Below are positions 1-64,000 of a stretch of 64,000 bases of DNA, in pieces (position 1 is the first letter of the stretch; the number at the start of each line of letters is the position of its first letter). A program made the translations under genes and the position numbers. The notes under the pieces are model-generated. The model had not been told where the DNA came from and ran no database searches. It saw only the letters and a program-made list of their open reading frames with translations. This stretch comes from Solibacillus sp. R5-41. Its GTDB lineage: Bacteria > Bacillota > Bacilli > Bacillales_A > Planococcaceae. The stretch is taken from contig NZ_CP024123.1 in NCBI RefSeq assembly GCF_002736105.1, positions 488,001 through 552,000 on the forward strand, in the 5' to 3' direction.

Positions 1-1
1 A

Positions 2-238
2 GCGGCGCATTTACGTTCGCAAAATTTACCTTGCGGAAAAGAAGCATCAATGGCTAAGTTATTTGCCTCACAAACCGCGATGGATACAGCGATTGAAGCG
101 GTACAAATTTTAGGTGGCTACGGCTACACCGAGGACTACCCAGTAGAACGCTATTTCCGCGACGCTAAAATTACGCAAATTTACGAAGGTACAAGTGAAA
201 TTCAAAAGATTGTTATTAGCAAACATGTAATGGGATGA
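2..238 (+). CDS. Acyl-CoA dehydrogenase, C-terminal part (cut by window edge)
   Basis: Only the last 78 codons are visible; the reading frame is open to the window edge, so the gene begins upstream. The fragment holds the hallmark end of the acyl-CoA dehydrogenase fold: [20 protein letters not shown] followed by [10 protein letters not shown]. The Glu of YEGT is at the position of the catalytic base that removes the alpha proton of the acyl-CoA. FAD-dependent enzymes of this family start beta-oxidation of fatty or branched acyl-CoAs and pass electrons to ETF. The next gene is a close paralogue, 38 nt downstream, so this looks like a tandem pair in one catabolic operon. Substrate cannot be told from the fragment. 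Confidence 0.93.
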
Positions 239-276
239 AATGAATTAAAAACTTCATAACAAAGGGGAAATATAAA

Positions 277-1413
277 ATGAACTTTCAATTATCAGAAGAG
301 CATCAACAATTACGTGAAATGATTCGTGATTTCGCAGTGAATGAAGTAGCACCATCTGCAGAACACCGCGATGAGCATGAGGAATTTGACCGTGGCATTT
401 TCGATAAAATGGCTGAGTTAGGCTTAACAGGTATTCCATGGCCGGAAGAGTACGGCGGCGCAGGGTTTGACTATTTGGCTTATTGTATCGCAGTAGAGGA
501 GCTGTCACGCGTTTGTGCATCAACAGGGGTAACGTTATCAGCTCATACATCACTTGCAGGTTGGCCGATTTACAAGTTTGGCAACGAGGAGCAAAAGCAA
601 AAATTCTTGCGCCCAATGGCTGAAGGGAAAAAAATCGGTGCTTACGGTTTAACAGAGGCAGGCTCGGGTTCTGATGCAGGCGGCATGAAAACATATGCGG
701 TGAAAGATGGCGACGATTATGTGTTAAATGGCTCGAAAATATTTATTACTAATGGTGGCGTAGCGGATATTTATGTCGTGTTTGCTGTGACAGATCCAGA
801 GGCTAAAAACGGAACGACGGCATTTATTGTAGAAGCTGATTTCCCAGGCTTCTCAGTAGGGAAAAAAGAACGTAAATTAGGCATTCGTTCATCGCCAACT
901 ACAGAAATAATTTTTGAAAATTGCCGTGTACCAAAGGAAAATATGCTTGGTGAAGAAGGGCAAGGCTTTATCATTGCGATGAAAACATTAGATGGCGGTC
1001 GTAACGGCATTGCGGCACAGGCAGTTGGTATCGCACAAGGGGCACTTGATGCAGCCGTTGATTATGCGAAAGAACGCGTACAATTTGGTAAGCCAATTGC
1101 TGCGAATCAAGGGGTATCCTTTAAATTAGCGGATATGGCAACAGAAATCGAAGCATCTCGTTTACTGACATATCAAGCGGCTTGGTTGGAATCAAATGAT
1201 TTACCATACGGAAAAGCGTCTGCAATGGCAAAATTATTAGCTGGAGATACAGCGATGAAAGTAACGACAGAAGCTGTGCAAGTTTTTGGTGGCTACGGCT
1301 ATACGAAAGACTATCCGGTAGAGCGCTATATGCGTGATGCGAAAATTACGCAAATTTATGAGGGCACACAGGAAATTCAACGCCTCGTAATTTCGCGTAT
1401 GCTGACGAAATAA
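277..1413 (+). CDS. Acyl-CoA dehydrogenase (short/branched-chain type)
   Basis: A full-length 378-residue FAD-dependent acyl-CoA dehydrogenase, the usual size. It shows the flavin and substrate signature [14 protein letters not shown] near residue 130, [20 protein letters not shown] near 340 and YEGTQEIQ at the end, where Glu362 is the expected catalytic base. The ATG follows an AAAGGGG ribosome-binding site. It sits between a paralogue and a TetR regulator, with IcmF further on, which suggests oxidation of short straight or branched acyl-CoAs such as butyryl- or isobutyryl-CoA. That substrate guess rests on context. Electrons would go to ETF, which is not in this window. Confidence 0.95.
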
Positions 1414-1416
1414 TGT

Positions 1417-2052
1417 ATGACAAATGTAGATAAATTGCGTGTCGGAACATCAATCAAGGATGAAAATAAAATTATTGAGCGCAGACAACAAATTATCCAT
1501 GCGGGGGTAAAGTTGTTTAAAGAAAAAGGATTTCATCGCGCGACAACACGTGAACTTGCAAAAGCAGCAGGATTTAGCATCGGCACTTTATATGAATATA
1601 TTCGTACAAAAGAAGATGTTTTGTTTTTAGTTTGTGACAGTATATTTGACGAGGTGATGAATCGTTTGTCACAGTTTCCGGCTAATGCGGGAACGATTGA
1701 CGATTTGAAAGAAGCGATTCGCCAATATTTCATGTTAATTGATAGCATGCTGGATGAATTTACAATTATGTATCAAGAGACGAAATCATTGCCAAAAGAA
1801 GCAATGCATTACGTGCTAGACAAGGAAATAGAGATGGTTGCGATTTTTGGACGGATTTTACGAAATTGCAAAAAATCTAACGCCATTTCTCTTCCGGATG
1901 AAGCCATTTATTTGGCGGCCAATCATGTAGTGGTTCAAGGGCAAAGCTGGGCATTCCGTAGATGGGCCTTAAAAAAACACTATACAATTGACCGTTATAT
2001 TGAATTGCAAACAGCACTGTTTTTACAAGGTATTATGCAAGGGGAAAAGTAG
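1417..2052 (+). CDS. TetR/AcrR-family transcriptional regulator
   Basis: A 211-residue TetR-type repressor. The N-terminal helix-turn-helix is clear (RRQQIIHAGVKLFKEKGF, then TTRELAKAAGFSIGTLYEYI, about residues 24-62), and the rest is a helical ligand-binding domain. The ATG lies 3 nt after the stop of the acyl-CoA dehydrogenase with no good ribosome-binding site, so translation is probably coupled. Its place between acyl-CoA dehydrogenase and icmF suggests that it controls acyl-CoA or branched-chain catabolism, much as FadR does in B. subtilis, but ligand and operator are not visible here. Confidence 0.88.
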   Translation: MTNVDKLRVGTSIKDENKIIERRQQIIHAGVKLFKEKGFHRATTRELAKAAGFSIGTLYEYIRTKEDVLFLVCDSIFDEVMNRLSQFPANAGTIDDLKEAIRQYFMLIDSMLDEFTIMYQETKSLPKEAMHYVLDKEIEMVAIFGRILRNCKKSNAISLPDEAIYLAANHVVVQGQSWAFRRWALKKHYTIDRYIELQTALFLQGIMQGEK

Positions 2053-2157
2053 GGAGATGCCATGTAGAGCAAATGTTTGAACGATTGCTTTATATGGTAT
2101 TTTTTTTAACCATAGGGGATTTTTTTATTAATTCACAATAACAAAGGGGTTTTCAAA

Positions 2158-5100
2158 ATGACAAAAGCAGTTGTGTATCGTCCAAAAAATCATGTGAGAT
2201 TCGTTACGGCATCTAGTTTATTTGATGGTCATGATGCCTCGATTAATATTATGCGACGAATTTTACAATCGAGCGGAGCAGAGGTTATTCATTTAGGACA
2301 TAACCGTTCTGTTGAAGAAGTGGTCAATGCCGCGATTCATGAAGATGCGCAAGGAATCGCCATTTCTTCTTATCAAGGCGGTCATATGGAATATTTTAAA
2401 TATATGTATGATTTATTACGTGAAAAAGGTGCGCCCCATATTAAAATTTTCGGTGGTGGTGGCGGTGTTATTTTACCTAGAGAAATTAAAGAACTGCATG
2501 AATATGGAATAGCTGGTATCTTCTCGCCAGAGGATGGGCGGCAGTTAGGGCTCCAAGGTATGATTAATAAAAAGTTAGAGGGGTCTGATTTTTCGACGTT
2601 GCACGGAAATTATAAGGAGCAGCTTGAACAAGTATCGACGGAGCGTCCAGAAGTGTTAGCCAATTTAATAACGGCTGCTGAAAACGGGGGCAGTTCAGAT
2701 GTTGAGGCTATGCTTGAGCTTGCCCGAAATAAAAGCTGTAACACACCGATTATTGGGATTACAGGAACAGGTGGCGCGGGGAAATCATCATTAACGGATG
2801 AATTAATTCGACGTTTTTTACAAGAGTTTCCGGACAAAAAGTTAGCCATTTTATCTGTTGACCCGACAAAGCAAAAAACGGGTGGGGCACTGCTTGGAGA
2901 CCGTATCCGCATGAATGCGATATTTAATAAGCGTGTCTATATGCGCAGTTTGGCAACACGTGGCTCTCGCACGGAATTGTCGGCATCTATTGGTGATGTA
3001 CTGGATGTTGTGAAAACAGCAGGCTTTGATTTAATTCTTGTTGAAACGAGTGGTATTGGGCAAGGGGATGCCGAAATTACAAATTATACCGACCTTTCAA
3101 TGTATGTTATGACGAGTGAATTCGGTGCGCCAACACAGCTTGAGAAAATTGATATGATTGACTATGCAGACCTCATTGCCATTAATAAATTCGAACGAAA
3201 AGGTTCAGAGGATGCAATGCGCCAAGTACAAAAGCAGTTCCAGCGCTCGCATGAATTATGGGATGCACCTTTAGATGAAATGCCGGTATATGGCACAATT
3301 GCTTCACAGTTTAATGATAAAGGGACGAATTCTTTATTTGCCGCACTGATCCAAAAAATAAACGAGAAGTTTGGATCAAATTGGGAAACTTCGTATGAAC
3401 AATTTATTAAAACGCAAAAGCAAAATGTCATTATTCCGAATGATCGCCGTCATTATTTACGTGAAATTACAGAAACAATTCGAACATATCATAAAACGTC
3501 TGAACAGCAGACGGCATTCGCGACGAAACTGTATCAGCTAGAAGGGGCGAGAAATCAGCTACCAGAAAGTGAAACGGCATTAATTGCTTCCCTTCAAACG
3601 TTAATTGAAACGGTAAATAATGAATTGTCGGCAGAATCAAAGCGCATTTTAAACAATTGGGCAAAGCTAAACGCAGATTATGCAGGTGATGAGCTTGTCA
3701 CAAAAATACGAGATAAAGAAATCCGAACAATTTTAAAAACGCAATCGTTATCAGGTTTAAAAATCCCTAGAGTGGCCTTACCGAAATTTAAAGATTATGG
3801 TGAAATATTACGTTGGGTGTATGCAGAAAATGTGCCAGGTGAATTCCCTTACACAGCAGGCGTATTCCCGTTCAAACGTGAAGGTGAGGATCCGAAGCGT
3901 CAGTTTGCTGGAGAGGGCACACCTGAGCGAACGAATAAACGTTTCCATTATTTATCGAAGGATGATGATGCAAAGCGTCTTTCAACAGCTTTTGACTCTG
4001 TAACTTTGTACGGAGAGGACCCACACGTACGCCCAGATATTTATGGGAAAGTAGGGGAATCGGGTGTAAGTATTTGTACATTAGAGGACATGAAAAAACT
4101 GTATGCAGGCTTTGATTTATGTGCTCCGTCTACTTCCGTTTCGATGACAATTAATGGCCCTGCACCGATTATTTTAGCGATGTTTATGAACACGGCAATC
4201 GACCAACAAGTGAAACTACTCGAACAAGAGCTTGGACGTACATTGACTATCGAGGAATTTACAGCTACGCGAGAAAAAACATTGCAAGTCGTTCGTGGGA
4301 CGGTTCAGGCCGATATTTTAAAAGAAGATCAAGGTCAAAATACATGTATATTTAGTACGGAATTCGCTCTTCGCATGATGGGGGATATCCAGCAATATTT
4401 CATTGACCAAAAAGTGCGTAATTATTATTCGGTATCCATTTCGGGTTATCATATTGCAGAAGCCGGTGCCAATCCGATTTCACAACTTGCCTTTACACTT
4501 GCAAACGGCTTCACCTATGTGGAGTACTATTTAAGTCGCGGCATGCATATTGATGATTTTGCGCCAAACTTAAGCTTCTTCTTCTCAAATGGTCTGGATC
4601 CAGAGTATACGGTAATTGGTCGTGTAGCGCGTCGTATTTGGGCAGTTGTTATGCGTGAAAAGTATGCGGCAAATGAGCGTTCACAAAAGCTGAAGTATCA
4701 TATTCAAACATCTGGTCGTAGCTTGCATGCGCAGGAAATCGATTTCAATGATATTCGCACGACTCTTCAAGCTTTAATGGCATTGCAAGATAATTGTAAC
4801 TCTCTTCATACAAATGCTTATGATGAAGCAATTACTACACCAACAGAGGAATCGGTTCGCCGTGCGATGGCGATTCAAATGATTATTACGAAAGAGCATG
4901 GCTTATCGAAAAATGAAAATCCATTACAAGGTGCATTCATTATTGAAGAACTAACAGAGCTTGTAGAACGCGCGGTGCTAGAGGAATTTGACCGCATGAA
5001 TGATCGTGGGGGTGTACTCGGTGCGATGGAGACACAATATCAGCGTGGAAAAATCCAAGAAGAATCGATGCACTATGAACATTTAAAACATTCAGGTGAA

Positions 5101-5400
5101 TTGCCGATTATTGGGGTCAACACTTACTTGAATCCAAATCCACCATCAGATGATGAAATCAACAATATGGAAATTGCACGTGCTTCTAAAGAAGAGAAAG
5201 AGCTGCAAATCGCCAATTTAGAAAGTTTTAAACAAACGCATGCAGGTGAAAGTAAAGCAGCAATTGAGCAATTAAAAGAAGTAGCCAAAGCAGGTGGCAA
5301 TATTTTTGAACAACTAATGGAAACCGTAAAAGTAGCAAGCCTCGGCCAAATTACAAACGCCCTTTATGAAGTAGGCGGCCAATACCGTAGAAACATGTAA
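2158..5400 (+). CDS. icmF: Fused isobutyryl-CoA mutase IcmF (B12 domain, G-protein chaperone, mutase)
   Basis: This 1080-residue protein has the domain order of IcmF, the adenosylcobalamin-dependent isobutyryl-CoA/n-butyryl-CoA mutase. First comes a B12-binding domain with [13 protein letters not shown] (about residues 23-35), then a MeaI/ArgK-like GTPase with the P-loop GTGGAGKSS near 202-210, then the mutase barrel from about residue 540 with [11 protein letters not shown]. The GTPase segment is known to gate cofactor loading. A 105-nt gap separates it from tetR; the ribosome-binding site is AAAGGGG. Together with the acyl-CoA dehydrogenases it suggests interconversion of valine-derived isobutyryl-CoA and butyryl-CoA. 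Ordinary methylmalonyl-CoA mutase is less likely because that enzyme lacks the central GTPase insert. Confidence 0.95.
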
Positions 5401-5626
5401 AATCAGTGGCTTGTAACATATAGATACGAAACGATTTTGCGAAAAGTATCTACTTTAAGGGGATAATTTTCTTTTTAAATGTAATTTCTGCAAAAATTAA
5501 AGAAATCACGCACGAATTCGCGACGAATGACCACAAACTTCGTTATACTAGCCTTAGACAAAATAAATTACGTTAATTATTTTTTTGGGAATTCTGAAAT
5601 TGTCTAGTAAAGGAGGCGGCGATGTA

Positions 5627-5785
5627 GTGGGGCAATATATATATTATATTTTGGTTTTAGCTTGTTTAATCGGCACTTTCTTTTTATACAATAAGCAGTT
5701 AGCTGCTATACCGCTCCTTCTTTTATCATTAGTTTTGTTTTATGTTGCGTATAAAAAAGCGACGAAATTAAAAAACAAGAAATGA
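5627..5785 (+). CDS. Small two-helix membrane protein, unknown function
   Basis: A 52-residue product with two hydrophobic stretches (about residues 4-19 and 24-41) and a Lys-rich tail (KKATKLKNKK), so a small integral membrane protein with its C-terminus probably in the cytoplasm. I chose GTG at 5627 because AAAGGAGG ends 10 nt before it; a longer frame from TTG 5585 would place that ribosome-binding site inside the gene. It stands alone between icmF and repeat R1. I do not recognise the family. Confidence 0.6.
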   Translation: MGQYIYYILVLACLIGTFFLYNKQLAAIPLLLLSLVLFYVAYKKATKLKNKK

Positions 5786-5830
5786 AACTAGCATAGTGAT
5801 AGAATGTTTGTATATAATGGGTATTATGCT

Positions 5831-6012
5831 TATCCTCATTCAGTAGAAATTACCACTGCATTAGTTGGTGGGATGAGAACGATTTTAGTCTTTTTTTCAA
5901 AGGGTATTCAAATACCTACTGAATGAAGATAATGCCTCCGGCGGATGTCACAGATTTTGAATTGTGTAAGCACAATTTAAAATCTGGACACAATTACGCC
6001 AAGGCGTAATTT
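5831..6012 (+). repeat. Intergenic structured repeat, copy R1
   Basis: The 5' domain is closed by a perfect 11-bp stem (TCATTCAGTAG at 5836-5846 with CTACTGAATGA at 5916-5926). The conserved linker GCCTCCGGCGGATGTCA follows, then a stem CAGATTTT/AAAATCTG that encloses an AATTGTG/CACAATT hairpin, then the terminal hairpin ATTACGCC-aa-GGCGTAAT (5993-6010). It ends 38 nt before the rpoE start, in the sense direction. The inner hairpin differs in sequence from the usual one of the family but still pairs. Confidence 0.9.
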
Positions 6013-6050
6013 ATAATATGACATGTATAAAAAGAAAGGACGTGCACGAT

Positions 6051-6608
6051 TTGAACTTTCGTGATATGACAAAAGAACAAATAGCAGAAGAGTCGTTAAT
6101 CGACTTAGCATACGCAATTTTAGAAGATAAAAAACAGGCGATGCCATTAAATGATTTATTAAAAGAAATCCAAGCTTTAAATGGTATTTCTAATGGAGAT
6201 TTAAAAGCGCGCTTAGTACAATTTTATACAGACCTAAACGTAGAAGGTCGCTTCCTTTTGAACAATGAAAATGGTTGGGGATTACGTGAATGGTATAAAG
6301 TTGAAACAATTGAAGAAGAAACAGCTCCTACAATTAAAGCACGCAAGAAAAAATCAAAAGCTACAGACGACGAAGATGAAGATTTAGTTGACCTTGACGA
6401 AGAAGATGTAGTATTCGATGAAGATTTCGATGAGTTCATTGAAGAAGAGGAAGAAGACATTGAGTTCGTGGAAGAAGAGATTGAAGATATCGACACGGAT
6501 CTTGATGAAGAATTAATCGATGAAGAAGAAAGCTTCATTATCGAAGGCGAAGATGACGACGAAGATGAAGAGGACGAAGAAGAGGAAGACGAAGAGGATT
6601 TAAAATAA
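6051..6608 (+). CDS. rpoE: RNA polymerase delta subunit
   Basis: A 185-residue delta subunit of RNA polymerase. The N-terminal HARE-HTH domain (about residues 5-85) ends in GWGLREWY; the C-terminal half is an almost pure Asp/Glu tail. The tail competes with nucleic acid and helps recycle polymerase and make it responsive to initiating NTP levels. TTG at 6051 is preferred because GAAAGGAC lies about 10 nt upstream; ATG 6018 or ATG 6066 are alternatives. The gene follows repeat R1 and precedes pyrG, as in B. subtilis. The GA-rich tail region gives a false Ser-rich frame on the other strand. Confidence 0.93.
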   Translation: MNFRDMTKEQIAEESLIDLAYAILEDKKQAMPLNDLLKEIQALNGISNGDLKARLVQFYTDLNVEGRFLLNNENGWGLREWYKVETIEEETAPTIKARKKKSKATDDEDEDLVDLDEEDVVFDEDFDEFIEEEEEDIEFVEEEIEDIDTDLDEELIDEEESFIIEGEDDDEDEEDEEEEDEEDLK

Positions 6609-6630
6609 CTCATTTTTGAGTTGAAAGTTC

Positions 6631-6743
6631 TTGACTTCTTTTTCAGTTCCGTATAATCTTTTACTTGGGCTCCTTTTAAAAGGAGATTGACCGTATAAGC
6701 TATACGCTCCCCCTGCACACTAAATGCAGGAGGAGCGTTTTTT
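6631..6743 (+). promoter_or_regulatory. pyrG promoter and CTP-sensing attenuator
   Basis: The promoter has -35 TTGACT (6631-6636) and -10 TATAAT (6652-6657) with a 15-nt spacer, so the transcript should begin GGGCTCC at 6667. A terminator follows (6704-6743) whose 5' arm is ACGCTCCCCCTGCAC and which ends in seven T. In B. subtilis pyrG, low CTP makes polymerase stutter at GGGC and add extra G residues, which pair with the C-rich arm and prevent termination. All parts of that mechanism are present here. A perfect palindrome CTCCTTTTAAAAGGAG overlaps the transcript start. Confidence 0.85.
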
Positions 6744-6888
6744 ATTTTTTCAAAGTAGAGTCAGTAGAAAAAAATTAGCTACACGTATTTTAGCTTTGAG
6801 TGCGAAAGTATAAGCTTTTCTAATTTTTATGGATAAGATAAACGGAAATTTCACTTATCTAAATTAAGCAATTGAGGAGGAAATTATA

Positions 6889-8493
6889 ATGACAAAATAT
6901 ATTTTCGTAACAGGTGGGGTAGTTTCTTCGCTAGGAAAAGGGATTGTAGCTGCTTCATTAGGTCGATTATTAAAAAATCGCGGGTTAGAAGTAACAATTC
7001 AAAAATTTGATCCGTATTTAAATATTGATCCAGGTACAATGAGCCCATACCAACACGGTGAAGTTTTCGTAACAGATGACGGCGCAGAGGCAGACTTAGA
7101 TTTAGGTCACTATGAGCGTTTCATCGACATCAACTTAGGTAAACACTCAACAGTAACTTCAGGTAAAGTGTATCAATCTGTATTAAATAAAGAGCGTCGT
7201 GGTGACTATAACGGAGGCACTGTTCAAGTAATTCCTCATGTAACAAATGAAATTAAAGACCGTGTACAACGTGCAGGTCGTGAAACTTCAGCTGATGTAG
7301 TCATTACAGAAATTGGCGGTACAGTTGGTGACTTCGAATCACTTTCATTTTTAGAAGCAATACGTCAAATGCGTCGTGATTTAGGACATGAGAACGTAAT
7401 GTATATTCACTGTACGTTAATGCCTTATATTAAAGCTGCTGGTGAAATGAAAACAAAACCAACACAGCACTCAGTTAAAGAATTACGTTCATTAGGAATT
7501 CAACCAAATATTATCGTGTTACGTACAGAACAACCTGTACCACAAGATATGAAGGATAAAATCGCTTTATTCTGTGACGTTCGCTCATCAGATATTATCG
7601 AATCTCGTGATGCGGAGCACCTATATGAAGTACCACTAAACCTACATGCACAAGGCTTCGACCAAATCGTTCTTGATCACTTTGGTATTAATGCTCCAAA
7701 AGCAGATATGGAAGATTGGAAAGAATTAGTACACTTAGTGAAAAACTTAGAAAACAAAACACGTATTGCATTAGTAGGGAAATACGTAGAATTACAAGAT
7801 GCATACATTTCTGTAGTAGAGGCGTTAAAACACGCAGGCTATTTATACAATTCAGATATCGAAATTGATTGGGTAAATGCTGAGCAAATCAATCCAGAAA
7901 ATGCTGCTGAATTACTTGGCCAAGCAGACGGGATATTAGTACCTGGTGGCTTCGGTGACCGCGGAGTAGAAGGGAAAGTCGAAGCAATCCGTTATGCACG
8001 TGAAAATGATGTGCCATTCTTTGGGATTTGCCTAGGTATGCAGCTAGCGACAGTTGAATTTGCCCGCAATGTTATGAACTTAGAAGGTGCACACTCAACT
8101 GAATTAGATAAAGATACAAAATATCCAATTATCGACTTCTTACCAGATCAATCTGAAGACACGGATTTAGGTGGTACATTACGTTTAGGCTTATATCCTT
8201 GTAAATTAAAAGAAGGTTCAGTAGCACGCAATGCTTACAATGGTGAAGAGTTAGTATACGAGCGTCACCGCCACCGTTACGAGTTCAACAATGAGTTCCG
8301 TGAAGCAATGGAAGCGGCAGGTATGGTATTCTCAGGTGTATCTCCTGACAATAAATTAGTGGAAATTATCGAATTACCAGAGAAGAAATTCTTCGTAGCA
8401 GGGCAATTCCACCCTGAGCTAATTTCACGTCCACAACGTCCACAGCCGTTATTCCGTGAATTTGTTGGTGCAGCATTTAATAACCGTAAATAA
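6889..8493 (+). CDS. pyrG: CTP synthase
   Basis: A 534-residue CTP synthase, which aminates UTP to CTP with glutamine and ATP. The synthetase half opens with [17 protein letters not shown]. The C-terminal class I glutamine amidotransferase has its nucleophile in GICLGMQ (Cys381) and the His-Glu pair in FHPE near residue 508. Length is typical. The ATG follows a GAGGAGG ribosome-binding site, 145 nt after the attenuator, so expression should rise when CTP is scarce. It stands between rpoE and ywjG-spo0F as in B. subtilis. Confidence 0.98.
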
Positions 8494-8507
8494 GTTTCAT
8501 TTAAGCG

Positions 8508-8548
8508 AAAAGCTGGCAAGTTGACGTGGAGTCAACTTTCCAGCTTTT
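8508..8548 (+). terminator. pyrG terminator
   Basis: A long hairpin AAAAGCTGG...CCAGCTTTT with an inner AGTTGAC/GTCAACT stem, just past the pyrG stop codon, followed by a T-rich tract. Confidence 0.85.
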
Positions 8549-8559
8549 GTAATTTTTAA

Positions 8560-8805
8560 TTTGCTTCAGCATAATTCTTCCACTTACAGAAGTGGGGGAT
8601 GAAGCCAAGTATAGCCTTTGTTCGGTGGGGGCCCAACCCTAGGCTGAATAGGTGAACTCAGGCTAAGAACGCCGCGTCGTGCGGCAACGCCTAAGTGACC
8701 AACGTCGTGTTGGCCCAAAGCCCCTGGAGGGAGTCACAGATTTTTAGAGGAGTTTTCGAGCAAGCTCGAAAAAAATCTGGACGCAATTACGCCAAGGCGT
8801 AATGG
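8560..8805 (+). repeat. Intergenic structured repeat, copy R2 (with cassette)
   Basis: A full-length copy beginning TTGCTTCAGC and ending with ATTACGCC-aa-GGCGTAAT. It carries the TTTTCGAGC-aa-GCTCGAAAA hairpin and, in its middle (8654-8714), the GTCGT-loop cassette. It lies after the pyrG terminator in the pyrG direction, while the next gene (ywjG) is on the other strand. It is thus one of the copies not placed before a start codon. With the pyrG terminator it fills the gap between pyrG and ywjG. Confidence 0.9.
8654..8714 (+). repeat. GTCGT-loop hairpin cassette inside R2
   Basis: The cassette begins GAACTCAGGC, has hairpin GCCGC-gtcgt-GCGGC, then GCCTAAG (imperfect partner of CTCAGGC), then hairpin CCAAC-gtcgt-GTTGG. 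Related copies occur at 23929, 40553, 45553 and 45567. Confidence 0.85.
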
Positions 8806-8843
8806 ATTAGATTTGCTTTTTACATAAGGATGTCGATTATTTT

Positions 8844-9383
8844 TTATTCATCGAAATCATCGTCATCTGAAATCATTTCATCAAATTCCATTTTAATTGC
8901 TTCATAAACGAAAAGTGCAGCGATTAAATGGGGCATTACAATACGCTCACCGAGATTTGTCGGATGTGGCAAAATTCCACCGCGCAATTTTAAGCAAATA
9001 TATGTGTAGGCTAACTCGCTTAGTTCATTACTTTCGCTAGCTACCTCACTCGCAACAGCTGCAAAAGGAATGAAAGCTTCGTTTAATTGTTGTGCAAGTA
9101 AAACCGCATCGGCATCGTTGCCACTACGCGTAAAAATGATGACACGATCAGCAGATAAAAGCTTCACATCCTTTGAATACGGTGCAAAATGGGCAAATGG
9201 ATCAGCACCATGAAGTGCATTCAGTGCAACGCCTTCCATTTCGCCAAAGCATGCAAAATATACCGTACCTTGTCCAATCGCAGCCTGTGCAAGCAGCCTA
9301 GCAGTTTCTTCAATCATGTCCTCTTCAGATTGCTGAATGCGCTGAAGAAGTCCCGAAAGTTGTGTTGTTAAAATTTTCGACAT
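8844..9383 (-). CDS. ywjG: DUF2529 family protein (YwjG)
   Basis: A 179-residue cytoplasmic protein matching B. subtilis YwjG (DUF2529) in look and position, lying opposite in strand between pyrG and spo0F. Segments such as KLLSADRVIIFTRSGNDADAV resemble the sugar-isomerase (SIS) type of fold seen in phosphosugar-binding proteins; that is my inference. The C-terminus is acidic (ISDDDDFDE). A ribosome-binding site (AGGTGG) precedes the ATG. A TGTCGAAAA sequence, matching the Spo0A-box core, overlaps the start codon. No function is established from sequence. Confidence 0.85.
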   Translation of the reverse strand: MSKILTTQLSGLLQRIQQSEEDMIEETARLLAQAAIGQGTVYFACFGEMEGVALNALHGADPFAHFAPYSKDVKLLSADRVIIFTRSGNDADAVLLAQQLNEAFIPFAAVASEVASESNELSELAYTYICLKLRGGILPHPTNLGERIVMPHLIAALFVYEAIKMEFDEMISDDDDFDE

Positions 9384-9451
9384 AATTCCACCTCATGCCT
9401 ATTATAAAAGTGTAAATAATAAAAAGCAAAATAGGAAATAATTAAAATAAG

Positions 9452-9479
9452 AAGGGAATTTACGGATTTAATCGAATTA
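9452..9479 (+). promoter_or_regulatory. Candidate sigma-H promoter of spo0F
   Basis: AAGGGAATT (9452-9460) and ATCGAATTA (9471-9479) resemble the sigma-H -35 (RnAGGAWWW) and -10 (RnnGAAT) elements with a 10-nt spacer, one or two short of the norm. In B. subtilis spo0F is transcribed by sigma-H. Confidence 0.5.
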
Positions 9480-9540
9480 AGTTTATGACTGAAATAATCT
9501 GAACAAGTTAGTTCACTATAAATTCTTAAGGGGAATGAAA

Positions 9541-9924
9541 TTGAAACTAAAAGAAATTTTAATTGTTGATGATCAGCAAGGAATCCGACTATTGTTAAAT
9601 GAAGTATTTAAAAAAGAAGGGTTTATCACACATCTTGCAGCCAATGGAATCGATGCATTAAATATTGTTCAAACGAAAGGAATTGATTGTGTCCTTTTAG
9701 ATATGAAAATCCCGGGCATGGATGGTTTAGAAATTTTAACACGATTAAAATTACAAAAAATAAATTTGCCTGTAATCATGATGACCGCTTATGGGGAACA
9801 GGATATTATTGATAAGGCGATGGAACTAGGCGCAATCCGATATTTCACAAAACCATTCAATATATTTGAAGTTCGTGATGAAGTGAAAAAAATTTTAGCA
9901 AATTATGAAGAAAAATATAGTTGA
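9541..9924 (+). CDS. spo0F: Sporulation phosphorelay response regulator Spo0F
   Basis: A single receiver domain of 127 residues with no output domain, as in Spo0F, which carries phosphate from sporulation kinases to Spo0B. The acidic pocket is in ILIVDDQ, the phospho-acceptor Asp in LLDMKIPGMDG, the conserved Thr in MMTAYGE and the Lys in FTKPF. Similarity to B. subtilis Spo0F is high throughout. TTG 9541 is preferred because AAGGGG ends about 7 nt before it; ATG 9535 is almost on top of that site. A sigma-H-like promoter lies about 60 nt upstream. Confidence 0.95.
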   Translation: MKLKEILIVDDQQGIRLLLNEVFKKEGFITHLAANGIDALNIVQTKGIDCVLLDMKIPGMDGLEILTRLKLQKINLPVIMMTAYGEQDIIDKAMELGAIRYFTKPFNIFEVRDEVKKILANYEEKYS

Positions 9925-9934
9925 ACACGTTTGC

Positions 9935-9965
9935 AGGCAGTAGCGAACACTGTCTGTTTTTGTTA
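9935..9965 (+). terminator. spo0F terminator
   Basis: Hairpin AGGCAGT...ACTGTCT followed by a T-run, shortly after the spo0F stop codon. Confidence 0.75.
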
Positions 9966-10111
9966 TGATAAATCTGAATGTTTTTAATCCAATCAAGATG
10001 GATGAACAGATTTGGATTGGTATTAGAAAAAAGACCATTTCAAAAATTCTTAGCAGAAATGTGTTTTTCTAAAAGTAACTTATTATTATATCTTCGAGGA
10101 GGATTTTTATA

Positions 10112-10966
10112 ATGGCATTAGTATCAATGAAAGAAATGTTAGCAAAAGCAAAAGCAGAAGGTTATGCAGTTGGTCAATTCAACATTAATAACTTGGAGTG
10201 GACACAAGCAATTTTACAAGCAGCAGAAGAAGAAAAATCACCTGTTATTTTAGGTGTTTCTGAAGGTGCCGGCAAATATATGGGTAGCTTTGTGACAGTT
10301 GTGAAAATGGTTGAAGGCTTAATGGAAAGCTATAAAATTTCAGTTCCAGTTGCGATTCATTTAGATCACGGCTCTAGCTTTGATAAATGTAAGGAAGCAA
10401 TTGATGCTGGCTTTACATCAGTAATGATTGATGCATCTCACCATTCATTCGATGAAAACGTAGCAATTACAAAAGAAGTAGTAGCTTACGCACATGCAAA
10501 AGATGTTTCAGTAGAGGCAGAACTTGGTACAGTTGGTGGCGAGGAAGATGGCGTTATCGGCGGTATCATCTATGCAAACCCACAAGAATGTAAAAACCTT
10601 GTAGAAGCAACGGGTATTGATTGTCTTGCACCAGCATTAGGCTCAGTTCACGGACCATATAAAGGTGAGCCAAACTTAGGCTTTACTGAAATGGAAGAAA
10701 TCTCAAAGTTAACTGATTTACCATTAGTATTACACGGTGGTACAGGTATCCCAACAAAAGATATTCAACGTTCAATTTCTTTAGGAACAGCAAAAATAAA
10801 CGTTAACACTGAAAATCAAATTGCGGCTTCAAAAGTAATCCGTGAGTTTTTAGATAATGACAAAACAACTTACGACCCACGTAAATTCTTAGGCCCAGCT
10901 CGTGAAGCGATTAAACAAACAGTAATTGGTAAAATGCGCGAGTTTGGCAGTTCACAAAAAGCATAA
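10112..10966 (+). CDS. fbaA: Class II fructose-1,6-bisphosphate aldolase
   Basis: A 284-residue zinc-dependent class II aldolase that splits fructose 1,6-bisphosphate to dihydroxyacetone phosphate and glyceraldehyde 3-phosphate. The metal and active-site motifs are visible: [11 protein letters not shown] near residue 82, the acidic [14 protein letters not shown], and VLHGGTG. Length matches B. subtilis FbaA. A GAGGAGG site precedes the ATG. It is followed by its own terminator and by tal, and lies downstream of spo0F as in B. subtilis. Confidence 0.97.
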
Positions 10967-10977
10967 TAAAATGGGTA

Positions 10978-11011
10978 ACATCTCGTTCAATTATGAGCGA
11001 GATGTGTTTTT
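10978..11011 (+). terminator. fbaA terminator
   Basis: Hairpin ACATCTCG...CGAGATGT followed by GTTTTT between fbaA and tal. Confidence 0.85.
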
Positions 11012-11051
11012 CTAACAATTAATCACAACATGTGTTTGGAGGATAATAAAA

Positions 11052-11702
11052 ATGAAATTTTTTATAGATACAGCGAATTTTGAGGACATTAAAGAAGCAT
11101 ACTCTTGGGGCATTCTTTCAGGTGTCACAACAAATCCATCATTAGTAGCGAAAGAATCAGGTGTTAATTTTCACGATCGTTTACGTGAAATCGCAGAATT
11201 AGTAAATGGCTCTGTTTCAGGTGAAGTTATTTCGTTAGATGCAGAAGGAATGATTCGTGAGGGTGAAGAATTAGCTGCAATCCACTCAAATATTACAGTA
11301 AAACTTCCAATGACTCCTGAAGGCTTAAAGGCTTGTAAACACTTCTCGGATAAAGGCATTAAAACAAATGTCACATTAATTTTCTCTACAAATCAAGCAT
11401 TATTAGCAGCCCGTGCAGGTGCAACTTATGTATCGCCGTTTTTAGGTCGTTTAGATGACATCGGTCAAGATGGTGTTGAATTAATTCGTGAAATTGCTGA
11501 AATGTTTGCCATTCATGAAATCTCAACAGAAATTATTGCAGCATCTATTCGCCATCCACAACATATTACGCAAGCTGCATTAGCAGGAGCACATATTGCA
11601 ACAACGCCATTTAAAGTTTTACAACAACTGTTTAACCATCCATTAACAGACAAAGGAATTGAGGGATTTTTAGCGGATTGGGCGGCACGTGAAGGGAAAT
11701 AA
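11052..11702 (+). CDS. tal: Transaldolase (small TalC/FSA type)
   Basis: A 216-residue small transaldolase of the TalC/FSA subfamily (B. subtilis YwjH). It begins [16 protein letters not shown] and has TTNPSL and ITVKLPMT, where Lys84 is the expected Schiff-base lysine. It would move a dihydroxyacetone unit between sugar phosphates in the pentose phosphate pathway. Some family members are fructose-6-phosphate aldolases, which sequence alone cannot exclude. A TTGGAGG site precedes the ATG. The neighbours fbaA and glpX are also sugar-phosphate enzymes. Confidence 0.92.
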
Positions 11703-11800
11703 TAAACGTAAAGTCACAGTAAAAGGCAACTTTTTTATGGAAAGTTGCCCAATGCTAAAATGAACGGAAAAATTTTTCCAAACGTGAGGGAGAAAGTAAA

Positions 11801-13078
11801 ATGGATGTGTATAAAATTAGAGGCGAACGCCGTCTTAAAGGAAAAGTAACAATTAATGGTGCAAAGAATAGCGCAGTCGCCCTAATTCCAGCATCAATTT
11901 TAGCGGGTTCTTCCGTAACGATTGGAGGAATTCCTGAAATTTCAGATGCATGGGCATTAAAGGCATTGCTTGAGGAAATCGGTGGAGAGGTGACATTTGA
12001 AAACGGTCAAATGATAATCGATCCAACTAAGATGGTCGCAATGCCATTACCGAATGGCAACGTAAAAAAAATGAGAGCTTCCTATTACTTAATGGGTGCG
12101 ATGCTTGGTCGCTTTAAGCAAGCAGTAGTGGGACTACCAGGAGGCTGCTTTTTAGGACCTCGTCCAATTGATCAGCATATTAAAGGTTTTGAGGCACTAG
12201 GTGCAAAGGTAACGAATGAGCACGGTGCGATTTATTTACGTGCTGACGAACTAATTGGGGCTAAAATTTATTTAGACGTGGCGAGTGTTGGGGCAACGAT
12301 CAATATTATGTTAGCAGCTGTTCGAGCAAAAGGAAGAACGGTTATTGAAAATGCTGCAAAAGAGCCTGAAATTATTGATGTTGCAACGCTCTTAACGAAT
12401 ATGGGCGCTAAAATCAAAGGAGCCGGCACAAGTGTTATTCGTATTGACGGCGTTGATGAATTAAGTGGCACGAACCATACTATTATTCCAGATCGTATTG
12501 AGGCATCAACATTTATGATTATGGCGGCAGCAGTTGGCGATGGAGTGTTAATTGACAATGTCATCCCACTTCATTTAGAGGCTGTAACTGCTAAATTACG
12601 TGAAATGGGTGTCGTAATAGAAATAGATGAAGAAAGTATTTATATTCCAAAACAAGGTCAATTGCGAGCAGTCGATGTAAAGACGCTCGTTTATCCTGGG
12701 ATCCCGACAGATGTACAGCAGCCTTTATCTGTTCTAATGACACAAGCAGAAGGTACATCTATCGTGACGGATACAATTTATTCTGCTCGCTTTAAGCATA
12801 TCGACGAGCTTCGAAGAATGAATGCGAAGGCACGCGTAGAGGGGAATACAGCGATTATTCAAGGCCCATCTGTTTTACAAAGTTCAGCGGTAACAGCAAC
12901 CGACTTACGAGCAGGTGCTGCACTAGTATTAGCGGGTTTACTCGCTAAAGGTGAGACAGAAATTCATGATATCTATCATATTGAGCGCGGTTACGGTGGT
13001 TTAATCGACAAGCTGTGCATGCTAGGAGCAGATATTCGTAAAGAATCAATTGTCATTAAGACAAATAAAAAAGCATAA
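11801..13078 (+). CDS. murAB: UDP-N-acetylglucosamine 1-carboxyvinyltransferase, second copy (MurAB/MurZ)
   Basis: One of two MurA paralogues in the window. It transfers enolpyruvate from PEP to UDP-GlcNAc, the first step of peptidoglycan synthesis, in the cytoplasm. The 425-residue length is typical. It starts [25 protein letters not shown] and the fosfomycin-target cysteine is in [13 protein letters not shown] (Cys116). The position between tal and glpX-rho matches B. subtilis murAB (murZ), whereas murAA lies after the atp operon here too. An imperfect hairpin without a T-run (about 11722-11750) precedes it. Confidence 0.95.
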
Positions 13079-13228
13079 TAATATATTACGGATAAATCAA
13101 AAAAACTGAATAATGTGCTACAATATTACGGGTGACTAATCAATTTTCATCAAATAGATTTAACTTCTTTCAGCATTCATCACCCACTTCAATAGGTGTT
13201 GAGATTAATTCGTGTTTGAAGTTACTAT

Positions 13229-13267
13229 TCAGTGGATGTCACGGAATTATGCCGAGGCATAATTGAA
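13229..13267 (+). repeat. Intergenic structured repeat, copy R3 (3' remnant)
   Basis: Only the linker end (GTGGATGTCACGG) and the terminal hairpin ATTATGCC-ga-GGCATAAT (13246-13263) remain; the middle hairpin is absent. It ends 70 nt before glpX, in the sense direction. The rest of the murAB-glpX gap shows no other feature. Confidence 0.75.
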
Positions 13268-13337
13268 TATAGAATAAAAATAACATCTTTCAATGCAGTA
13301 AGTTCGGCGTTAACCGATCACAGGAGGCAGACAGGAA

Positions 13338-14303
13338 ATGGAACGTAGTTTATCAATGGAAGTAGTACGTGTAACGGAAGCAGCAGCTATCGCATCAGCA
13401 AAATGGATGGGTCGCGGACTTAAAAATGAGGCAGATGATGCAGCAACAACAGCAATGCGCGTTATGTTCGACACTATTCCAATGCATGCAACAGTTGTAA
13501 TTGGTGAAGGAGAAATGGATGAAGCACCAATGCTTTATATTGGTGAAGAACTAGGACTTCGTAACGGCGGACCAGAAGTTGATATCGCAGTTGATCCATT
13601 AGAAGGGACAAACATTGTAGCTAAAGGTACAAATGGCGCAATGACTGTACTTGCAATTGCAGATCGAGGTAACTTATTAAATGCACCAGACATGTATATG
13701 GATAAAATCGCTGTAGGTCCAGAAGCAGCGGGCAAAGTAGATATTAATGCTTCCGTGACATATAACTTATTACAAGTAGCAAAAGCAAAAAACAAAGATA
13801 TTTCCGACGTAGTCGCGACTTTATTAGACCGTCCACGTCATCAGCATATTGTTGATGAAATTCGTGAAGCAGGTGCACGTATTAAATTCATCCAAGATGG
13901 CGACGTTGGTGCAGCAATCAATACAGCATTCGATGAAACAGGTATTGATATTATGTTCGGTATGGGTGGCGCTCCAGAAGGCGTAATCTCAGCCGTGGCA
14001 TTAAAATGCTTAGGTGGAGATTTCCAAGCGAAATTAGTACCAGAAGACGAAGAACAATTAGCGCGATGCAAAAAAATGGGTATCGACGTGGATAAAGTGT
14101 TAATGATGAACGATTTAGTAAAAGGTGATGATGCAATCTTCGCAGCAACAGCAGTTACAGATTCAGAGTTATTACGCGGCGTTCAATATAAAGGCTCTTA
14201 TGCATTAACACATTCGGTAGTTATGCGTGCAAAAACAGGTACAGTTCGTTTTATCGAAGGTCGTCACAGCATCGATAAAAAACCAAATTATGACTTTAAA
14301 TAA
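13338..14303 (+). CDS. glpX: Class II fructose-1,6-bisphosphatase
   Basis: A 321-residue GlpX-type fructose-1,6-bisphosphatase for gluconeogenesis. The metal-binding signature is [13 protein letters not shown], preceded by [18 protein letters not shown], and a glycine-rich [11 protein letters not shown] lies near residue 210. A CAGGAGG site precedes the ATG. Its place between murAB and rho agrees with B. subtilis glpX (ywjI). It opposes fbaA and glycolytic flow, so the cluster handles fructose bisphosphate in both directions. Confidence 0.95.
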
Positions 14304-14367
14304 CTTCTTTATAACAGAAGATTAATTGAAAATGCATTCCCATTTCGTTAATCTCGTTATATAATTA

Positions 14368-14396
14368 ATGCCCGGCTATAATTGCCGGGCATCTTT
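14368..14396 (+). terminator. glpX terminator
   Basis: Perfect 9-bp stem ATGCCCGGC...GCCGGGCAT followed by CTTTC. Confidence 0.85.
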
Positions 14397-14536
14397 CAAA
14401 TCAATTGAAACTGAAAATTGATCCTTCATTCGATAATTCCCTCACACCTGGATTACATAATCGAATCAATCGAATTCACCGATAAATAAGTACCCAATAA
14501 AAGAGAACTGAAAAAAATATAGACTGGAGACATCAC

Positions 14537-15820
14537 ATGACAGCATTAACGATTGCGCAATTAGAAAGCATGACATTAAAAGAACTTTATGCTTTAGCAA
14601 AGCAATATAAGCTAACGAATGCTAGTAAGCTAACGAAAAAGGAACTGATTTTTGCCATATTAAAATCACGTTCTGAACAAGAAGGATTTTTCTTCATGGA
14701 AGGCGTTCTTGAAATTGTTTCGACAGAAGGCTTTGGTTTTTTACGACCAATTAACTATTCACCATCAAAAGAGGATATTTATATTTCGGCATCTCAAATT
14801 CGCCGATTTGGTTTACGTAATGGTGACAAAGTATCGGGTAAAGTTCGCCCGCCAAAAGAAAATGAGCGTTACTATGGATTATTACAAGTGGATGCAGTCA
14901 ATGGAGAAGATCCTGAAGTTGCAAAAGAACGTGTGCATTTCCCAGCATTAACACCACTTTATCCAGATCGCCATATTAAACTTGAAACGGCACCAACTCA
15001 GTTATCAACACGCATTATGGATTTAGTAGCACCTGTTGGCTTTGGACAACGTGGATTAATCGTTGCTCCACCAAAAGCGGGTAAAACATCGCTTTTAAAA
15101 GAAATTGCCAATTCGATTACGACGAATCATCCACAAGCAGAATTAATCGTATTGCTAATCGATGAACGTCCGGAAGAGGTAACAGATATCGAACGTTCAG
15201 TGAATGCAGATGTTGTGTCATCTACATTTGATGAAGTACCTGAAAACCACGTAAAAGTAGCGGAAATGGTTTTAGAGCGCGCGCGTCGTTTAGTAGAGCA
15301 TAAACGTGATGTTATTATTTTAATGGATTCAATTACGCGACTTGCCCGTGCGTATAACTTAGTTATTCCACCAAGTGGACGTACACTTTCAGGGGGTATT
15401 GACCCAGCTGCATTCCACCGTCCAAAGCGTTTCTTCGGTTCTGCCCGTAACATTGAAGAAGGGGGCAGCTTAACGATTTTAGCGACAGCACTTGTTGATA
15501 CAGGAAGCCGTATGGATGAAGTGATTTATGAGGAATTTAAAGGGACAGGTAACCTAGAGCTACATTTAGACCGTCATTTAGCAGAGCGCCGTATTTTCCC
15601 AGCGCTTGATATTCGTCGCTCGGGTACACGTAAAGAAGAATTACTCATTCCAAAAGATCAGCTTGAGAAATTATGGGCAATTCGTAAAACATTTAGTGAT
15701 TCTACCGACTTTTCAGAGAAGTTTTTACGTAAATTACGTACAACGAAAACAAATGAAGAGTTTTTCGAAAAGCTTGATACAGATATGAAAAGAGCAACGA
15801 ATGGTAAGGGGTTACTATAA
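14537..15820 (+). CDS. rho: Transcription termination factor Rho
   Basis: A 427-residue Rho hexamer subunit. It has the N-terminal Rho_N helical domain, a cold-shock-like RNA-binding domain (GFGFLRP near residue 65), and a RecA-like ATPase with Walker [10 protein letters not shown] around residues 177-185 and Walker B VIILMDS. The standard Q-loop/R-loop region is intact. The ribosome-binding site is only moderate (TGGAGAC). It stands just upstream of rpmE as in B. subtilis. The protein lacks the long insertions seen in some high-GC Rho proteins. Confidence 0.97.
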
Positions 15821-15860
15821 AAGATAGTATATGAATTGAACATATAAAGCCGTCTTATTA

Positions 15861-16090
15861 TTGGAATGGAATTCTAGCTAAGAATTCGCCGCATTCCACA
15901 GTAGCGGTGGCCTAAATCAAAAAGTTTCAGAAGCACAAACGTATAAAGGGGCTTGCCTTGCGCAAAGCACAAAGATGAGTCGTACAGTTTTGTGCAACAA
16001 AGCTGTGTGGTTCATGTTCTTGGTCAGTCTAACAAGCGCAGAAGAATTTATCACAATCCTTAATAGAAAGCTTACATTAGCGGAAGGGAT
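15861..16090 (+). repeat. Second intergenic repeat family, copy A
   Basis: Aligns by eye with 23839-24120 through shared blocks: a GCTAAGAATTCGCCGC-like start, AAGTTTCAGAA, TTGCGCAAAGCAC, ATGAGTCGT, and a conserved hairpin GCACAAA...TTTGTGC (15967-15973 with 15989-15995), then TGTGTGGTTCAT and CAGTCTAA. It has no GTCGT-loop cassette. Fills most of the rho-rpmE gap. Confidence 0.75.
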
Positions 16091-16140
16091 TCTTTAGCTC
16101 AACTTATTATAGATAAAAGGTTAAAAATTAAACAAAACAG

Positions 16141-16169
16141 TTGCATTGATAAAACTTCCTTGCTATACT
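16141..16169 (+). promoter_or_regulatory. rpmE promoter
   Basis: TTGCAT (16141-16146), a 17-nt spacer and TATACT (16164-16169): a good sigma-A promoter about 110 nt before rpmE. Confidence 0.75.
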
Positions 16170-16177
16170 TTCTTAAG

Positions 16178-16276
16178 TATGAAACGTGTGCATATGTAAC
16201 CGACATATTCGGGTTATGTAAGGCACAGTTCGAATAATACTCTGTTCCGGATGGTTCAGGGCGAGAGGAGTAACGA
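16178..16276 (+). promoter_or_regulatory. Possible L31 autoregulatory mRNA leader
   Basis: The rpmE leader can fold: TGTGC (near 16186) pairs with GCACA (near 16223), enclosing AACC/GGTT, with a further C/G-rich part before the ribosome-binding site. Firmicutes rpmE leaders bound by L31 are known; whether this one fits that family needs a covariance-model test. Confidence 0.4.
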
Positions 16277-16278
16277 AT

Positions 16279-16479
16279 ATGAAACAAGGTATCCACCCAG
16301 ATTACAAAACTGCATCTGTAGTATGTTCTTGCGGTAACACTTTCGAAACTGGTTCAGTTAAAGAAAAAATCAGCATCGAGTTCTGTAACGAATGTCACCC
16401 ATTCTACACAGGACGTCAAAAATTCGCGTCTGCTGACGGACGTGTTGATCGTTTCAACAAAAAATACGGTATCAAGTAA
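16279..16479 (+). CDS. rpmE: Ribosomal protein L31 (zinc-binding form)
   Basis: A 66-residue L31. The four cysteines Cys16, Cys18, Cys36 and Cys39 (CSC and CNEC) make this the zinc-containing C+ form that B. subtilis replaces by YtiA under zinc starvation. [10 protein letters not shown] is the family signature. It has its own promoter and terminator and a GAGAGGAG ribosome-binding site. It follows rho, as in B. subtilis. Confidence 0.98.
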
Positions 16480-16484
16480 TATCG

Positions 16485-16521
16485 AAACCTACTTCCAAGC
16501 CTATTTGGAAGTAGGTTTTTT
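16485..16521 (+). terminator. rpmE terminator
   Basis: Perfect stem AAACCTACTTCCAA...TTGGAAGTAGGTTT followed by a T-run. Confidence 0.92.
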
Positions 16522-16604
16522 AAATAAAAAATATAAAAATCTCTTCATTTAGTTTAATCAGGATGGAACTTATTAAATACTAGCGTTAGAAATGAGGATT
16601 ATGA

Positions 16605-17177
16605 ATGGCACAACTATTTTATAAACATGGTGCAATGAATAGTGGGAAATCGATTGAAATATTAAAAGTAGCACATAACTATGAAGAACAAAATAAACCG
16701 GTGTTAATTTTTACATCAGGCATTGATACGCGTGATGAAGTAGGAACTGTCTCAAGTAGAATTGGACTTCGACGTCCTGCAACAGCGATTTTTAAAGAAA
16801 CGAATATTTATGAAATTGTAAAAAATCACAACGAAAAATTATACTGTGTATTAGTTGATGAAGTGCAGTTTTTATCAAAAGAACATGTTCTCCAGTTAAC
16901 TCAAATTGTCGATGATTTAAATATTCCGGTCATGGGATTTGGCTTAAAAAATGATTTCCAAAATGAATTATTTGAAGGCAGTCGTTACATGCTTATTTAT
17001 GCGGATAAAATTGAGGAAATGAAAACAATTTGTTGGTTCTGTCATAAAAAAGCAACGATGAATATACGCGTCGATGAAAATAAAAAACCAGTACGAGCAG
17101 GCGATCAAATTCAAATCGGAGGTAATGATAGCTATTACCCGGTTTGTCGCAGATGCCATAGCAATCCGCCATTATAA
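16605..17177 (+). CDS. tdk: Thymidine kinase
   Basis: A 190-residue type II thymidine kinase that phosphorylates thymidine with ATP for dTMP salvage. The P-loop GAMNSGKS is at residues 9-16. The lid and zinc-binding part has [11 protein letters not shown] and CRRCH near the end. VDEVQFL is the Walker B-like segment. The length and the position between rpmE and prfA match B. subtilis. The ribosome-binding site is GAGG at 8 nt. Confidence 0.96.
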
Positions 17178-17211
17178 AGTAAAATAGATATTTAACAATT
17201 GCTAAATACCC

Positions 17212-17285
17212 AAATTTGGAATTGCACAAAGCTGTGTGGTTCATGTGCTTTAGCCTAACGAGCACACCTTAATTAGAATCTATAT
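17212..17285 (+). repeat. Second intergenic repeat family, 3' fragment
   Basis: The string GCACAAAGCTGTGTGGTTCATG with a following TAGCCTAACGAG-like segment matches the 3' half of copy A (near 15990-16045). It is a truncated copy in the tdk-prfA gap. Confidence 0.6.
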
Positions 17286-17415
17286 TAGAAAAGTTATCAT
17301 TAATTTAAGAAACTTTTGGTATAAATGTAGCATCGGTGAATTAATTTCTTTATACTAATATAGGTAGATTTTAACGTGTGAAATTTAATGCAAAATAATA
17401 ATAGAGGTGAACTAA

Positions 17416-18492
17416 ATGTTTGATCGTTTACAAGCGGTTGAGGACCGTTACGAAAGATTAAATGAATTATTAAGCGACCCAGATATCGTTAATGATTCAA
17501 AAAAGTTACGTGATTACTCAAAAGAGCAGTCAGATATTCAAGAAATGGTTGAAGTATATCGCGAATATCAATTGGTAAAAGAGCAATTGGCTGATACGCG
17601 TGAATTAATGGATATGGAAAAGGATCCAGAAATGTTTGAAATGATGAAAGAGGAATTTAATGATTTAAATAAGCAAATTCCAGCATTGGAAGAAAGCTTA
17701 CGTATTTTATTAATCCCGAAAGACCCGAATGACTCGAAAAACGTAATTATGGAAATACGAGGAGCTGCTGGTGGGGACGAGGCGAATATTTTCGCGGGCG
17801 ATCTTTTCCGTATGTATACACGTTATGCTGAAACGCAAGGTTGGAAAGTCGATATTATGGAAGCTACACCGAATCCATCTGGCGGTTACAAAGAAGTAAT
17901 CGTAATGATTAATGGTCAAGGGGCATACTCTAAATTCAAATATGAAAATGGAGCGCACCGCGTACAACGTATACCAGCGACTGAATCACAAGGTCGCATT
18001 CACACATCAACTGCAACAGTAGCATGTCTTCCAGAGATGCATGTAGAAGATGTTGAAATTCATGAAAAAGATATCCGTGTAGACACATTCGCATCATCCG
18101 GTGCTGGTGGTCAATCCGTAAATACAACGATGTCCGCTGTACGTATGGTTCATTTACCAACAGGTGTTGTTGTTTCGATGCAAGATGAGCGTTCTCAAAT
18201 TAAAAACCGTGAAAAAGCAATGAAAATTTTAGTTGCACGTGTAGCTGAAAAGAACCGTGCAGAAGCACAAGCAGAAATTGATTCTACCCGTAAGTCAGCA
18301 GTAGGAACAGGCGACCGTTCTGAACGTATTCGTACTTACAACTATCCACAAAATCGTGTGACAGATCACCGTATTGGTTTAACAATTCAAAAGTTGGACC
18401 AAATTGTGGAAGGTAAACTAGATGAAATTATTGATGCACTTATTTTAGATGAGCAAGCAACACGTCTTGCAAACTTAAATGAAAATGCATAA
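17416..18492 (+). CDS. prfA: Peptide chain release factor 1
   Basis: A 358-residue RF1 that releases peptides at UAA and UAG. The anticodon-like PAT segment that distinguishes RF1 from RF2 is present ([15 protein letters not shown]), and the catalytic GGQ is at residues 231-233 in [12 protein letters not shown]. Its last 14 nt overlap prmC, which methylates that glutamine, so the two are translationally linked. The ribosome-binding site is AGAGGTGA. Confidence 0.98.
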
Positions 18493-19342
18493 AACTATTT
18501 TAGAGGCCCTAAATGGGGCTTCTTCTTTTTTAATGGAAAATGGTCGCGAAGGAAATGCCGCAAGATTACTTTTACAGCACATCTTGCAAACAAATTATTC
18601 AGGTTTAATGATGAAAATGCATGATGCGTTAACCGAGGAACAGCAGCAAAATTTTACACATTTTATTGAACAGCATGTAAAGGGTGTTCCGGTTCAGTAT
18701 ATTACAGGTGAGGAAGAATTTTATGGTCGCACCTTTTTTGTGGATGAGTCGGTATTAATCCCCCGACCTGAAACGGAAGAATTAATTGTTGGCGCCATTA
18801 CGCGTATGGAAAAATTATTCGGAAAGCATACCGAATTGAAGCTAGCGGATATCGGGACAGGCAGTGGTGCTATTGCGATAACAATGAAAAGTGAATGGTC
18901 AGAAGCGGTTGTAACAGCAACGGACCTTTCAGAAATTGCCCTTCAAACAGCTCAAAAAAACGCTGAGCAGTTACAAGTGAATATCACGTTTAAATTAGGG
19001 GATTTAACAGCTCCTATTGCAGATGAAAAATGGGATGTAGTGCTATCTAATCCGCCATACATTGCTTTTAGTGAAATAGAAGAAATGTCAGATGTTGTAG
19101 TTGATCATGAGCCACATTCTGCTTTATTTGCAGAGGAGGATGGACTCATTTTATATCGTAAACTTGCTGAGCAATTACCACCGCTTATGAATAAACCAGC
19201 GCTTATTGGTGTTGAAATCGGTTATTCACAAGGGCAGGCAGTAGCGGAAATGTTTAAGGTGAGTTTTCCACAAGCGCATGTTTCCGTAGTAAAAGATATA
19301 AATGGAAAAGATCGAATGGTTTTTTGTGAAATAAGTGAATAA
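18479..19342 (+). CDS. prmC: Release-factor glutamine methyltransferase PrmC (HemK)
   Basis: A 287-residue SAM-dependent methyltransferase that N5-methylates the GGQ glutamine of RF1 and RF2. The SAM motif is [13 protein letters not shown] and the catalytic NPPY is at residues 191-194. The N-terminal helical release-factor-binding domain spans about 1-80. The start overlaps prfA by 14 nt without a strong ribosome-binding site, consistent with coupled synthesis of enzyme and substrate. Confidence 0.97.
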
Positions 19343-19353
19343 AATCTATCTTT

Positions 19354-19375
19354 CTTGCTAACACTTGCTAGCAAG
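19354..19375 (+). promoter_or_regulatory. Hairpin abutting the spoIIR ribosome-binding site
   Basis: CTTGCTA (19354-19360) pairs perfectly with TAGCAAG (19369-19375), and the 3' arm overlaps the start of the AAGGGGGA ribosome-binding site. It could act as a weak translational brake. Confidence 0.5.
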
Positions 19376-19386
19376 GGGGAATTAAA

Positions 19387-19953
19387 ATGTTAAATGATTA
19401 CGAGATTCAAACAAATTCGAATAAACATATAATGATTGCAATCTTAAAACTATGCTTTAGTATACTCGTGCTGTATGGTGCGATTATGATAATTCCAACA
19501 GTCGTTTATGATGTCCAAACGACACAAGCGGAACAGGCAGAACAATTGAAAATACGTGTCGTTGCGAATAGCTCTTCTGTGCAAGATCAACAGCAAAAGC
19601 AATTAATTGTGGAAAACATTCAAGAATTAATTGAAAGTAAAACAATGAACTCACAAGATATCCACAATTATGAGGAAATTTATGCAGTTATTCAGAAGGA
19701 ATTCCCAGATTTGAAAATAGCAATGAATATTGGGGATAACTTAATACCACCAAAATATCAATTTCATAGATTCTATCCACAAAATGTATACAATTCTGTC
19801 ACATTTGTCATTGGAAGTGGTCGAGGGGAAAATTGGTTTTGCTCAGCATTCCCAACGGTGTGTAGCCCACCGAAAGAAGTGGAAAAAGAAAAACATAAAT
19901 TTTTTATTTACGAGTGGTTCAAGAAAAGTAACGTTGCAAGTGTGAACAACTAG
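19387..19953 (+). CDS. spoIIR: Stage II sporulation protein R
   Basis: A 188-residue SpoIIR, the forespore-made signal secreted into the intermembrane space that makes SpoIIGA cleave pro-sigma-E in the mother cell. One N-terminal hydrophobic segment (about residues 17-38) serves for export. The family core follows: IRVVANSSSVQDQQQKQLI and later VTFVIGSGRGENWFCSAFP. Position after prfA-prmC matches B. subtilis (ywlA). A sigma-F promoter is expected, but I could not identify one in the short 44-nt gap. Confidence 0.9.
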   Translation: MLNDYEIQTNSNKHIMIAILKLCFSILVLYGAIMIIPTVVYDVQTTQAEQAEQLKIRVVANSSSVQDQQQKQLIVENIQELIESKTMNSQDIHNYEEIYAVIQKEFPDLKIAMNIGDNLIPPKYQFHRFYPQNVYNSVTFVIGSGRGENWFCSAFPTVCSPPKEVEKEKHKFFIYEWFKKSNVASVNN

Positions 19954-19960
19954 TCTAATA

Positions 19961-20108
19961 TTATCCACAAAATTCAGAAAGTTATCAACATTATGTGGAT
20001 AAAGTCGAAAAATTCGAGCGATAAAGGGGGATGCCAATTGGAGACGAAACAATTACATGTGGATGAAAATGTGGATAATTCCGAAAATTATGCACAAGCT
20101 GTGGATTT
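19961..20108. promoter_or_regulatory. DnaA-box cluster before and inside ywlC
   Basis: Seven DnaA-box-like 9-mers lie in 148 bp: TTATCCACA (19961), TTATCAACA (19982), TGTGGATAA (19994), TGTGGATGA (20058), TGTGGATAA (20070), TTATGCACA (20088) and TGTGGATTT (20100). Four match TTATNCACA exactly on one strand or the other. In B. subtilis a stable DnaA-binding cluster lies in the same ywlB-ywlC neighbourhood. Confidence 0.85.
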
Positions 20109-21081
20109 ATTAAATAAAAGTGAAGTTGTCGCATTCCCGACAGAAACTGTTTATGGTTTAGGTGCCGTTGCAACAGATGAGAAGGCAGTGAAAAAAATAT
20201 TCGCTGCAAAAGGAAGGCCATCTGATAATCCGTTAATAGTTCACATTGGGACAATCGAAGAGTTGACATACTATACTTATGATATTCCGGAAGTTGCTAA
20301 AATATGCATGGAACATTTTTGGCCAGGCCCTTTAACGATTGTAATGAAGGCAAAACCGGATGTTTTAGCACCAAGTGTAACAGCCGGATTGCAAACGGTA
20401 GGAATTCGCATGCCGGATCATCCTGTCGCATTAAAGCTGCTTCAACAATTGAAAAAACCATTAGCTGCGCCTAGTGCCAACCGCAGTGGTAAACCAAGCC
20501 CTACAAAGGCGAGTCATGTGTATGAGGATTTGGTAGGGCTAATTCCGTGTATTTTAGATGGTGGTTTAACAGGAATTGGTGTTGAATCAACTGTACTGGA
20601 TGTCACGTTAGATTCACCGGTAATTTTGCGTCCAGGTGGTGTGACAAAGGAAATGCTGGAACAAGTAATCGGCCCTGTTTTAGAACCGAACTTTGAACAG
20701 CAACAAATCGAAGCTACACCGAAAGCACCGGGCATGAAATATACACACTATGCACCAGACGCACCGGTTTATTTAATCGAGCCGAATGAAAATAATGTGC
20801 AGCAGGCAATAGCATATTTGAAACAACAAGGTCACCAAGTTGCGTTACTCGCACCAGAAAATTTTAATAAAATGACAGTCGATAATTTTTTTACATTTGG
20901 AGATGCCGGTGACATCGAGAAAATGAGCGCAACACTTTATGATGTATTACGCGCATGTGATAAAACCGATGCAACGATTATTTTAGCAACGTCCACGACT
21001 AGAGAAGGTGTCGGAACAGCCATTATGAACCGACTTGAAAAAGCAGCAGGTGGAAATTGGTTTCAATTACAAAAACAATAA
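20038..21081 (+). CDS. ywlC: Threonylcarbamoyl-AMP synthase (YwlC/TsaC/Sua5 type)
   Basis: A 347-residue Sua5-type enzyme that makes threonylcarbamoyl-AMP from threonine, bicarbonate and ATP for the t6A37 modification of ANN-decoding tRNAs. The catalytic YrdC domain has VVAFPTETVYGLGA and KIFAAKGRPSDNPLIVH and fills about residues 20-210; the C-terminal Sua5 domain follows the linker PGMKYTHYAP. TTG 20038 is chosen because AAAGGGGG lies 7 nt upstream; ATG 19993 would put that site inside the gene. The first codons are built over DnaA boxes. Confidence 0.93.
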   Translation: METKQLHVDENVDNSENYAQAVDLLNKSEVVAFPTETVYGLGAVATDEKAVKKIFAAKGRPSDNPLIVHIGTIEELTYYTYDIPEVAKICMEHFWPGPLTIVMKAKPDVLAPSVTAGLQTVGIRMPDHPVALKLLQQLKKPLAAPSANRSGKPSPTKASHVYEDLVGLIPCILDGGLTGIGVESTVLDVTLDSPVILRPGGVTKEMLEQVIGPVLEPNFEQQQIEATPKAPGMKYTHYAPDAPVYLIEPNENNVQQAIAYLKQQGHQVALLAPENFNKMTVDNFFTFGDAGDIEKMSATLYDVLRACDKTDATIILATSTTREGVGTAIMNRLEKAAGGNWFQLQKQ

Positions 21082-21090
21082 TGACTTGGA

Positions 21091-21143
21091 AACACTCTAT
21101 AATAGTTAGATGGAAAATCTAGCTTTTACAGGGTGTTTTTTTT
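21091..21143 (+). terminator. ywlC terminator
   Basis: Stem AACACTCT/AGGGTGTT (one G-U) with an inner TAGAT/ATCTA hairpin, followed by eight T. Confidence 0.8.
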
Positions 21144-21415
21144 GTGGTGAGGGACGTTTGTCAATTTGTGTTAATTGAAATGGGAATTAGCTTTACTACA
21201 GGTAATTAGAAGCGACCAAAAATGGGTGATATTTAAGGGGCAGATGGATAGAACAGCCATTTGAATGGATATCCACAAAAATTCATACAGTTAAGGTGAT
21301 ATGGTATACGGGGGGAGTTTAGGGTCGAAAAATGCTCGTTTAGAGAAGTAATAAGGATAATTCGGATAAGATTAGCATAAAATACAACAAACTTTTTTGT
21401 AAGAGGAGGAGGGGA
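21144..21415. other. Intergenic stretch before the MntP-like gene
   Basis: I see no gene and no convincing riboswitch here. A manganese-sensing yybP-ykoY element was looked for because of the neighbour and was not recognised. A strong ribosome-binding site (AGGAGGAGGGG) closes the stretch. Confidence 0.5.
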
Positions 21416-21910
21416 GTGCAAGAAATTATTACAGGAGTAATAATGTCTTTTGATGTCGTTGCACTCTATTTATTGACGACAAAAGTACGTTCAAAATTAG
21501 TATTAGCCCTTTGGACAGGAGCTCTCCACGCGATTTTTCCGCTAATCGGATTCCATTTCGGTGAATTGCTTTCAGGCATTTTTCTTGAATGGACAGGTCG
21601 AATTTCTTCTATATTATTATTCTTCGTTGGTTTACAACTACTTTTATCAGCGAAAAACAATGAAGTTCCAGTAATACCCTTATCTATTGTAGCAATATTA
21701 GCAAGCTTTGACACCTTTTCAGTTAGTCTATCTTTTGGTATGCTAAACTTACAGAAGGAAGTTTTTGTTATAAGTGCGGGAGTGGCTACTTTTATCTTTT
21801 CTTATGCCGCGCTCCATTTCGCACAAAAATCGAGCATATTAAAGAGCTATATTTTTAAAATGGTTGCTGGAATGCTATTGATTGTACTAAGTATTATGTT
21901 TTTGGGATAG
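21416..21910 (+). CDS. MntP/YwlD-like membrane protein (possible Mn exporter)
   Basis: A 164-residue polytopic membrane protein with about five or six hydrophobic segments. Two internally similar motifs (VIMSFDVVALYLL near residue 8 and ILASFDTFSVSLSFG near residue 95) recall the Asp-bearing pseudo-symmetric halves of the MntP (DUF204) manganese efflux family. The position between ywlC and ywlE is where B. subtilis has ywlD (mntP). It is shorter than usual MntP (about 180-190) and the match is loose, so transport function is inference. GTG start after AGGAGGAGGGG. Confidence 0.7.
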   Translation: MQEIITGVIMSFDVVALYLLTTKVRSKLVLALWTGALHAIFPLIGFHFGELLSGIFLEWTGRISSILLFFVGLQLLLSAKNNEVPVIPLSIVAILASFDTFSVSLSFGMLNLQKEVFVISAGVATFIFSYAALHFAQKSSILKSYIFKMVAGMLLIVLSIMFLG

Positions 21911-21919
21911 TAAGAAAAC

Positions 21920-22390
21920 ATGAAAGAAGCGATGGAAATGAATATTTATTTTATTTGTACAGGAAACACTTGTCGCAGCCCGATGGCAGAGGCAATATTA
22001 AAAAATAAAGATTTAAAAAATGTAAATGTACGTTCGGCAGGAATTTATGCGCTTGAAGGTGATCAAATGTCAGAAAACTCAAGTGCTATATTAAATCAAG
22101 AAAATATCCAACATCAACATTTGTCTCGGCAGATTAATAGCAAGGATGTGGCGTGGGCAGATTTAATTTTAACAATGACGGCGGCGCATAAGGAAGTAAT
22201 CAACCGAACTTTTGAAGAGGCTTTCGAAAAGACCTATACGTTAAAAGAATATGCGACACCGTATAGCACCCAAGATGTTTTTGACCCATTTGGAGGAGAC
22301 ATTGCATTATATAAACAAACATTTGAAGAATTAAAGCGAGCAATTGATGAGCTAGAAGAAAAAATAGTAATGGGAGGAAAAATCGAATGA
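21920..22390 (+). CDS. ywlE: Low-molecular-weight protein phosphatase, YwlE (protein-arginine phosphatase) type
   Basis: A 156-residue LMW-PTP-fold phosphatase. The P-loop [12 protein letters not shown] is that of YwlE, where the Thr in CTGNTCRS favours phospho-arginine over phospho-tyrosine; the catalytic Asp is in VFDPFGG. In B. subtilis YwlE reverses McsB arginine phosphorylation on CtsR and ClpC substrates. ATG 21920 is listed; ATG 21932 or 21938 would match the B. subtilis N-terminus better and no start has a strong ribosome-binding site. Its stop overlaps the next gene by 4 nt. Confidence 0.9.
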
Positions 22391-23679
22391 ATTCACAAAA
22401 GAAAGTGTTTAATTTGCGTAGGAAACTTGTGTTATTTGTAGGGATATTAGCGTTGATTACATATTCAACAAGCTATGTATTTATTGAATTTATTCAACCA
22501 ATGTTCTTTGAGTCTGTAAACAGTAGTCTATTTCAAGTCATTACATATTCATTAGGAATTTTTTGGTCTTGTGCGTTAGCGGCGGTATTTAGTATTATCC
22601 TTGTTCGACCATTGCAACAATTAGAGAAGAGCGCAAATTCTGTGGCAGAGGGTAAGATTGGGAAAGATGTTGAAATGCCAAAAACAAATGACGAAATCCG
22701 TAATGTAGCAGAAGCATTTCAATTAATGGTTACAAATTTGCGTAAAATGGTAGAAGGTATTGAAGAAAATTTTAAAAAAACAGATTCTACTATTGTTGAT
22801 TTATCTGACCAAACTTCATCAGTCGCTAGAAACTCAGCGCAAATTACACATAATATTGGCCATATTTCAAGTGGTGCAGAGGCATCAGCAATTGCCATTC
22901 AAGAAACGGTAGAGGCGCTTGAGGAAGTTCGTGAGTTGGCAACGGAAATTAATAATAAAGCGGTGCATTCTGCTGATCATTCGAAGCGAATTATTTCAAA
23001 CTTGTCGAACACGACCGATGCAATACAAAGCACTGTAAATAGTATACAAAAAATTGCAACAGATAATAAAAATGCGTTAGGCAATATTCATGAGCTTGAA
23101 AAAAATGCGGAACAAATAGAACGAATTATTGGTCTGGTGGGAGATATTGCTGGTCAGACGAACTTACTTGCACTGAATGCGTCGATTGAAGCAGCAAGAG
23201 CAGGGGAGCACGGAAAAGGCTTTGCTGTCGTAGCGGAAGAAGTACGTGGATTAGCGGATGAAAGTGCTAAGGCTGTGCAAGGGATTACAACATTAATTCA
23301 AACAATGCAGCAAAATGTCACAGTCGTCGTAAAACAAATGAATGAGCAAGTAGCATTTGCAGTGAATGAATCATCACGCGTATCTGAAACAACAGCTGCA
23401 GTTGAAGGGATGTCAAAAGGCATTTATGAAATGGCTGATGCAGTTGTGACGATTTCGCAATTAATCGATCAACAAATGCAAAATATTAGACGTACAGCAC
23501 ATCAATCGCAGGAAGTTGCTGCTATTGCAGAAGAAACATCTGCAAGTGCCCAAGAAGTAAATTCGGCATCTGCAGAGCAAGCCTATGCAATTGAACAAGT
23601 TGAGGCATTAGCTAGTGATTTGAAGCATCAATCAAGTGAGTTATATAAAGTCATTCAAAAGTTTGACCGTGTGAATTAA
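22387..23679 (+). CDS. Methyl-accepting chemotaxis protein without a large sensor domain
   Basis: A 430-residue chemoreceptor. Two hydrophobic segments (about residues 12-33 and 50-73) flank a loop of only about 17 residues. A HAMP linker follows, then the long coiled-coil signalling domain whose CheA/CheW tip is [36 protein letters not shown]. The lack of an extracellular ligand domain suggests sensing in the membrane or through the HAMP region or a partner. It overlaps ywlE by ATGA and has a GGGAGG site, so it shares that operon; B. subtilis has no receptor here. Confidence 0.93.
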
Positions 23680-23707
23680 TAAAGCTTTCAATGTTAAAAA
23701 TGAACGA

Positions 23708-23754
23708 AACAACAATGACCGAAGTTAACATTTCGGATTCATTGTTGTTTTTTG
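23708..23754 (+). terminator. Terminator after the chemoreceptor gene
   Basis: Stem AACAACAATG...CATTGTTGTT with an inner CGAAG/TTTCG-like pairing, followed by six T. Confidence 0.88.
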
Positions 23755-23838
23755 TTCAACACCAGAATGTCTATTAAATCATGCAAATTGTCTATAAAAA
23801 TTATGTCGAAACAAAATTCCATAAAGTTTAAAATTTAT

Positions 23839-24120
23839 TAAAGTGGGAATCTGACTAAGAATCCGCCGCCTCTCGCTTTAGCGGCGTACCAAATCCGGAA
23901 AGTTTCAGAATGGCATACTAAAGCAGAGGAACTCAGGCTAAAATGGCCACGTCCTGTGGCAACGTCTGAGTGACCAACGTCGTGTTGGCTCAGTCTTGCA
24001 CAAAGCACAAAAATGAGTCGTTCATATTTGTGCTAAAATTGTCTGTGTAGCTCATATGCCTAGCCAGCCTAAACTACTAGCTCGCACTTAATTAGTGCCC
24101 AAATTAGAACTCGCGTTATC
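23839..24120 (+). repeat. Second intergenic repeat family, copy B (with inserted cassette)
   Basis: Shares with copy A the CTAAGAATCCGCCGC start, AAAGTTTCAGAA, TTGCACAAAGCAC, ATGAGTCGT and the GCACAAA/TTTGTGC hairpin (24005-24011 with 24027-24033). It differs by a GTCGT-loop cassette between AAAGCAGAGG and TCTTGCACAAAG, absent from copy A. Confidence 0.75.
23929..23989 (+). repeat. GTCGT-loop hairpin cassette inside family-2 copy B
   Basis: CTCAGGC (23932-23938) pairs with GTCTGAG (23964-23970); inside is GCCAC-gtcct-GTGGC (23946-23960), and after it CCAAC-gtcgt-GTTGG (23974-23988). Same design as the cassettes in R2, R7 and R10. Confidence 0.88.
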
Positions 24121-24157
24121 AATGGTATCTACAAAAAAATGTAAATTACATGAGAAT

Positions 24158-24236
24158 CACGAATGTTCAAGGTGATTAATTGTTAAATATCCGTAAAAAA
24201 CTAACGATTGTGTATTTATAAGCTGGAACATTCGTG
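24158..24236. repeat. Long-spaced inverted repeat before rpiB
   Basis: CACGAATGTTC (24158-24168) and GAACATTCGTG (24226-24236) are perfect 11-bp inverted repeats 57 nt apart, followed by TTTT. It could be a large stem-loop or an operator pair. No other feature was seen between repeat B and rpiB. Confidence 0.6.
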
Positions 24237-24336
24237 TTTTATGGAGAAATCAGAAAATTTATTAATGAAAAACATGTTATTCTTATAGAAGAAATGGTAC
24301 ACTGTTGTTGAATATAAATGAAAAGAGGGAACCCAC

Positions 24337-24774
24337 TTGAAAATTGCGATTTCTTCCGATCATGGTGGCAATAATTTACGTAAAGAAATTATGGCACTAT
24401 TAGACGAATTGTCGATTAGCTATGAAGATTTTGGACCAAAAACAAATGATTCAGTAGATTACCCAGATTATGCACGTCCTGTTGCAGAAAAAGTAGCAGC
24501 TGGAGAATTTGATCGCGGCATTCTAATTTGTGGAACAGGAATTGGTATTTCCATTGCGGCGAATAAGTTTAAAGGTATTCGCTGTGCTTTAGTACATGAT
24601 GTATTTTCAGCAAAAGCAACTCGATGCCACAATGATTCTAACGTATTAGCGATGGGCGAACGAGTAATCGGACCAGGCCTTGCACGTGAAATCGTGGAAA
24701 CTTGGTTAAATACAGAGTTTGAAGGCGGACGTCACATTCGTCGCGTTGAAAAAATTTCTGAAATTGAAGGGTAA
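24337..24774 (+). CDS. rpiB: Ribose-5-phosphate isomerase B
   Basis: A 145-residue RpiB/LacAB-family isomerase interconverting ribose 5-phosphate and ribulose 5-phosphate. It opens MKIAISSDHGGNNLRKEI, and Cys65 in ILICGTGIGISIAANK is the expected catalytic base. The start is TTG, supported by AAGAGGG 6-7 nt upstream. It is the counterpart of B. subtilis ywlF and lies directly before ywlG and glyA as there. Confidence 0.95.
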   Translation: MKIAISSDHGGNNLRKEIMALLDELSISYEDFGPKTNDSVDYPDYARPVAEKVAAGEFDRGILICGTGIGISIAANKFKGIRCALVHDVFSAKATRCHNDSNVLAMGERVIGPGLAREIVETWLNTEFEGGRHIRRVEKISEIEG

Positions 24775-24780
24775 TTGCAC

Positions 24781-25323
24781 ATGACAAACTTACACCATTT
24801 GCAAAAGGATTTAGCGTTAGTTTTACACGAATTCGAGCAACAAGTGAAGTTTAATAAAAAGCAATTATTTGTCATCGGTTGTTCTACCTCTGAAATCATC
24901 GGAGAAAAAATTGGAACTTCTGGTGCACTTGATGTTGCGCAAGTGTTATATGAGGAATTTTCGCGTTTTGCGTACAAGCATGATCTTTATTTAGTTTTTC
25001 AAGGCTGTGAGCATATCAATCGTGCACTCACGATAGAAGCGGCAGCAGCGATGCAATACCAATTAGAGCCTGTTTCAGTTGTACCTGTACGATCAGCGGG
25101 AGGTTCTATGTCTGCGTATGCTTATACACAAATGCAAGAGCCAGTTATCGTGGAGGCTGTAAAGGCACATGCAGGAATTGATATTGGTCAAACACTTATT
25201 GGTATGCATTTGAAAGCAGTTGCTGTGCCCATTCGAACATCTGAAAAAATGTTGGGTGAAGCAGTCATTACGTTAGCTACAACACGTCCGAAGCTAATTG
25301 GCGGAGAACGTGCACAATATTAA
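24781..25323 (+). CDS. ywlG: TIGR01440/DUF436 family protein YwlG
   Basis: A 180-residue conserved protein of unknown function (YwlG), with FVIGCSTSEIIGEKIGTSG near the N-terminus and FQGCEHINRALTIE in the middle. Conserved Cys residues in these two motifs could bind a metal or act as nucleophiles, which is inference. ATG 24781 is preferred over TTG 24775 because GAAGGG is 9 nt before it. It is 6 nt from rpiB and in the same operon. It ends exactly where repeat R4 starts. Confidence 0.9.
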   Translation: MTNLHHLQKDLALVLHEFEQQVKFNKKQLFVIGCSTSEIIGEKIGTSGALDVAQVLYEEFSRFAYKHDLYLVFQGCEHINRALTIEAAAAMQYQLEPVSVVPVRSAGGSMSAYAYTQMQEPVIVEAVKAHAGIDIGQTLIGMHLKAVAVPIRTSEKMLGEAVITLATTRPKLIGGERAQY

Positions 25324-25512
25324 CTTGCTTCAGCAGAAGTCCTTCACTACTATAATGGGAGATGCATGCTGAAGATGTACTGGTTTCAGTTAGAGTCTAA
25401 ACTATGGCTGAATCAAGTTAGCACCTGCGGATGTCACAGATTTTTTAGGGAAGCTTTTCGAGCGTGGTCGAAAAAAATCTGGACTAAAGTTAGCCGAGGC
25501 GTAATTGATTAA
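25322..25512 (+). repeat. Intergenic structured repeat, copy R4
   Basis: A full copy: AACTTGCTTCAG at the ywlG stop pairs with CTGAATCAAGTT near 25412. It has the GCGGATGTCACAGATTTTT/AAAATCTGG stem with an inner TTTTCGAGC-gt-GGTCGAAAA hairpin, and then GCCGAGGCGTAATTGAT. It ends 57 nt before glyA and occupies nearly all the gap. Confidence 0.9.
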
Positions 25513-25569
25513 TCTATTTGAATTGGAAACACCGATTATTCGGAACAATATTTAGGGGGATTTATACAC

Positions 25570-26814
25570 ATGGCATTTGAAAAATTAGCAGTACAAGACA
25601 AAGTAATTTTGGACGCAATCTTATTAGAGAAAAAACGCCAAAACACAAACATCGAGTTAATCGCTTCAGAAAACTTCGTATCAGAAGCAGTAATGGAAGC
25701 ACAAGGTTCTTATTTAACAAACAAATATGCTGAAGGCTATCCAGGTAAACGCTATTATGGCGGCTGTGAGCATGTTGATGTAGTAGAAGATATCGCGCGT
25801 GACCGTGCAAAAGAATTATTCGGTGCGGCATATGTAAACGTACAACCTCACTCAGGTGCTCAAGCGAACATGGCTGTTTACCACACGATTTTACAACCAG
25901 GTGACACAGTTTTAGGGATGAACCTTTCACACGGTGGTCACTTAACACACGGTTCACCAGTAAACTTCTCTGGTATCCTTTACAACTTCGTAGAGTATGG
26001 TGTTTCTGAAGACACGCAAACAATCGATTATAACGACGTTCGTGAAAAAGCATTAGCTTCTAAACCAAAATTAATCGTTGCAGGTGCTTCTGCATACCCA
26101 CGTGAAATTGACTTCGCTAAATTCCGTGAAATCGCGGATGAAGTGGATGCATACTTCATGGTAGATATGGCGCATATCGCAGGATTAGTAGCTACTGGTG
26201 AGCATATGTCCCCAATCCCATATGCGGATTTTGTAACAACTACGACGCATAAAACATTACGTGGCCCGCGTGGTGGTATGATCTTAACAAATGATGCGAA
26301 ATGGGAAAAAGAATTAAACAAATCTGTATTCCCAGGTATTCAAGGTGGTCCATTAATGCATGTAATCGCTGCAAAAGCTGTAGCATTTGGTGAAGCGTTA
26401 CAACCTGAATTCAAAGAGTATACAAAACAAATTAAAGCAAACGCAAAAGCATTAGCACAAAGCTTAATGAATGAAGGCGTTGAAATCGTATCAGGTGGCA
26501 CAGATAACCACTTACTATTATTAAACGTAAAATCTTTAGGTTTAACGGGTAAAGTGGCAGAGCATGTACTTGATGAAGTTGCTATTACGACAAACAAAAA
26601 CACAATTCCTTACGATACAGAAAAACCATTCGTTACTTCAGGTGTTCGTGTAGGTACAGCAGCAATTACTTCTCGCGGATTTACAGAAGAAGATGCAATT
26701 GAAGTAGGTAAAATTATTGCATTAGTACTAAAAAGCCCAGAGGACGAAGCAGTAAAAGCAGCTGCGCGTAAACGTGTAGATGCATTAACTGCGAAATATC
26801 CATTATACGCATAA
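25570..26814 (+). CDS. glyA: Serine hydroxymethyltransferase
   Basis: A 414-residue PLP enzyme that converts serine and tetrahydrofolate to glycine and 5,10-methylene-tetrahydrofolate, the main one-carbon source. The PLP lysine is Lys228 in [25 protein letters not shown] and [15 protein letters not shown] are family signatures. The ribosome-binding site is TTAGGGGG. Repeat R4 lies immediately upstream, so the leader, if transcribed from ywlG, contains that structure. Confidence 0.98.
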
Positions 26815-26829
26815 TCTATTCAAGCATAG

Positions 26830-26873
26830 AAAAATCGCCTTACTATTATTCGTGATAGTAAGGCGATTTTTTT
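26830..26873 (+). terminator. glyA terminator
   Basis: Perfect stem AAATCGCCTTACTAT...ATAGTAAGGCGATTT followed by T-run. Confidence 0.93.
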
Positions 26874-26924
26874 AGGGAGTAATTTGCACAATAAATGAAC
26901 AATTTAAAAACAATGTAGTGTTAG

Positions 26925-26953
26925 TTTTCGCTAGCGTTATTTTCTGTTATACT
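26925..26953 (+). promoter_or_regulatory. Candidate upp promoter
   Basis: TATACT (26948-26953) with TTTTCG (26925-26930) 17 nt upstream, 34 nt before the upp start. The -35 is weak. Confidence 0.5.
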
Positions 26954-26986
26954 AATTTAGATTAAAAACAGTTAGGAGATGGCAAA

Positions 26987-27616
26987 GTGAGCAAAGTATT
27001 CGTATTTGACCACCCATTAATTCAACATAAGTTAACTTATATTCGAGATAAAAATACAGGTACAAAAGAATTCCGTGAATTAGTTGACGAAGTAGCAACA
27101 TTAATGGCATTCGAAATTACACGTGAGTTACCATTAGAAGAAATCGAAATCGAAACACCTGTAACAACTGCAAAAGCAAAAGTTTTATCAGGTAAAAAGA
27201 TGGCCATTGTACCGATTTTACGCGCAGGTATCGGGATGGTAGATGGTGTATTAAAACTAATCCCAGCTGCAAAAGTAGGTCATATCGGTCTTTACCGTGA
27301 CCCAGTAACATTAAAACCAATCGAGTATTATGCAAAGTTACCGGCAGATGTGGAAGAGCGTGACTTTATTATTGTAGACCCAATGCTTGCAACGGGTGGA
27401 TCAGCAGTAGAAGCAATCAATTCACTGAAAAAGCGCGGTGCGAAAAGCATTAAATTCATGTGCTTAATTGCAGCTCCAGAAGGCGTAGAAGAAATTCAAA
27501 AGTATCATAATGATGTAGATATTTATATTGCAGCATTAGATGAAAAATTAAACGATCACGGTTATATCATTCCAGGCTTAGGTGATGCTGGAGACCGTTT
27601 ATTCGGAACTAAATAA
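26987..27616 (+). CDS. upp: Uracil phosphoribosyltransferase
   Basis: A 209-residue UPRTase, which salvages uracil with PRPP to [16 protein letters not shown] near residue 75 and the PRPP loop [11 protein letters not shown] near residue 128 are diagnostic, as is [11 protein letters not shown] at the C-terminus. GTG start with TTAGGAG upstream. It follows glyA as in B. subtilis. Confidence 0.98.
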
Positions 27617-27619
27617 TGT

Positions 27620-27719
27620 AACTTGCTTCATCCCCCGGCGGATGGCACAGATTTTTAGATGAGTTTTCGACTAGCTCGAAAAAAATTTGGACAAAAGTTA
27701 GCCGAGGCATAATTGATTA
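27620..27719 (+). repeat. Intergenic structured repeat, copy R5 (5' domain mostly deleted)
   Basis: Starts ACTTGCTTCAT then jumps straight to CCCCCGGCGGATGGCACAG. It retains the CAGATTTTT/AAAAATTTG stem, the TTTTCGA-ct-AGCTCGAAAA hairpin and GCCGAGGCATAATTGAT. It lies 67 nt before wecB. Confidence 0.85.
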
Positions 27720-27720
27720 A

Positions 27721-27752
27721 AAAACGTCCGTGCTTTTTTAGCGGGCGTTTTA
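27721..27752 (+). terminator. Terminator-like hairpin between upp and wecB
   Basis: AAACGTCCG pairs with CGGGCGTTT (one G-U) around a T-rich loop; only a short T-tract follows. Confidence 0.55.
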
Positions 27753-27786
27753 ACTATGTAAACCTAATCACAGGGAGGAACTCATT

Positions 27787-28899
27787 ATGACAAAAAAATT
27801 AAAAGTAATGACTATTTTTGGTACGCGCCCAGAAGCTATTAAAATGGCACCACTTGTATTGGAATTACAAAAACATCCTGAAAAAATCGAGTCAATTGTA
27901 ACGGTCACAGCGCAACATCGCCAAATGTTAGACCAAGTGTTAGAAACGTTTAAAATTACACCAGATTTTGATTTAAATATTATGAAAGATCGTCAAACAT
28001 TAGTAGATGTAGCGACAAATGCTTTAATTGGTTTAGATAAAGTTATGAAAGAAGCAAAACCGGATATTGTATTAGTACATGGTGACACTGCGACGACATT
28101 TGTAGGCAGTTTAGCAGCCTTTTACAATCAAATTGCGATCGGTCATGTTGAGGCGGGATTACGCACGGGGCAAAAATATTCTCCATATCCAGAAGAGATG
28201 AACCGCCAACTGACAGGTGTGATGGCAGATTTACACTTTTCACCTACAGAGCAGTCACGCGACAATTTACTGAAAGAAAATAAACCAGCCGAAGCAATTT
28301 ACGTGACAGGTAATACAGCAATTGATGCATTAAAAACAACAGTACAGGAAAACTACAGTCATCCCGTATTAGAGCAAATGGGTACGGATCGCATGGTTCT
28401 ATTAACGGCGCACCGTCGTGAAAATTTAGGAGAGCCGATGCGCAATATGTTCCGTGCCATCATGCGCCTATTAGCTGAACATGATGATATTCAAGTTGTG
28501 TATCCAGTCCATATGAATCCAGCTGTTCGCGAAATTGCCAATGAAATTTTAGGGGACAATCCACGTGTACATCTAATCGAACCTCTTGAAGTATTTGACT
28601 TCCATAACTTTGCAGCTCGTTCATTTATGATCTTAACAGATTCAGGTGGCGTGCAAGAAGAGGCACCATCATTAGGGAAGCCAGTTTTAGTATTGCGTGA
28701 TACGACCGAGCGCCCAGAAGGAATTGCAGCAGGGACGTTAAAGCTAGCAGGTACAGATGAAGAAGTAATTTACACAATGGCGAAAGAATTATTGACGAAC
28801 AAAGAAGCTTACGAGGCAATGGCACATGCTTCCAATCCATATGGAGATGGATTTGCTTCACAACGAATCATAAAAGCATTGTTAGAATTTATGGAATAG
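27787..28899 (+). CDS. mnaA: UDP-N-acetylglucosamine 2-epimerase (non-hydrolysing)
   Basis: A 370-residue WecB/MnaA-type epimerase making UDP-ManNAc from UDP-GlcNAc. FGTRPEAIKMAPLV at the N-terminus, HVEAGLRTG and TDSGGVQEEAPSLGKP are family motifs. The UDP-ManNAc product feeds TagA-type glycosyltransferases; one is encoded at 58.5 kb in this window, so this enzyme could supply its substrate for teichoic acid or the secondary wall polymer. GGGAGG ribosome-binding site. Confidence 0.96.
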   Translation: MTKKLKVMTIFGTRPEAIKMAPLVLELQKHPEKIESIVTVTAQHRQMLDQVLETFKITPDFDLNIMKDRQTLVDVATNALIGLDKVMKEAKPDIVLVHGDTATTFVGSLAAFYNQIAIGHVEAGLRTGQKYSPYPEEMNRQLTGVMADLHFSPTEQSRDNLLKENKPAEAIYVTGNTAIDALKTTVQENYSHPVLEQMGTDRMVLLTAHRRENLGEPMRNMFRAIMRLLAEHDDIQVVYPVHMNPAVREIANEILGDNPRVHLIEPLEVFDFHNFAARSFMILTDSGGVQEEAPSLGKPVLVLRDTTERPEGIAAGTLKLAGTDEEVIYTMAKELLTNKEAYEAMAHASNPYGDGFASQRIIKALLEFME

Positions 28900-29162
28900 G
28901 TGAAATACAAGTATAAATTAGTGAAAATGAAAGAAAAACATTGGTTTATATTAACTTTCTTTAAAAGTCAACCGTAAAATTCGCTACAAGTGTAAAAAAA
29001 AATATTTGCTTTGAAATGACAAATAGAAACAAAAAAAACGTATAAACTAGCGGATTTTTACGAAGTTAGAAAAGTAAGAAAGGGATTTGTGAATATTCAT
29101 ACACAAATTTGTCAACAATTTGACAAGGTATCTAACAGTGTTAAGTTTTTCACCATTACTAA
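28900..29162. other. AT-rich stretch upstream of the atp promoter
   Basis: No gene was recognised. The sequence is AT-rich with the partial inverted string ACACAAATTTGTCAACAATTTGACAAGGT. A terminator for mnaA was not found. Confidence 0.5.
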
Positions 29163-29191
29163 TTGACATCAAAAACACCCTATTGTATGCT
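29163..29191 (+). promoter_or_regulatory. Candidate atp operon promoter
   Basis: Perfect -35 TTGACA (29163-29168), 17-nt spacer, -10 TATGCT (29186-29191). It would give a leader of about 310 nt before atpI. Confidence 0.7.
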
Positions 29192-29214
29192 TACAAAGGG
29201 TAAGAATGATAAGG

Positions 29215-29293
29215 GTTTCATCAAGTCTAATGGCGCTGAAACACTTGTTATATCAAGTTTCTACTAGATTGACAGTTGAATCCTCAACTTGTC
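29215..29293 (+). promoter_or_regulatory. Folded atp operon leader
   Basis: Three successive stem-loops: GTTTCA/TGAAAC (29215-29242), ACTTG/CAAGT (29243-29258) and GACAGTTGA/TCAACTTGTC with one bulge (29271-29293). No gene lies in this leader. Confidence 0.45.
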
Positions 29294-29511
29294 GATTTAC
29301 AACGTTTTATGCGTCTGGATTAAAGTCCACTGAAATTATGAGTCAATTAGAAGTATGAAATGAATCGTAACTATGAAGCAATCAATAGTTGAAATTATTT
29401 AGTACTTATAAATGCCTCTGATTTATGTAGTACATTCACTACGTTTTAAATTCACTTAATGGTCGATGGACACTTCATTACTCGAAAAATGTTTCAGGAG
29501 ATTAATTGCCA

Positions 29512-29883
29512 ATGCTAGATTTGCATCAAGTTTTTGCTATGCAGAAGAAAGCGTTCTTTTTTTTGCTTGCTGTTTGTGCTTTAGGCTGGGGATTTTCACC
29601 ATATGAGTCGATATTTGCCGGTATAGCCCTGGGTGCGTTCTTTGGTACGTATAACTTTTGGATATTAGTTCGACGTATGGAAAAATTTGACCGTTCCATT
29701 AGTGAAGGGACAAAAGTAGCATCTATTGGTACGGCATTACGTTTCGGATCAGGTGTTGCCGCAGTCGCAATCGCAATATCGTTGCCACAATATTTCCACT
29801 TAATAAGCACGGTCATTGGGCTGATGATTCCGTACATCTTTTTAGTAATAGAAAGAATTGTACATCATATAAGAAGCCATTAA
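29512..29883 (+). CDS. atpI: ATP synthase I-like protein AtpI
   Basis: A 123-residue membrane protein with four hydrophobic segments (about 12-28, 31-46, 70-88, 96-112), matching the AtpI family found at the head of F1Fo operons. AtpI is thought to help assemble the c-ring or move Mg. ATG 29512 is preferred over TTG 29506 because CAGGAG is 10 nt before it. Low sequence conservation is normal for the family; position is the main evidence. Confidence 0.85.
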   Translation: MLDLHQVFAMQKKAFFFLLAVCALGWGFSPYESIFAGIALGAFFGTYNFWILVRRMEKFDRSISEGTKVASIGTALRFGSGVAAVAIAISLPQYFHLISTVIGLMIPYIFLVIERIVHHIRSH

Positions 29884-30639
<756 letters not shown>

Positions 30640-30677
30640 TTATAAATTTCCGCATTTAAAGTAGTGCGGCGATTTGA

Positions 30678-30941
<264 letters not shown>

Positions 30942-30965
30942 TCTTTACAGATTATTATTTTCAAG

Positions 30966-31004
30966 TGGCGAAGCAGAGTTTTAAGCAACCCTTCGCCATT
31001 CCTT
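30966..31004 (+). terminator. Hairpin between atpE and atpF (attenuator or mRNA stabiliser)
   Basis: TGGCGAAG (30966-30973) pairs perfectly with CTTCGCCA (30991-30998) and is followed by TTCCTTTT. Lying inside the operon after the high-copy c subunit, it may cut transcription or protect the upstream mRNA. Confidence 0.6.
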
Positions 31005-31111
31005 TTGTATAAAAAGAGGTATTTCCTTTTTTTATAATTTTTAACTCGAATTTAAAGATGTATACAATATAGATTTATGAACTCAAAGCTCTTGAAGGGA
31101 GTGAAACAATC

Positions 31112-31633
31112 GTGTTTTTAGATTATCTTGTACTAGGTGCAGGTGCTGGTAACATCAACTTAGGTGATGTTTTAGCAACACTAGTAATTTTCTTAGGTTT
31201 AATGATCCTTCTTAAAAAGTTCGCTTGGGGTCCTTTAATGGGCATCATGCAAGAACGTGAAGAATTAGTTGCATCTGGAATTGATGCAGCTGAAAAAGCT
31301 AAAAAAGAAACGCAAGCACTATTAGAACAACAAAAGAGCCTTCTTAAAGAAGCTCGTACGGAAGCACAATCAATTATTGAAGGTGCTAAAAAGCAAGGCG
31401 AAGCAACACGCGAAGAGATCGTAACAACTGCACGCGCTGAAGCAAACCGTTTAAAAGAAGCTGCTGTTCGTGATATCGAAGCAGAAAAAGAAAAAGCAAT
31501 CGCTGCTGTACGTGAAGAAGTAGTTTCACTATCAGTACTTGCTGCGTCTAAAGTTCTTGGAAAAGAAATTTCAGAAGAGGACAACAGCGCATTAATTAAA
31601 GAAACGATTGCGAAGGCAGGCGAAGCGAAATGA
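31112..31633 (+). CDS. atpF: F1Fo ATP synthase subunit b
   Basis: A 173-residue stator subunit: one membrane helix (about residues 16-36) and a long charged, Ala-rich coiled coil. [20 protein letters not shown] is the usual membrane-exit segment. GTG start with GAAGGGAG upstream. Overlaps atpH by 4 nt (ATGA). Confidence 0.96.
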
Positions 31634-32166
31634 GTCAATCGACTGTAGCGAAGCGTTATGCCCAAGCTTTATTTGAATTAGCTGCTCAACAAAACACTGT
31701 TGCAGAAGTAAGCTCAGATTTAAAGGAACTTGTAAAAGTAATTAAAACGGACGAAGAGTTCGTTCTATTATTAAAAGCACCTAAAATCTCAGTTGTTCGC
31801 AAAAAAGAACTTGTTGCAGAACTTTTATCTGGTGCACAACCAGCTATTATTAATATGATTTCTGTTTTAATCGACAAAAAACGTATTGATGAAGCAACGG
31901 ATGTAGCAGAAGCATTCCAATTTTTAGCGGCTGAAGCGCAAGGCGCAGCTGACGCAAAAGTATTCTCGACACGTGCATTAACTGATGCAGAACGCGCAGA
32001 AATTTCTGTAGCATTCGGCAAATTAGTGGGCAAAGAGAAATTAAACATTACAAACGAAATCGACCCATCTCTAATCGGTGGTGTACGAGTTCAAATCGGC
32101 AACTACATTTACGACAGCACTGTAACATCTAAGTTAGAGGGTTTAAAACGTATTTTAGTTGGTTAA
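31630..32166 (+). CDS. atpH: F1Fo ATP synthase subunit delta
   Basis: A 178-residue delta subunit joining the b stalk to the top of F1. It begins [13 protein letters not shown] and ends [21 protein letters not shown], both family hallmarks. Translation is probably coupled to atpF by the ATGA overlap. Confidence 0.96.
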
Positions 32167-32188
32167 TTTTATGAAATGTGAGAGGTGA

Positions 32189-33703
<1,515 letters not shown>

Positions 33704-33717
33704 GACTCATTAATAAG

Positions 33718-33755
33718 CAAGCGTGCTACTAGTTTATGCTAGTAGACCTTGCTTG
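33718..33755 (+). other. Two-step hairpin between atpA and atpG
   Basis: CAAGC (33718) pairs with GCTTG (33751), enclosing CTACTAG (33726-33732) with CTAGTAG (33739-33745). No T-run follows, so it is more likely an mRNA stability or processing element than a terminator. Confidence 0.6.
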
Positions 33756-33790
33756 AATGAATAAACAGTAGCACTTGATAAAAAACATAA

Positions 33791-36130
<2,340 letters not shown>

Positions 36131-36133
36131 TAA

Positions 36134-36562
<429 letters not shown>

Positions 36563-36571
36563 TTAAAATTA

Positions 36572-36602
36572 AAGTGGACAGAGCAATCTGTCCGCTTTTT
36601 TG
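36572..36602 (+). terminator. atp operon terminator
   Basis: AAGTGGACAG pairs with CTGTCCGCTT (one G-U or mismatch) and is followed by six T. Confidence 0.85.
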
Positions 36603-36619
36603 TGAATGTAAAAGCAGTT

Positions 36620-36727
36620 TATCTTTGTTCAGCAGAGAGTTCCTACTTACAATATTGGTAAGATGAATGCAGTATTTTGCAAGTACTAACGAAATTTGGA
36701 CAAAAGTTAGTCAAGGTGTAATTGAGT
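36620..36727 (+). repeat. Intergenic structured repeat, copy R6 (degenerate)
   Basis: A shortened, diverged copy with TTGTTCAGCAGAGAG at its start, GAAATTTGGACAAAAGTTAG and GTCAAGGTGTAATTGAG at its end. The GCGGATGTCACAG linker and the middle hairpin are lost. It ends 19 nt before ywzB. Confidence 0.7.
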
Positions 36728-36746
36728 AAGAAAGGAAGTGAAATAC

Positions 36747-36992
36747 ATGGAAAATCTTTATTTGCAGGCTGGTCAACAGGCATTAGTAAGTGTAGCAGCA
36801 TATATTGTATTCATTGGTATTTCTTTTTATGCATTACAAGGTATTCGAATCGAACAATTATTTAAAAAAGGCAAAACCTTTCAAATTCAACTATTTTACA
36901 TTGTAATGAGTATTACAATTGGATCAACAGTCGCGGATTTTTTCATTAATTTTACAAATTGGTCCCAAAAGATTACGTATATTTTTAATTAA
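36747..36992 (+). CDS. ywzB: DUF1146 family membrane protein YwzB
   Basis: An 81-residue protein with two membrane helices (about residues 13-31 and 50-68) separated by a short basic loop (IEQLFKKGKTF). It matches B. subtilis YwzB (DUF1146) in size, topology and position just after atpC. Function is unknown. ATG 36747 is preferred over GTG 36738 because AAGGAAGTGA is just upstream. Confidence 0.85.
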   Translation: MENLYLQAGQQALVSVAAYIVFIGISFYALQGIRIEQLFKKGKTFQIQLFYIVMSITIGSTVADFFINFTNWSQKITYIFN

Positions 36993-37006
36993 AAGGTACG
37001 TACCAA

Positions 37007-37057
37007 TTTATACCTTGTAGGGAAGAGTAACGAATTATTATTCGCTACAAGGTATAA
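37007..37057 (+). terminator. Strong hairpin after ywzB
   Basis: TTTATACCTTGTAG (37007-37020) pairs perfectly with CTACAAGGTATAAA (37044-37057). The T-tract is short. Likely terminator. Confidence 0.7.
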
Positions 37058-37330
37058 AGATTTCCTAGGAAATAATGAATGCTCAATCGTGGGACATAAT
37101 CAAGGGATAAAATTTGGTTGATTTCGACACATTCACCATATTTACTTAAGATGCGTACTATAAAAGATAGCAAATAGCTTAATTTTAGCTTAAAATAGTG
37201 ATTTGGACGCTTGAATAAAGGCGCTAATAGTTGTAACATATCTTTTGTGTGTAAAAATAGAAGTCAAATGAATTTTAAAATAAATTGTGAGCTTATAAAT
37301 ATTTAAGAATTGAATTCGGAGGGACGAATT
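37058..37330. other. Intergenic stretch before murAA
   Basis: No gene was recognised. B. subtilis has ywmB between ywzB and murAA; nothing like it is found here. AT-rich sequence close to murAA may hold its promoter, but I found no clear pair of boxes. Confidence 0.5.
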
Positions 37331-38650
37331 GTGGAGAGAATTATTGTTACAGGGGGCCAAACATTAAAGGGGACAGTGAGAGTAGAAGGGGCAAAAAACT
37401 CTGTATTACCTATCCTGGCTGCATCTCTTTTAGCTTCTAAAGATATAAATAGAATTACAGATGTTCCGAACTTAGCTGATGTAAGTACAATCAGTGAAGT
37501 ATTAAAAAGCGTAAATGCAAAAGTAGAATATAATGTAGCACAAAATGAAATGATTATTGATGCTTCCGCAGAGCTTTCAAGTGAAGCACAATTTGAATTT
37601 GTAAGTAAAATGCGCGCATCTATCTTAGTAATGGGTTCTTTACTTGCGCGTAATGGTTTTGCACGTGTCGCTTTGCCAGGCGGTTGTGCAATTGGCTCAC
37701 GTCCAATTGAACTGCATTTAAAAGGCTTTGAAGCAATGGGCGCTACTATTTCCTTTGGTCACGGTTATGTAGAAGCAAAGGTTACGGACAAATTAAAGGG
37801 TGCTGAAATTTATTTAGATTTCCCAAGCGTTGGCGCAACAGAAAATATTATGACTGCAGCAGCACTTGCAGAAGGCATCACAATTATCGAAAACGCAGCA
37901 AAAGAACCTGAAATTGTGGATTTAGCGAATTTTATTAATGGTATGGGTGGCCGCGTAATTGGTGCCGGTACAGATACTATCCGCATTGAAGGGGTCAAAG
38001 TATTAAAGGGTTGTGAGCATGCGATTATTCCAGACCGTATTGAAGCTGGTACATTTATGGTGGCCGCTGCGATTACACGTGGTGATATTTTCATAGAAAA
38101 TGCGGTTCCAGAGCATATGGTTGCATTAATTGCGAAAATGCGCGAAATGGGTGTAGAAATTGCAGAAGAGGGCGAAGGGTTACGCATCCGTGCAAAGGAT
38201 CCACTAAAAGCAGTGGATATTAAGACGATGCCGCATCCAGGGTTCCCAACAGATATGCAGTCTCAGCTGATGGCATTAATGCTAACAGCGAAAGGAACAA
38301 GCATCATTACAGAAACGGTATTTGAAAATCGTTTCATGCATGTTGAAGAATTCCGTCGAATGAATGCTGAAGCGAAAATCGAAGGGCGTTCCGTTTTCAT
38401 TGAAGGTGACAAGGAACTACAAGGTGCAGAAGTATCTGCAACCGACTTACGCGCAGCAGCAGCACTAATATTGACTGGTTTAGTTTCTGAGGGTGTTACA
38501 CGCGTAACAAAGCTCCATCATTTAGATCGAGGCTATGTCGACTTCCACAAAAAATTAGCGGCATTAGGAGCCGATATCGAGCGTGTACAATCAGATGAAC
38601 AAGTGAACGAAAACGAACAAATAAAAGAATCAGACATCGTAAATGCGTAA
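37331..38650 (+). CDS. murAA: UDP-N-acetylglucosamine 1-carboxyvinyltransferase, main copy (MurAA)
   Basis: The second MurA in the window, 439 residues, beginning [20 protein letters not shown]. The catalytic, fosfomycin-reactive cysteine is Cys119 in [16 protein letters not shown]. The place between the atp operon and spoIID corresponds to B. subtilis murAA, the essential copy. GTG 37331 has CGGAGGG about 8 nt upstream; TTG 37310 would be inside that leader. The acidic, Gln/Asn-rich C-terminal tail ([18 protein letters not shown]) is longer than in MurAB. Confidence 0.96.
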
Positions 38651-38676
38651 CTAATATCTAATAACTGATTAAGAAG

Positions 38677-38711
38677 AAACTAGTGTTTAACAATACTAGT
38701 TTCTTTTTTTT
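38677..38711 (+). terminator. murAA terminator
   Basis: AAACTAGT...ACTAGTTT perfect stem followed by CTTTTTTTT. Confidence 0.9.
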
Positions 38712-38778
38712 GTTCTCTCAAATCTTATAAAAATTAAATTCAAATGAATGTTTTTCTCTAGTGAACATACATTGTGTT

Positions 38779-39702
38779 ATGAAAAAATTGCTAATCTGTA
38801 TCTTGTTGTTTTGCATTCCATTGTATTTTGTGAAAGGTATAAAAAGCACACCACAAACGCTAGAAACACCAGAAGCACCAGAAGCACCAGTAAATCAATG
38901 CGTGATTTACGTGAAAGTGAATGATGAAGAAATAGCGCTCAATCAGTATTTAGTTGGCGTGTTAGCAGGAGAGATGCCTGCAAGCTTTCATGCTGAGGCA
39001 TTAAAGGCACAAGCCATTGCTGCTAGAACGTATGCATTGAGGCAAACAGATTATGGCAAAAAAGAAATTCAAGCAACAACAGCCCATCAAGTATTTGAAT
39101 CAGAAGAAAAACGAAAGGAAAAATGGAAAGCAGTATTTTCCACATACGAAAATAAAATAGAACAAGCAATAGCAGCAACGGGAAATCAAGTTTTAACGTA
39201 TGATGGCCAATTAATTACAGCAATGTTTCATGCGTCTTCTAGCAAACAAACCGAATCAGCGAAAAACTATAGTGGACAGGAAATCCCTTATTTACGATCG
39301 GCTATGTCGATTGAGAAGCCTTTAAGTGAATCCGTTAGCTTTTCATTTGCAGAGTTGAATGAACGGCTGAAACAAAAGCTAAGCGCAGATGCGTATCGCA
39401 AAATTAGTTTTGCTAGAAATGATACGAACCGCATCCAGCAAGTAACGATAGACAATGTTGTTTGGTCTGGTAGAGAATTTCGAGAGCTGCTTCAACTAAA
39501 ATCTACTGACTTCTCCGTGAAGTGGTCAAAAAAAGGGCTTGAAATCACAACACGAGGATACGGTCACGGTGTAGGTATGAGTCAGCACGGAGCAAATGCG
39601 ATGGCGAAGAATGGTACGACCGTAGAGGGGATTTTAAAAAATTACTACCCGGGGGCACAAATTGAAGAAGCGAATTATTGTAAAGAAGTAAGCACACAAT
39701 AA
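38779..39702 (+). CDS. spoIID: Stage II sporulation protein D (lytic transglycosylase)
   Basis: A 307-residue SpoIID that cuts glycan strands during engulfment, together with SpoIIP and SpoIIM. An N-terminal membrane anchor (residues 2-19) is followed by a Pro/Glu linker and the SpoIID domain; Glu65 in GVLAGEMPA is the expected catalytic residue, and ITTRGYGHGVGMSQHGANAM is the family end motif. ATG 38779 has no good ribosome-binding site; GTG 38761 is the alternative. CATACATT at 38766 resembles a sigma-E -10 box, which would put the transcript start almost on ATG 38779. Confidence 0.92.
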   Translation: MKKLLICILLFCIPLYFVKGIKSTPQTLETPEAPEAPVNQCVIYVKVNDEEIALNQYLVGVLAGEMPASFHAEALKAQAIAARTYALRQTDYGKKEIQATTAHQVFESEEKRKEKWKAVFSTYENKIEQAIAATGNQVLTYDGQLITAMFHASSSKQTESAKNYSGQEIPYLRSAMSIEKPLSESVSFSFAELNERLKQKLSADAYRKISFARNDTNRIQQVTIDNVVWSGREFRELLQLKSTDFSVKWSKKGLEITTRGYGHGVGMSQHGANAMAKNGTTVEGILKNYYPGAQIEEANYCKEVSTQ

Positions 39703-39723
39703 GCTGGAAACACCAGCTTTCTC
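39701..39723 (+). terminator. spoIID terminator
   Basis: AAGCTGG...CCAGCTT stem overlapping the stop codon, followed by TCTCAACTCTTTT. Confidence 0.65.
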
Positions 39724-39845
39724 AACTCTTTTCAGTAGGGGGTCAAACCTTCTACGCATGTGACAAAAAATTATGAAGTATCACAATGAATAAGTATGTT
39801 TAAATTCTCAAAAATCGGTCTACACTTCCACTAGAGGTGATGATG

Positions 39846-40493
39846 ATGAGAGAAGATAAACAAAAGCCTTCTCAAAAGACGCTTATGCAGCAGGCGTGGT
39901 TTTGGCCAGCTATCTATGGCGGAATGGCATTAATGATTGTTGCAGTAATTTTTGGCTTTAACCAACTTTATGATGGTCAACAGGAAAAGGCATTAGTTGA
40001 AGAAAACGTGGCACCAGAGCCTGGGTTAGTAGAAACTGCTGCACGTGAAGAAACATTAAAGTATCCGTTTAAAGAGGAATTTGTGAATGAAGTAGCAATC
40101 CTTCAAGATTTTTACGATGTGAATGCGGATGAAGCATCACGTGAAAACGCATTGCTCGTATTCAATCAAGTATTCACAACGTCCACAGGTGTGTCAATTG
40201 CGATTAATAGTGAACCGTTTGAAGTTGTAGCTGCAATGAGTGGGGAAGTCGCAGAAGTGAAGCTAGACACGTTTACAGGGAATACAATTATTATGAATCA
40301 TGCAGATGGTAAGCAAACGCGTTATAGCTCTGTGGCAGATATTTTAGTAAAAGCCGGCGACAAAGTAACGCAAGGCGAACAAATTGCAACATCGCAGGAT
40401 AATGAATGGAATCCAACTGCCGGTGTCCATTTACATTTTGAAGTATTAGAGCAAGGTGTATTCGTAGATCCACGTAAATATTTATCGTTCTAA
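39846..40493 (+). CDS. spoIIQ: Stage II sporulation protein Q (degenerate M23 domain)
   Basis: A 216-residue forespore membrane protein with one N-terminal helix (about residues 20-38) and an extracellular LytM/M23 fold. It forms the zipper and channel with mother-cell SpoIIIAH. The first metal-site motif is degenerate: STGVSIAIN has Ser113 and Ser117 where active M23 enzymes have His and Asp. HLHFEV near the C-terminus is kept. It is therefore probably not a peptidase, like B. subtilis SpoIIQ. ATG 39846 fits AGAGGTGA best; GTG 39837 and two more ATGs precede it. Sits after spoIID as in B. subtilis. Confidence 0.92.
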   Translation: MREDKQKPSQKTLMQQAWFWPAIYGGMALMIVAVIFGFNQLYDGQQEKALVEENVAPEPGLVETAAREETLKYPFKEEFVNEVAILQDFYDVNADEASRENALLVFNQVFTTSTGVSIAINSEPFEVVAAMSGEVAEVKLDTFTGNTIIMNHADGKQTRYSSVADILVKAGDKVTQGEQIATSQDNEWNPTAGVHLHFEVLEQGVFVDPRKYLSF

Positions 40494-40494
40494 G

Positions 40495-40694
40495 TTGAAT
40501 CAGTAGGGATTAAAATCCTTATTGAATAGGGGAACTTTGGCTACGCGTAGAGAGCAAAGGCTAAGCCTGTCACGTCCAGTGACAACGCCTTTGTGATCAA
40601 CGTCGTGTTGGTCTGAAGCCCCGGCGTATGGTACAGATTTTTTTCGAGTAGACTTGAAAAAAATCTGTACCTAATTATGCCAAGGCGTAATTAA
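40495..40694 (+). repeat. Intergenic structured repeat, copy R7 (with cassette)
   Basis: Begins at the spoIIQ stop codon with TTGAATCAGTAGGGATT/AATCC-like pairing, carries a GTCGT-loop cassette, and has CCCCGGCGTATGGTACAG. Here the middle stem has become a long GTACAGATTTTTT/AAAAAATCTGTAC, with the base pairs next to CAGA changed on both sides. It ends with ATTATGCC-aa-GGCGTAAT. It lies 284 nt before spoIIID. Confidence 0.85.
40553..40613 (+). repeat. GTCGT-loop hairpin cassette inside R7
   Basis: CAAAGGC (40556-40562) pairs with GCCTTTG (40588-40594); GTCAC-gtcca-GTGAC (40570-40584); TCAAC-gtcgt-GTTGG (40598-40612, one T-G wobble). An incomplete outer cassette start, GAACTTTGGCTA, lies at 40533. 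Confidence 0.88.
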
Positions 40695-40978
40695 TGTTGA
40701 AATACCCCGATTTATTCGAATAATGAGAGCCAACAAAACATAAGGTGAAGCAATAAACATCTTTTACAACCTGTTGTAGAAAATGAACATATTTGCTAGT
40801 GCTCACTTTATAATTGAAGACCTTGTCATCAATATCTAATCCCTTGCAATAGAGGCATTTCAAACCTATGTTGAAGTGTCAAAATGGGGATGTAACAGAT
40901 TGGGAATGACAGCTAGAAACAAGGTCTGAACAAAATATGAAGTTGGCTCTTTTCATATTCGATAGAGAGGGAGAGAAC
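40695..40978. other. Stretch between R7 and spoIIID
   Basis: No gene was recognised. AATATGA (40933-40939) and CATATTC (40954-40960), 14 nt apart, resemble a sigma-E promoter for spoIIID, which is sigma-E-dependent in B. subtilis. Confidence 0.4.
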
Positions 40979-41245
40979 GTGCACGAACATATTCGACATC
41001 GCTGCGTTCGACTGGGAGAGCTGTTGATTGAGACGGGGGAAACTGTACGTGCCCTTGCAAAACTGACTGGGTTTTCAAAAAGTACTGTACACAAGGATTT
41101 AACAGAACGACTCAAACAAATAAATGAACCACTCGCACACCAAGTACAGCAAGTGTTGGCGTACAATAAGTCAATACGTCATTTGCGCGGAGGTGAAGCG
41201 ACTCGAAAAAAATGGGAAAGCAAACAGTATGAAAGTAGCATTTAG
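40979..41245 (+). CDS. spoIIID: Sporulation transcription factor SpoIIID
   Basis: An 88-residue mother-cell regulator. The helix-turn-helix ETVRALAKLTGFSKSTVHKD is followed by LTERLKQIN and the basic RHLRGGEATRKKW tail, as in B. subtilis SpoIIID, which modifies the sigma-E regulon. GTG 40979 gives the expected MHEHIRHR start and has GAGAGGGAG just upstream; a longer frame from 40937 adds unrelated residues. It precedes mbl and flhOP, as in B. subtilis. Confidence 0.94.
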   Translation: MHEHIRHRCVRLGELLIETGETVRALAKLTGFSKSTVHKDLTERLKQINEPLAHQVQQVLAYNKSIRHLRGGEATRKKWESKQYESSI

Positions 41246-41275
41246 ACGATCTCGATTAGATTCTAAATGCTTTTT
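41237..41275 (+). terminator. spoIIID terminator
   Basis: AGCATTTAGA pairs perfectly with TCTAAATGCT, overlapping the stop codon, followed by TTTT. Confidence 0.9.
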
Positions 41276-41447
41276 CGAGTTTCAAAAGAAAAGTCAAAAG
41301 CCCGTAATTCCCATTAATTTACCTATTAAAGGGAAATCCTTCCCATAAAATAAGATGTAATTCACTATTTATTATGATAAAATAATCAAGATGAAGAGAT
41401 AATAGATACGTAAATGTTGGAATCAGTGGGAAGGAGCTAAAAAAGCT

Positions 41448-42446
41448 ATGTTTTCAAAAGATATTGGGATCGATTTAGGGACGGCGAATGTACTGATCCA
41501 TGTGAAGGGTAGAGGGATTGTCTTAAATGAGCCGTCCGTTGTGGCGATTGATAAAAAATCAGGTAAAGTACTTGCTGTAGGTGAAGAAGCACGTCAGATG
41601 GTGGGACGTACACCAGGCAATATTACGGCAATTCGCCCATTAAAAGATGGGGTTATTGCTGATTTTGATATTACAGAAGCGATGTTAAAGCATTTTATAA
41701 ATAAATTAGACGTCAAAGGTTTTTTATCAAAACCACGCATTTTAATTTGTTGTCCGACAAATATTACAAGTGTAGAGCAAAAAGCTATTCGTGAAGCTGC
41801 TGAAAAAGCTGGTGGCAAAAAGGTATACCTAGAAGAAGAGCCAAAAGTAGCGGCGATTGGTGCAGGTATGGACATCTTCCAACCAAGCGGTAACATGGTA
41901 GTAGATATCGGTGGTGGTACAACAGATATCGCAGTTTTATCGATGGGTGATATCGTGACGAGCGAGTCTATTAAAATCGCAGGTGACGTATTTGACAATG
42001 ACATCTTGCAATACATAAAGAAAGAATACAAGCTATTAATTGGTGAACGTACATCAGAAGCAATTAAAATGACGATTGGCACAGTTTACCCAGGTGGACG
42101 TAGTGATTCAATGGATATTCGTGGTCGTGATATGGTCACAGGACTGCCTCGTACGATTGAAATTCATTCTGAGGAGATTGAACAAGCCTTACGTGAATCA
42201 GTTAGTATGATCGTTCAATCCGCAAAAAATGTGTTAGAAAAAACACCGCCAGAACTATCAGCAGATATTATTGATCGCGGTGTCATTATTACAGGTGGTG
42301 GCGCATTGCTACATGGCATGGACCAGTTATTAGTGAATGAATTAAAAGTACCTGTCTTTGTTGCTGAAAATCCAATAGACTGCGTGGCAATTGGAACAGG
42401 CATTATGTTAGACAATATTGACCGTGCAGTAGGGGCAAGCAAATAA
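41448..42446 (+). CDS. mbl: MreB-like actin Mbl
   Basis: A 332-residue bacterial actin homologue of the Mbl branch. It begins MFSKDIGIDLGTANVLIHVKG, has the phosphate-binding VVDIGGGTTDIAVLS near residue 155 and the adenosine motif GVIITGGGALL near 280. It organises the elongation machinery for side-wall synthesis at the membrane. Similarity and the spoIIID-mbl-flhO order distinguish it from MreB and MreBH. Ribosome-binding site GGAAGGAG. Confidence 0.95.
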   Translation: MFSKDIGIDLGTANVLIHVKGRGIVLNEPSVVAIDKKSGKVLAVGEEARQMVGRTPGNITAIRPLKDGVIADFDITEAMLKHFINKLDVKGFLSKPRILICCPTNITSVEQKAIREAAEKAGGKKVYLEEEPKVAAIGAGMDIFQPSGNMVVDIGGGTTDIAVLSMGDIVTSESIKIAGDVFDNDILQYIKKEYKLLIGERTSEAIKMTIGTVYPGGRSDSMDIRGRDMVTGLPRTIEIHSEEIEQALRESVSMIVQSAKNVLEKTPPELSADIIDRGVIITGGGALLHGMDQLLVNELKVPVFVAENPIDCVAIGTGIMLDNIDRAVGASK

Positions 42447-42526
42447 CAAACGAGCACAATTTCTAACATTCTCAAAATTTTTACCGATAATATATAAATA
42501 CTAGAAAATATTTTGAGGTGAATGTA

Positions 42527-43366
42527 ATGTTTAAAGGATTTTATACAGTTGCAACAGGTATGATTGCTCAACAACGTAAAACAGAAATTTTAACAAATAA
42601 TATGGCAAATGCTAATACACCAGGCTTTAAATCTGATCAGTCGACGATTCGTTCGTTTCCGGATATGCTCATGTCCGCTGTGAATTCTACAACAATTCCA
42701 ACAGAAAAAGGCTTTGCATTAAAGCGATTAGATCCAGTGGGCACGGTAAATGCCGGTGTTTATTTACAAGAAACATTAGCGAATCATTCGCAAGGACAAG
42801 TTTATTCAACAGGCCTTACAACAGATGTCGCATTGATAAATGAAACATTACCAACTGATCCAGCGTCAGGTAATACAGGCGCTATTTTCTTCCGTTTAGA
42901 AAATGAAAATGGCACAGAGTCATATACGCGAAATGGTAACTTTACGTTAGACGGAGAAGGAAACTTAGTTAATCCGAATGGGCTCTTTGTGTTAGATGCA
43001 AATGGAGAACGCCTTCAATTTGCAAATGACGCGATTCAAATTAGTCCTGAAGGTGCAATTTTTGATGAAAATGGTGTTCAAGTGGGCACATTAGGTGTTT
43101 CATTTTCTTCAAATCCGGATTTATTAGTAAAGCGTGATAACGGTCTTTACAATACAATGGATAATGTAAATTTACCATCTGCCTATGGACAAGCAGGGGT
43201 TAATTTTGCAATGCAGCAGCAATATTTAGAAGGATCTAATGTCGATTCTTCAAAAGCAATGACGGATCTTCTAACAGCATACCGAGCGTTTGAGGCCAAT
43301 CAAAAAGTACTACAATCCTACGATAAAAGTATGGATAAAGCTGTTAATGAAATTGGACGAGTTTAA
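42527..43366 (+). CDS. flhO: Flagellar basal-body rod protein FlhO (FlgF/FlgG family)
   Basis: A 279-residue rod/hook family protein. The N-terminus MFKGFYTVATGMIAQQRKTE with NNMANANTPGFKS, and the C-terminal coiled coil ending YRAFEANQKVLQSYDKSMDK, are the standard self-assembly ends. ATG 42527 follows TTGAGGTGA; GTG 42518 lies within that site. With FlhP it forms the distal rod in B. subtilis. Its stop codon overlaps the first stem of repeat R8. Confidence 0.92.
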   Translation: MFKGFYTVATGMIAQQRKTEILTNNMANANTPGFKSDQSTIRSFPDMLMSAVNSTTIPTEKGFALKRLDPVGTVNAGVYLQETLANHSQGQVYSTGLTTDVALINETLPTDPASGNTGAIFFRLENENGTESYTRNGNFTLDGEGNLVNPNGLFVLDANGERLQFANDAIQISPEGAIFDENGVQVGTLGVSFSSNPDLLVKRDNGLYNTMDNVNLPSAYGQAGVNFAMQQQYLEGSNVDSSKAMTDLLTAYRAFEANQKVLQSYDKSMDKAVNEIGRV

Positions 43367-43497
43367 CTATTTGGCAGTTGCCTAAGCAACCGCTAAAATA
43401 GTTAAAGCCCCGGCGGATGTTAAGGAATCGGAAAGGAGTTCTTTGTGAGATCACAAAGCCGATCCAAAACGCAATTACGTCGAGGCATAATTCATAA
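43365..43497 (+). repeat. Intergenic structured repeat, copy R8 (stems replaced)
   Basis: Keeps the AAAGCCCCGGCGGATGT linker and the end ATTACGTC-ga-GGCATAAT, but its other stems have new sequences that still pair. The 5' domain is AACTATTT (43365-43372) with AAATAGTT (43396-43403) around GTTGC-ctaa-GCAAC. The middle is GGAATCGG with CCGATCC around CTTTGTG-agat-CACAAAG (43441-43458). It ends 31 nt before flhP. Confidence 0.85.
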
Positions 43498-43528
43498 ATA
43501 AATTTTATCGTATAGAGGAGAAATAGGC

Positions 43529-44368
43529 ATGTTACGTACAATGGTTACTGCGACAAACACATTGTCACAAATACAGCATCAGCTTGATACAATTAGTTCG
43601 AATATCGCCAACAGTAGTACACATGGCTATAAAGCACAACAAGCGAATTTTACGGAAATGTTATATCAACAATTCGACAACGACAAGTTTGATAAAACAT
43701 TACGTCAATCACCAGTTGGTATTCGCTATGGCGTCGGTGCACAAATTGGTCAAATTCAATCCAATCAAACACAAGGTTCAATCCAAATGACTGAGCGTGA
43801 TTTAGATTTTGCACTAACTGGAAAAAATCAGTATTTCAATATTTTGATGCAAGATGAAAATGGTGCAACACAAACGGTCTATACACGTAACGGTAGTTTT
43901 TACGTAACACCAACGGAACCAGGAATCGTGTCACTTGTTAACAGTGATGGACATAGTGTAGCAGATTCAAATGGACAACCGATTACGTTTCCAGATGACG
44001 TAAAGCAATTCACGATGAATACGGACGGCAGTTTAGTTGTAAACTATCAAAACGGACAAGCACAAACGTTCCAATTAGGTATTACTGCTCTTCAAAAGCC
44101 ACAAGTAATGGAGCAAATTCAAGGTGGCACATATATCGGTTTACCAAATAATTTAGACGAGTTAGGGTATACTGAAGAAAACATCGTAACGAATTTACAA
44201 GGGGCAAATCGTCAAGTAGGTATTCAAAAGGGTGCACTTGAAATGTCTAACGTCGATGTATCAAAAGAAATGACGAGTTTAATTCAAGCGCAACGCTCTT
44301 ATCAGTTCAATACGCGCGCAGTGACTATTGCCGATCAAATGCTTGGACTAATTACTGGTATTCGTTAA
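43529..44368 (+). CDS. flhP: Flagellar basal-body rod protein FlhP
   Basis: A 279-residue partner of FlhO, with N-terminal MLRTMVTATNTLSQIQHQLD and SSNIANSSTHGYKA and C-terminal SLIQAQRSYQFNTRAVTIAD. It belongs to the rod/hook family acting outside the membrane. The ribosome-binding site is AGAGGAG. The two genes are separated by repeat R8 only. Confidence 0.92.
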   Translation: MLRTMVTATNTLSQIQHQLDTISSNIANSSTHGYKAQQANFTEMLYQQFDNDKFDKTLRQSPVGIRYGVGAQIGQIQSNQTQGSIQMTERDLDFALTGKNQYFNILMQDENGATQTVYTRNGSFYVTPTEPGIVSLVNSDGHSVADSNGQPITFPDDVKQFTMNTDGSLVVNYQNGQAQTFQLGITALQKPQVMEQIQGGTYIGLPNNLDELGYTEENIVTNLQGANRQVGIQKGALEMSNVDVSKEMTSLIQAQRSYQFNTRAVTIADQMLGLITGIR

Positions 44369-44380
44369 TCGTCAATTTTA

Positions 44381-44569
44381 GCTTGCTTCAGAGAAAAATT
44401 CTCACTTCTAAAAGTGATAGGATGAATACCAAATATATAATTCAGTAGGGGTTCAAACCCCGGCTGAATCAAGTTAAAGCCCCTGGCGGATGTCACAGAT
44501 TTTTAAGAGGCGCTTTTCGAGCAAACTCGAAAAAAAATCTGGACGCAATTACGCCGAGGCGTAATTGAT
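44381..44569 (+). repeat. Intergenic structured repeat, copy R9 (near-consensus)
   Basis: Probably the clearest copy. CTTGCTTCAG pairs with CTGAATCAAG around two hairpins (TCACTTcta-aAAGTGA and GGGGTT-ca-AACCCC). Then AAAGCCCCTGGCGGATGTCACAG, middle stem CAGATTTTT/AAAAATCTG with TTTTCGAGC/ACTCGAAAA inside, and ATTACGCC-ga-GGCGTAAT. It ends 14 nt before the epuA start, so the GGGAGA ribosome-binding site directly abuts it. Confidence 0.92.
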
Positions 44570-44583
44570 GGGAGATAAAGTTT

Positions 44584-44871
44584 ATGACAAATGAGTTAGA
44601 AAGACGAACACAGCAACCAGACGCTACACCTAGGAAGAGAAGGCGTAGAAGAACGGAAGAACCACAATCGGATCAACCGATTCGCTGGGTCCAGCTGCGT
44701 CTTATTCCAATTTGGCTACGCATCATTATCGTAATCGCGTTATTTGTGGGTGTAGCCGTATTGGGACTCACGATTGGATATAGTTATATTGGAGATGGAG
44801 AAGCAGGGGGTGCTCTAAAATGGAGTACTTGGCAGCATCTATTAGACATTATGGAAGGTAAGGAAAACTAG
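44584..44871 (+). CDS. epuA: EpuA/PF11772-like small membrane protein
   Basis: A 95-residue protein with a strongly basic N-terminus (RKRRRRR), a QLRLIPIWLRIIIVIALFV membrane-entry segment, one hydrophobic helix (about 47-69) and the ending YIGDGEAGGALKWSTWQHLL. This is the pattern of the EpuA family (PF11772), which databases call an RNA polymerase beta-like subunit without good proof. Ends with a terminator that overlaps its stop. Confidence 0.75.
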   Translation: MTNELERRTQQPDATPRKRRRRRTEEPQSDQPIRWVQLRLIPIWLRIIIVIALFVGVAVLGLTIGYSYIGDGEAGGALKWSTWQHLLDIMEGKEN

Positions 44872-44895
44872 GCGTCTTTTGAAAAGGCGCTTTTT
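44872..44895 (+). terminator. epuA terminator
   Basis: GCGTCTTTT-ga-AAAGGCGC stem directly after the stop codon, followed by TTTTT. Confidence 0.8.
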
Positions 44896-45017
44896 CCTCC
44901 AAATGTTAAAAAAGCATATCTTCTACATAATGTTAAGACATCTTCCTGCACAATATACGCGCAAGAGGTGTTTTTCTAAATTTTACATATTATTTTCAAA
45001 CAAATGGGGGTACTTAT

Positions 45018-45455
45018 ATGTTAAACGCAGAGCAAATTCAAGCAATCTTACCACATCGTTATCCGTTTTTATTTGTAGATCGAATTATTGAAATTGAAGA
45101 GGGTAAACGTGCAGTAGGTATTAAAAACGTTTCAATGAATGAGGAATTCTTCCAAGGACATTTCCCTGGATATCCGGTTATGCCCGGCGTACTGATCGTT
45201 GAAGCATTAGCACAAGTTGGCGGTGTTGCATTATTACAAGCAGAACAGTATAAAGGACGCCTTGTATTTTTAACTGGAATAGACAATTGTCGTTTTAAGC
45301 GTCAAGTTGTACCAGGTGATCAATTGAAGTTAGAAGTTACATTTATTAAACTACGTGGTCAAATGGGTAAAGGACATGCCGTTGCTACAGTTGATGGCGA
45401 ACTTGCATGCGAGTGCGATATATTATTTGCGGTTGGCCCAGAACAGCCGAAATGA
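45018..45455 (+). CDS. fabZ: 3-hydroxyacyl-ACP dehydratase FabZ
   Basis: A 145-residue hot-dog-fold dehydratase of type II fatty-acid synthesis. The catalytic His is in [21 protein letters not shown], with the conserved Glu of VEALAQ on the central helix. [13 protein letters not shown] at the N-terminus is diagnostic. The ribosome-binding site is weak (ATGGGGG). Position after flhOP agrees with B. subtilis ywpB (fabZ). Confidence 0.97.
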
Positions 45456-45552
45456 GCTGATTTGCAATTATATCGTAAAGATTATAGAATATAGATTGAA
45501 TATATTCTATAAATTGAATCAGTGGGGATTTTTCATACCCCAATGAATAGGG

Positions 45553-45671
45553 GAACTCAGGCTAAGGGAACAAAGGCTAAACCCGTCACGTCCTGTGACA
45601 ACGCCTTTGTGATCAACGTCGTGTTGACCCGCGTCGTGCGGCAATGCCTGAGTGACCAACATCGTGTTGGC
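45553..45671 (+). repeat. Outer GTCGT-loop cassette of R10, split by an inner copy
   Basis: CTCAGGC (45556-45562) pairs with GCCTGAG (45646-45652); CCGC-gtcgt-GCGG (45629-45641); CCAAC-atcgt-GTTGG (45656-45670). The two halves are separated by the inner copy. Confidence 0.88.
45567..45628 (+). repeat. Inner GTCGT-loop cassette of R10
   Basis: CAAAGGC (45571-45577) pairs with GCCTTTG (45603-45609); GTCAC-gtcct-GTGAC (45585-45599); TCAAC-gtcgt-GTTGA (45613-45627). All stems are perfect. It closely resembles the cassette in R7. Confidence 0.9.
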
Positions 45672-45817
45672 CCATTGCCCCGGCGGATGTCACAGATTTT
45701 TTAAGGGGAGATTTTCGAGCGAGCTCGAAAAGAATCCGGACAAAAGTTAGATGAGGCGTAATTGATTTTAGTACAATGAGCGAACTATAGCTTTAAACGT
45801 AGGAGGTTTTAAAATAG

Positions 45818-46201
45818 ATGTATAAGCAACTATCTTCAGGTGTAAAGATTAGTATTACTAGATCCATCTCGACATCGTATGAAGCATATTTAGCAAGCAT
45901 TGGTTGGGATGAAGATAAATTTTCAATGGAAGATTTTATGACAAGTTGGCAAACATATTTTAAAGATAATGCGGCTTGGATTGATAAAATACCACAAGAA
46001 GTTTTATTAAGCAACGAATTCCATGCTGAAATTGCAAAAAAAATCGATGAAGTGATGTCGAAAATTTTAAATGAAGCGCCAACAGAGAAGCAAAAAGCAG
46101 AAATTGCAAAGCTTCAAAAAAAGTTGGGAACAAATTATACATTTGACTGCAAAGCTGAAGCGACATACGTTGAACAGCTTTTAAAGGATAAATTGAAATA
46201 A
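45818..46201 (+). CDS. Hypothetical protein, no family recognised
   Basis: A 127-residue soluble, largely helical protein without signal peptide or membrane segment. It has an aromatic N-terminal half (YEAYLASIGWDEDKFSMEDF, then WQTYFKDNAAWIDKIP) and a Lys/Glu-rich helical C-terminal half with one Cys. The ATG follows AGGAGG at 11 nt, a little long. It stands alone between R10 and a lipoprotein gene. I do not recognise it; it may be restricted to this group of bacteria. Confidence 0.75.
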   Translation: MYKQLSSGVKISITRSISTSYEAYLASIGWDEDKFSMEDFMTSWQTYFKDNAAWIDKIPQEVLLSNEFHAEIAKKIDEVMSKILNEAPTEKQKAEIAKLQKKLGTNYTFDCKAEATYVEQLLKDKLK

Positions 46202-46302
46202 TACCAATTATATGTTGGATAGAACCTTCCTTTCCCGGGCAATCTATGTACGATCACAATTGTGATCAACATGAATTACTCAAATGAGAGGAGGGAATTT
46301 TT

Positions 46303-46650
46303 ATGTGGAAAACAATACTTTTCGTTTCCGTAATGTCGCTTGCATTACTAGCGGGGTGCAATACGAATAACGATAAACTGAACGAGGAAACACCGATGCA
46401 AGATGTCGAAAATGGGGTAAATGACGCGATGCGTGATACGCGTGACGCAATCGACGATACGATGGATACGGTTGATCCAAATATCAACAATAACGGGAAT
46501 TTAGAAAATAAACCCGGCGGAGTGGATGAAGGCACAATAAATAATGGTACACTTGTCCCAGAAGTAGACAATGGAACAATGGCCCCAGGTGCGCCATCCG
46601 TTAATCAAGATGACATCATCGAAAATAGTAAAGACAAAAAAGCAGAATAA
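46303..46650 (+). CDS. Small acidic lipoprotein
   Basis: A 115-residue predicted lipoprotein: signal WKTILFVSVMSLALLAGC with the lipobox LAGC, so Cys19 would be lipidated and the protein held on the outer face of the membrane. The mature part is hydrophilic and acidic, with an amphipathic repeat-like run NDAMRDTRDAIDDTMDTVD and a Gly/Asn/Pro-rich tail, no clear domain. Strong ribosome-binding site GAGAGGAGG. Function unknown. Confidence 0.85.
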   Translation: MWKTILFVSVMSLALLAGCNTNNDKLNEETPMQDVENGVNDAMRDTRDAIDDTMDTVDPNINNNGNLENKPGGVDEGTINNGTLVPEVDNGTMAPGAPSVNQDDIIENSKDKKAE

Positions 46651-46670
46651 TCGACTCAGATTAACACATA

Positions 46671-46718
46671 AAAAAAACAATCGGCTGACGTTAATTATAC
46701 GTAGCCGATTGTTTTTTT
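46671..46718. terminator. Bidirectional terminator (lipoprotein gene and ywpF)
   Basis: AAAACAATCGGCT...AGCCGATTGTTTT with inner ACGT pairing, an A-run before and a T-run after; serves both converging genes. Confidence 0.92.
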
Positions 46719-46744
46719 ACCAAAATGAAATAAAAATGTGAAAA

Positions 46745-47212
46745 CTACGAAAACTTATTTTTTATATCCTGTTGCTCTAATTTTTCATTGCGTTCTTTAA
46801 GTGATGGACGTTCACGCATACCACGCTCAAACGCTTCCAGTAACTCTTCATTGCGCAAACCACCTTCAAGAAGCTGAGACAGTAGCAACTCTGCATATTT
46901 TTTTCGTTGAGCCTTTAACCGCCCTTTTAAGAGAACCGAGATTTGATCGCCAATTTCGGAAATTGAATGGACGACAACTGAAAAAGGCGCAGGTTCATTG
47001 TCAGGCTGCGAGATGATGGCACGTGCATCCAAAATCGCATCGGCCTTAAGCAGCTCATTAAAAAAATCATGATATTCAGAAGTTGTAAATAATTCGAGTA
47101 TCCACATTTGATGACTGTTTTCTTGATTTATAATAATGCCATCAACTAAAGGGATTTTTTTGATTTGACCTTCAGTAGATAAGTCAAATGAGAGCATTTT
47201 AAAGGTTTTCAA
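46745..47212 (-). CDS. ywpF: YwpF family protein
   Basis: A 155-residue protein close to B. subtilis YwpF in sequence style (MKTFKMLSFDL, IPLVDGIIINQEN, KYAELLLSQLLEGGL) and in location next to ssbB. No membrane segment or known catalytic motif is visible; the fold looks like beta strands followed by C-terminal helices. Function is unknown. It is divergent from ssbB, so the 256-nt gap holds promoters for both. Confidence 0.88.
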   Translation of the reverse strand: MKTFKMLSFDLSTEGQIKKIPLVDGIIINQENSHQMWILELFTTSEYHDFFNELLKADAILDARAIISQPDNEPAPFSVVVHSISEIGDQISVLLKGRLKAQRKKYAELLLSQLLEGGLRNEELLEAFERGMRERPSLKERNEKLEQQDIKNKFS

Positions 47213-47406
47213 GCTAATTTTCCCCCCTCATCATTCCTAGTAACAGTATAGCATAGAAAAAATGGCAAACTGTCTATTTAAAACTGCCCCCTTAAAAGCC
47301 TACATATCGCTATTTTATCCGTAAATGTTACAAAATGACGCCGATGAAAATTGTCGGAAAATCAAATTTCATCACGAAAATGATGGTAATTCAAATTTTT
47401 GGGTTT

Positions 47407-47436
47407 TTGCAAAAAACAGATAGAATCAAGTACGAT
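47407..47436 (+). promoter_or_regulatory. Candidate ssbB promoter
   Basis: TTGCAA (47407-47412), 18-nt spacer and TACGAT (47431-47436), 32 nt before ssbB. A ComK-box-like AAAATCAAATTTC lies near 47360, but its second half-site is poor. Confidence 0.45.
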
Positions 47437-47468
47437 AAGAGCATCCAAAGAAGAAAGGAGGTTACTGG

Positions 47469-47903
47469 ATGAATCAAGTCGGACTAGTCGGTAGAGTAAC
47501 AAGAGATCCCGTGCTTCGACAATTATCGGAAAATCGTACGTACACAACCTTTAATTTAGCGATTAATCGCAACTTTAAAAATAGCCATGGAACCGTCGAT
47601 GCAGATTTCGTTAGCTGTGTTGCTTGGGGGAGGCTAGCAGAGCGTATCGTTAAATATTGTGGAAAAGGCTCCCTATTTGGTGTGAATGGTAGACTTCATT
47701 CCCGAACGTATATAAATGGGGAAAGTCAAAAGATGTATACAACAGAAGTGGCTGTCGAGGATGTCCGATTTTATGCGTTAAAAACTCCAGAAGCAGTAAA
47801 CACAATGCAAAGGAAGTACACCGAACATGGTGCTGCACAAGAAATACCAGCAGAATTTGTGTTACCTGAACAAGAAGAACAGCTACCTATTGGACAGGTA
47901 TAA
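47469..47903 (+). CDS. ssbB: Single-stranded DNA-binding protein, SsbB type
   Basis: A 144-residue OB-fold SSB (MNQVGLVGRVTRDPVLRQL, FVSCVAWGRLAERIVKYCGKG, YTTEVAVEDVRFY). It ends EEQLPIGQV and lacks the acidic DDDIPF-like tip that SsbA uses to recruit replication proteins. With the position beside ywpF this fits SsbB, which in B. subtilis protects incoming DNA in competence. It is longer than B. subtilis SsbB (113). AAAGGAGG ribosome-binding site. Confidence 0.92.
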   Translation: MNQVGLVGRVTRDPVLRQLSENRTYTTFNLAINRNFKNSHGTVDADFVSCVAWGRLAERIVKYCGKGSLFGVNGRLHSRTYINGESQKMYTTEVAVEDVRFYALKTPEAVNTMQRKYTEHGAAQEIPAEFVLPEQEEQLPIGQV

Positions 47904-48071
47904 GTTCATGGTAAACAGTAAGCAACATTCTATTGAATAGACTGCCCATCAAGAATAGAATGAAGCCATTTTACTTTCCCACTTTTAAAAAATTACTACA
48001 AAAGAGGTGACTGCCAAAATCTGCTGTTGACCGCGCAGTAGTAAAATTCATTCTCCTGTTCTACTAACTTA

Positions 48072-48259
48072 ATCTTCATTCAGCAGTAAAGTCCCACCGC
48101 TATAAGTGGTGATTCAGGTGTTTATATTTGTTCCAGTGAATGTTTTAATACTTGCTGAACGAAGATAAAGCCTCTGGCGGATGTCACAGATTTTTAAGAG
48201 GAGCTTTTCGAGCGTGCTCAAAAAAATCTGGACAAAAGTTAGCCGAGGCGTATTTGATA
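48072..48259 (+). repeat. Intergenic structured repeat, copy R11
   Basis: CTTCATTCAGC (48074-48084) pairs with GCTGAACGAAG (48154-48164) with one mismatch, around CCACCGC-tata-AGTGGTG. Then GCCTCTGGCGGATGTCACAG, TTTTCGAGC-gt-GCTCAAAAA, and GCCGAGGCGTATTTGAT. It lies downstream of ssbB in its direction, before the end of the convergent ywqA. Between ssbB and R11 only a weak hairpin (CATTCTAT/ATAGAATG, 47936-47962) was seen. Confidence 0.88.
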
Positions 48260-48315
48260 AATTACGTAGAATAATTAAACTATCTTACACAATTGAATAA
48301 AGTAGTGAAGTAAGC

Positions 48316-48356
48316 AAAAGAAAAAGAGTCTACTTCATGGCGTATAAGTAGACTCT
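48316..48356 (-). terminator. ywqA terminator
   Basis: AGAGTCTACTT/AAGTAGACTCT perfect stem; on the minus strand it is followed by a T-rich run. Confidence 0.88.
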
Positions 48357-48385
48357 TCTCCTCGTTATTTTTCAATTGCATAGGC

Positions 48386-51139
48386 TTATTTTAAGCTTGC
48401 CGTATCAAGCATCATTAAATCAACTAATTCCCCATCATCGAGCTCGGTTAGCCATTTGCTCGACTGAATCAATTCCTCAGACAACGCCGATTTTAATGCG
48501 ATCATTTTATCGATTTTTTCTTCTATCGTACCAATTGTAACAAATTTATGCACTTGAACAAAACTTGTTTGGCCGATACGGTATGCGCGGTCCGTCGCTT
48601 GATTTTCTACCGCCGGATTCCACCAACGATCGGCATGCAATACATGATTAGCCGCAGTTAAGTTTAACCCCGTACCACCTGCTTTTAATGACAGGATAAA
48701 AATAGGGAATTCTCCCGCCTGAAATGCCTCGACTAAACGGTCACGCTGCTGTTTTGGCATACTTCCAGTTAAGAACGGAACATCCAAATCGTAAAGCTCT
48801 GCGAAACAGTGCTGCAGTAAATTCCCCATCCCAATATATTGGGTAAAGATTAAGCATTGCTCCCCGTTATCCACAATTTCTGCGGTTAATTCTATAATGC
48901 GCTTTAGCTTAACTGAGCGATTGAGCATCGTGTTTGCATCCTCAAAGGGCTCCTTTAAATATAGCGAAGGATGATTACATAACTGTTTTAACTTGTTGAG
49001 CATTTTTAAGATACGCCCCTTTTTCTCAAAACCAGTCATTTGTTCAAGCTGTGCAAGCGTATCTTGAATATAACCCTCATATAATGCAGCTTGCTCACTT
49101 GTTAATGCACAAAACTCTTGTGTTTCCTGCTTCTCAGGTAAGTTGAGCATCAACTCAGGATCACGCTTTGTGCGACGCAATAAGAAAGGACGGATTTTCA
49201 TGCGCAGCACACGCTTATGTGAGTCGGATTCATCGCGTTCAATCGGTAAAATAAATTGATCAGAAAATTTGCCGAAGCTACCTAAATAGCCTTTATGAAT
49301 AAAGTCAAAAATAGCCCAAAGCTCGGATAAACGATTTTCCACAGGCGTTCCTGTTAGGGCAATATGGTGAATACCTTGGAGCTTTCGAATCGCTCGAGAT
49401 TGCATCGTTTGCATATTTTTAATATTTTGCGCCTCATCTAACACGACAGTAGACCAATCAATGGCTTGCAAATCTTCCGCATCTTGTGTAGCTGTTCCAT
49501 AAGTGGAAAGGATAATATGCGGTTTCTCGTCAGCTAAATAGCTTGTTAACTCATCACCCTTTAAACGGCGATTGCCATAGTGAGTGTGAACCTTCACGTC
49601 AGGTGCAAATCGTGCAATTTCCTTTTGCCAATTTCCTAATACAGAAGTGGGACAAATGATTATCGATGGCTTATCCTCTTGTAATGTATCAATGGTATAC
49701 AGCAAATACGTAATCAATTGAATCGTTTTCCCGAGCCCCATATCATCGGCAAGGCAAGCTCCGAATTGCTGATCACGCATGAAAGCGAGCCACTCAAAGC
49801 CTTCTTTCTGATAAGGACGTAAATCAGCATGGAGCATCGTTGGCACGGGTATCACTGGGAGACCCTTTTTATTTTGAAGCTGCCCGATATATTGCTGGAG
49901 CGACTGCTGCATCTCAAACGCAAATATTGGATCATCGCGCTCTGCATCATCCAAGTCATCTTCTTCAAGTGGGGCAGAAAGCGTTTCAGGAAGCTCACGA
50001 AATAATAAATCACGCACTGTCCAGTTTTCTTCATCAGCCTGTTCCATCAACATGCGCATTTCATTTAGCCATTCAGCATCCATTCGGAACCATTCCGTTC
50101 CAATGCGTACAAATTCGCGCTTTTCTTCCACAAGCTTACGGAATTGCTCAGCGGAAATATCTTCGCCGTTCATTGAAAATTGCCATTTGAATGTTAAAAT
50201 ATCGTCCAGTCCAGCAACAGAACGAGAGGACTGATTGTTGGCGTTGACACGTACTCGCATTTTGGATTGTTTGAGCTCCTTTAGCCAAGCAGGTAAAATG
50301 ACATCAAAGCCCATTGCCTGTAATTTCGCTAAATCTTTACGTAAAAAATCGCGCACCTCTATATCTGAAAGCTCTAAATGAATAAAATTTGAGTCCGGAG
50401 CATTTAATTGAATTAATTCGATTATTTGTTGCTGCATTTCTTCAATCTGTGGTGCAAGGTGAAGCCATTTTTTAGGGAGTGTCAGTGAAATAGGTGATGT
50501 AAGCTTCCGTACAGCAGGCGTCCAATGCTTGGCAGACCCCGCACCAGTTAAGATTGTTTCAAGCAACCAGTTTTCCGCATTTTCTTCGGGTTCACTTAAG
50601 CGGAGCGATATTTTCACACCATCCAGTGAACGCGTGCTTTGAATAGGCCAGCCACCATTTTGAAAGAAAGGAATGAGCGACACCGCATCCGCCTTTGTCA
50701 TCCCCGTAGCAGCAAGCTTTTGTTCCACGGCATTTTGAATCAGTTCGTTTGAAAAAATAAATCCGTCCTCTGTGACTTCCGCTTGTTCCCATAATGATGT
50801 GGAACTCCAAAGTGGTAACGTATCACGGAGGCTTTGGAAGACTGTAGTCGTTTCCATATCCGCTGCTTCCACATCAATGAATGGATGCTTATATTCAGGT
50901 GAAAAAATATCGAGTAATTCAGCAGCAGTGAGGAGTAAATCACGCTCTTTAAGTGAAGTTCCGATACCATAAAATTGAGATTCATAATTGAAATATAACG
51001 TCTGCACCCAATTGGCAGTCGGCAATATTAAATCGGCTTCATTATAGGCAGTAACCGAATAATAGCCTGGACGTACTTGCGAAATTTTGAAGCGGAACAC
51101 CTTTAAAAACGGCGATTTCGTATTAAATAAAAATGACAT
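48386..51139 (-). CDS. ywqA: SNF2-family helicase YwqA
   Basis: A 917-residue SNF2/RapA-like ATPase. The C-terminal 500 residues hold the motor: Walker A DDMGLGKTIQL, DEAQ box VVLDEAQNIKN, LTGTPVENRLSELW, and motif VI ATDRAYRIGQ. The N-terminal 400 residues are the bacterial SNF2 N-terminal domain. These proteins remodel protein-DNA complexes, possibly at RNA polymerase or recombination intermediates. The SWIM-finger partner ywqB is directly upstream. The ATG has no ribosome-binding site in reach; a GGAGGTG is 25 nt upstream across a small hairpin. Confidence 0.95.
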   Translation of the reverse strand: MSFLFNTKSPFLKVFRFKISQVRPGYYSVTAYNEADLILPTANWVQTLYFNYESQFYGIGTSLKERDLLLTAAELLDIFSPEYKHPFIDVEAADMETTTVFQSLRDTLPLWSSTSLWEQAEVTEDGFIFSNELIQNAVEQKLAATGMTKADAVSLIPFFQNGGWPIQSTRSLDGVKISLRLSEPEENAENWLLETILTGAGSAKHWTPAVRKLTSPISLTLPKKWLHLAPQIEEMQQQIIELIQLNAPDSNFIHLELSDIEVRDFLRKDLAKLQAMGFDVILPAWLKELKQSKMRVRVNANNQSSRSVAGLDDILTFKWQFSMNGEDISAEQFRKLVEEKREFVRIGTEWFRMDAEWLNEMRMLMEQADEENWTVRDLLFRELPETLSAPLEEDDLDDAERDDPIFAFEMQQSLQQYIGQLQNKKGLPVIPVPTMLHADLRPYQKEGFEWLAFMRDQQFGACLADDMGLGKTIQLITYLLYTIDTLQEDKPSIIICPTSVLGNWQKEIARFAPDVKVHTHYGNRRLKGDELTSYLADEKPHIILSTYGTATQDAEDLQAIDWSTVVLDEAQNIKNMQTMQSRAIRKLQGIHHIALTGTPVENRLSELWAIFDFIHKGYLGSFGKFSDQFILPIERDESDSHKRVLRMKIRPFLLRRTKRDPELMLNLPEKQETQEFCALTSEQAALYEGYIQDTLAQLEQMTGFEKKGRILKMLNKLKQLCNHPSLYLKEPFEDANTMLNRSVKLKRIIELTAEIVDNGEQCLIFTQYIGMGNLLQHCFAELYDLDVPFLTGSMPKQQRDRLVEAFQAGEFPIFILSLKAGGTGLNLTAANHVLHADRWWNPAVENQATDRAYRIGQTSFVQVHKFVTIGTIEEKIDKMIALKSALSEELIQSSKWLTELDDGELVDLMMLDTASLK

Positions 51140-51161
51140 AATATGCTGCGTAAAAACGCAT
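51123..51161 (-). CDS. Possible 12-codon leader peptide overlapping ywqA
   Basis: ATG at 51161 lies 3 nt past a perfect GGAGGTG (51165-51171) and reads MRFYAAYYVIFI before a stop that lies 14 nt inside ywqA in another frame. It could couple translation to ywqA. The same bases form a TGCGT-tttt-ACGCA hairpin, so a structured spacer between ribosome-binding site and the ywqA ATG is the rival reading. Confidence 0.35.
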   Translation of the reverse strand: MRFYAAYYVIFI

Positions 51162-51184
51162 TTTCACCTCCGATTACTCGTTAA

Positions 51185-51342
51185 TATCAATTACGCCTCG
51201 GCGTAATTGCGTCCAGATTTTTTCGAGCTTGCTCGCCTGAGTTCACCTATTCATCCGGTTTTTGAACCCCAATTGAAATAAGGTCATACTTGGCATTCAT
51301 CCCCCACTTATAAAAGTAGGAGACTTCTACGGGAGCAAGTTA
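51185..51342 (-). repeat. Intergenic structured repeat, copy R12 (deletion derivative)
   Basis: Reading on the minus strand: starts AACTTGCTCC, has a CCTACTTTTATAAGTGGG hairpin, then GAATAGGTGAACTCAGG, which is the front edge of a cassette, and jumps straight to CGAGCAAGCTCGAAAAAATC and ATTACGCC-ga-GGCGTAAT. The linker and half of the middle stem are gone. It lies between ywqB and ywqA in their direction. Confidence 0.85.
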
Positions 51343-52914
51343 AACGATTAGATTGCTTTTATCAATTTCTTCTTGTAATGCACGCAATCGTTTGTATTGT
51401 TGTTGGATTTCTTGCATATACGATTCAAAAAAGTCGAGTTTTCCCGCTTTTTTAGAAGCGGATTTCATTGCACGCCAAATGCGCACGGCTTGCTTGTAAT
51501 TTAGGCGCGACTTTTGCTGAATTTCACCCATCGCATAATAATGATAAAGCGGTAAAGTCGCAGCGGGATCATTCGCAACAACATCCTTTAGTCCACAGCT
51601 ATCCAAGTAAGGGATTGATGACGGATAAAGCTGATGTAGGGCAACCCAATCCTGATAGCGCTGCTGTGTAAGCAAGTAAGTAGAAAAGGCTTGAACCCCA
51701 TATTTACCGTACGCAGAAAATAAAGTGAATTCTTCCCGCTCATGTAAATGGATTTGTGAATATAATAAATCAAGCAATTTTGTAAATTGCTGACGACGCA
51801 TTGGCGTTAGACGTTGATGTATATACTCCTTTAAATAGGGAAGGGCAGCCTTTAGAATTAGCTCAGCCCCTTGCTGTCGCTCCTTCTTTAGCGCGAAATG
51901 AGCAATGGCAATAAAGGTTTCAAGATTTGCTGGATCAATTAATTGTACAGACTGCTGCAATTGAACATCGTCTGACTGTAAAATGTAAAAAGTACTTCTT
52001 AAAGCCATTAAGTCGATATCAGATGTCCCACTGGGCAAACTTTCTAGCAAATGCAATTCTTTTTGGATTTCCTTCTTCTCAGTAAATAAATTTTCCCATA
52101 GGCTTAAGTATAAAGCTAAACGACGATGTGGCGCACCTCTTTCCAAAAGAACGATGGCACGAATCTGATGTTGAATCGCATCAAAAAATGACTCGGTCGC
52201 AAACAATCGGCGAGCTGCTTGAATATCTGAAACGGCACTGTCAATAAGCCCGAATACCTTATCCAAATAGTAAAGGAAATAGTCAGATTGCATCGGCGAA
52301 TTCGTATGAATTAAATGCTCCCATAAGCGCTTAAGCATGGTCACCTCAATAAATAAATCAAATAGGGGCTGCCATTCCCGTTCAAATGGACGATGACGAC
52401 GTAACTTCATTCGTGCATTTTCAAAAAGTGAAGGAATTAAAATAGGATCAATGTGTCGCGAATGATCTAAAACGTGAAGCAGTACTTCATCTACCATACG
52501 CTGCCAGCTTTCTGGACTGCGCATAGTAGCTAATGTGTCGAGTTGAACATTCTTTTTAGCCCGCCATTGACCTGCCCAGTCTTGTACGGAAATAAAATAT
52601 TGCGAAAGAGCCAAAATAACGCCGAGCTGGTGACGACAACTAGCTTTTTGCGGACAGCTACACGTAAGCTGCTGACGCCGAAAATCGATCATGACCTCAG
52701 CTGGGCGCACATCCTGAACGACACTATACAGCGTTTCACTAAATGGAATAAAACGTTCAAATATAATCGCTTTATTGCGGACAGAAAAGACTGCCCGCCT
52801 TACAAGCTCCTCATCCTCATTCGACGAAGGATGCAAATGTTGTTCGTAAAATTGCAATGTTTCGGTTATATAATCCCTATGATCTCGGGCTACTTCAGCA
52901 ATGGATAAACCCAT
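51340..52914 (-). CDS. ywqB: SWIM zinc-finger protein YwqB
   Basis: A 524-residue protein with a SWIM zinc finger near residue 80 (LTCSCPQKASCRHQLGVIL: Cys-X-Cys, then Cys-X-His). The rest is helical, with repeat-like segments. SWIM proteins often pair with SNF2 ATPases and may guide them to DNA or protein targets; ywqA lies next in the same direction, as in B. subtilis. ATG 52914 is chosen for its AGGAGTGA site at 7 nt; TTG 52932 is inside that leader. The last codons overlap R12. Confidence 0.9.
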   Translation of the reverse strand: MGLSIAEVARDHRDYITETLQFYEQHLHPSSNEDEELVRRAVFSVRNKAIIFERFIPFSETLYSVVQDVRPAEVMIDFRRQQLTCSCPQKASCRHQLGVILALSQYFISVQDWAGQWRAKKNVQLDTLATMRSPESWQRMVDEVLLHVLDHSRHIDPILIPSLFENARMKLRRHRPFEREWQPLFDLFIEVTMLKRLWEHLIHTNSPMQSDYFLYYLDKVFGLIDSAVSDIQAARRLFATESFFDAIQHQIRAIVLLERGAPHRRLALYLSLWENLFTEKKEIQKELHLLESLPSGTSDIDLMALRSTFYILQSDDVQLQQSVQLIDPANLETFIAIAHFALKKERQQGAELILKAALPYLKEYIHQRLTPMRRQQFTKLLDLLYSQIHLHEREEFTLFSAYGKYGVQAFSTYLLTQQRYQDWVALHQLYPSSIPYLDSCGLKDVVANDPAATLPLYHYYAMGEIQQKSRLNYKQAVRIWRAMKSASKKAGKLDFFESYMQEIQQQYKRLRALQEEIDKSNLIV

Positions 52915-52926
52915 TTCATCACTCCT

Positions 52927-53117
52927 AATCAATTATGCCTCGGCATAATTGGGTCCAGATTTTTTCGAGCATGCTTGAAAAGCACCTCTAAAAAATCTGT
53001 GACATCTGCCGGGGGCTTTAACTTGATTCAGCCGGGGTTTGACCTCACTGAATTCAATGCATATTTGACATTTATCCCCCATTTATAGATGTGAGAGACT
53101 TCTGCTGAAGCAAGTTA
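52927..53117 (-). repeat. Intergenic structured repeat, copy R13
   Basis: A full copy on the minus strand: AACTTGCTTCAGCAG pairs with CTGAATCAAGTT, then AAAGCCCCCGGCAGATGTCACAG, CTTTTCAAGC-at-GCTCGAAAA, and ATTATGCC-ga-GGCATAAT. It ends 12 nt before the ywqB start, directly touching its ribosome-binding site. Confidence 0.9.
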
Positions 53118-53405
53118 AAAAAAATCACTTCTTCTATTATAATACGAAACGAAACGAAGCGTAAACGAAGACGTTGAGAAATGAACTTTCTTTAAAATTT
53201 GTGAAACCCGTGAAATACCCAAAATTGGAAGTTTGAAATATTTAAATTATGGGGAAACTATCATTAAGTAAAGAAAATGAATAAAAAAGCAAATAACAAC
53301 CTACAAAAATCAGGGCTTTTGTATTGGGAAACAACATATGTAAGGACATCATCTTCAAGTAGTCTAACCGGGATATGTCTTTCTAATCGTTAGGAGGGAT
53401 AGTTT
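53118..53405. other. Stretch between R13 and the IDEAL-domain gene
   Basis: AT-rich, no gene recognised. It must hold the plus-strand promoter for the IDEAL-domain gene, but no clear pair of boxes was found. A good TTAGGAGGG site closes it. Confidence 0.45.
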
Positions 53406-53885
53406 ATGATTCATGTTCAATTTATGAAGCCGTTTTATACGAAGGTAGCAGGTACAAAATTACGTTTAGTATTTGCCTATCAATACTTTTCGATTACAAA
53501 GGACGAAGAGATTTTTCACTTCATTCCCATTGAGGGGAAGGAAATGGTCGTTGATTTAAATACAATGCAAATCGAAAATTTATCGGATGTGTTTGTATTC
53601 CAGCGCGGCAATCGATTTATACGTCTTCCGTTATATCAGCTGCTGTTAGTATCTAATGTCCATGAGCATTTAATGCCGATCTTAGATAATGCTTCTGATT
53701 CAGTACAGCCTGCTACGACTATTGTAAAAGCCGAATTCAATGAAGAGGTAGAAAGCATTGTTCGAGCGCTTGAAGAGGAAAATTTAGCAAGATTGATTGA
53801 TGATGCGCTTGCAGTTCGGGATGAAGATTTATTTTATCACTTAATGATGGAGAAGCAAAAATTAGGTGAAGGCTTCGCATCGTGA
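53406..53885 (+). CDS. IDEAL-domain protein
   Basis: A 159-residue cytoplasmic protein. The C-terminal EENLARLIDDALAVRDEDLFYHL fits the IDEAL domain (PF08858), a short helical module found in several Bacillales proteins. The N-terminal 90 residues look like a beta-rich domain of unknown kind (FIPIEGKEMVVDLNTMQIEN). The domain is often linked to stability or protein interaction, without defined function. TTAGGAGGG precedes the ATG. It converges on csaB with a shared terminator. Confidence 0.8.
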   Translation: MIHVQFMKPFYTKVAGTKLRLVFAYQYFSITKDEEIFHFIPIEGKEMVVDLNTMQIENLSDVFVFQRGNRFIRLPLYQLLLVSNVHEHLMPILDNASDSVQPATTIVKAEFNEEVESIVRALEEENLARLIDDALAVRDEDLFYHLMMEKQKLGEGFAS

Positions 53886-53904
53886 ATACCACATATAATA
53901 AAAA

Positions 53905-53946
53905 ATAGTAGCCGAAAACAGCGAACTGTTTGGGCTACTATTTTTG
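53905..53946. terminator. Bidirectional terminator (IDEAL gene and csaB)
   Basis: AATAGTAGCC...GGCTACTATT with inner AAACAG/CTGTTT, A-run before and T-run after. Confidence 0.92.
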
Positions 53947-53967
53947 TGTCCTTCTATGGACCTTATA

Positions 53968-55044
53968 TTACTTAGAAAATGTTTCTAACGCTAATTTTGC
54001 AGTAGCATTGGCCTCTGCTTGGAGTGTTTGTACTTGCTCGCGTAATGCTTGTTCAAGTGCTGGGCGATTCGCGAGCATGTCAACCGCACGCTCGAATAGC
54101 TGCGTACCGTCCCAATCATCCTTTTCAACATGGCCGATAACCGGTTGTTTGGCAATTTCAGCAAACGCATCGATTTTCGGATCATAAGAAAGAGCGATAA
54201 AAGGTGTTGCTTGAATGGCTGAAAAAATTAACGAATGTAGGCGCATACCGATTAATAAATCAGATTGCCCGATAATGTGAATTTTTTCTTCAATGGAAAC
54301 ATTGCCAGGTGCGACAATGGATTTTTCCTGCATAAGCGCGGCAAGGGCATTGGATGATTTCTCATCATGCTCCCCATGCATCGGGATAAATACAATCGTT
54401 TTTCCGTCACGTGCAAGCAAATCTAAGCTATCAGCAATTTTTCGCTTGAACTGAACAGCAGATGGCCAATCACGTACACTTACCGTAATATAGCCATTGT
54501 CAAAAGTTTGTTGCGCCAGCCAGTCACTGCGAAACGCCTTTGCATCAAGTCCCATAACAGGGTCTGGTACAATCGACACCGAATTTTCTACACCAATATC
54601 TGCTAAAAGCTGTTTCGATGCTTCATCACGAACCGTAATTTGTTCTACTTTTTTAAATGTATTTTTTACAAGAAGCTGACTAATTTTTTGATTAATTGGA
54701 CCCATCCCTTGCGCATAAACGAATACCGGTTTTTTGTGGAATTTTGCAATGCGTATAATGCCACAGTAGTAGGGGATTGACTTCATCCCCGTTTGATCCT
54801 GCATTAAACTTCCACCACCGCTAATGAGTCCATCTGCTTGCTTGAGTACTTGAGAAATCTCTTTTAATTTCCAACGGTTGACTGTGTTGACTCCATATGT
54901 TTTGGCGGTGCTTACCGGGTTATTCGAAAGTACGGTAATGTCAACATCTGGTTGCCATTTGCGAAGGGCATGAACGATTGAAAATAAAATCGCCTCATCC
55001 CCGACATTATCAAAGCCGTAGTAACCAGAAAGTACAATATGCAC
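53968..55044 (-). CDS. csaB: Polysaccharide pyruvyl transferase CsaB
   Basis: A 358-residue CsaB-type enzyme that adds ketal pyruvate to the secondary cell-wall polymer, the ligand that SLH domains of S-layer proteins bind. It begins MHIVLSGYYGFDNVGDEAIL, with LISGGGSLMQD, FVYAQGMGPIN and LIGMRLHSLIFSA, all family motifs. GTG 55044 has GAGGTGG 5 nt upstream. Last gene of the minus-strand operon with tagA and the flippase/DUF5693 gene, and divergent from the SLH S-layer gene, which is a coherent functional link. Confidence 0.94.
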   Translation of the reverse strand: MHIVLSGYYGFDNVGDEAILFSIVHALRKWQPDVDITVLSNNPVSTAKTYGVNTVNRWKLKEISQVLKQADGLISGGGSLMQDQTGMKSIPYYCGIIRIAKFHKKPVFVYAQGMGPINQKISQLLVKNTFKKVEQITVRDEASKQLLADIGVENSVSIVPDPVMGLDAKAFRSDWLAQQTFDNGYITVSVRDWPSAVQFKRKIADSLDLLARDGKTIVFIPMHGEHDEKSSNALAALMQEKSIVAPGNVSIEEKIHIIGQSDLLIGMRLHSLIFSAIQATPFIALSYDPKIDAFAEIAKQPVIGHVEKDDWDGTQLFERAVDMLANRPALEQALREQVQTLQAEANATAKLALETFSK

Positions 55045-58000
55045 TATGACCACCTCGCTATCGCTTTTTTAGCTGCCTTAAGAAGCAACTTAAAGATGAA
55101 GATGAATACAAATCCAATGATTAAACCTAAAACGACACTATATATCGTACGTAATACCGAAACCCCAAGTGGAATGTGTAAATGCGTAAACGTATTCATG
55201 ATCGAAAGGAAACCAATAACACCCGGCACAAGTAAGATGCTACCCCATTTACGATTGACACTCATCGCATAAAGTGCGACAACAAACATCGGGAAGCCAA
55301 TTAAAAATTCCTTCGTTCTTGGTCGAATGTATAAGACATCCTCCAACCATTGACGCATTACTAATTCCAAATTGCTGACAGAGCCTGCGTTTCCTGTACG
55401 GCTAATGTAGAATAAACCAATCGCAGCAACAACAACGAATAGCAGTAAATGCCAGTAACGAACTTCTTTATTGACTACCTTCACTGAAGTAAGGAGGGCA
55501 TTTTTATAGCCATTTTCAAAAATATTATACATCGACATTAAAACGAATAAGCTTACACCCGCAATCGGGATAATGTAAACAAGTTTTACTCCACGGAATT
55601 GCTCGAATCCTGTCAGGAAGCCATTGCCATTTAATAATCCGACAACGATGGCAATACCAACAGCGCTAATCGCGACGGCTTTCAAATATTGAACGGTAAT
55701 TTTGCCGAAATTGCTCGAGCCTTTCGCTGTATGAACGACCGCATATATTGGTGTTAATACCGCAATAATTAAAGCAAACGATTGAATGAATAGCAGGCGA
55801 TCCAGTAAGAAGTAAGCGACTGCAAGAAACAGCATGACAGTCGTTGCTAAAATTTGTAGTGGATTGCATTTTAACAGTCCGAACATAATATACGTAAAAA
55901 TTGTCCCTGCAAGTAAAATCATCGCGGTTGCCCAAGATGGTACGTCGATTTTATCAAATGTAGCAGGTGCACCAAGCTGGTAAGAAGCAGGCATACGTTT
56001 TTGTACGTCCGTTAAATAATCAACCGCAAGCTCTAGGTTTTCTGTTGGATTTTCCGTTGTTTTAATATGATAGAAAATCGATTTAATATTACGCTCTTTA
56101 ACTGCGCGAACCGTACGATCAACCATTTTTTGCAAAGTTAATGTCGTTTCACGGTTAATATCAATGCTGTGTAGGCGAATCGAGTCGTAATTTGTGTTAC
56201 GTGCAATCGTTTGCTCACCAATCATTGTATTGCCCTCAATCGTATAGAAGGAATAATCCGCTTCTTTTAATTGATTGACCATTTTACTTTGTGATTCTTG
56301 TCCAAAACCAATTGCTTCAGTACCAGCACCTAGTAGTCCAGATGTATTATCTGATTTCATCTCAACTAATTGCTGAACGATTTTGTTATTTACCGTTTCA
56401 CTTTGAGCGTTTGTCACGCGGAATACATGAAGTAAATTCTGTGCTTGAATCGCTTCAAGTGCGACCTCATCATAGCCAATCGGTGTATCAATATCATAAT
56501 CTTCATTTGAACGAGCAAGGAAATAGAACGGCTCATCGCCAATCATCACGTTCTCTACCTCGATGTTGTCCGTAATTAACTTCTCATAATAAGGATCTTC
56601 AGGAACGGAAATATAATAACCTGGCTCCGTTACATCGATCGCATCACGATAAGGCGTAAAGCGCAGTTGGGCCGCTAAATTATTTTCTTTAAATATCGTA
56701 ATAATATTTTGGTTTTCTAAATCTTTCAGTGTAATAGGACTCAAACTAACCGTTGTTAATCCAGCCTCTTTTAATGTGGCAAGTATTTCATCAACGGATA
56801 AGTCACTTTCAGCGGATGTCGTTAAAATTTCCTCATAAGGAATAATAATTTCATAGTGATTATTACTTTTTTCTGCTTTCCAACGATTGATCAACCCTGT
56901 GGATGAAGCAAGTAGCAATAGGACAATCATCGCCCAAAGCCATGTGCGTTTTAGTTTCATCGTCTTCCTCTTTCTTTCTCGTATTTTAAGTTTTTTCCCG
57001 AGCACAGGAATTTTACGTAAATCTTCTGGATGAATCGCTCCCATTAGCCATAGCAGTCCGAAGTACACGACACCGCCAATAGCCATTGCGACAAAGACAT
57101 AGCCGAGTGCTAAAAGTCGTCCCCAGTTTGCTACATCAAAGAGCAGCGTAGGAAGTCCAACAACAGTCCCCATTATAATAGAAGAAAGTATTATCTTTAA
57201 CGTGTTCATATTGAAGGCAGTAAAACGTATTGCACGTAGAATGAACAGTGTATTGACGATAAATACGACAAGGTAAACGACTAATGTTGACCAAGCGGCA
57301 CCATCTAAGCCGTAAAGCTGGATGAAGAAAATATTTAACACGATTTTTAGCAAGACACCCCCAACAATAATAAATGCGCCTAAACGTGCTAAATTCATCC
57401 CTTGTAGCACACCCGTACTCACTAACGTCAGTGAAGTAAATACCGCACTCGCATTAATAATCGCAAGCATCGAGCTACCTTCTAAGTTAGTATAAAGGGC
57501 TAAATTTAATGGTAATGTGAGTGCAAGTAAGCCCATCGCAGCGGGCCATGTAATCAGATGCGTCATGCGGTACGTCTGTTCAATGACAGCGCGTGTACCA
57601 AGCAAATCTTTTTGCGCGAGCTTTGTCGTAATAAATGGAACAAGCGGCAAAATAATTGAAGACGCAAACACTGTCGTAATTTGAACTAACGTCACACCAC
57701 GTCCGTATAGCCCGTATAAATAATTGATGTCCTGCGATTCAGTAATTCCAACATTTCGTAACCCGTAAGTAACAGTAAAGGAATCGACAAAATTAAACAG
57801 CGCCATCGTAATCGAACCAATCGCAATCGGAATCGAAATTTTTAAAATCGTGCCACTCCATTTTGAGAAATCGTTCGCACTATATTTTTCAGTTGATACA
57901 ATTTTTAATGGAGAGCGGCGATATTTGATACGTAAGTAAATGAGAGAAATCAGTGCCCCGATTACCGAGCCAATCATGACCCCACCGGCAATCACTTCCG

Positions 58001-58541
58001 TTGAATACTCCATTTTCACAAGTACATAGGCCGCGACAATAATGAGTACGGCACGAACTAACTGCTCGACTACTTGGGAAATAGCGGTAGGGCGCATATC
58101 CCCATAGCCTTGGAAAAATCCACGATAAACAGCCATATAAGGAGCCACTAATAAAGTGAGCGCCACAATAATTAACGCAAAGCGCGTCGATGGACCACCG
58201 AGTGCCTGCGCAAGGAAGTCAGAGAAGCTAAAAATAAACGTGAAGCTAAAAAGCCCAAAGCAAATGGCTAATATACTTGCCGTAATATATATTTTCTTCA
58301 CTTGCTGAGGTGTATTGCGCGCATTCGCCTCTGCAATAAGCTTGGAAATCGCCAGTGGAATCCCGGCTACTGATAAATAGAGCGCTACCATATAAACAGG
58401 ATACACAAGGCTGAATATACCAAGCACCTCATCACCCGCAATATTTTGCAGGGGCACACGGAATATACTGCCTAATATTTTAGAAAGAAGCGTAGCAATG
58501 GTCAAAATGACGGTACTTTTAACTAACGTAGACTGACTCAT
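55044..58541 (-). CDS. Polysaccharide flippase fused to a DUF5693 domain
   Basis: A continuous 1165-residue frame with two parts. Residues 1-527 are a MOP-superfamily lipid-linked oligosaccharide flippase (MSQSTLVKSTVILTIATLLSKILGS, about 14 membrane helices, SpoVB/MurJ-like). Residues 528-1165 match the DUF5693 type: one N-terminal helix, an extracellular part (YEIIIPYEEILTTSAESDLS) and a C-terminal bundle of about ten helices. At the junction an in-frame ATG (56960) follows AGAGGAAG, so the second half may also be made alone. The role is probably export of the wall polymer that csaB and tagA build, by context. Ends overlap csaB. Confidence 0.85.
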   Translation of the reverse strand: MSQSTLVKSTVILTIATLLSKILGSIFRVPLQNIAGDEVLGIFSLVYPVYMVALYLSVAGIPLAISKLIAEANARNTPQQVKKIYITASILAICFGLFSFTFIFSFSDFLAQALGGPSTRFALIIVALTLLVAPYMAVYRGFFQGYGDMRPTAISQVVEQLVRAVLIIVAAYVLVKMEYSTEVIAGGVMIGSVIGALISLIYLRIKYRRSPLKIVSTEKYSANDFSKWSGTILKISIPIAIGSITMALFNFVDSFTVTYGLRNVGITESQDINYLYGLYGRGVTLVQITTVFASSIILPLVPFITTKLAQKDLLGTRAVIEQTYRMTHLITWPAAMGLLALTLPLNLALYTNLEGSSMLAIINASAVFTSLTLVSTGVLQGMNLARLGAFIIVGGVLLKIVLNIFFIQLYGLDGAAWSTLVVYLVVFIVNTLFILRAIRFTAFNMNTLKIILSSIIMGTVVGLPTLLFDVANWGRLLALGYVFVAMAIGGVVYFGLLWLMGAIHPEDLRKIPVLGKKLKIRERKRKTMKLKRTWLWAMIVLLLLASSTGLINRWKAEKSNNHYEIIIPYEEILTTSAESDLSVDEILATLKEAGLTTVSLSPITLKDLENQNIITIFKENNLAAQLRFTPYRDAIDVTEPGYYISVPEDPYYEKLITDNIEVENVMIGDEPFYFLARSNEDYDIDTPIGYDEVALEAIQAQNLLHVFRVTNAQSETVNNKIVQQLVEMKSDNTSGLLGAGTEAIGFGQESQSKMVNQLKEADYSFYTIEGNTMIGEQTIARNTNYDSIRLHSIDINRETTLTLQKMVDRTVRAVKERNIKSIFYHIKTTENPTENLELAVDYLTDVQKRMPASYQLGAPATFDKIDVPSWATAMILLAGTIFTYIMFGLLKCNPLQILATTVMLFLAVAYFLLDRLLFIQSFALIIAVLTPIYAVVHTAKGSSNFGKITVQYLKAVAISAVGIAIVVGLLNGNGFLTGFEQFRGVKLVYIIPIAGVSLFVLMSMYNIFENGYKNALLTSVKVVNKEVRYWHLLLFVVVAAIGLFYISRTGNAGSVSNLELVMRQWLEDVLYIRPRTKEFLIGFPMFVVALYAMSVNRKWGSILLVPGVIGFLSIMNTFTHLHIPLGVSVLRTIYSVVLGLIIGFVFIFIFKLLLKAAKKAIARWS

Positions 58542-58546
58542 CGTAT

Positions 58547-59278
58547 TTATACCCGACCTTTACGCTTCATTGAAAAGACTTTCAATGCGAATTGTGGCAG
58601 TACGAGCATTCGTTTCCAACGGCTCGGCTGTTTCAGTAATCGATAAAGCCATTCTAAATTCAGCTTTTGCCAAATAACGGGTGCACGCTTGACCGTTCCA
58701 GCGATGACGTCAAATGATCCGCCAATGCCGATGAATACACCGTGGGAGAATTTCCCGATGTTTTCAGAAATCCACTGCTCCTGGCGCGGTACACCGAGCG
58801 CGACAAAAATTAAATCCGGTTGAAGCGCGGCGGCCTCATCAGCAATCGTATTGTTCTCCCAATCAAAGAAGCCATCATGATGCCCGACAATTTCCACATT
58901 CGGATACTGTGCTTCAATATTTGCTACCGTTTTTTCGAGCGTTTCTTTTTGTGCACCTAATAAGTACACTTTAAATCGCTTTTCTTGACCAATATTCAAA
59001 AGCCCTAACATTGTGTCATACCCTGTGACACGTCCTGGCAGATCCTCACCTAAAATTTTCGCGGCTTTGACGACACCGATTCCATCTGCACAAATATACG
59101 TCGCTTGATCGATATAGTTTTTTAATTTCGGATCTTCATTTGCACGCATGACAATTTCAGGGTTTGCGGTAATAACGAATGTTTTTTCTTTTTGTTCAAT
59201 ACGACCTGCTAATAGCTTAATAAAGTTTTGCTGATCTATATGTAAGAAGGGAACTCCCATAATCTTTACATGTTTCAT
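58547..59278 (-). CDS. tagA: TagA/WecG-family glycosyltransferase
   Basis: A 243-residue GT26 enzyme adding ManNAc (or a related sugar) to undecaprenyl-PP-GlcNAc, making the linkage unit of wall teichoic acid or secondary wall polymer. Motifs: TFVITANPEIVMRANEDPKL (with the conserved Thr), YICADGIGVVKAAKILG with the likely catalytic Asp, and FVALGVPRQEQWI. ATG 59278 is chosen by family start; AAAGG is 14 nt upstream, a long spacing, and TTG 59311 lies in the repeat. First gene of the operon; mnaA could provide UDP-ManNAc. Confidence 0.93.
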   Translation of the reverse strand: MKHVKIMGVPFLHIDQQNFIKLLAGRIEQKEKTFVITANPEIVMRANEDPKLKNYIDQATYICADGIGVVKAAKILGEDLPGRVTGYDTMLGLLNIGQEKRFKVYLLGAQKETLEKTVANIEAQYPNVEIVGHHDGFFDWENNTIADEAAALQPDLIFVALGVPRQEQWISENIGKFSHGVFIGIGGSFDVIAGTVKRAPVIWQKLNLEWLYRLLKQPSRWKRMLVLPQFALKVFSMKRKGRV

Positions 59279-59307
59279 AATTGTTATGACAACCTTTCTA
59301 TTTAATA

Positions 59308-59423
59308 TCAATTACGCCTCGGAGTAATAGCGTCGAGATTTTTTCGAGCATGCTCGAAAAGCCCCTCTTAAAAATCTGTGACATCCGCCAGAGGCATGAA
59401 CTTGTTTCATCTGAAGCAAGTTC
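59308..59423 (-). repeat. Intergenic structured repeat, copy R14
   Basis: Minus-strand copy: AACTTGCTTCAGATGAAAC...AAGTTCATG (short 5' domain), GCCTCTGGCGGATGTCACAG, CTTTTCGAGC-at-GCTCGAAAA inside CAGATTTTT/AAAAATCT, then ATTACTCC-ga-GGCGTAAT. It ends 29 nt before tagA. Confidence 0.9.
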
Positions 59424-60252
59424 AGTGCGTTTTACTGCCATTTATCATACCACAAAAGTATTCTTGAAAGTTAATTTCAATTGGAATCTACAGGCATATA
59501 GTAAACGTTTTGACGTATGGATGAGGAAAAAGTTCGTTTGTATTTATGGAAAAGGGGGGAAAGTGTATTTTTTATCAAAAGGGGATTAAAAGCAACTGCG
59601 AACAATACGAATGGTATGTTTATACATAAAAGGATAATGAAAGATATTAATTCATGACAAAAAAAGCACCATTTATTTTTAAAATAACCGGTTTTTTCAA
59701 TTGTCACAATTTAGACAAGATTTAGATGTCGGGCGCGTATATAAAAAAAACATATCCCGACGATAAAGCCTATTAATAGGTAGATGCTCTTTCAAGCGTG
59801 CTTTTTAATCAAAATAATACGAAGAGGTAACTTACTAGGAAAAGTAATTATAGGCACATCATTGTCTTTTGAGGTGTCAGTTGGATTAATTGGTTATTTT
59901 ATATGCATATTGCTAAATATTTCAACATAGGATAAGATTGTTATGCATTAAACTTATTGGGAATAATGTAAAAGAAAAGGGTTGTATGCCAACCTTTTCT
60001 AAAAGAGGATAAAAAGATAAGGAGACTTAAAATATCTCAAATATCTCAAATATATCCTTGTTTTCCAAAATGGTAGATGGTATATTATAGAAGTAAATAA
60101 ATGTACTAATCTGAAACCTTAGTAGTCAGTTTAAGTGCATTTAGTAAAAAACCTTTGTTTACTATGTTTATAGTAGCGAAAGCGATATTTTCGAATATTG
60201 TGTGGAGCTAGTATTAAGCTAGATGAAAGGTAATTTAGGAGGAAAAAATTAA
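59424..60252. other. Long non-coding stretch upstream of the S-layer gene
   Basis: About 830 bp without a convincing gene. It holds a hairpin GTCGGG/CCCGAC (59728-59761) followed by the palindrome CCTATTAATAGG (59769-59780), a bulged stem AGAAAAGGGTTG/CAACCTTTTCT (59973-60000), a tandem ATATCTCAA repeat near 60031-60050, and the S-layer promoter. A short frame near 59350 is judged non-coding. Confidence 0.6.
60058..60086 (+). promoter_or_regulatory. Candidate S-layer gene promoter
   Basis: TTGTTT (60058-60063), 17-nt spacer, TATATT (60081-60086), giving a leader of about 160 nt. Long leaders are usual for S-layer mRNAs. Confidence 0.6.
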
Positions 60253-63200
60253 ATGACAAAATCAAACAAGAGTCGTAAGTTTATTGCGACGTCTGCAACT
60301 GCTGCATTAGTAGCATCTGCAATCGTACCAGTAGCATCAGCTGCTCAAATTAATGACTTCAACTCAATTTCACAATACGCTCAAGAAGCGGTACAAGACT
60401 TAAACGATCGTGGAGTTATTAAAGGCGACCAAAAAGGTAACTTTAATCCTAAAAACCCAATCACTCGTGCAGAAGCTGCTACAATCTTAACTTCAGCTTT
60501 AGGTTTAGAGGGTTCAGGTTCAACTAGCTTCAATGACGTGAAAAAATCTGCATGGTATTATGATGCAATCGACGCTGCAGTAAGCAACGGTGTTTTCCAA
60601 GGTCAAGGCGCTGGTAAATTCAACCCATCTGCTAACTTAACTCGTTCTGAAGCAGCAATCATCCTTGTTGATGCTTTCGGTTTAGAAGGTTCTGCTGATC
60701 TTTCTGAGTTCAAAGATAGCGCTAGCGTGAAATCATGGGCTACAGAAGCATTAGAAATCGCTGTTGCTAATGGCGTAATGAAAGGTGACGGCGGTAACTT
60801 AAAGCCAAACGCATCTATCTCTCGTCAAGAATTCGCTGTAATGTACCACCGTACAGAAGCTCTTGAAGTAACTGAAGAAGTTTCTGGTTCAGTTAAGGCA
60901 ATTAACGCTACTACTGTTGAAGTAACATTTGAAGAAGATGTTACTGATGTGAAAGCATTAGACTTCGCTATCGAAGGTTTAACAATTTCTAACGCAGTTG
61001 TTAAACAAACAAACAAAAAGACTGTAGTATTAACTACTTCAGCTCAAACTGCTGATGTTGAGTACACAGTAACAGTTAACGGTGAAAAAGTTGGTTCATT
61101 CAAAGGCGTTTCTGCAGTAGTTCCAACTAAAGTAGACTTAGTATCTTCTTCAGTACAAGGTAAACTTGGTCAACAAGTTTCTGTACAAGCAAAAGTAACG
61201 GTTGCTGCTGGTCAATCAGCTGCTGGTATTCCAGTAACATTCTCAATCCCAGGTAACAACAACGATGCAGTTTACCCAACAGTAACTGGTGAAGCAATCA
61301 CTAACGCTGACGGTGTTGCAACTTATACTTACACTCGTTACGGCGCAGGCACTGATGCAGTAACTGCTTATGCAACTGGTGACCGTTCTAAGTTCTCTAC
61401 TGGTTATGTATTCTGGGGTGTTGATACAATCTTAACAATCACAGAAGTAACTGAAGGCGCTACTATTAACAACGGTGCTAACAAAACTTATAAAGTGACT
61501 TACAAACACCCAACAACTGGTAAACCAGTATCAGGTAAAACATTAAATGTAGGTGTTAAAGAAAACATTGATGTAACAGTTGATAAATTACAAAATGTTA
61601 CTGTTAATGGTACTAAAGTAGTGCAAACAAGCGATGCAAATACTAAAGCAGCTCAAATTAAAACTGATTCTAAAGGTGAAGCTACATTCACAGTTTCAGG
61701 TTCAAATGCTGAAGCAACTCCTGTAGTGTTCGAAGCTGCTGCAACTACTGTTACTAATTCAAATGGTACAGTAACTACAACAGGATATTCTCAAGAATAT
61801 ACTGCTGATAAATTACAAGCAACTGCAGCTAAAGTAAAATTCGGTGCTGTTCAAGCTGATTACACTATCGAATTAAAACGTGATGGTGGCGAAGTTGCTG
61901 CAACTGGTCTTACAAACGGACGTAAATACAATGTCGTTGTAAAAACTAAAGATGGTAAATTAGCTGCAAATGAAACTGTAAACGTTGCATTTAACGAAAA
62001 CATCGATGGCGTTATTTCTACAGTTACTAGTGCTAAATTTGTTAAAATTGTAGACGGTAAACAAGTTAGTTTTGAAGCTGGTAACATCACTGTTAAAACT
62101 AACTCAAAAGGTGAAGCGAGCTTTGTTATTGGTACTGACTTAGGTTCTAATTTCGAAAACACTTATGCTACACCAATCGCTTGGATTGACATTAACAACC
62201 AAAGCGGAAAAGATGCTAACTTAGATAAAGGTGAGCCAACTTCAGTTGCACCAATCTCTTACTTCCAAGCTGCGTATCTTGAGGGTTCTAAACTAGTATC
62301 TAAAAATGCACAAGGTGATACTGAAGATAAGTTTGTTGGTAAAGAAAAAGCTACATTTAAAGTAGAACTTACAAACCAAAGCGGTAAAGCAGTTAATAAC
62401 TCTGGTTACGTAACTAATGATGTATCTTACACTGTATACAATACTGGTGCTAACAATGTATTTGTAAATGGTGTGGAAATTGCTCCTAACCGTGTTCATA
62501 CTTTAATTGCTACAAATGGTGAAATTATCGTTGAAGCTAACGAAAAAGGTGAATCTACTTCAGTAAAAGTTCTAGCTACTGGTGTTGCGAAACATGCTAC
62601 TGATAATACTAAGAAAGACTTTGCATTCACTGCAAAAGAAGCAACAGCTACATTCACTTCAACTACTGAATTAACAAACTTATTTACTGGTACAATTAAA
62701 TCATTTAATACTGATAAGCAAACTATCGTATTTAATGATAAAGATTCTGTAAAAGATCCTGTAAAATATGCTGGTGAAACTGATAAGAAATACGTATACA
62801 AAAATATTAATGGTGCACCACTTTCTGAGAAACAATTCGTTGAATATCTTGATACTGCAAAAGAAGCTGTAAAAGCAACGTATGAAGTAAAAGATGATGT
62901 AATAACATTCTATATCCAACCTAGTACAGGTGGAGATAAACCAGTTAATGAACTTACAGCAGATAAAGAAGCAGCAAAAGTGGCATTAGCAGCAGCAATT
63001 AAAACAGAAACTGATACTCCATTACTTAAAGCAGATTACACTCCAGAAACTTTTGTAGTATATGAAGCTGCATTAACAGCAGCAAAAGCTGTAAACGTAG
63101 AAACAGCTTCAACTAGTGCTATTCAAAAAGCAACTACTACTTTAGCTGAAGCTAAAAAAGCTTTAAAACCATCTACAAGTTCGGAAGCAGAGAAAGCAGC

Positions 63201-63699
63201 AGCCAAAGCAGCTCTAGATGTTGCAATTAAAGCTGTAAAAGAAGAAGATTATAAATCTCCTGCTGCAGTAAAAGCATTTGTAAAAGCTGCAACTGAAGTA
63301 TTAAACAACCCAGCTTCTACAACAGCTGATTATAACAAAGCAAAATCTGATTTAGCAGCTAATCTTGCAACATTAGAAAAAGTAGTACTTGGTGATGCTG
63401 TAGCTCCAACAGCAGTGGTTACTACTTCAGCGGATAACAAAGTTGTAACAATTACATTTACTTCAAATGTAACAGTTCCTGCAGGTACAATTACTGTTGG
63501 TACTGAAACAGGTACAATTGCAGCAGTAGATAACAATAAAGAATTAACTATCACATTGGGTAAAGCTCTAGCAGCGGATGGAACAGCTACAATTACTGTT
63601 AAAACTCCAGCAACTGCTACTGTAAAAGCTGGTGAGTTCAAATACGAAGTGAAGTATGATTTCGCAAAAAATACTTGGACTGCAACAGAAACTCTTTAA
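60253..63699 (+). CDS. S-layer protein with three SLH domains
   Basis: A 1148-residue secreted protein. Signal peptide 1-30 (cleavage ASA-AQ). Three SLH domains at about 34-82, 92-142 and 152-200, with motifs ITRAEA, LTRSEA and ISRQEF, anchor it to pyruvylated wall polymer. Then several Ig-like/invasin-like beta domains (about 210-890; GIPVTFSIPG near 325), two FIVAR-like helical modules (about 898-1045) and a C-terminal beta domain. I see no cysteine. Codon use is strongly biased to highly expressed codons; the ribosome-binding site is TTAGGAGGA. It resembles Solibacillus/Lysinibacillus S-layer proteins. csaB is at 54-55 kb. Confidence 0.96.
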   Translation: MTKSNKSRKFIATSATAALVASAIVPVASAAQINDFNSISQYAQEAVQDLNDRGVIKGDQKGNFNPKNPITRAEAATILTSALGLEGSGSTSFNDVKKSAWYYDAIDAAVSNGVFQGQGAGKFNPSANLTRSEAAIILVDAFGLEGSADLSEFKDSASVKSWATEALEIAVANGVMKGDGGNLKPNASISRQEFAVMYHRTEALEVTEEVSGSVKAINATTVEVTFEEDVTDVKALDFAIEGLTISNAVVKQTNKKTVVLTTSAQTADVEYTVTVNGEKVGSFKGVSAVVPTKVDLVSSSVQGKLGQQVSVQAKVTVAAGQSAAGIPVTFSIPGNNNDAVYPTVTGEAITNADGVATYTYTRYGAGTDAVTAYATGDRSKFSTGYVFWGVDTILTITEVTEGATINNGANKTYKVTYKHPTTGKPVSGKTLNVGVKENIDVTVDKLQNVTVNGTKVVQTSDANTKAAQIKTDSKGEATFTVSGSNAEATPVVFEAAATTVTNSNGTVTTTGYSQEYTADKLQATAAKVKFGAVQADYTIELKRDGGEVAATGLTNGRKYNVVVKTKDGKLAANETVNVAFNENIDGVISTVTSAKFVKIVDGKQVSFEAGNITVKTNSKGEASFVIGTDLGSNFENTYATPIAWIDINNQSGKDANLDKGEPTSVAPISYFQAAYLEGSKLVSKNAQGDTEDKFVGKEKATFKVELTNQSGKAVNNSGYVTNDVSYTVYNTGANNVFVNGVEIAPNRVHTLIATNGEIIVEANEKGESTSVKVLATGVAKHATDNTKKDFAFTAKEATATFTSTTELTNLFTGTIKSFNTDKQTIVFNDKDSVKDPVKYAGETDKKYVYKNINGAPLSEKQFVEYLDTAKEAVKATYEVKDDVITFYIQPSTGGDKPVNELTADKEAAKVALAAAIKTETDTPLLKADYTPETFVVYEAALTAAKAVNVETASTSAIQKATTTLAEAKKALKPSTSSEAEKAAAKAALDVAIKAVKEEDYKSPAAVKAFVKAATEVLNNPASTTADYNKAKSDLAANLATLEKVVLGDAVAPTAVVTTSADNKVVTITFTSNVTVPAGTITVGTETGTIAAVDNNKELTITLGKALAADGTATITVKTPATATVKAGEFKYEVKYDFAKNTWTATETL

Positions 63700-63756
63700 T
63701 AAAAATAAACGAAACGTTACTTTATAAGCTAGCTTGCTAGTGAAATAAGTGGAAAT

Positions 63757-63802
63757 GAAAACCCATACCTTGTTTTTAGCAAAGTATTGGGTTTTCTTTC
63801 TA
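63757..63802 (+). terminator. S-layer gene terminator
   Basis: GAAAACCCA (63757) pairs with TGGGTTTTC (ending 63796), extended by TAC/GTA, followed by TTTC. Confidence 0.85.
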
Positions 63803-63857
63803 ACTATGACTTCCAAATGAAGGGTGAAAATCCTTTCCTTGTAAACAGTCGATATAC

Positions 63858-64000
63858 AAGTGCCTAATCCTCCTGCATCCAGTGATGTGCTGAATTACAC
63901 AAAAGGGATGAAGTCAGGTGAAGTCGTACTCAGGTAGACCTGAGGCGGGGTTCTTTAAAAAATTTCTATGGTTAGGTAAACGAATCCATGTAGGCAGGGT
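63858..64000 (+). other. Possible structured or mobile element, cut by window end
   Basis: After the S-layer terminator the base composition and style change. GTGCCTAATCC... leads into CTCAGGT-ag-ACCTGAG (a tight inverted repeat, with a second TCAGGT upstream), GGCGGGGTTC, and GGTTAGGTAAACGAATCC. This recalls the 5' region of a bacterial group II intron, but the sequence ends before any diagnostic part or reverse transcriptase gene. Low certainty. Confidence 0.25.

Follow-up and report, generated by a model that had tools for sequence, protein, structure and literature searches.

The window, the whole analysed stretch of 64,000 nucleotides from Solibacillus sp. R5-41 (the source genome, G000), contains four matches to the covariance model of the Rfam family Bacillaceae-1 (RF01690), which scored 59-72 bits in cmscan (E 2.5e-11 to 2.9e-8), where the gathering score is 35, and are far above chance. 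We tentatively favour the interpretation of this cassette as a non-autonomous mobile DNA module of 63 nt with two hairpins. The interpretation is based on its high copy number, its intergenic placement, its occurrence in several host repeats and in either orientation, and its nesting within itself at a recurring point. It is also based on a near-complete turnover of sites between sister species together with one presence/absence of the cassette only, and on stems that are kept Watson-Crick without a preference for G.U.

Cassettes in the window and in the genome

The cassettes and the repeats that house them lie in the window as follows (G003 is the sister genome).

8548..8813, + strand: host repeat I with cassette A, about 266 nt, absent at the orthologous site of G003
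8647..8716, + strand: cassette A, RF01690 match 8647-8713 plus CCC, 68.7 bits; stems P1 8657-8663/8689-8695, P2 8671-8675/8681-8685 and P3 8699-8703/8709-8713
23922..23988, + strand: cassette B, RF01690 match, 72.2 bits
25325..25512, + strand: host repeat I without a cassette, repeat families D1/D2, absent in G003
40545..40611, + strand: cassette C, RF01690 match, 59.0 bits, within host repeat I
43403..43492, + strand: host repeat I, right part, without a cassette, from the pairwise intergenic alignment with G003
44376..44571, + strand: host repeat I without a cassette, repeat families D1/D2, absent in G003
45513..45767, + strand: host repeat I with nested cassettes E1 and E2, about 254 nt absent in G003
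45551..45566, + strand: outer cassette E2, 5' half, GGGAACTCAGGCTAAG, from the sequence
45567..45629, + strand: inner nested cassette E1, 63-nt unit GGAACAAAGG...GTTGACC, RF01690 match 45561-45627, 72.0 bits
45630..45673, + strand: outer cassette E2, 3' half, from the sequence

An earlier note on this DNA had described the cassettes, stems and loops correctly, and all arm versions it quoted and the loops GTCGT, GTCCT, GTCCA and ATCGT were found. Four of its five cassettes reach the Rfam threshold; the fifth (about 45608-45669) is the 3' part of E2 and not an independent copy, and the span 8654-45671, given there as a single feature, consists of scattered copies. The larger intergenic repeats that house the cassettes were omitted from that description. 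The arms CTCAGGC/GCCTGAG are perfect in the outer cassette E2 and only there, as the copies at 8647 and 23922 deviate: the second P1 arm of cassette A, which has GTCGT in both loops, is GCCTAAG (one C.A mismatch), and that of cassette B is GTCTGAG (one G.U). The spacer AAC is not fixed as had been stated, since E2 has AAT at 45643-45645.

The 63-nt E1 splits the outer cassette, and its Rfam match begins six bases inside the 5' part of E2. The 3' half of E2 continues with the P2 hairpin, AAT, the GCCTGAG arm, TGA, the P3 loop ATCGT and CCC, and the outer P1 stays closed around E1 in predicted folds of 45551-45673. Immediately upstream of cassette C lies GGGGAACTTTGGCTAC, the 5' remnant of another cassette. 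Cassette B stands in host IV, ...AGTTTCAGAATGG..[cassette]..CTTGCACAAAGCACAA..., and similar surroundings are found at other G000 copies. The CC just 3' of P3 can pair with the GG just 5' of P1 (79 and 96 of 100 copies), a helix that the RF01690 model does not include.

Scoring of 150 of 532 candidates gave at least 103 RF01690 matches in G000, 99 of them above the Rfam cut-off, and 15 congeners have 3 to 94 matches each among at most 94 candidates scored per genome. All but one of the 103 copies (102) lie outside every stop-free frame of at least 450 nt, compared with 74.9% of 1000 random window positions that fall inside one. By hand count, 10 of the 103 copies directly follow the 5' part of another cassette; a regular expression gave 16 copies, of which 9 were judged real, and 642513 was added by hand, so the figure of 10 is a judgement. 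Deeper nests were seen by eye in L048, L352, L353 and L355. The recurring nesting point lies between the P2 hairpin and the TAA that follows the first P1 arm, and just two to four junction forms occur among the nested G000 copies, so they may be a few events copied onward.

Covariation and the base-pair spectrum

Compensatory changes preserve the folded shape: in 63 distinct cassettes, 13 of the 17 pairs vary on both sides, and paired cells amount to 95.4%, compared with 79.4% in shuffled and 29-37% in slid alignments. When 147 distinct cassettes were placed on a tree, 64-69 of 71-75 same-branch double changes went from Watson-Crick to Watson-Crick, compared with 0-3 of 10-20 in slid controls under the same test. 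A tree-based G-test with little power (60 null alignments) gave E<0.05 for 2 of the 17 pairs and for none outside the structure.

The earlier note had taken the covariation within the window as an argument for selection on a folded RNA or single-stranded DNA, and had set against it the copying of a few ancestral versions as wholes. Whole copying largely accounts for the variation within this genome, because the 102 distinct G000 copies represent just four versions of P1 (63, 21, 11 and 7 copies). Within these versions, double Watson-Crick changes numbered 28, 4, 3 and 0, compared with 19.1, 0.8, 3.2 and 0.3 expected if independent. The second version (version C) departs from independence with 4 double changes against 0.8, and this within-version excess counts against the reading as a mobile DNA hairpin.

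The 147 distinct cassettes contain 75 G.U and 98 A.C pairs, whereas the tRNA stems used as a control contain 59 and 7. Since G.U is not in excess of A.C, unlike in tRNA, selection on an RNA fold is not supported in this genome, and of the two shapes named by the earlier note, single-stranded DNA fits better. A.C also exceeded G.U in a multi-genus set (40 vs 14); we do not claim the reverse strand from this, because the excess is dominated by one A.C common to Psychrobacillus-type copies. The Rfam strand was likewise not supported as the RNA strand when judged by wobble pairs, and thermodynamic z-scores were mixed between strands.

A functional structured RNA read from the Rfam strand is considered unlikely. 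In operons it would serve as a leader removed at 5S, tRNA or 16S maturation, and its interspersed copies would act as small RNAs or as elements of untranslated regions. Rfam classes RF01690 as an sRNA gene, and the unpaired AAC and TGA and the TAA of J1/2 rank with the most constant positions of the main version, both of which agree with such an RNA. However, the mismatch spectrum of the interspersed copies resembles neutral decay, sister species share almost no sites, and orientation within host repeats is mixed.

Compensatory changes could also arise without selection. In a somewhat unlikely alternative, the cassette is passive cargo that multiplies only inside larger mobile repeats and is exchanged among them through recombination or gene conversion, while quasi-palindrome correction (template switching) produces the compensations. 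This would explain why the same-branch compensations are almost all Watson-Crick to Watson-Crick, and hybrid cassettes with arms from two versions exist at 4039981, 3794921 and 3669354. Unrepaired mismatches are nevertheless common, which argues that arm correction is not dominant in this genome.

The loops bear on a further proposal, put forward for this family in PMC4333381: a CsrA-binding sponge read on the reverse complement. The available part of that paper reports CsrA-motif matches on the Bacillaceae-1 reverse complement and notes the strand as uncertain. CsrA is encoded in 16 of 16 genomes of the genus searched, and the A.C pairs that predominate in the multi-genus set would read as G.U on the opposite strand. 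CsrA requires GGA, which is TCC on the Rfam strand. Of the 102 distinct G000 copies, 53 have TCC in loop 1, 7 have it in loop 2 and only 3 have it in both, and CsrA is present alike in congeners with 3 or 94 copies. These results largely refute the sponge for this genus, and we regard it as very improbable.

Host repeats, site turnover and operon copies

A host-repeat motif lies within 260 nt of 94 of the 103 copies (host I at 79, V at 9 and IV at 6; counted without a random control). The stem loop of host I holds version C cassettes in both orientations. At 221 places with host V, the cassette had the same orientation in 41, the opposite one in 32 and both in 5, and was lacking in 143; nearly all opposite-orientation cassettes were in Psychrobacillus-type genomes. 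In other genera the module occupies different repeats, in either orientation.

The comparison of G000 with G003 spans about 460 kb and includes 36 loci, of which 34 were testable. In 32 of these, the aligned interval of the other genome had no cassette match. By alignment, whole elements were absent from the other genome at 27 loci, and two (854668 and 873070) were ambiguous. Two entries are one shared locus viewed from each side; one locus (596304) shows a 63-nt cassette-only difference, one (840631) shares the right host part and lacks the cassette and left part, and one (603955) has a different repeat at the corresponding point. Of the four cassette loci of the window, that of cassette C is the sole one where G003 also carries a cassette. 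At two loci the sister species share host sequence and differ in the cassette.

At the cassette-only locus, the bases that align with window positions 43402 and 43403 are separated in G003 by a 63-nt cassette, which the host copy of G000 lacks. To the left the two host copies have 13 nt in common and to the right about 90 nt; the left hairpin differs between them, so recombination is possible at this locus. It is the only near-clean case seen, and gain or precise loss would both fit. The joint absence of host and cassette in 27 of the 34 testable differences favours passive cargo, which gains weight from the differing left hairpin while the mobile module loses some. The 63-nt difference without flanking direct repeats argues against passive cargo, as does the presence of the module in different repeats of different genera and in rRNA/tRNA operons.

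If the cassette is a mobile DNA module, the copied form would be folded single-stranded DNA, recognised by its pair of similar RTCST loops together with the spacers AAC and TGA. A trans-acting enzyme would join it next to other stems, and inserted copies would then decay. The cassette would usually spread within the larger repeat that carries it (about 190-260 bp), and on some occasions by itself. No candidate for this enzyme was found: G000, G002, G009 and G015 (the last three being congeners), which carry 103, 90, 39 and 92 cassettes, had 0 matches to the Y1 transposase (PF01797) and 0 to TnpB (PF07282).

G003 has 19 TnpB matches, but host-I similarity was found at only 3 of the 19 loci and at separate places within them, which does not support shared ends of host repeat I and a TnpB-bearing element. 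IS200/IS605-type movement of host I was also considered, as TTAAC had at first seemed to be a fixed target next to one end when empty sites were aligned. The systematic count (4 of 49 empty sites vs 2.8% in the control, p 0.047) was not convincing and the idea was dropped; a literature search for TTTAAC returned nothing.

rRNA/tRNA operons house the module in other Bacillaceae-type genomes, where 25 of 25 copies examined are sense to the neighbouring stable RNA. The 3' end of the module is at most 3 nt from the annotated stable-RNA 5' end in 18 of the 24 readable cases (5S 9, tRNA 8, 16S 1). This placement supports the structured RNA and is not predicted by DNA mobility alone; the modules may have been recruited there as a transcribed leader. 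On the other side, 23 distinct operon copies show no G.U excess (Watson-Crick 374, G.U 3, A.C 6, other 5).

An improbable variant is a stem-seeking miniature element that joins directly 5' of helices, be it its own P2 or the stem that closes 5S, tRNA or 16S, and also inserts into host palindromes at their loops. Such exact joins could arise, for instance, if cassette RNA were ligated to processed stable-RNA 5' ends and then copied to DNA. As G.U is not in excess, a DNA fold is favoured as the recognised form, so the joins might be made through either RNA or DNA. Either route, if true, would give sequences of 63 nt a novel mode of movement.

Relation to known families

The family itself is already known; its proposed mobility, its host repeats and its nesting are apparently new. 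In the accessible part of Weinberg et al. 2010 (PMC2864571), Bacillaceae-1 is listed as a candidate structured RNA, and PMC8208703 reports 8 copies in Bacillus subtilis 168. The cassettes share its stems, spacers and loop frame and include full-length matches above the curated threshold, and they differ from the family as published in being a nested, high-copy module of mobile repeats. The RF01690 consensus loops are GUCCU and AUCCU. A RUCCU motif presumably occurs in both terminal loops of Bacillaceae-1. Among the 147 distinct cassettes, RTCCT is found in loop 1 of 71 and in loop 2 of 20, where RTCGT (82) predominates, so the motif is not shared by both loops here; it is a descriptive feature and not an Rfam inclusion rule.

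The portions of PMC3049150 available describe streptococcal BOX elements as intergenic repeats that are composite and probably non-autonomous; their structured central module is optional and, in S. suis, is flanked by modules of different kinds. An optional module in mobile flanks is also seen here, as host-I copies occur with and without the cassette. According to the same excerpts boxB multiplies in tandem, whereas the cassette multiplies within a host by nesting, and the present module additionally occurs in rRNA/tRNA operons and is housed by several kinds of host repeat. The GTAG and CGTC families of REP/RAYT elements, as far as the text of PMC3733652 was accessible, are likewise interspersed palindromes with compensatory stem changes; no Y1 (RAYT-type) transposase accompanies the cassettes. 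The CGTC families there have 8-9 bp stems and an unpaired end tag, whereas CGTC here straddles stem and loop of 5-bp hairpins.

Small intergenic non-autonomous elements of Bacillaceae that fold include bcr1 and other MITEs. Unlike these, the cassettes, judged by reading empty sites rather than by a formal count, had no evident transposon-like terminal inverted repeats or target-site duplication. The available sections of PMC3733652 and PMC2267715 name bcr1 and other Bacillus MITEs, and the latter also describes rRNA-precursor clusters and a B. halodurans family of 74 bp, which may be identical to Bacillaceae-1. In the partly accessible literature on Bacillaceae-1/RF01690, bcr1, Solibacillus, and Bacillaceae interspersed and rRNA-operon repeats, no report was found of cassette mobility, host repeats or nesting.

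The portions of the literature found give Bacillaceae-1 no established function; it has been proposed as a candidate structured RNA and as a CsrA sponge. Covariation is often read as proof of a functional RNA, yet copied DNA palindromes also covary. Whether a covarying hairpin is conserved at the RNA or at the DNA level can be tested simply by comparing G.U with A.C changes. On the present data, Bacillaceae-1 would be recast as a mobile hairpin module that resides in intergenic repeats, nests within itself and, in other lineages, stands at stable-RNA 5' ends.

Cassette copies and the known family

The window (bases 488001-552000) lies within a single-contig genome of 4,283,411 bp. An earlier note had claimed five covarying cassettes in it; four of these scored above the curated threshold of RF01690 (Bacillaceae-1), but the fifth belongs to an outer cassette that a nested one splits, and represents its 3' part. 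The genome (G000) holds at least 103 RF01690 matches, 99 of them above the cut-off (150 of 532 candidates scored), and 15 congeners hold from at least 3 to at least 94 matches apiece (up to 94 candidates scored per genome). In a class-wide sample, where copy numbers are lower bounds because at most 16 candidates were scored per genome, at least one match was found in 67 of 299 genomes and 32 of 119 genera. Long open frames were avoided by 102 of the 103 own-genome cassettes. Cassette strand in G000 varied with the half of the contig: the first half had 44 cassettes on the plus and 12 on the minus strand, the second 20 and 27, respectively. Gene orientation is mixed into these counts, and the origin position is an assumption.

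The Bacillaceae-1 family itself is already known: it is included in Weinberg 2010 (PMC2864571), a CsrA proposal has been made for it (PMC4333381), and a B. subtilis atlas gives 8 copies (PMC8208703). The portions available of PMC2864571, PMC4333381 and PMC8208703 contained no settled function. Other RNA features of the window were an L31 ribosomal protein leader above threshold (16240-16270), a weak PyrG leader match (6667-6748; 43.9 vs 65 bits) 5' of the gene at 6889-8493, and a group II intron D1-D4-5 match below threshold (63799-63959; 32.6 vs 34.5 bits).

Compensatory change and the decay of base pairs

Base pairing was evaluated in an alignment of 66 cassettes, 50 from G000 and 16 from relatives, picked among the best matches (63 were distinct). 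Paired cells amounted to 95.4%, compared with 79.4% after shuffling and 29-37% with a slid partner, and both-side changes occurred in 13 of 17 pairs. For 147 distinct cassettes, Fitch reconstruction on a FastTree tree gave 71-75 same-branch double changes, 64-69 of them from Watson-Crick to Watson-Crick, compared with 10-20 and 0-3 in slid controls. In a stricter G-test against 60 null alignments, made by redistributing substitutions over the tree, 2 of 17 pairs passed and none did outside the structure. Because of the pairing, the same-branch double changes and the G-test, compensatory change in the cassettes is real. The covariation claimed earlier is therefore present, but in G000 it consists mostly of differences among four versions of stem P1 (CTCAGGC 63, GTTAGCC 21, CAAAGGC 11 and CGAAGGC 7 of 102 distinct own cassettes); double changes inside the versions numbered 28, 4, 3 and 0, against 19.1, 0.8, 3.2 and 0.3 expected by independence.

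Across 221 distinct multi-genus cassettes, P1, P2 and P3 occurred in 24, 11 and 12 perfectly paired versions and were perfectly paired in 87/216, 150/216 and 153/207 copies, respectively. An extra helix is possible between GG directly 5' of P1 and CC directly 3' of P3, with pairing available in 96 and 79 of 100 copies. These bases coincide exactly with the ends of the 63-nt unit; the RF01690 model ends at P3. This helix is suggestive only, since there is little variation at those positions.

Structured RNAs tolerate G.U and do not tolerate A.C. The 147 distinct cassettes contained 75 G.U and 98 A.C cells, and on the tree 77-80 single changes off a pair produced A.C, against 61-63 that produced G.U. 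A further 74 cassettes from other genera, whose stems are partly fixed by the search pattern, gave 14 G.U and 40 A.C (10 and 37 at free pairs only). The acceptor and T stems of 64 tRNAs from neighbouring loci (one tRNA dropped) had 59 G.U and 7 A.C, a contrast exaggerated by ARAGORN, which itself disfavours A.C; Infernal marked no non-standard pairs among 9 tRNAs listed. Selection on an RNA fold, as read earlier, is thus not borne out, as G.U does not exceed A.C in the cassettes, unlike in tRNA stems. From these counts, the cassettes spread as Watson-Crick palindromes that later decay irrespective of wobble, which, for the interspersed copies, favours a process at the DNA level.

Stable-RNA operons, nesting and host repeats

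Bacillaceae-1 sometimes adjoins rRNA operons, according to its public description. We fetched 20 loci of high-scoring out-of-genus matches, 12 of which had rRNA or tRNA genes; these 12 and L045, L052 and L053, loci that were chosen and not random, gave 25 cassettes. All 25 have the same strand as the stable RNA, and in 18 of 24 with a readable downstream side no more than 3 nt separate the end of the cassette from the annotated start of a stable RNA (9 at 5S, 8 at tRNA, 1 at 16S). The 23 distinct operon cassettes contained 374 Watson-Crick, 3 G.U and 6 A.C pairs, and an RNA role for the operon copies may be compatible with the G.U and A.C data. At locus L050 (around 1501-1568, minus strand), the cassette flanks resemble two 5S halves by eye, so that a 5S rRNA gene appears to be split by the cassette; Rfam gave no 5S match at this locus.

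By hand count, 10 of the 103 own cassettes lie directly 3' of another cassette's 5' part, with two to four junction forms. Nested stacks were also found in other genomes (L048; L352, L353 and L355). The latter three, from genome G149, are nested up to three deep by eye with nearly identical arms, and G149 seems to be a second lineage with active self-insertion.

Motifs of larger intergenic repeats lie close to most cassettes: within 260 nt of the 103 own cassettes, a count made without a random control, host motif I was found at 79, V at 9, IV at 6 and none at 9. Host I is ordered as a TTCAG..CTGAAT hairpin, the cassette, GGCGGATGTCACAGATTTTT...AAATCTGGAC and a terminal hairpin CAATTACGCCNAGGCGTAATTGAT. 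With up to 2 mismatches, this terminal hairpin occurs 140 times in G000, 176 times in its sister species (G003), 61 times in G002, and 64 times in G015, while each of the remaining 12 congeners has 1 to 17 occurrences; the reversed pattern gave no match. The CACAGATTTT/AAAATCTGGAC stem of host I has version C cassettes in its loop, in either orientation. Host I also occurs without a cassette, in about nine copies in the 64-kb window.

Host repeat I without a cassette (coordinates approximate)
5891-6019, host repeat I without cassette
25325-25512, host repeat I without cassette
27618-27718, host repeat I without cassette
36650-36733, host repeat I without cassette
44376-44571, host repeat I without cassette
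48065-48262, host repeat I without cassette
51174-51350, minus strand, host repeat I without cassette
52916-53120, minus strand, host repeat I without cassette
59295-59420, minus strand, host repeat I without cassette

Relative to host V, the cassette had the same orientation at 41 of 221 places, the opposite at 32 (nearly all Psychrobacillus-type), both at 5 and none at 143. Interspersed repeats also enclose cassettes in Psychrobacillus, Aquibacillus, Oceanobacillus, Lentibacillus, Sporosarcina and others, as judged by eye among 80 loci listed. Several cassettes of Psychrobacillus soli (at L174, L202, L214, L237 and other loci) are no further than 100 nt from the end of a contig, as though the assembly had been broken by recent near-identical copies.

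Turnover between sister species

Orthologous 68-kb regions collinear with the window were present in ten congeners. Among the window's four cassette loci, G003 has a same-place cassette at one, 40545. The intergenic region of 8647 has an opposite-strand cassette in the congeners G002, G015, G006 and G009, which have some other cassette loci in common. Over about 460 kb, G000 and G003 showed 36 cassette loci, 34 of them testable, and at 32 of the 34 the aligned interval in the other genome had no cassette match. By alignment, with five labels revised by eye, the whole element was absent at 27 of the 34, a different repeat was present at one (603955), the host was common to both species on the right side only at one (840631), and one (596304) differed by the cassette only; two were unclear and two were the shared locus.

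The cassette anatomy fits a non-autonomous module that would be recognised as a folded single strand, possibly via its conserved spacers and the pair of loops, which resemble each other. A profile search of G000 found no Y1 or TnpB families; G003 has 19 TnpB matches, 18 above cut-off, and five of these are of a second, larger type. A guessed host-I target (TTAAC) was rejected, as it failed the control comparison at empty sites. A serious rival is that cassettes are passed passively by recombination among host repeats. At 596304, G000 reads ATAGT/TAAAGCC and G003 reads ATAGT-GGAAC...GTTGGCC-TAAAGCC, with no direct repeats at the 63-nt difference. The host hairpin further left also differs between the two copies, so this cassette-only difference may reflect recombination.

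The host repeats themselves differ between the species: for 24 of 32 testable G000 host-I hairpins, the orthologous G003 interval had none. Of the candidate insertions (50-450 nt) that lie between collinear blocks of G000 and G003, host repeat I makes up about half: its hairpin is present in 49 of 95, and 13 of those 49 contain a cassette.
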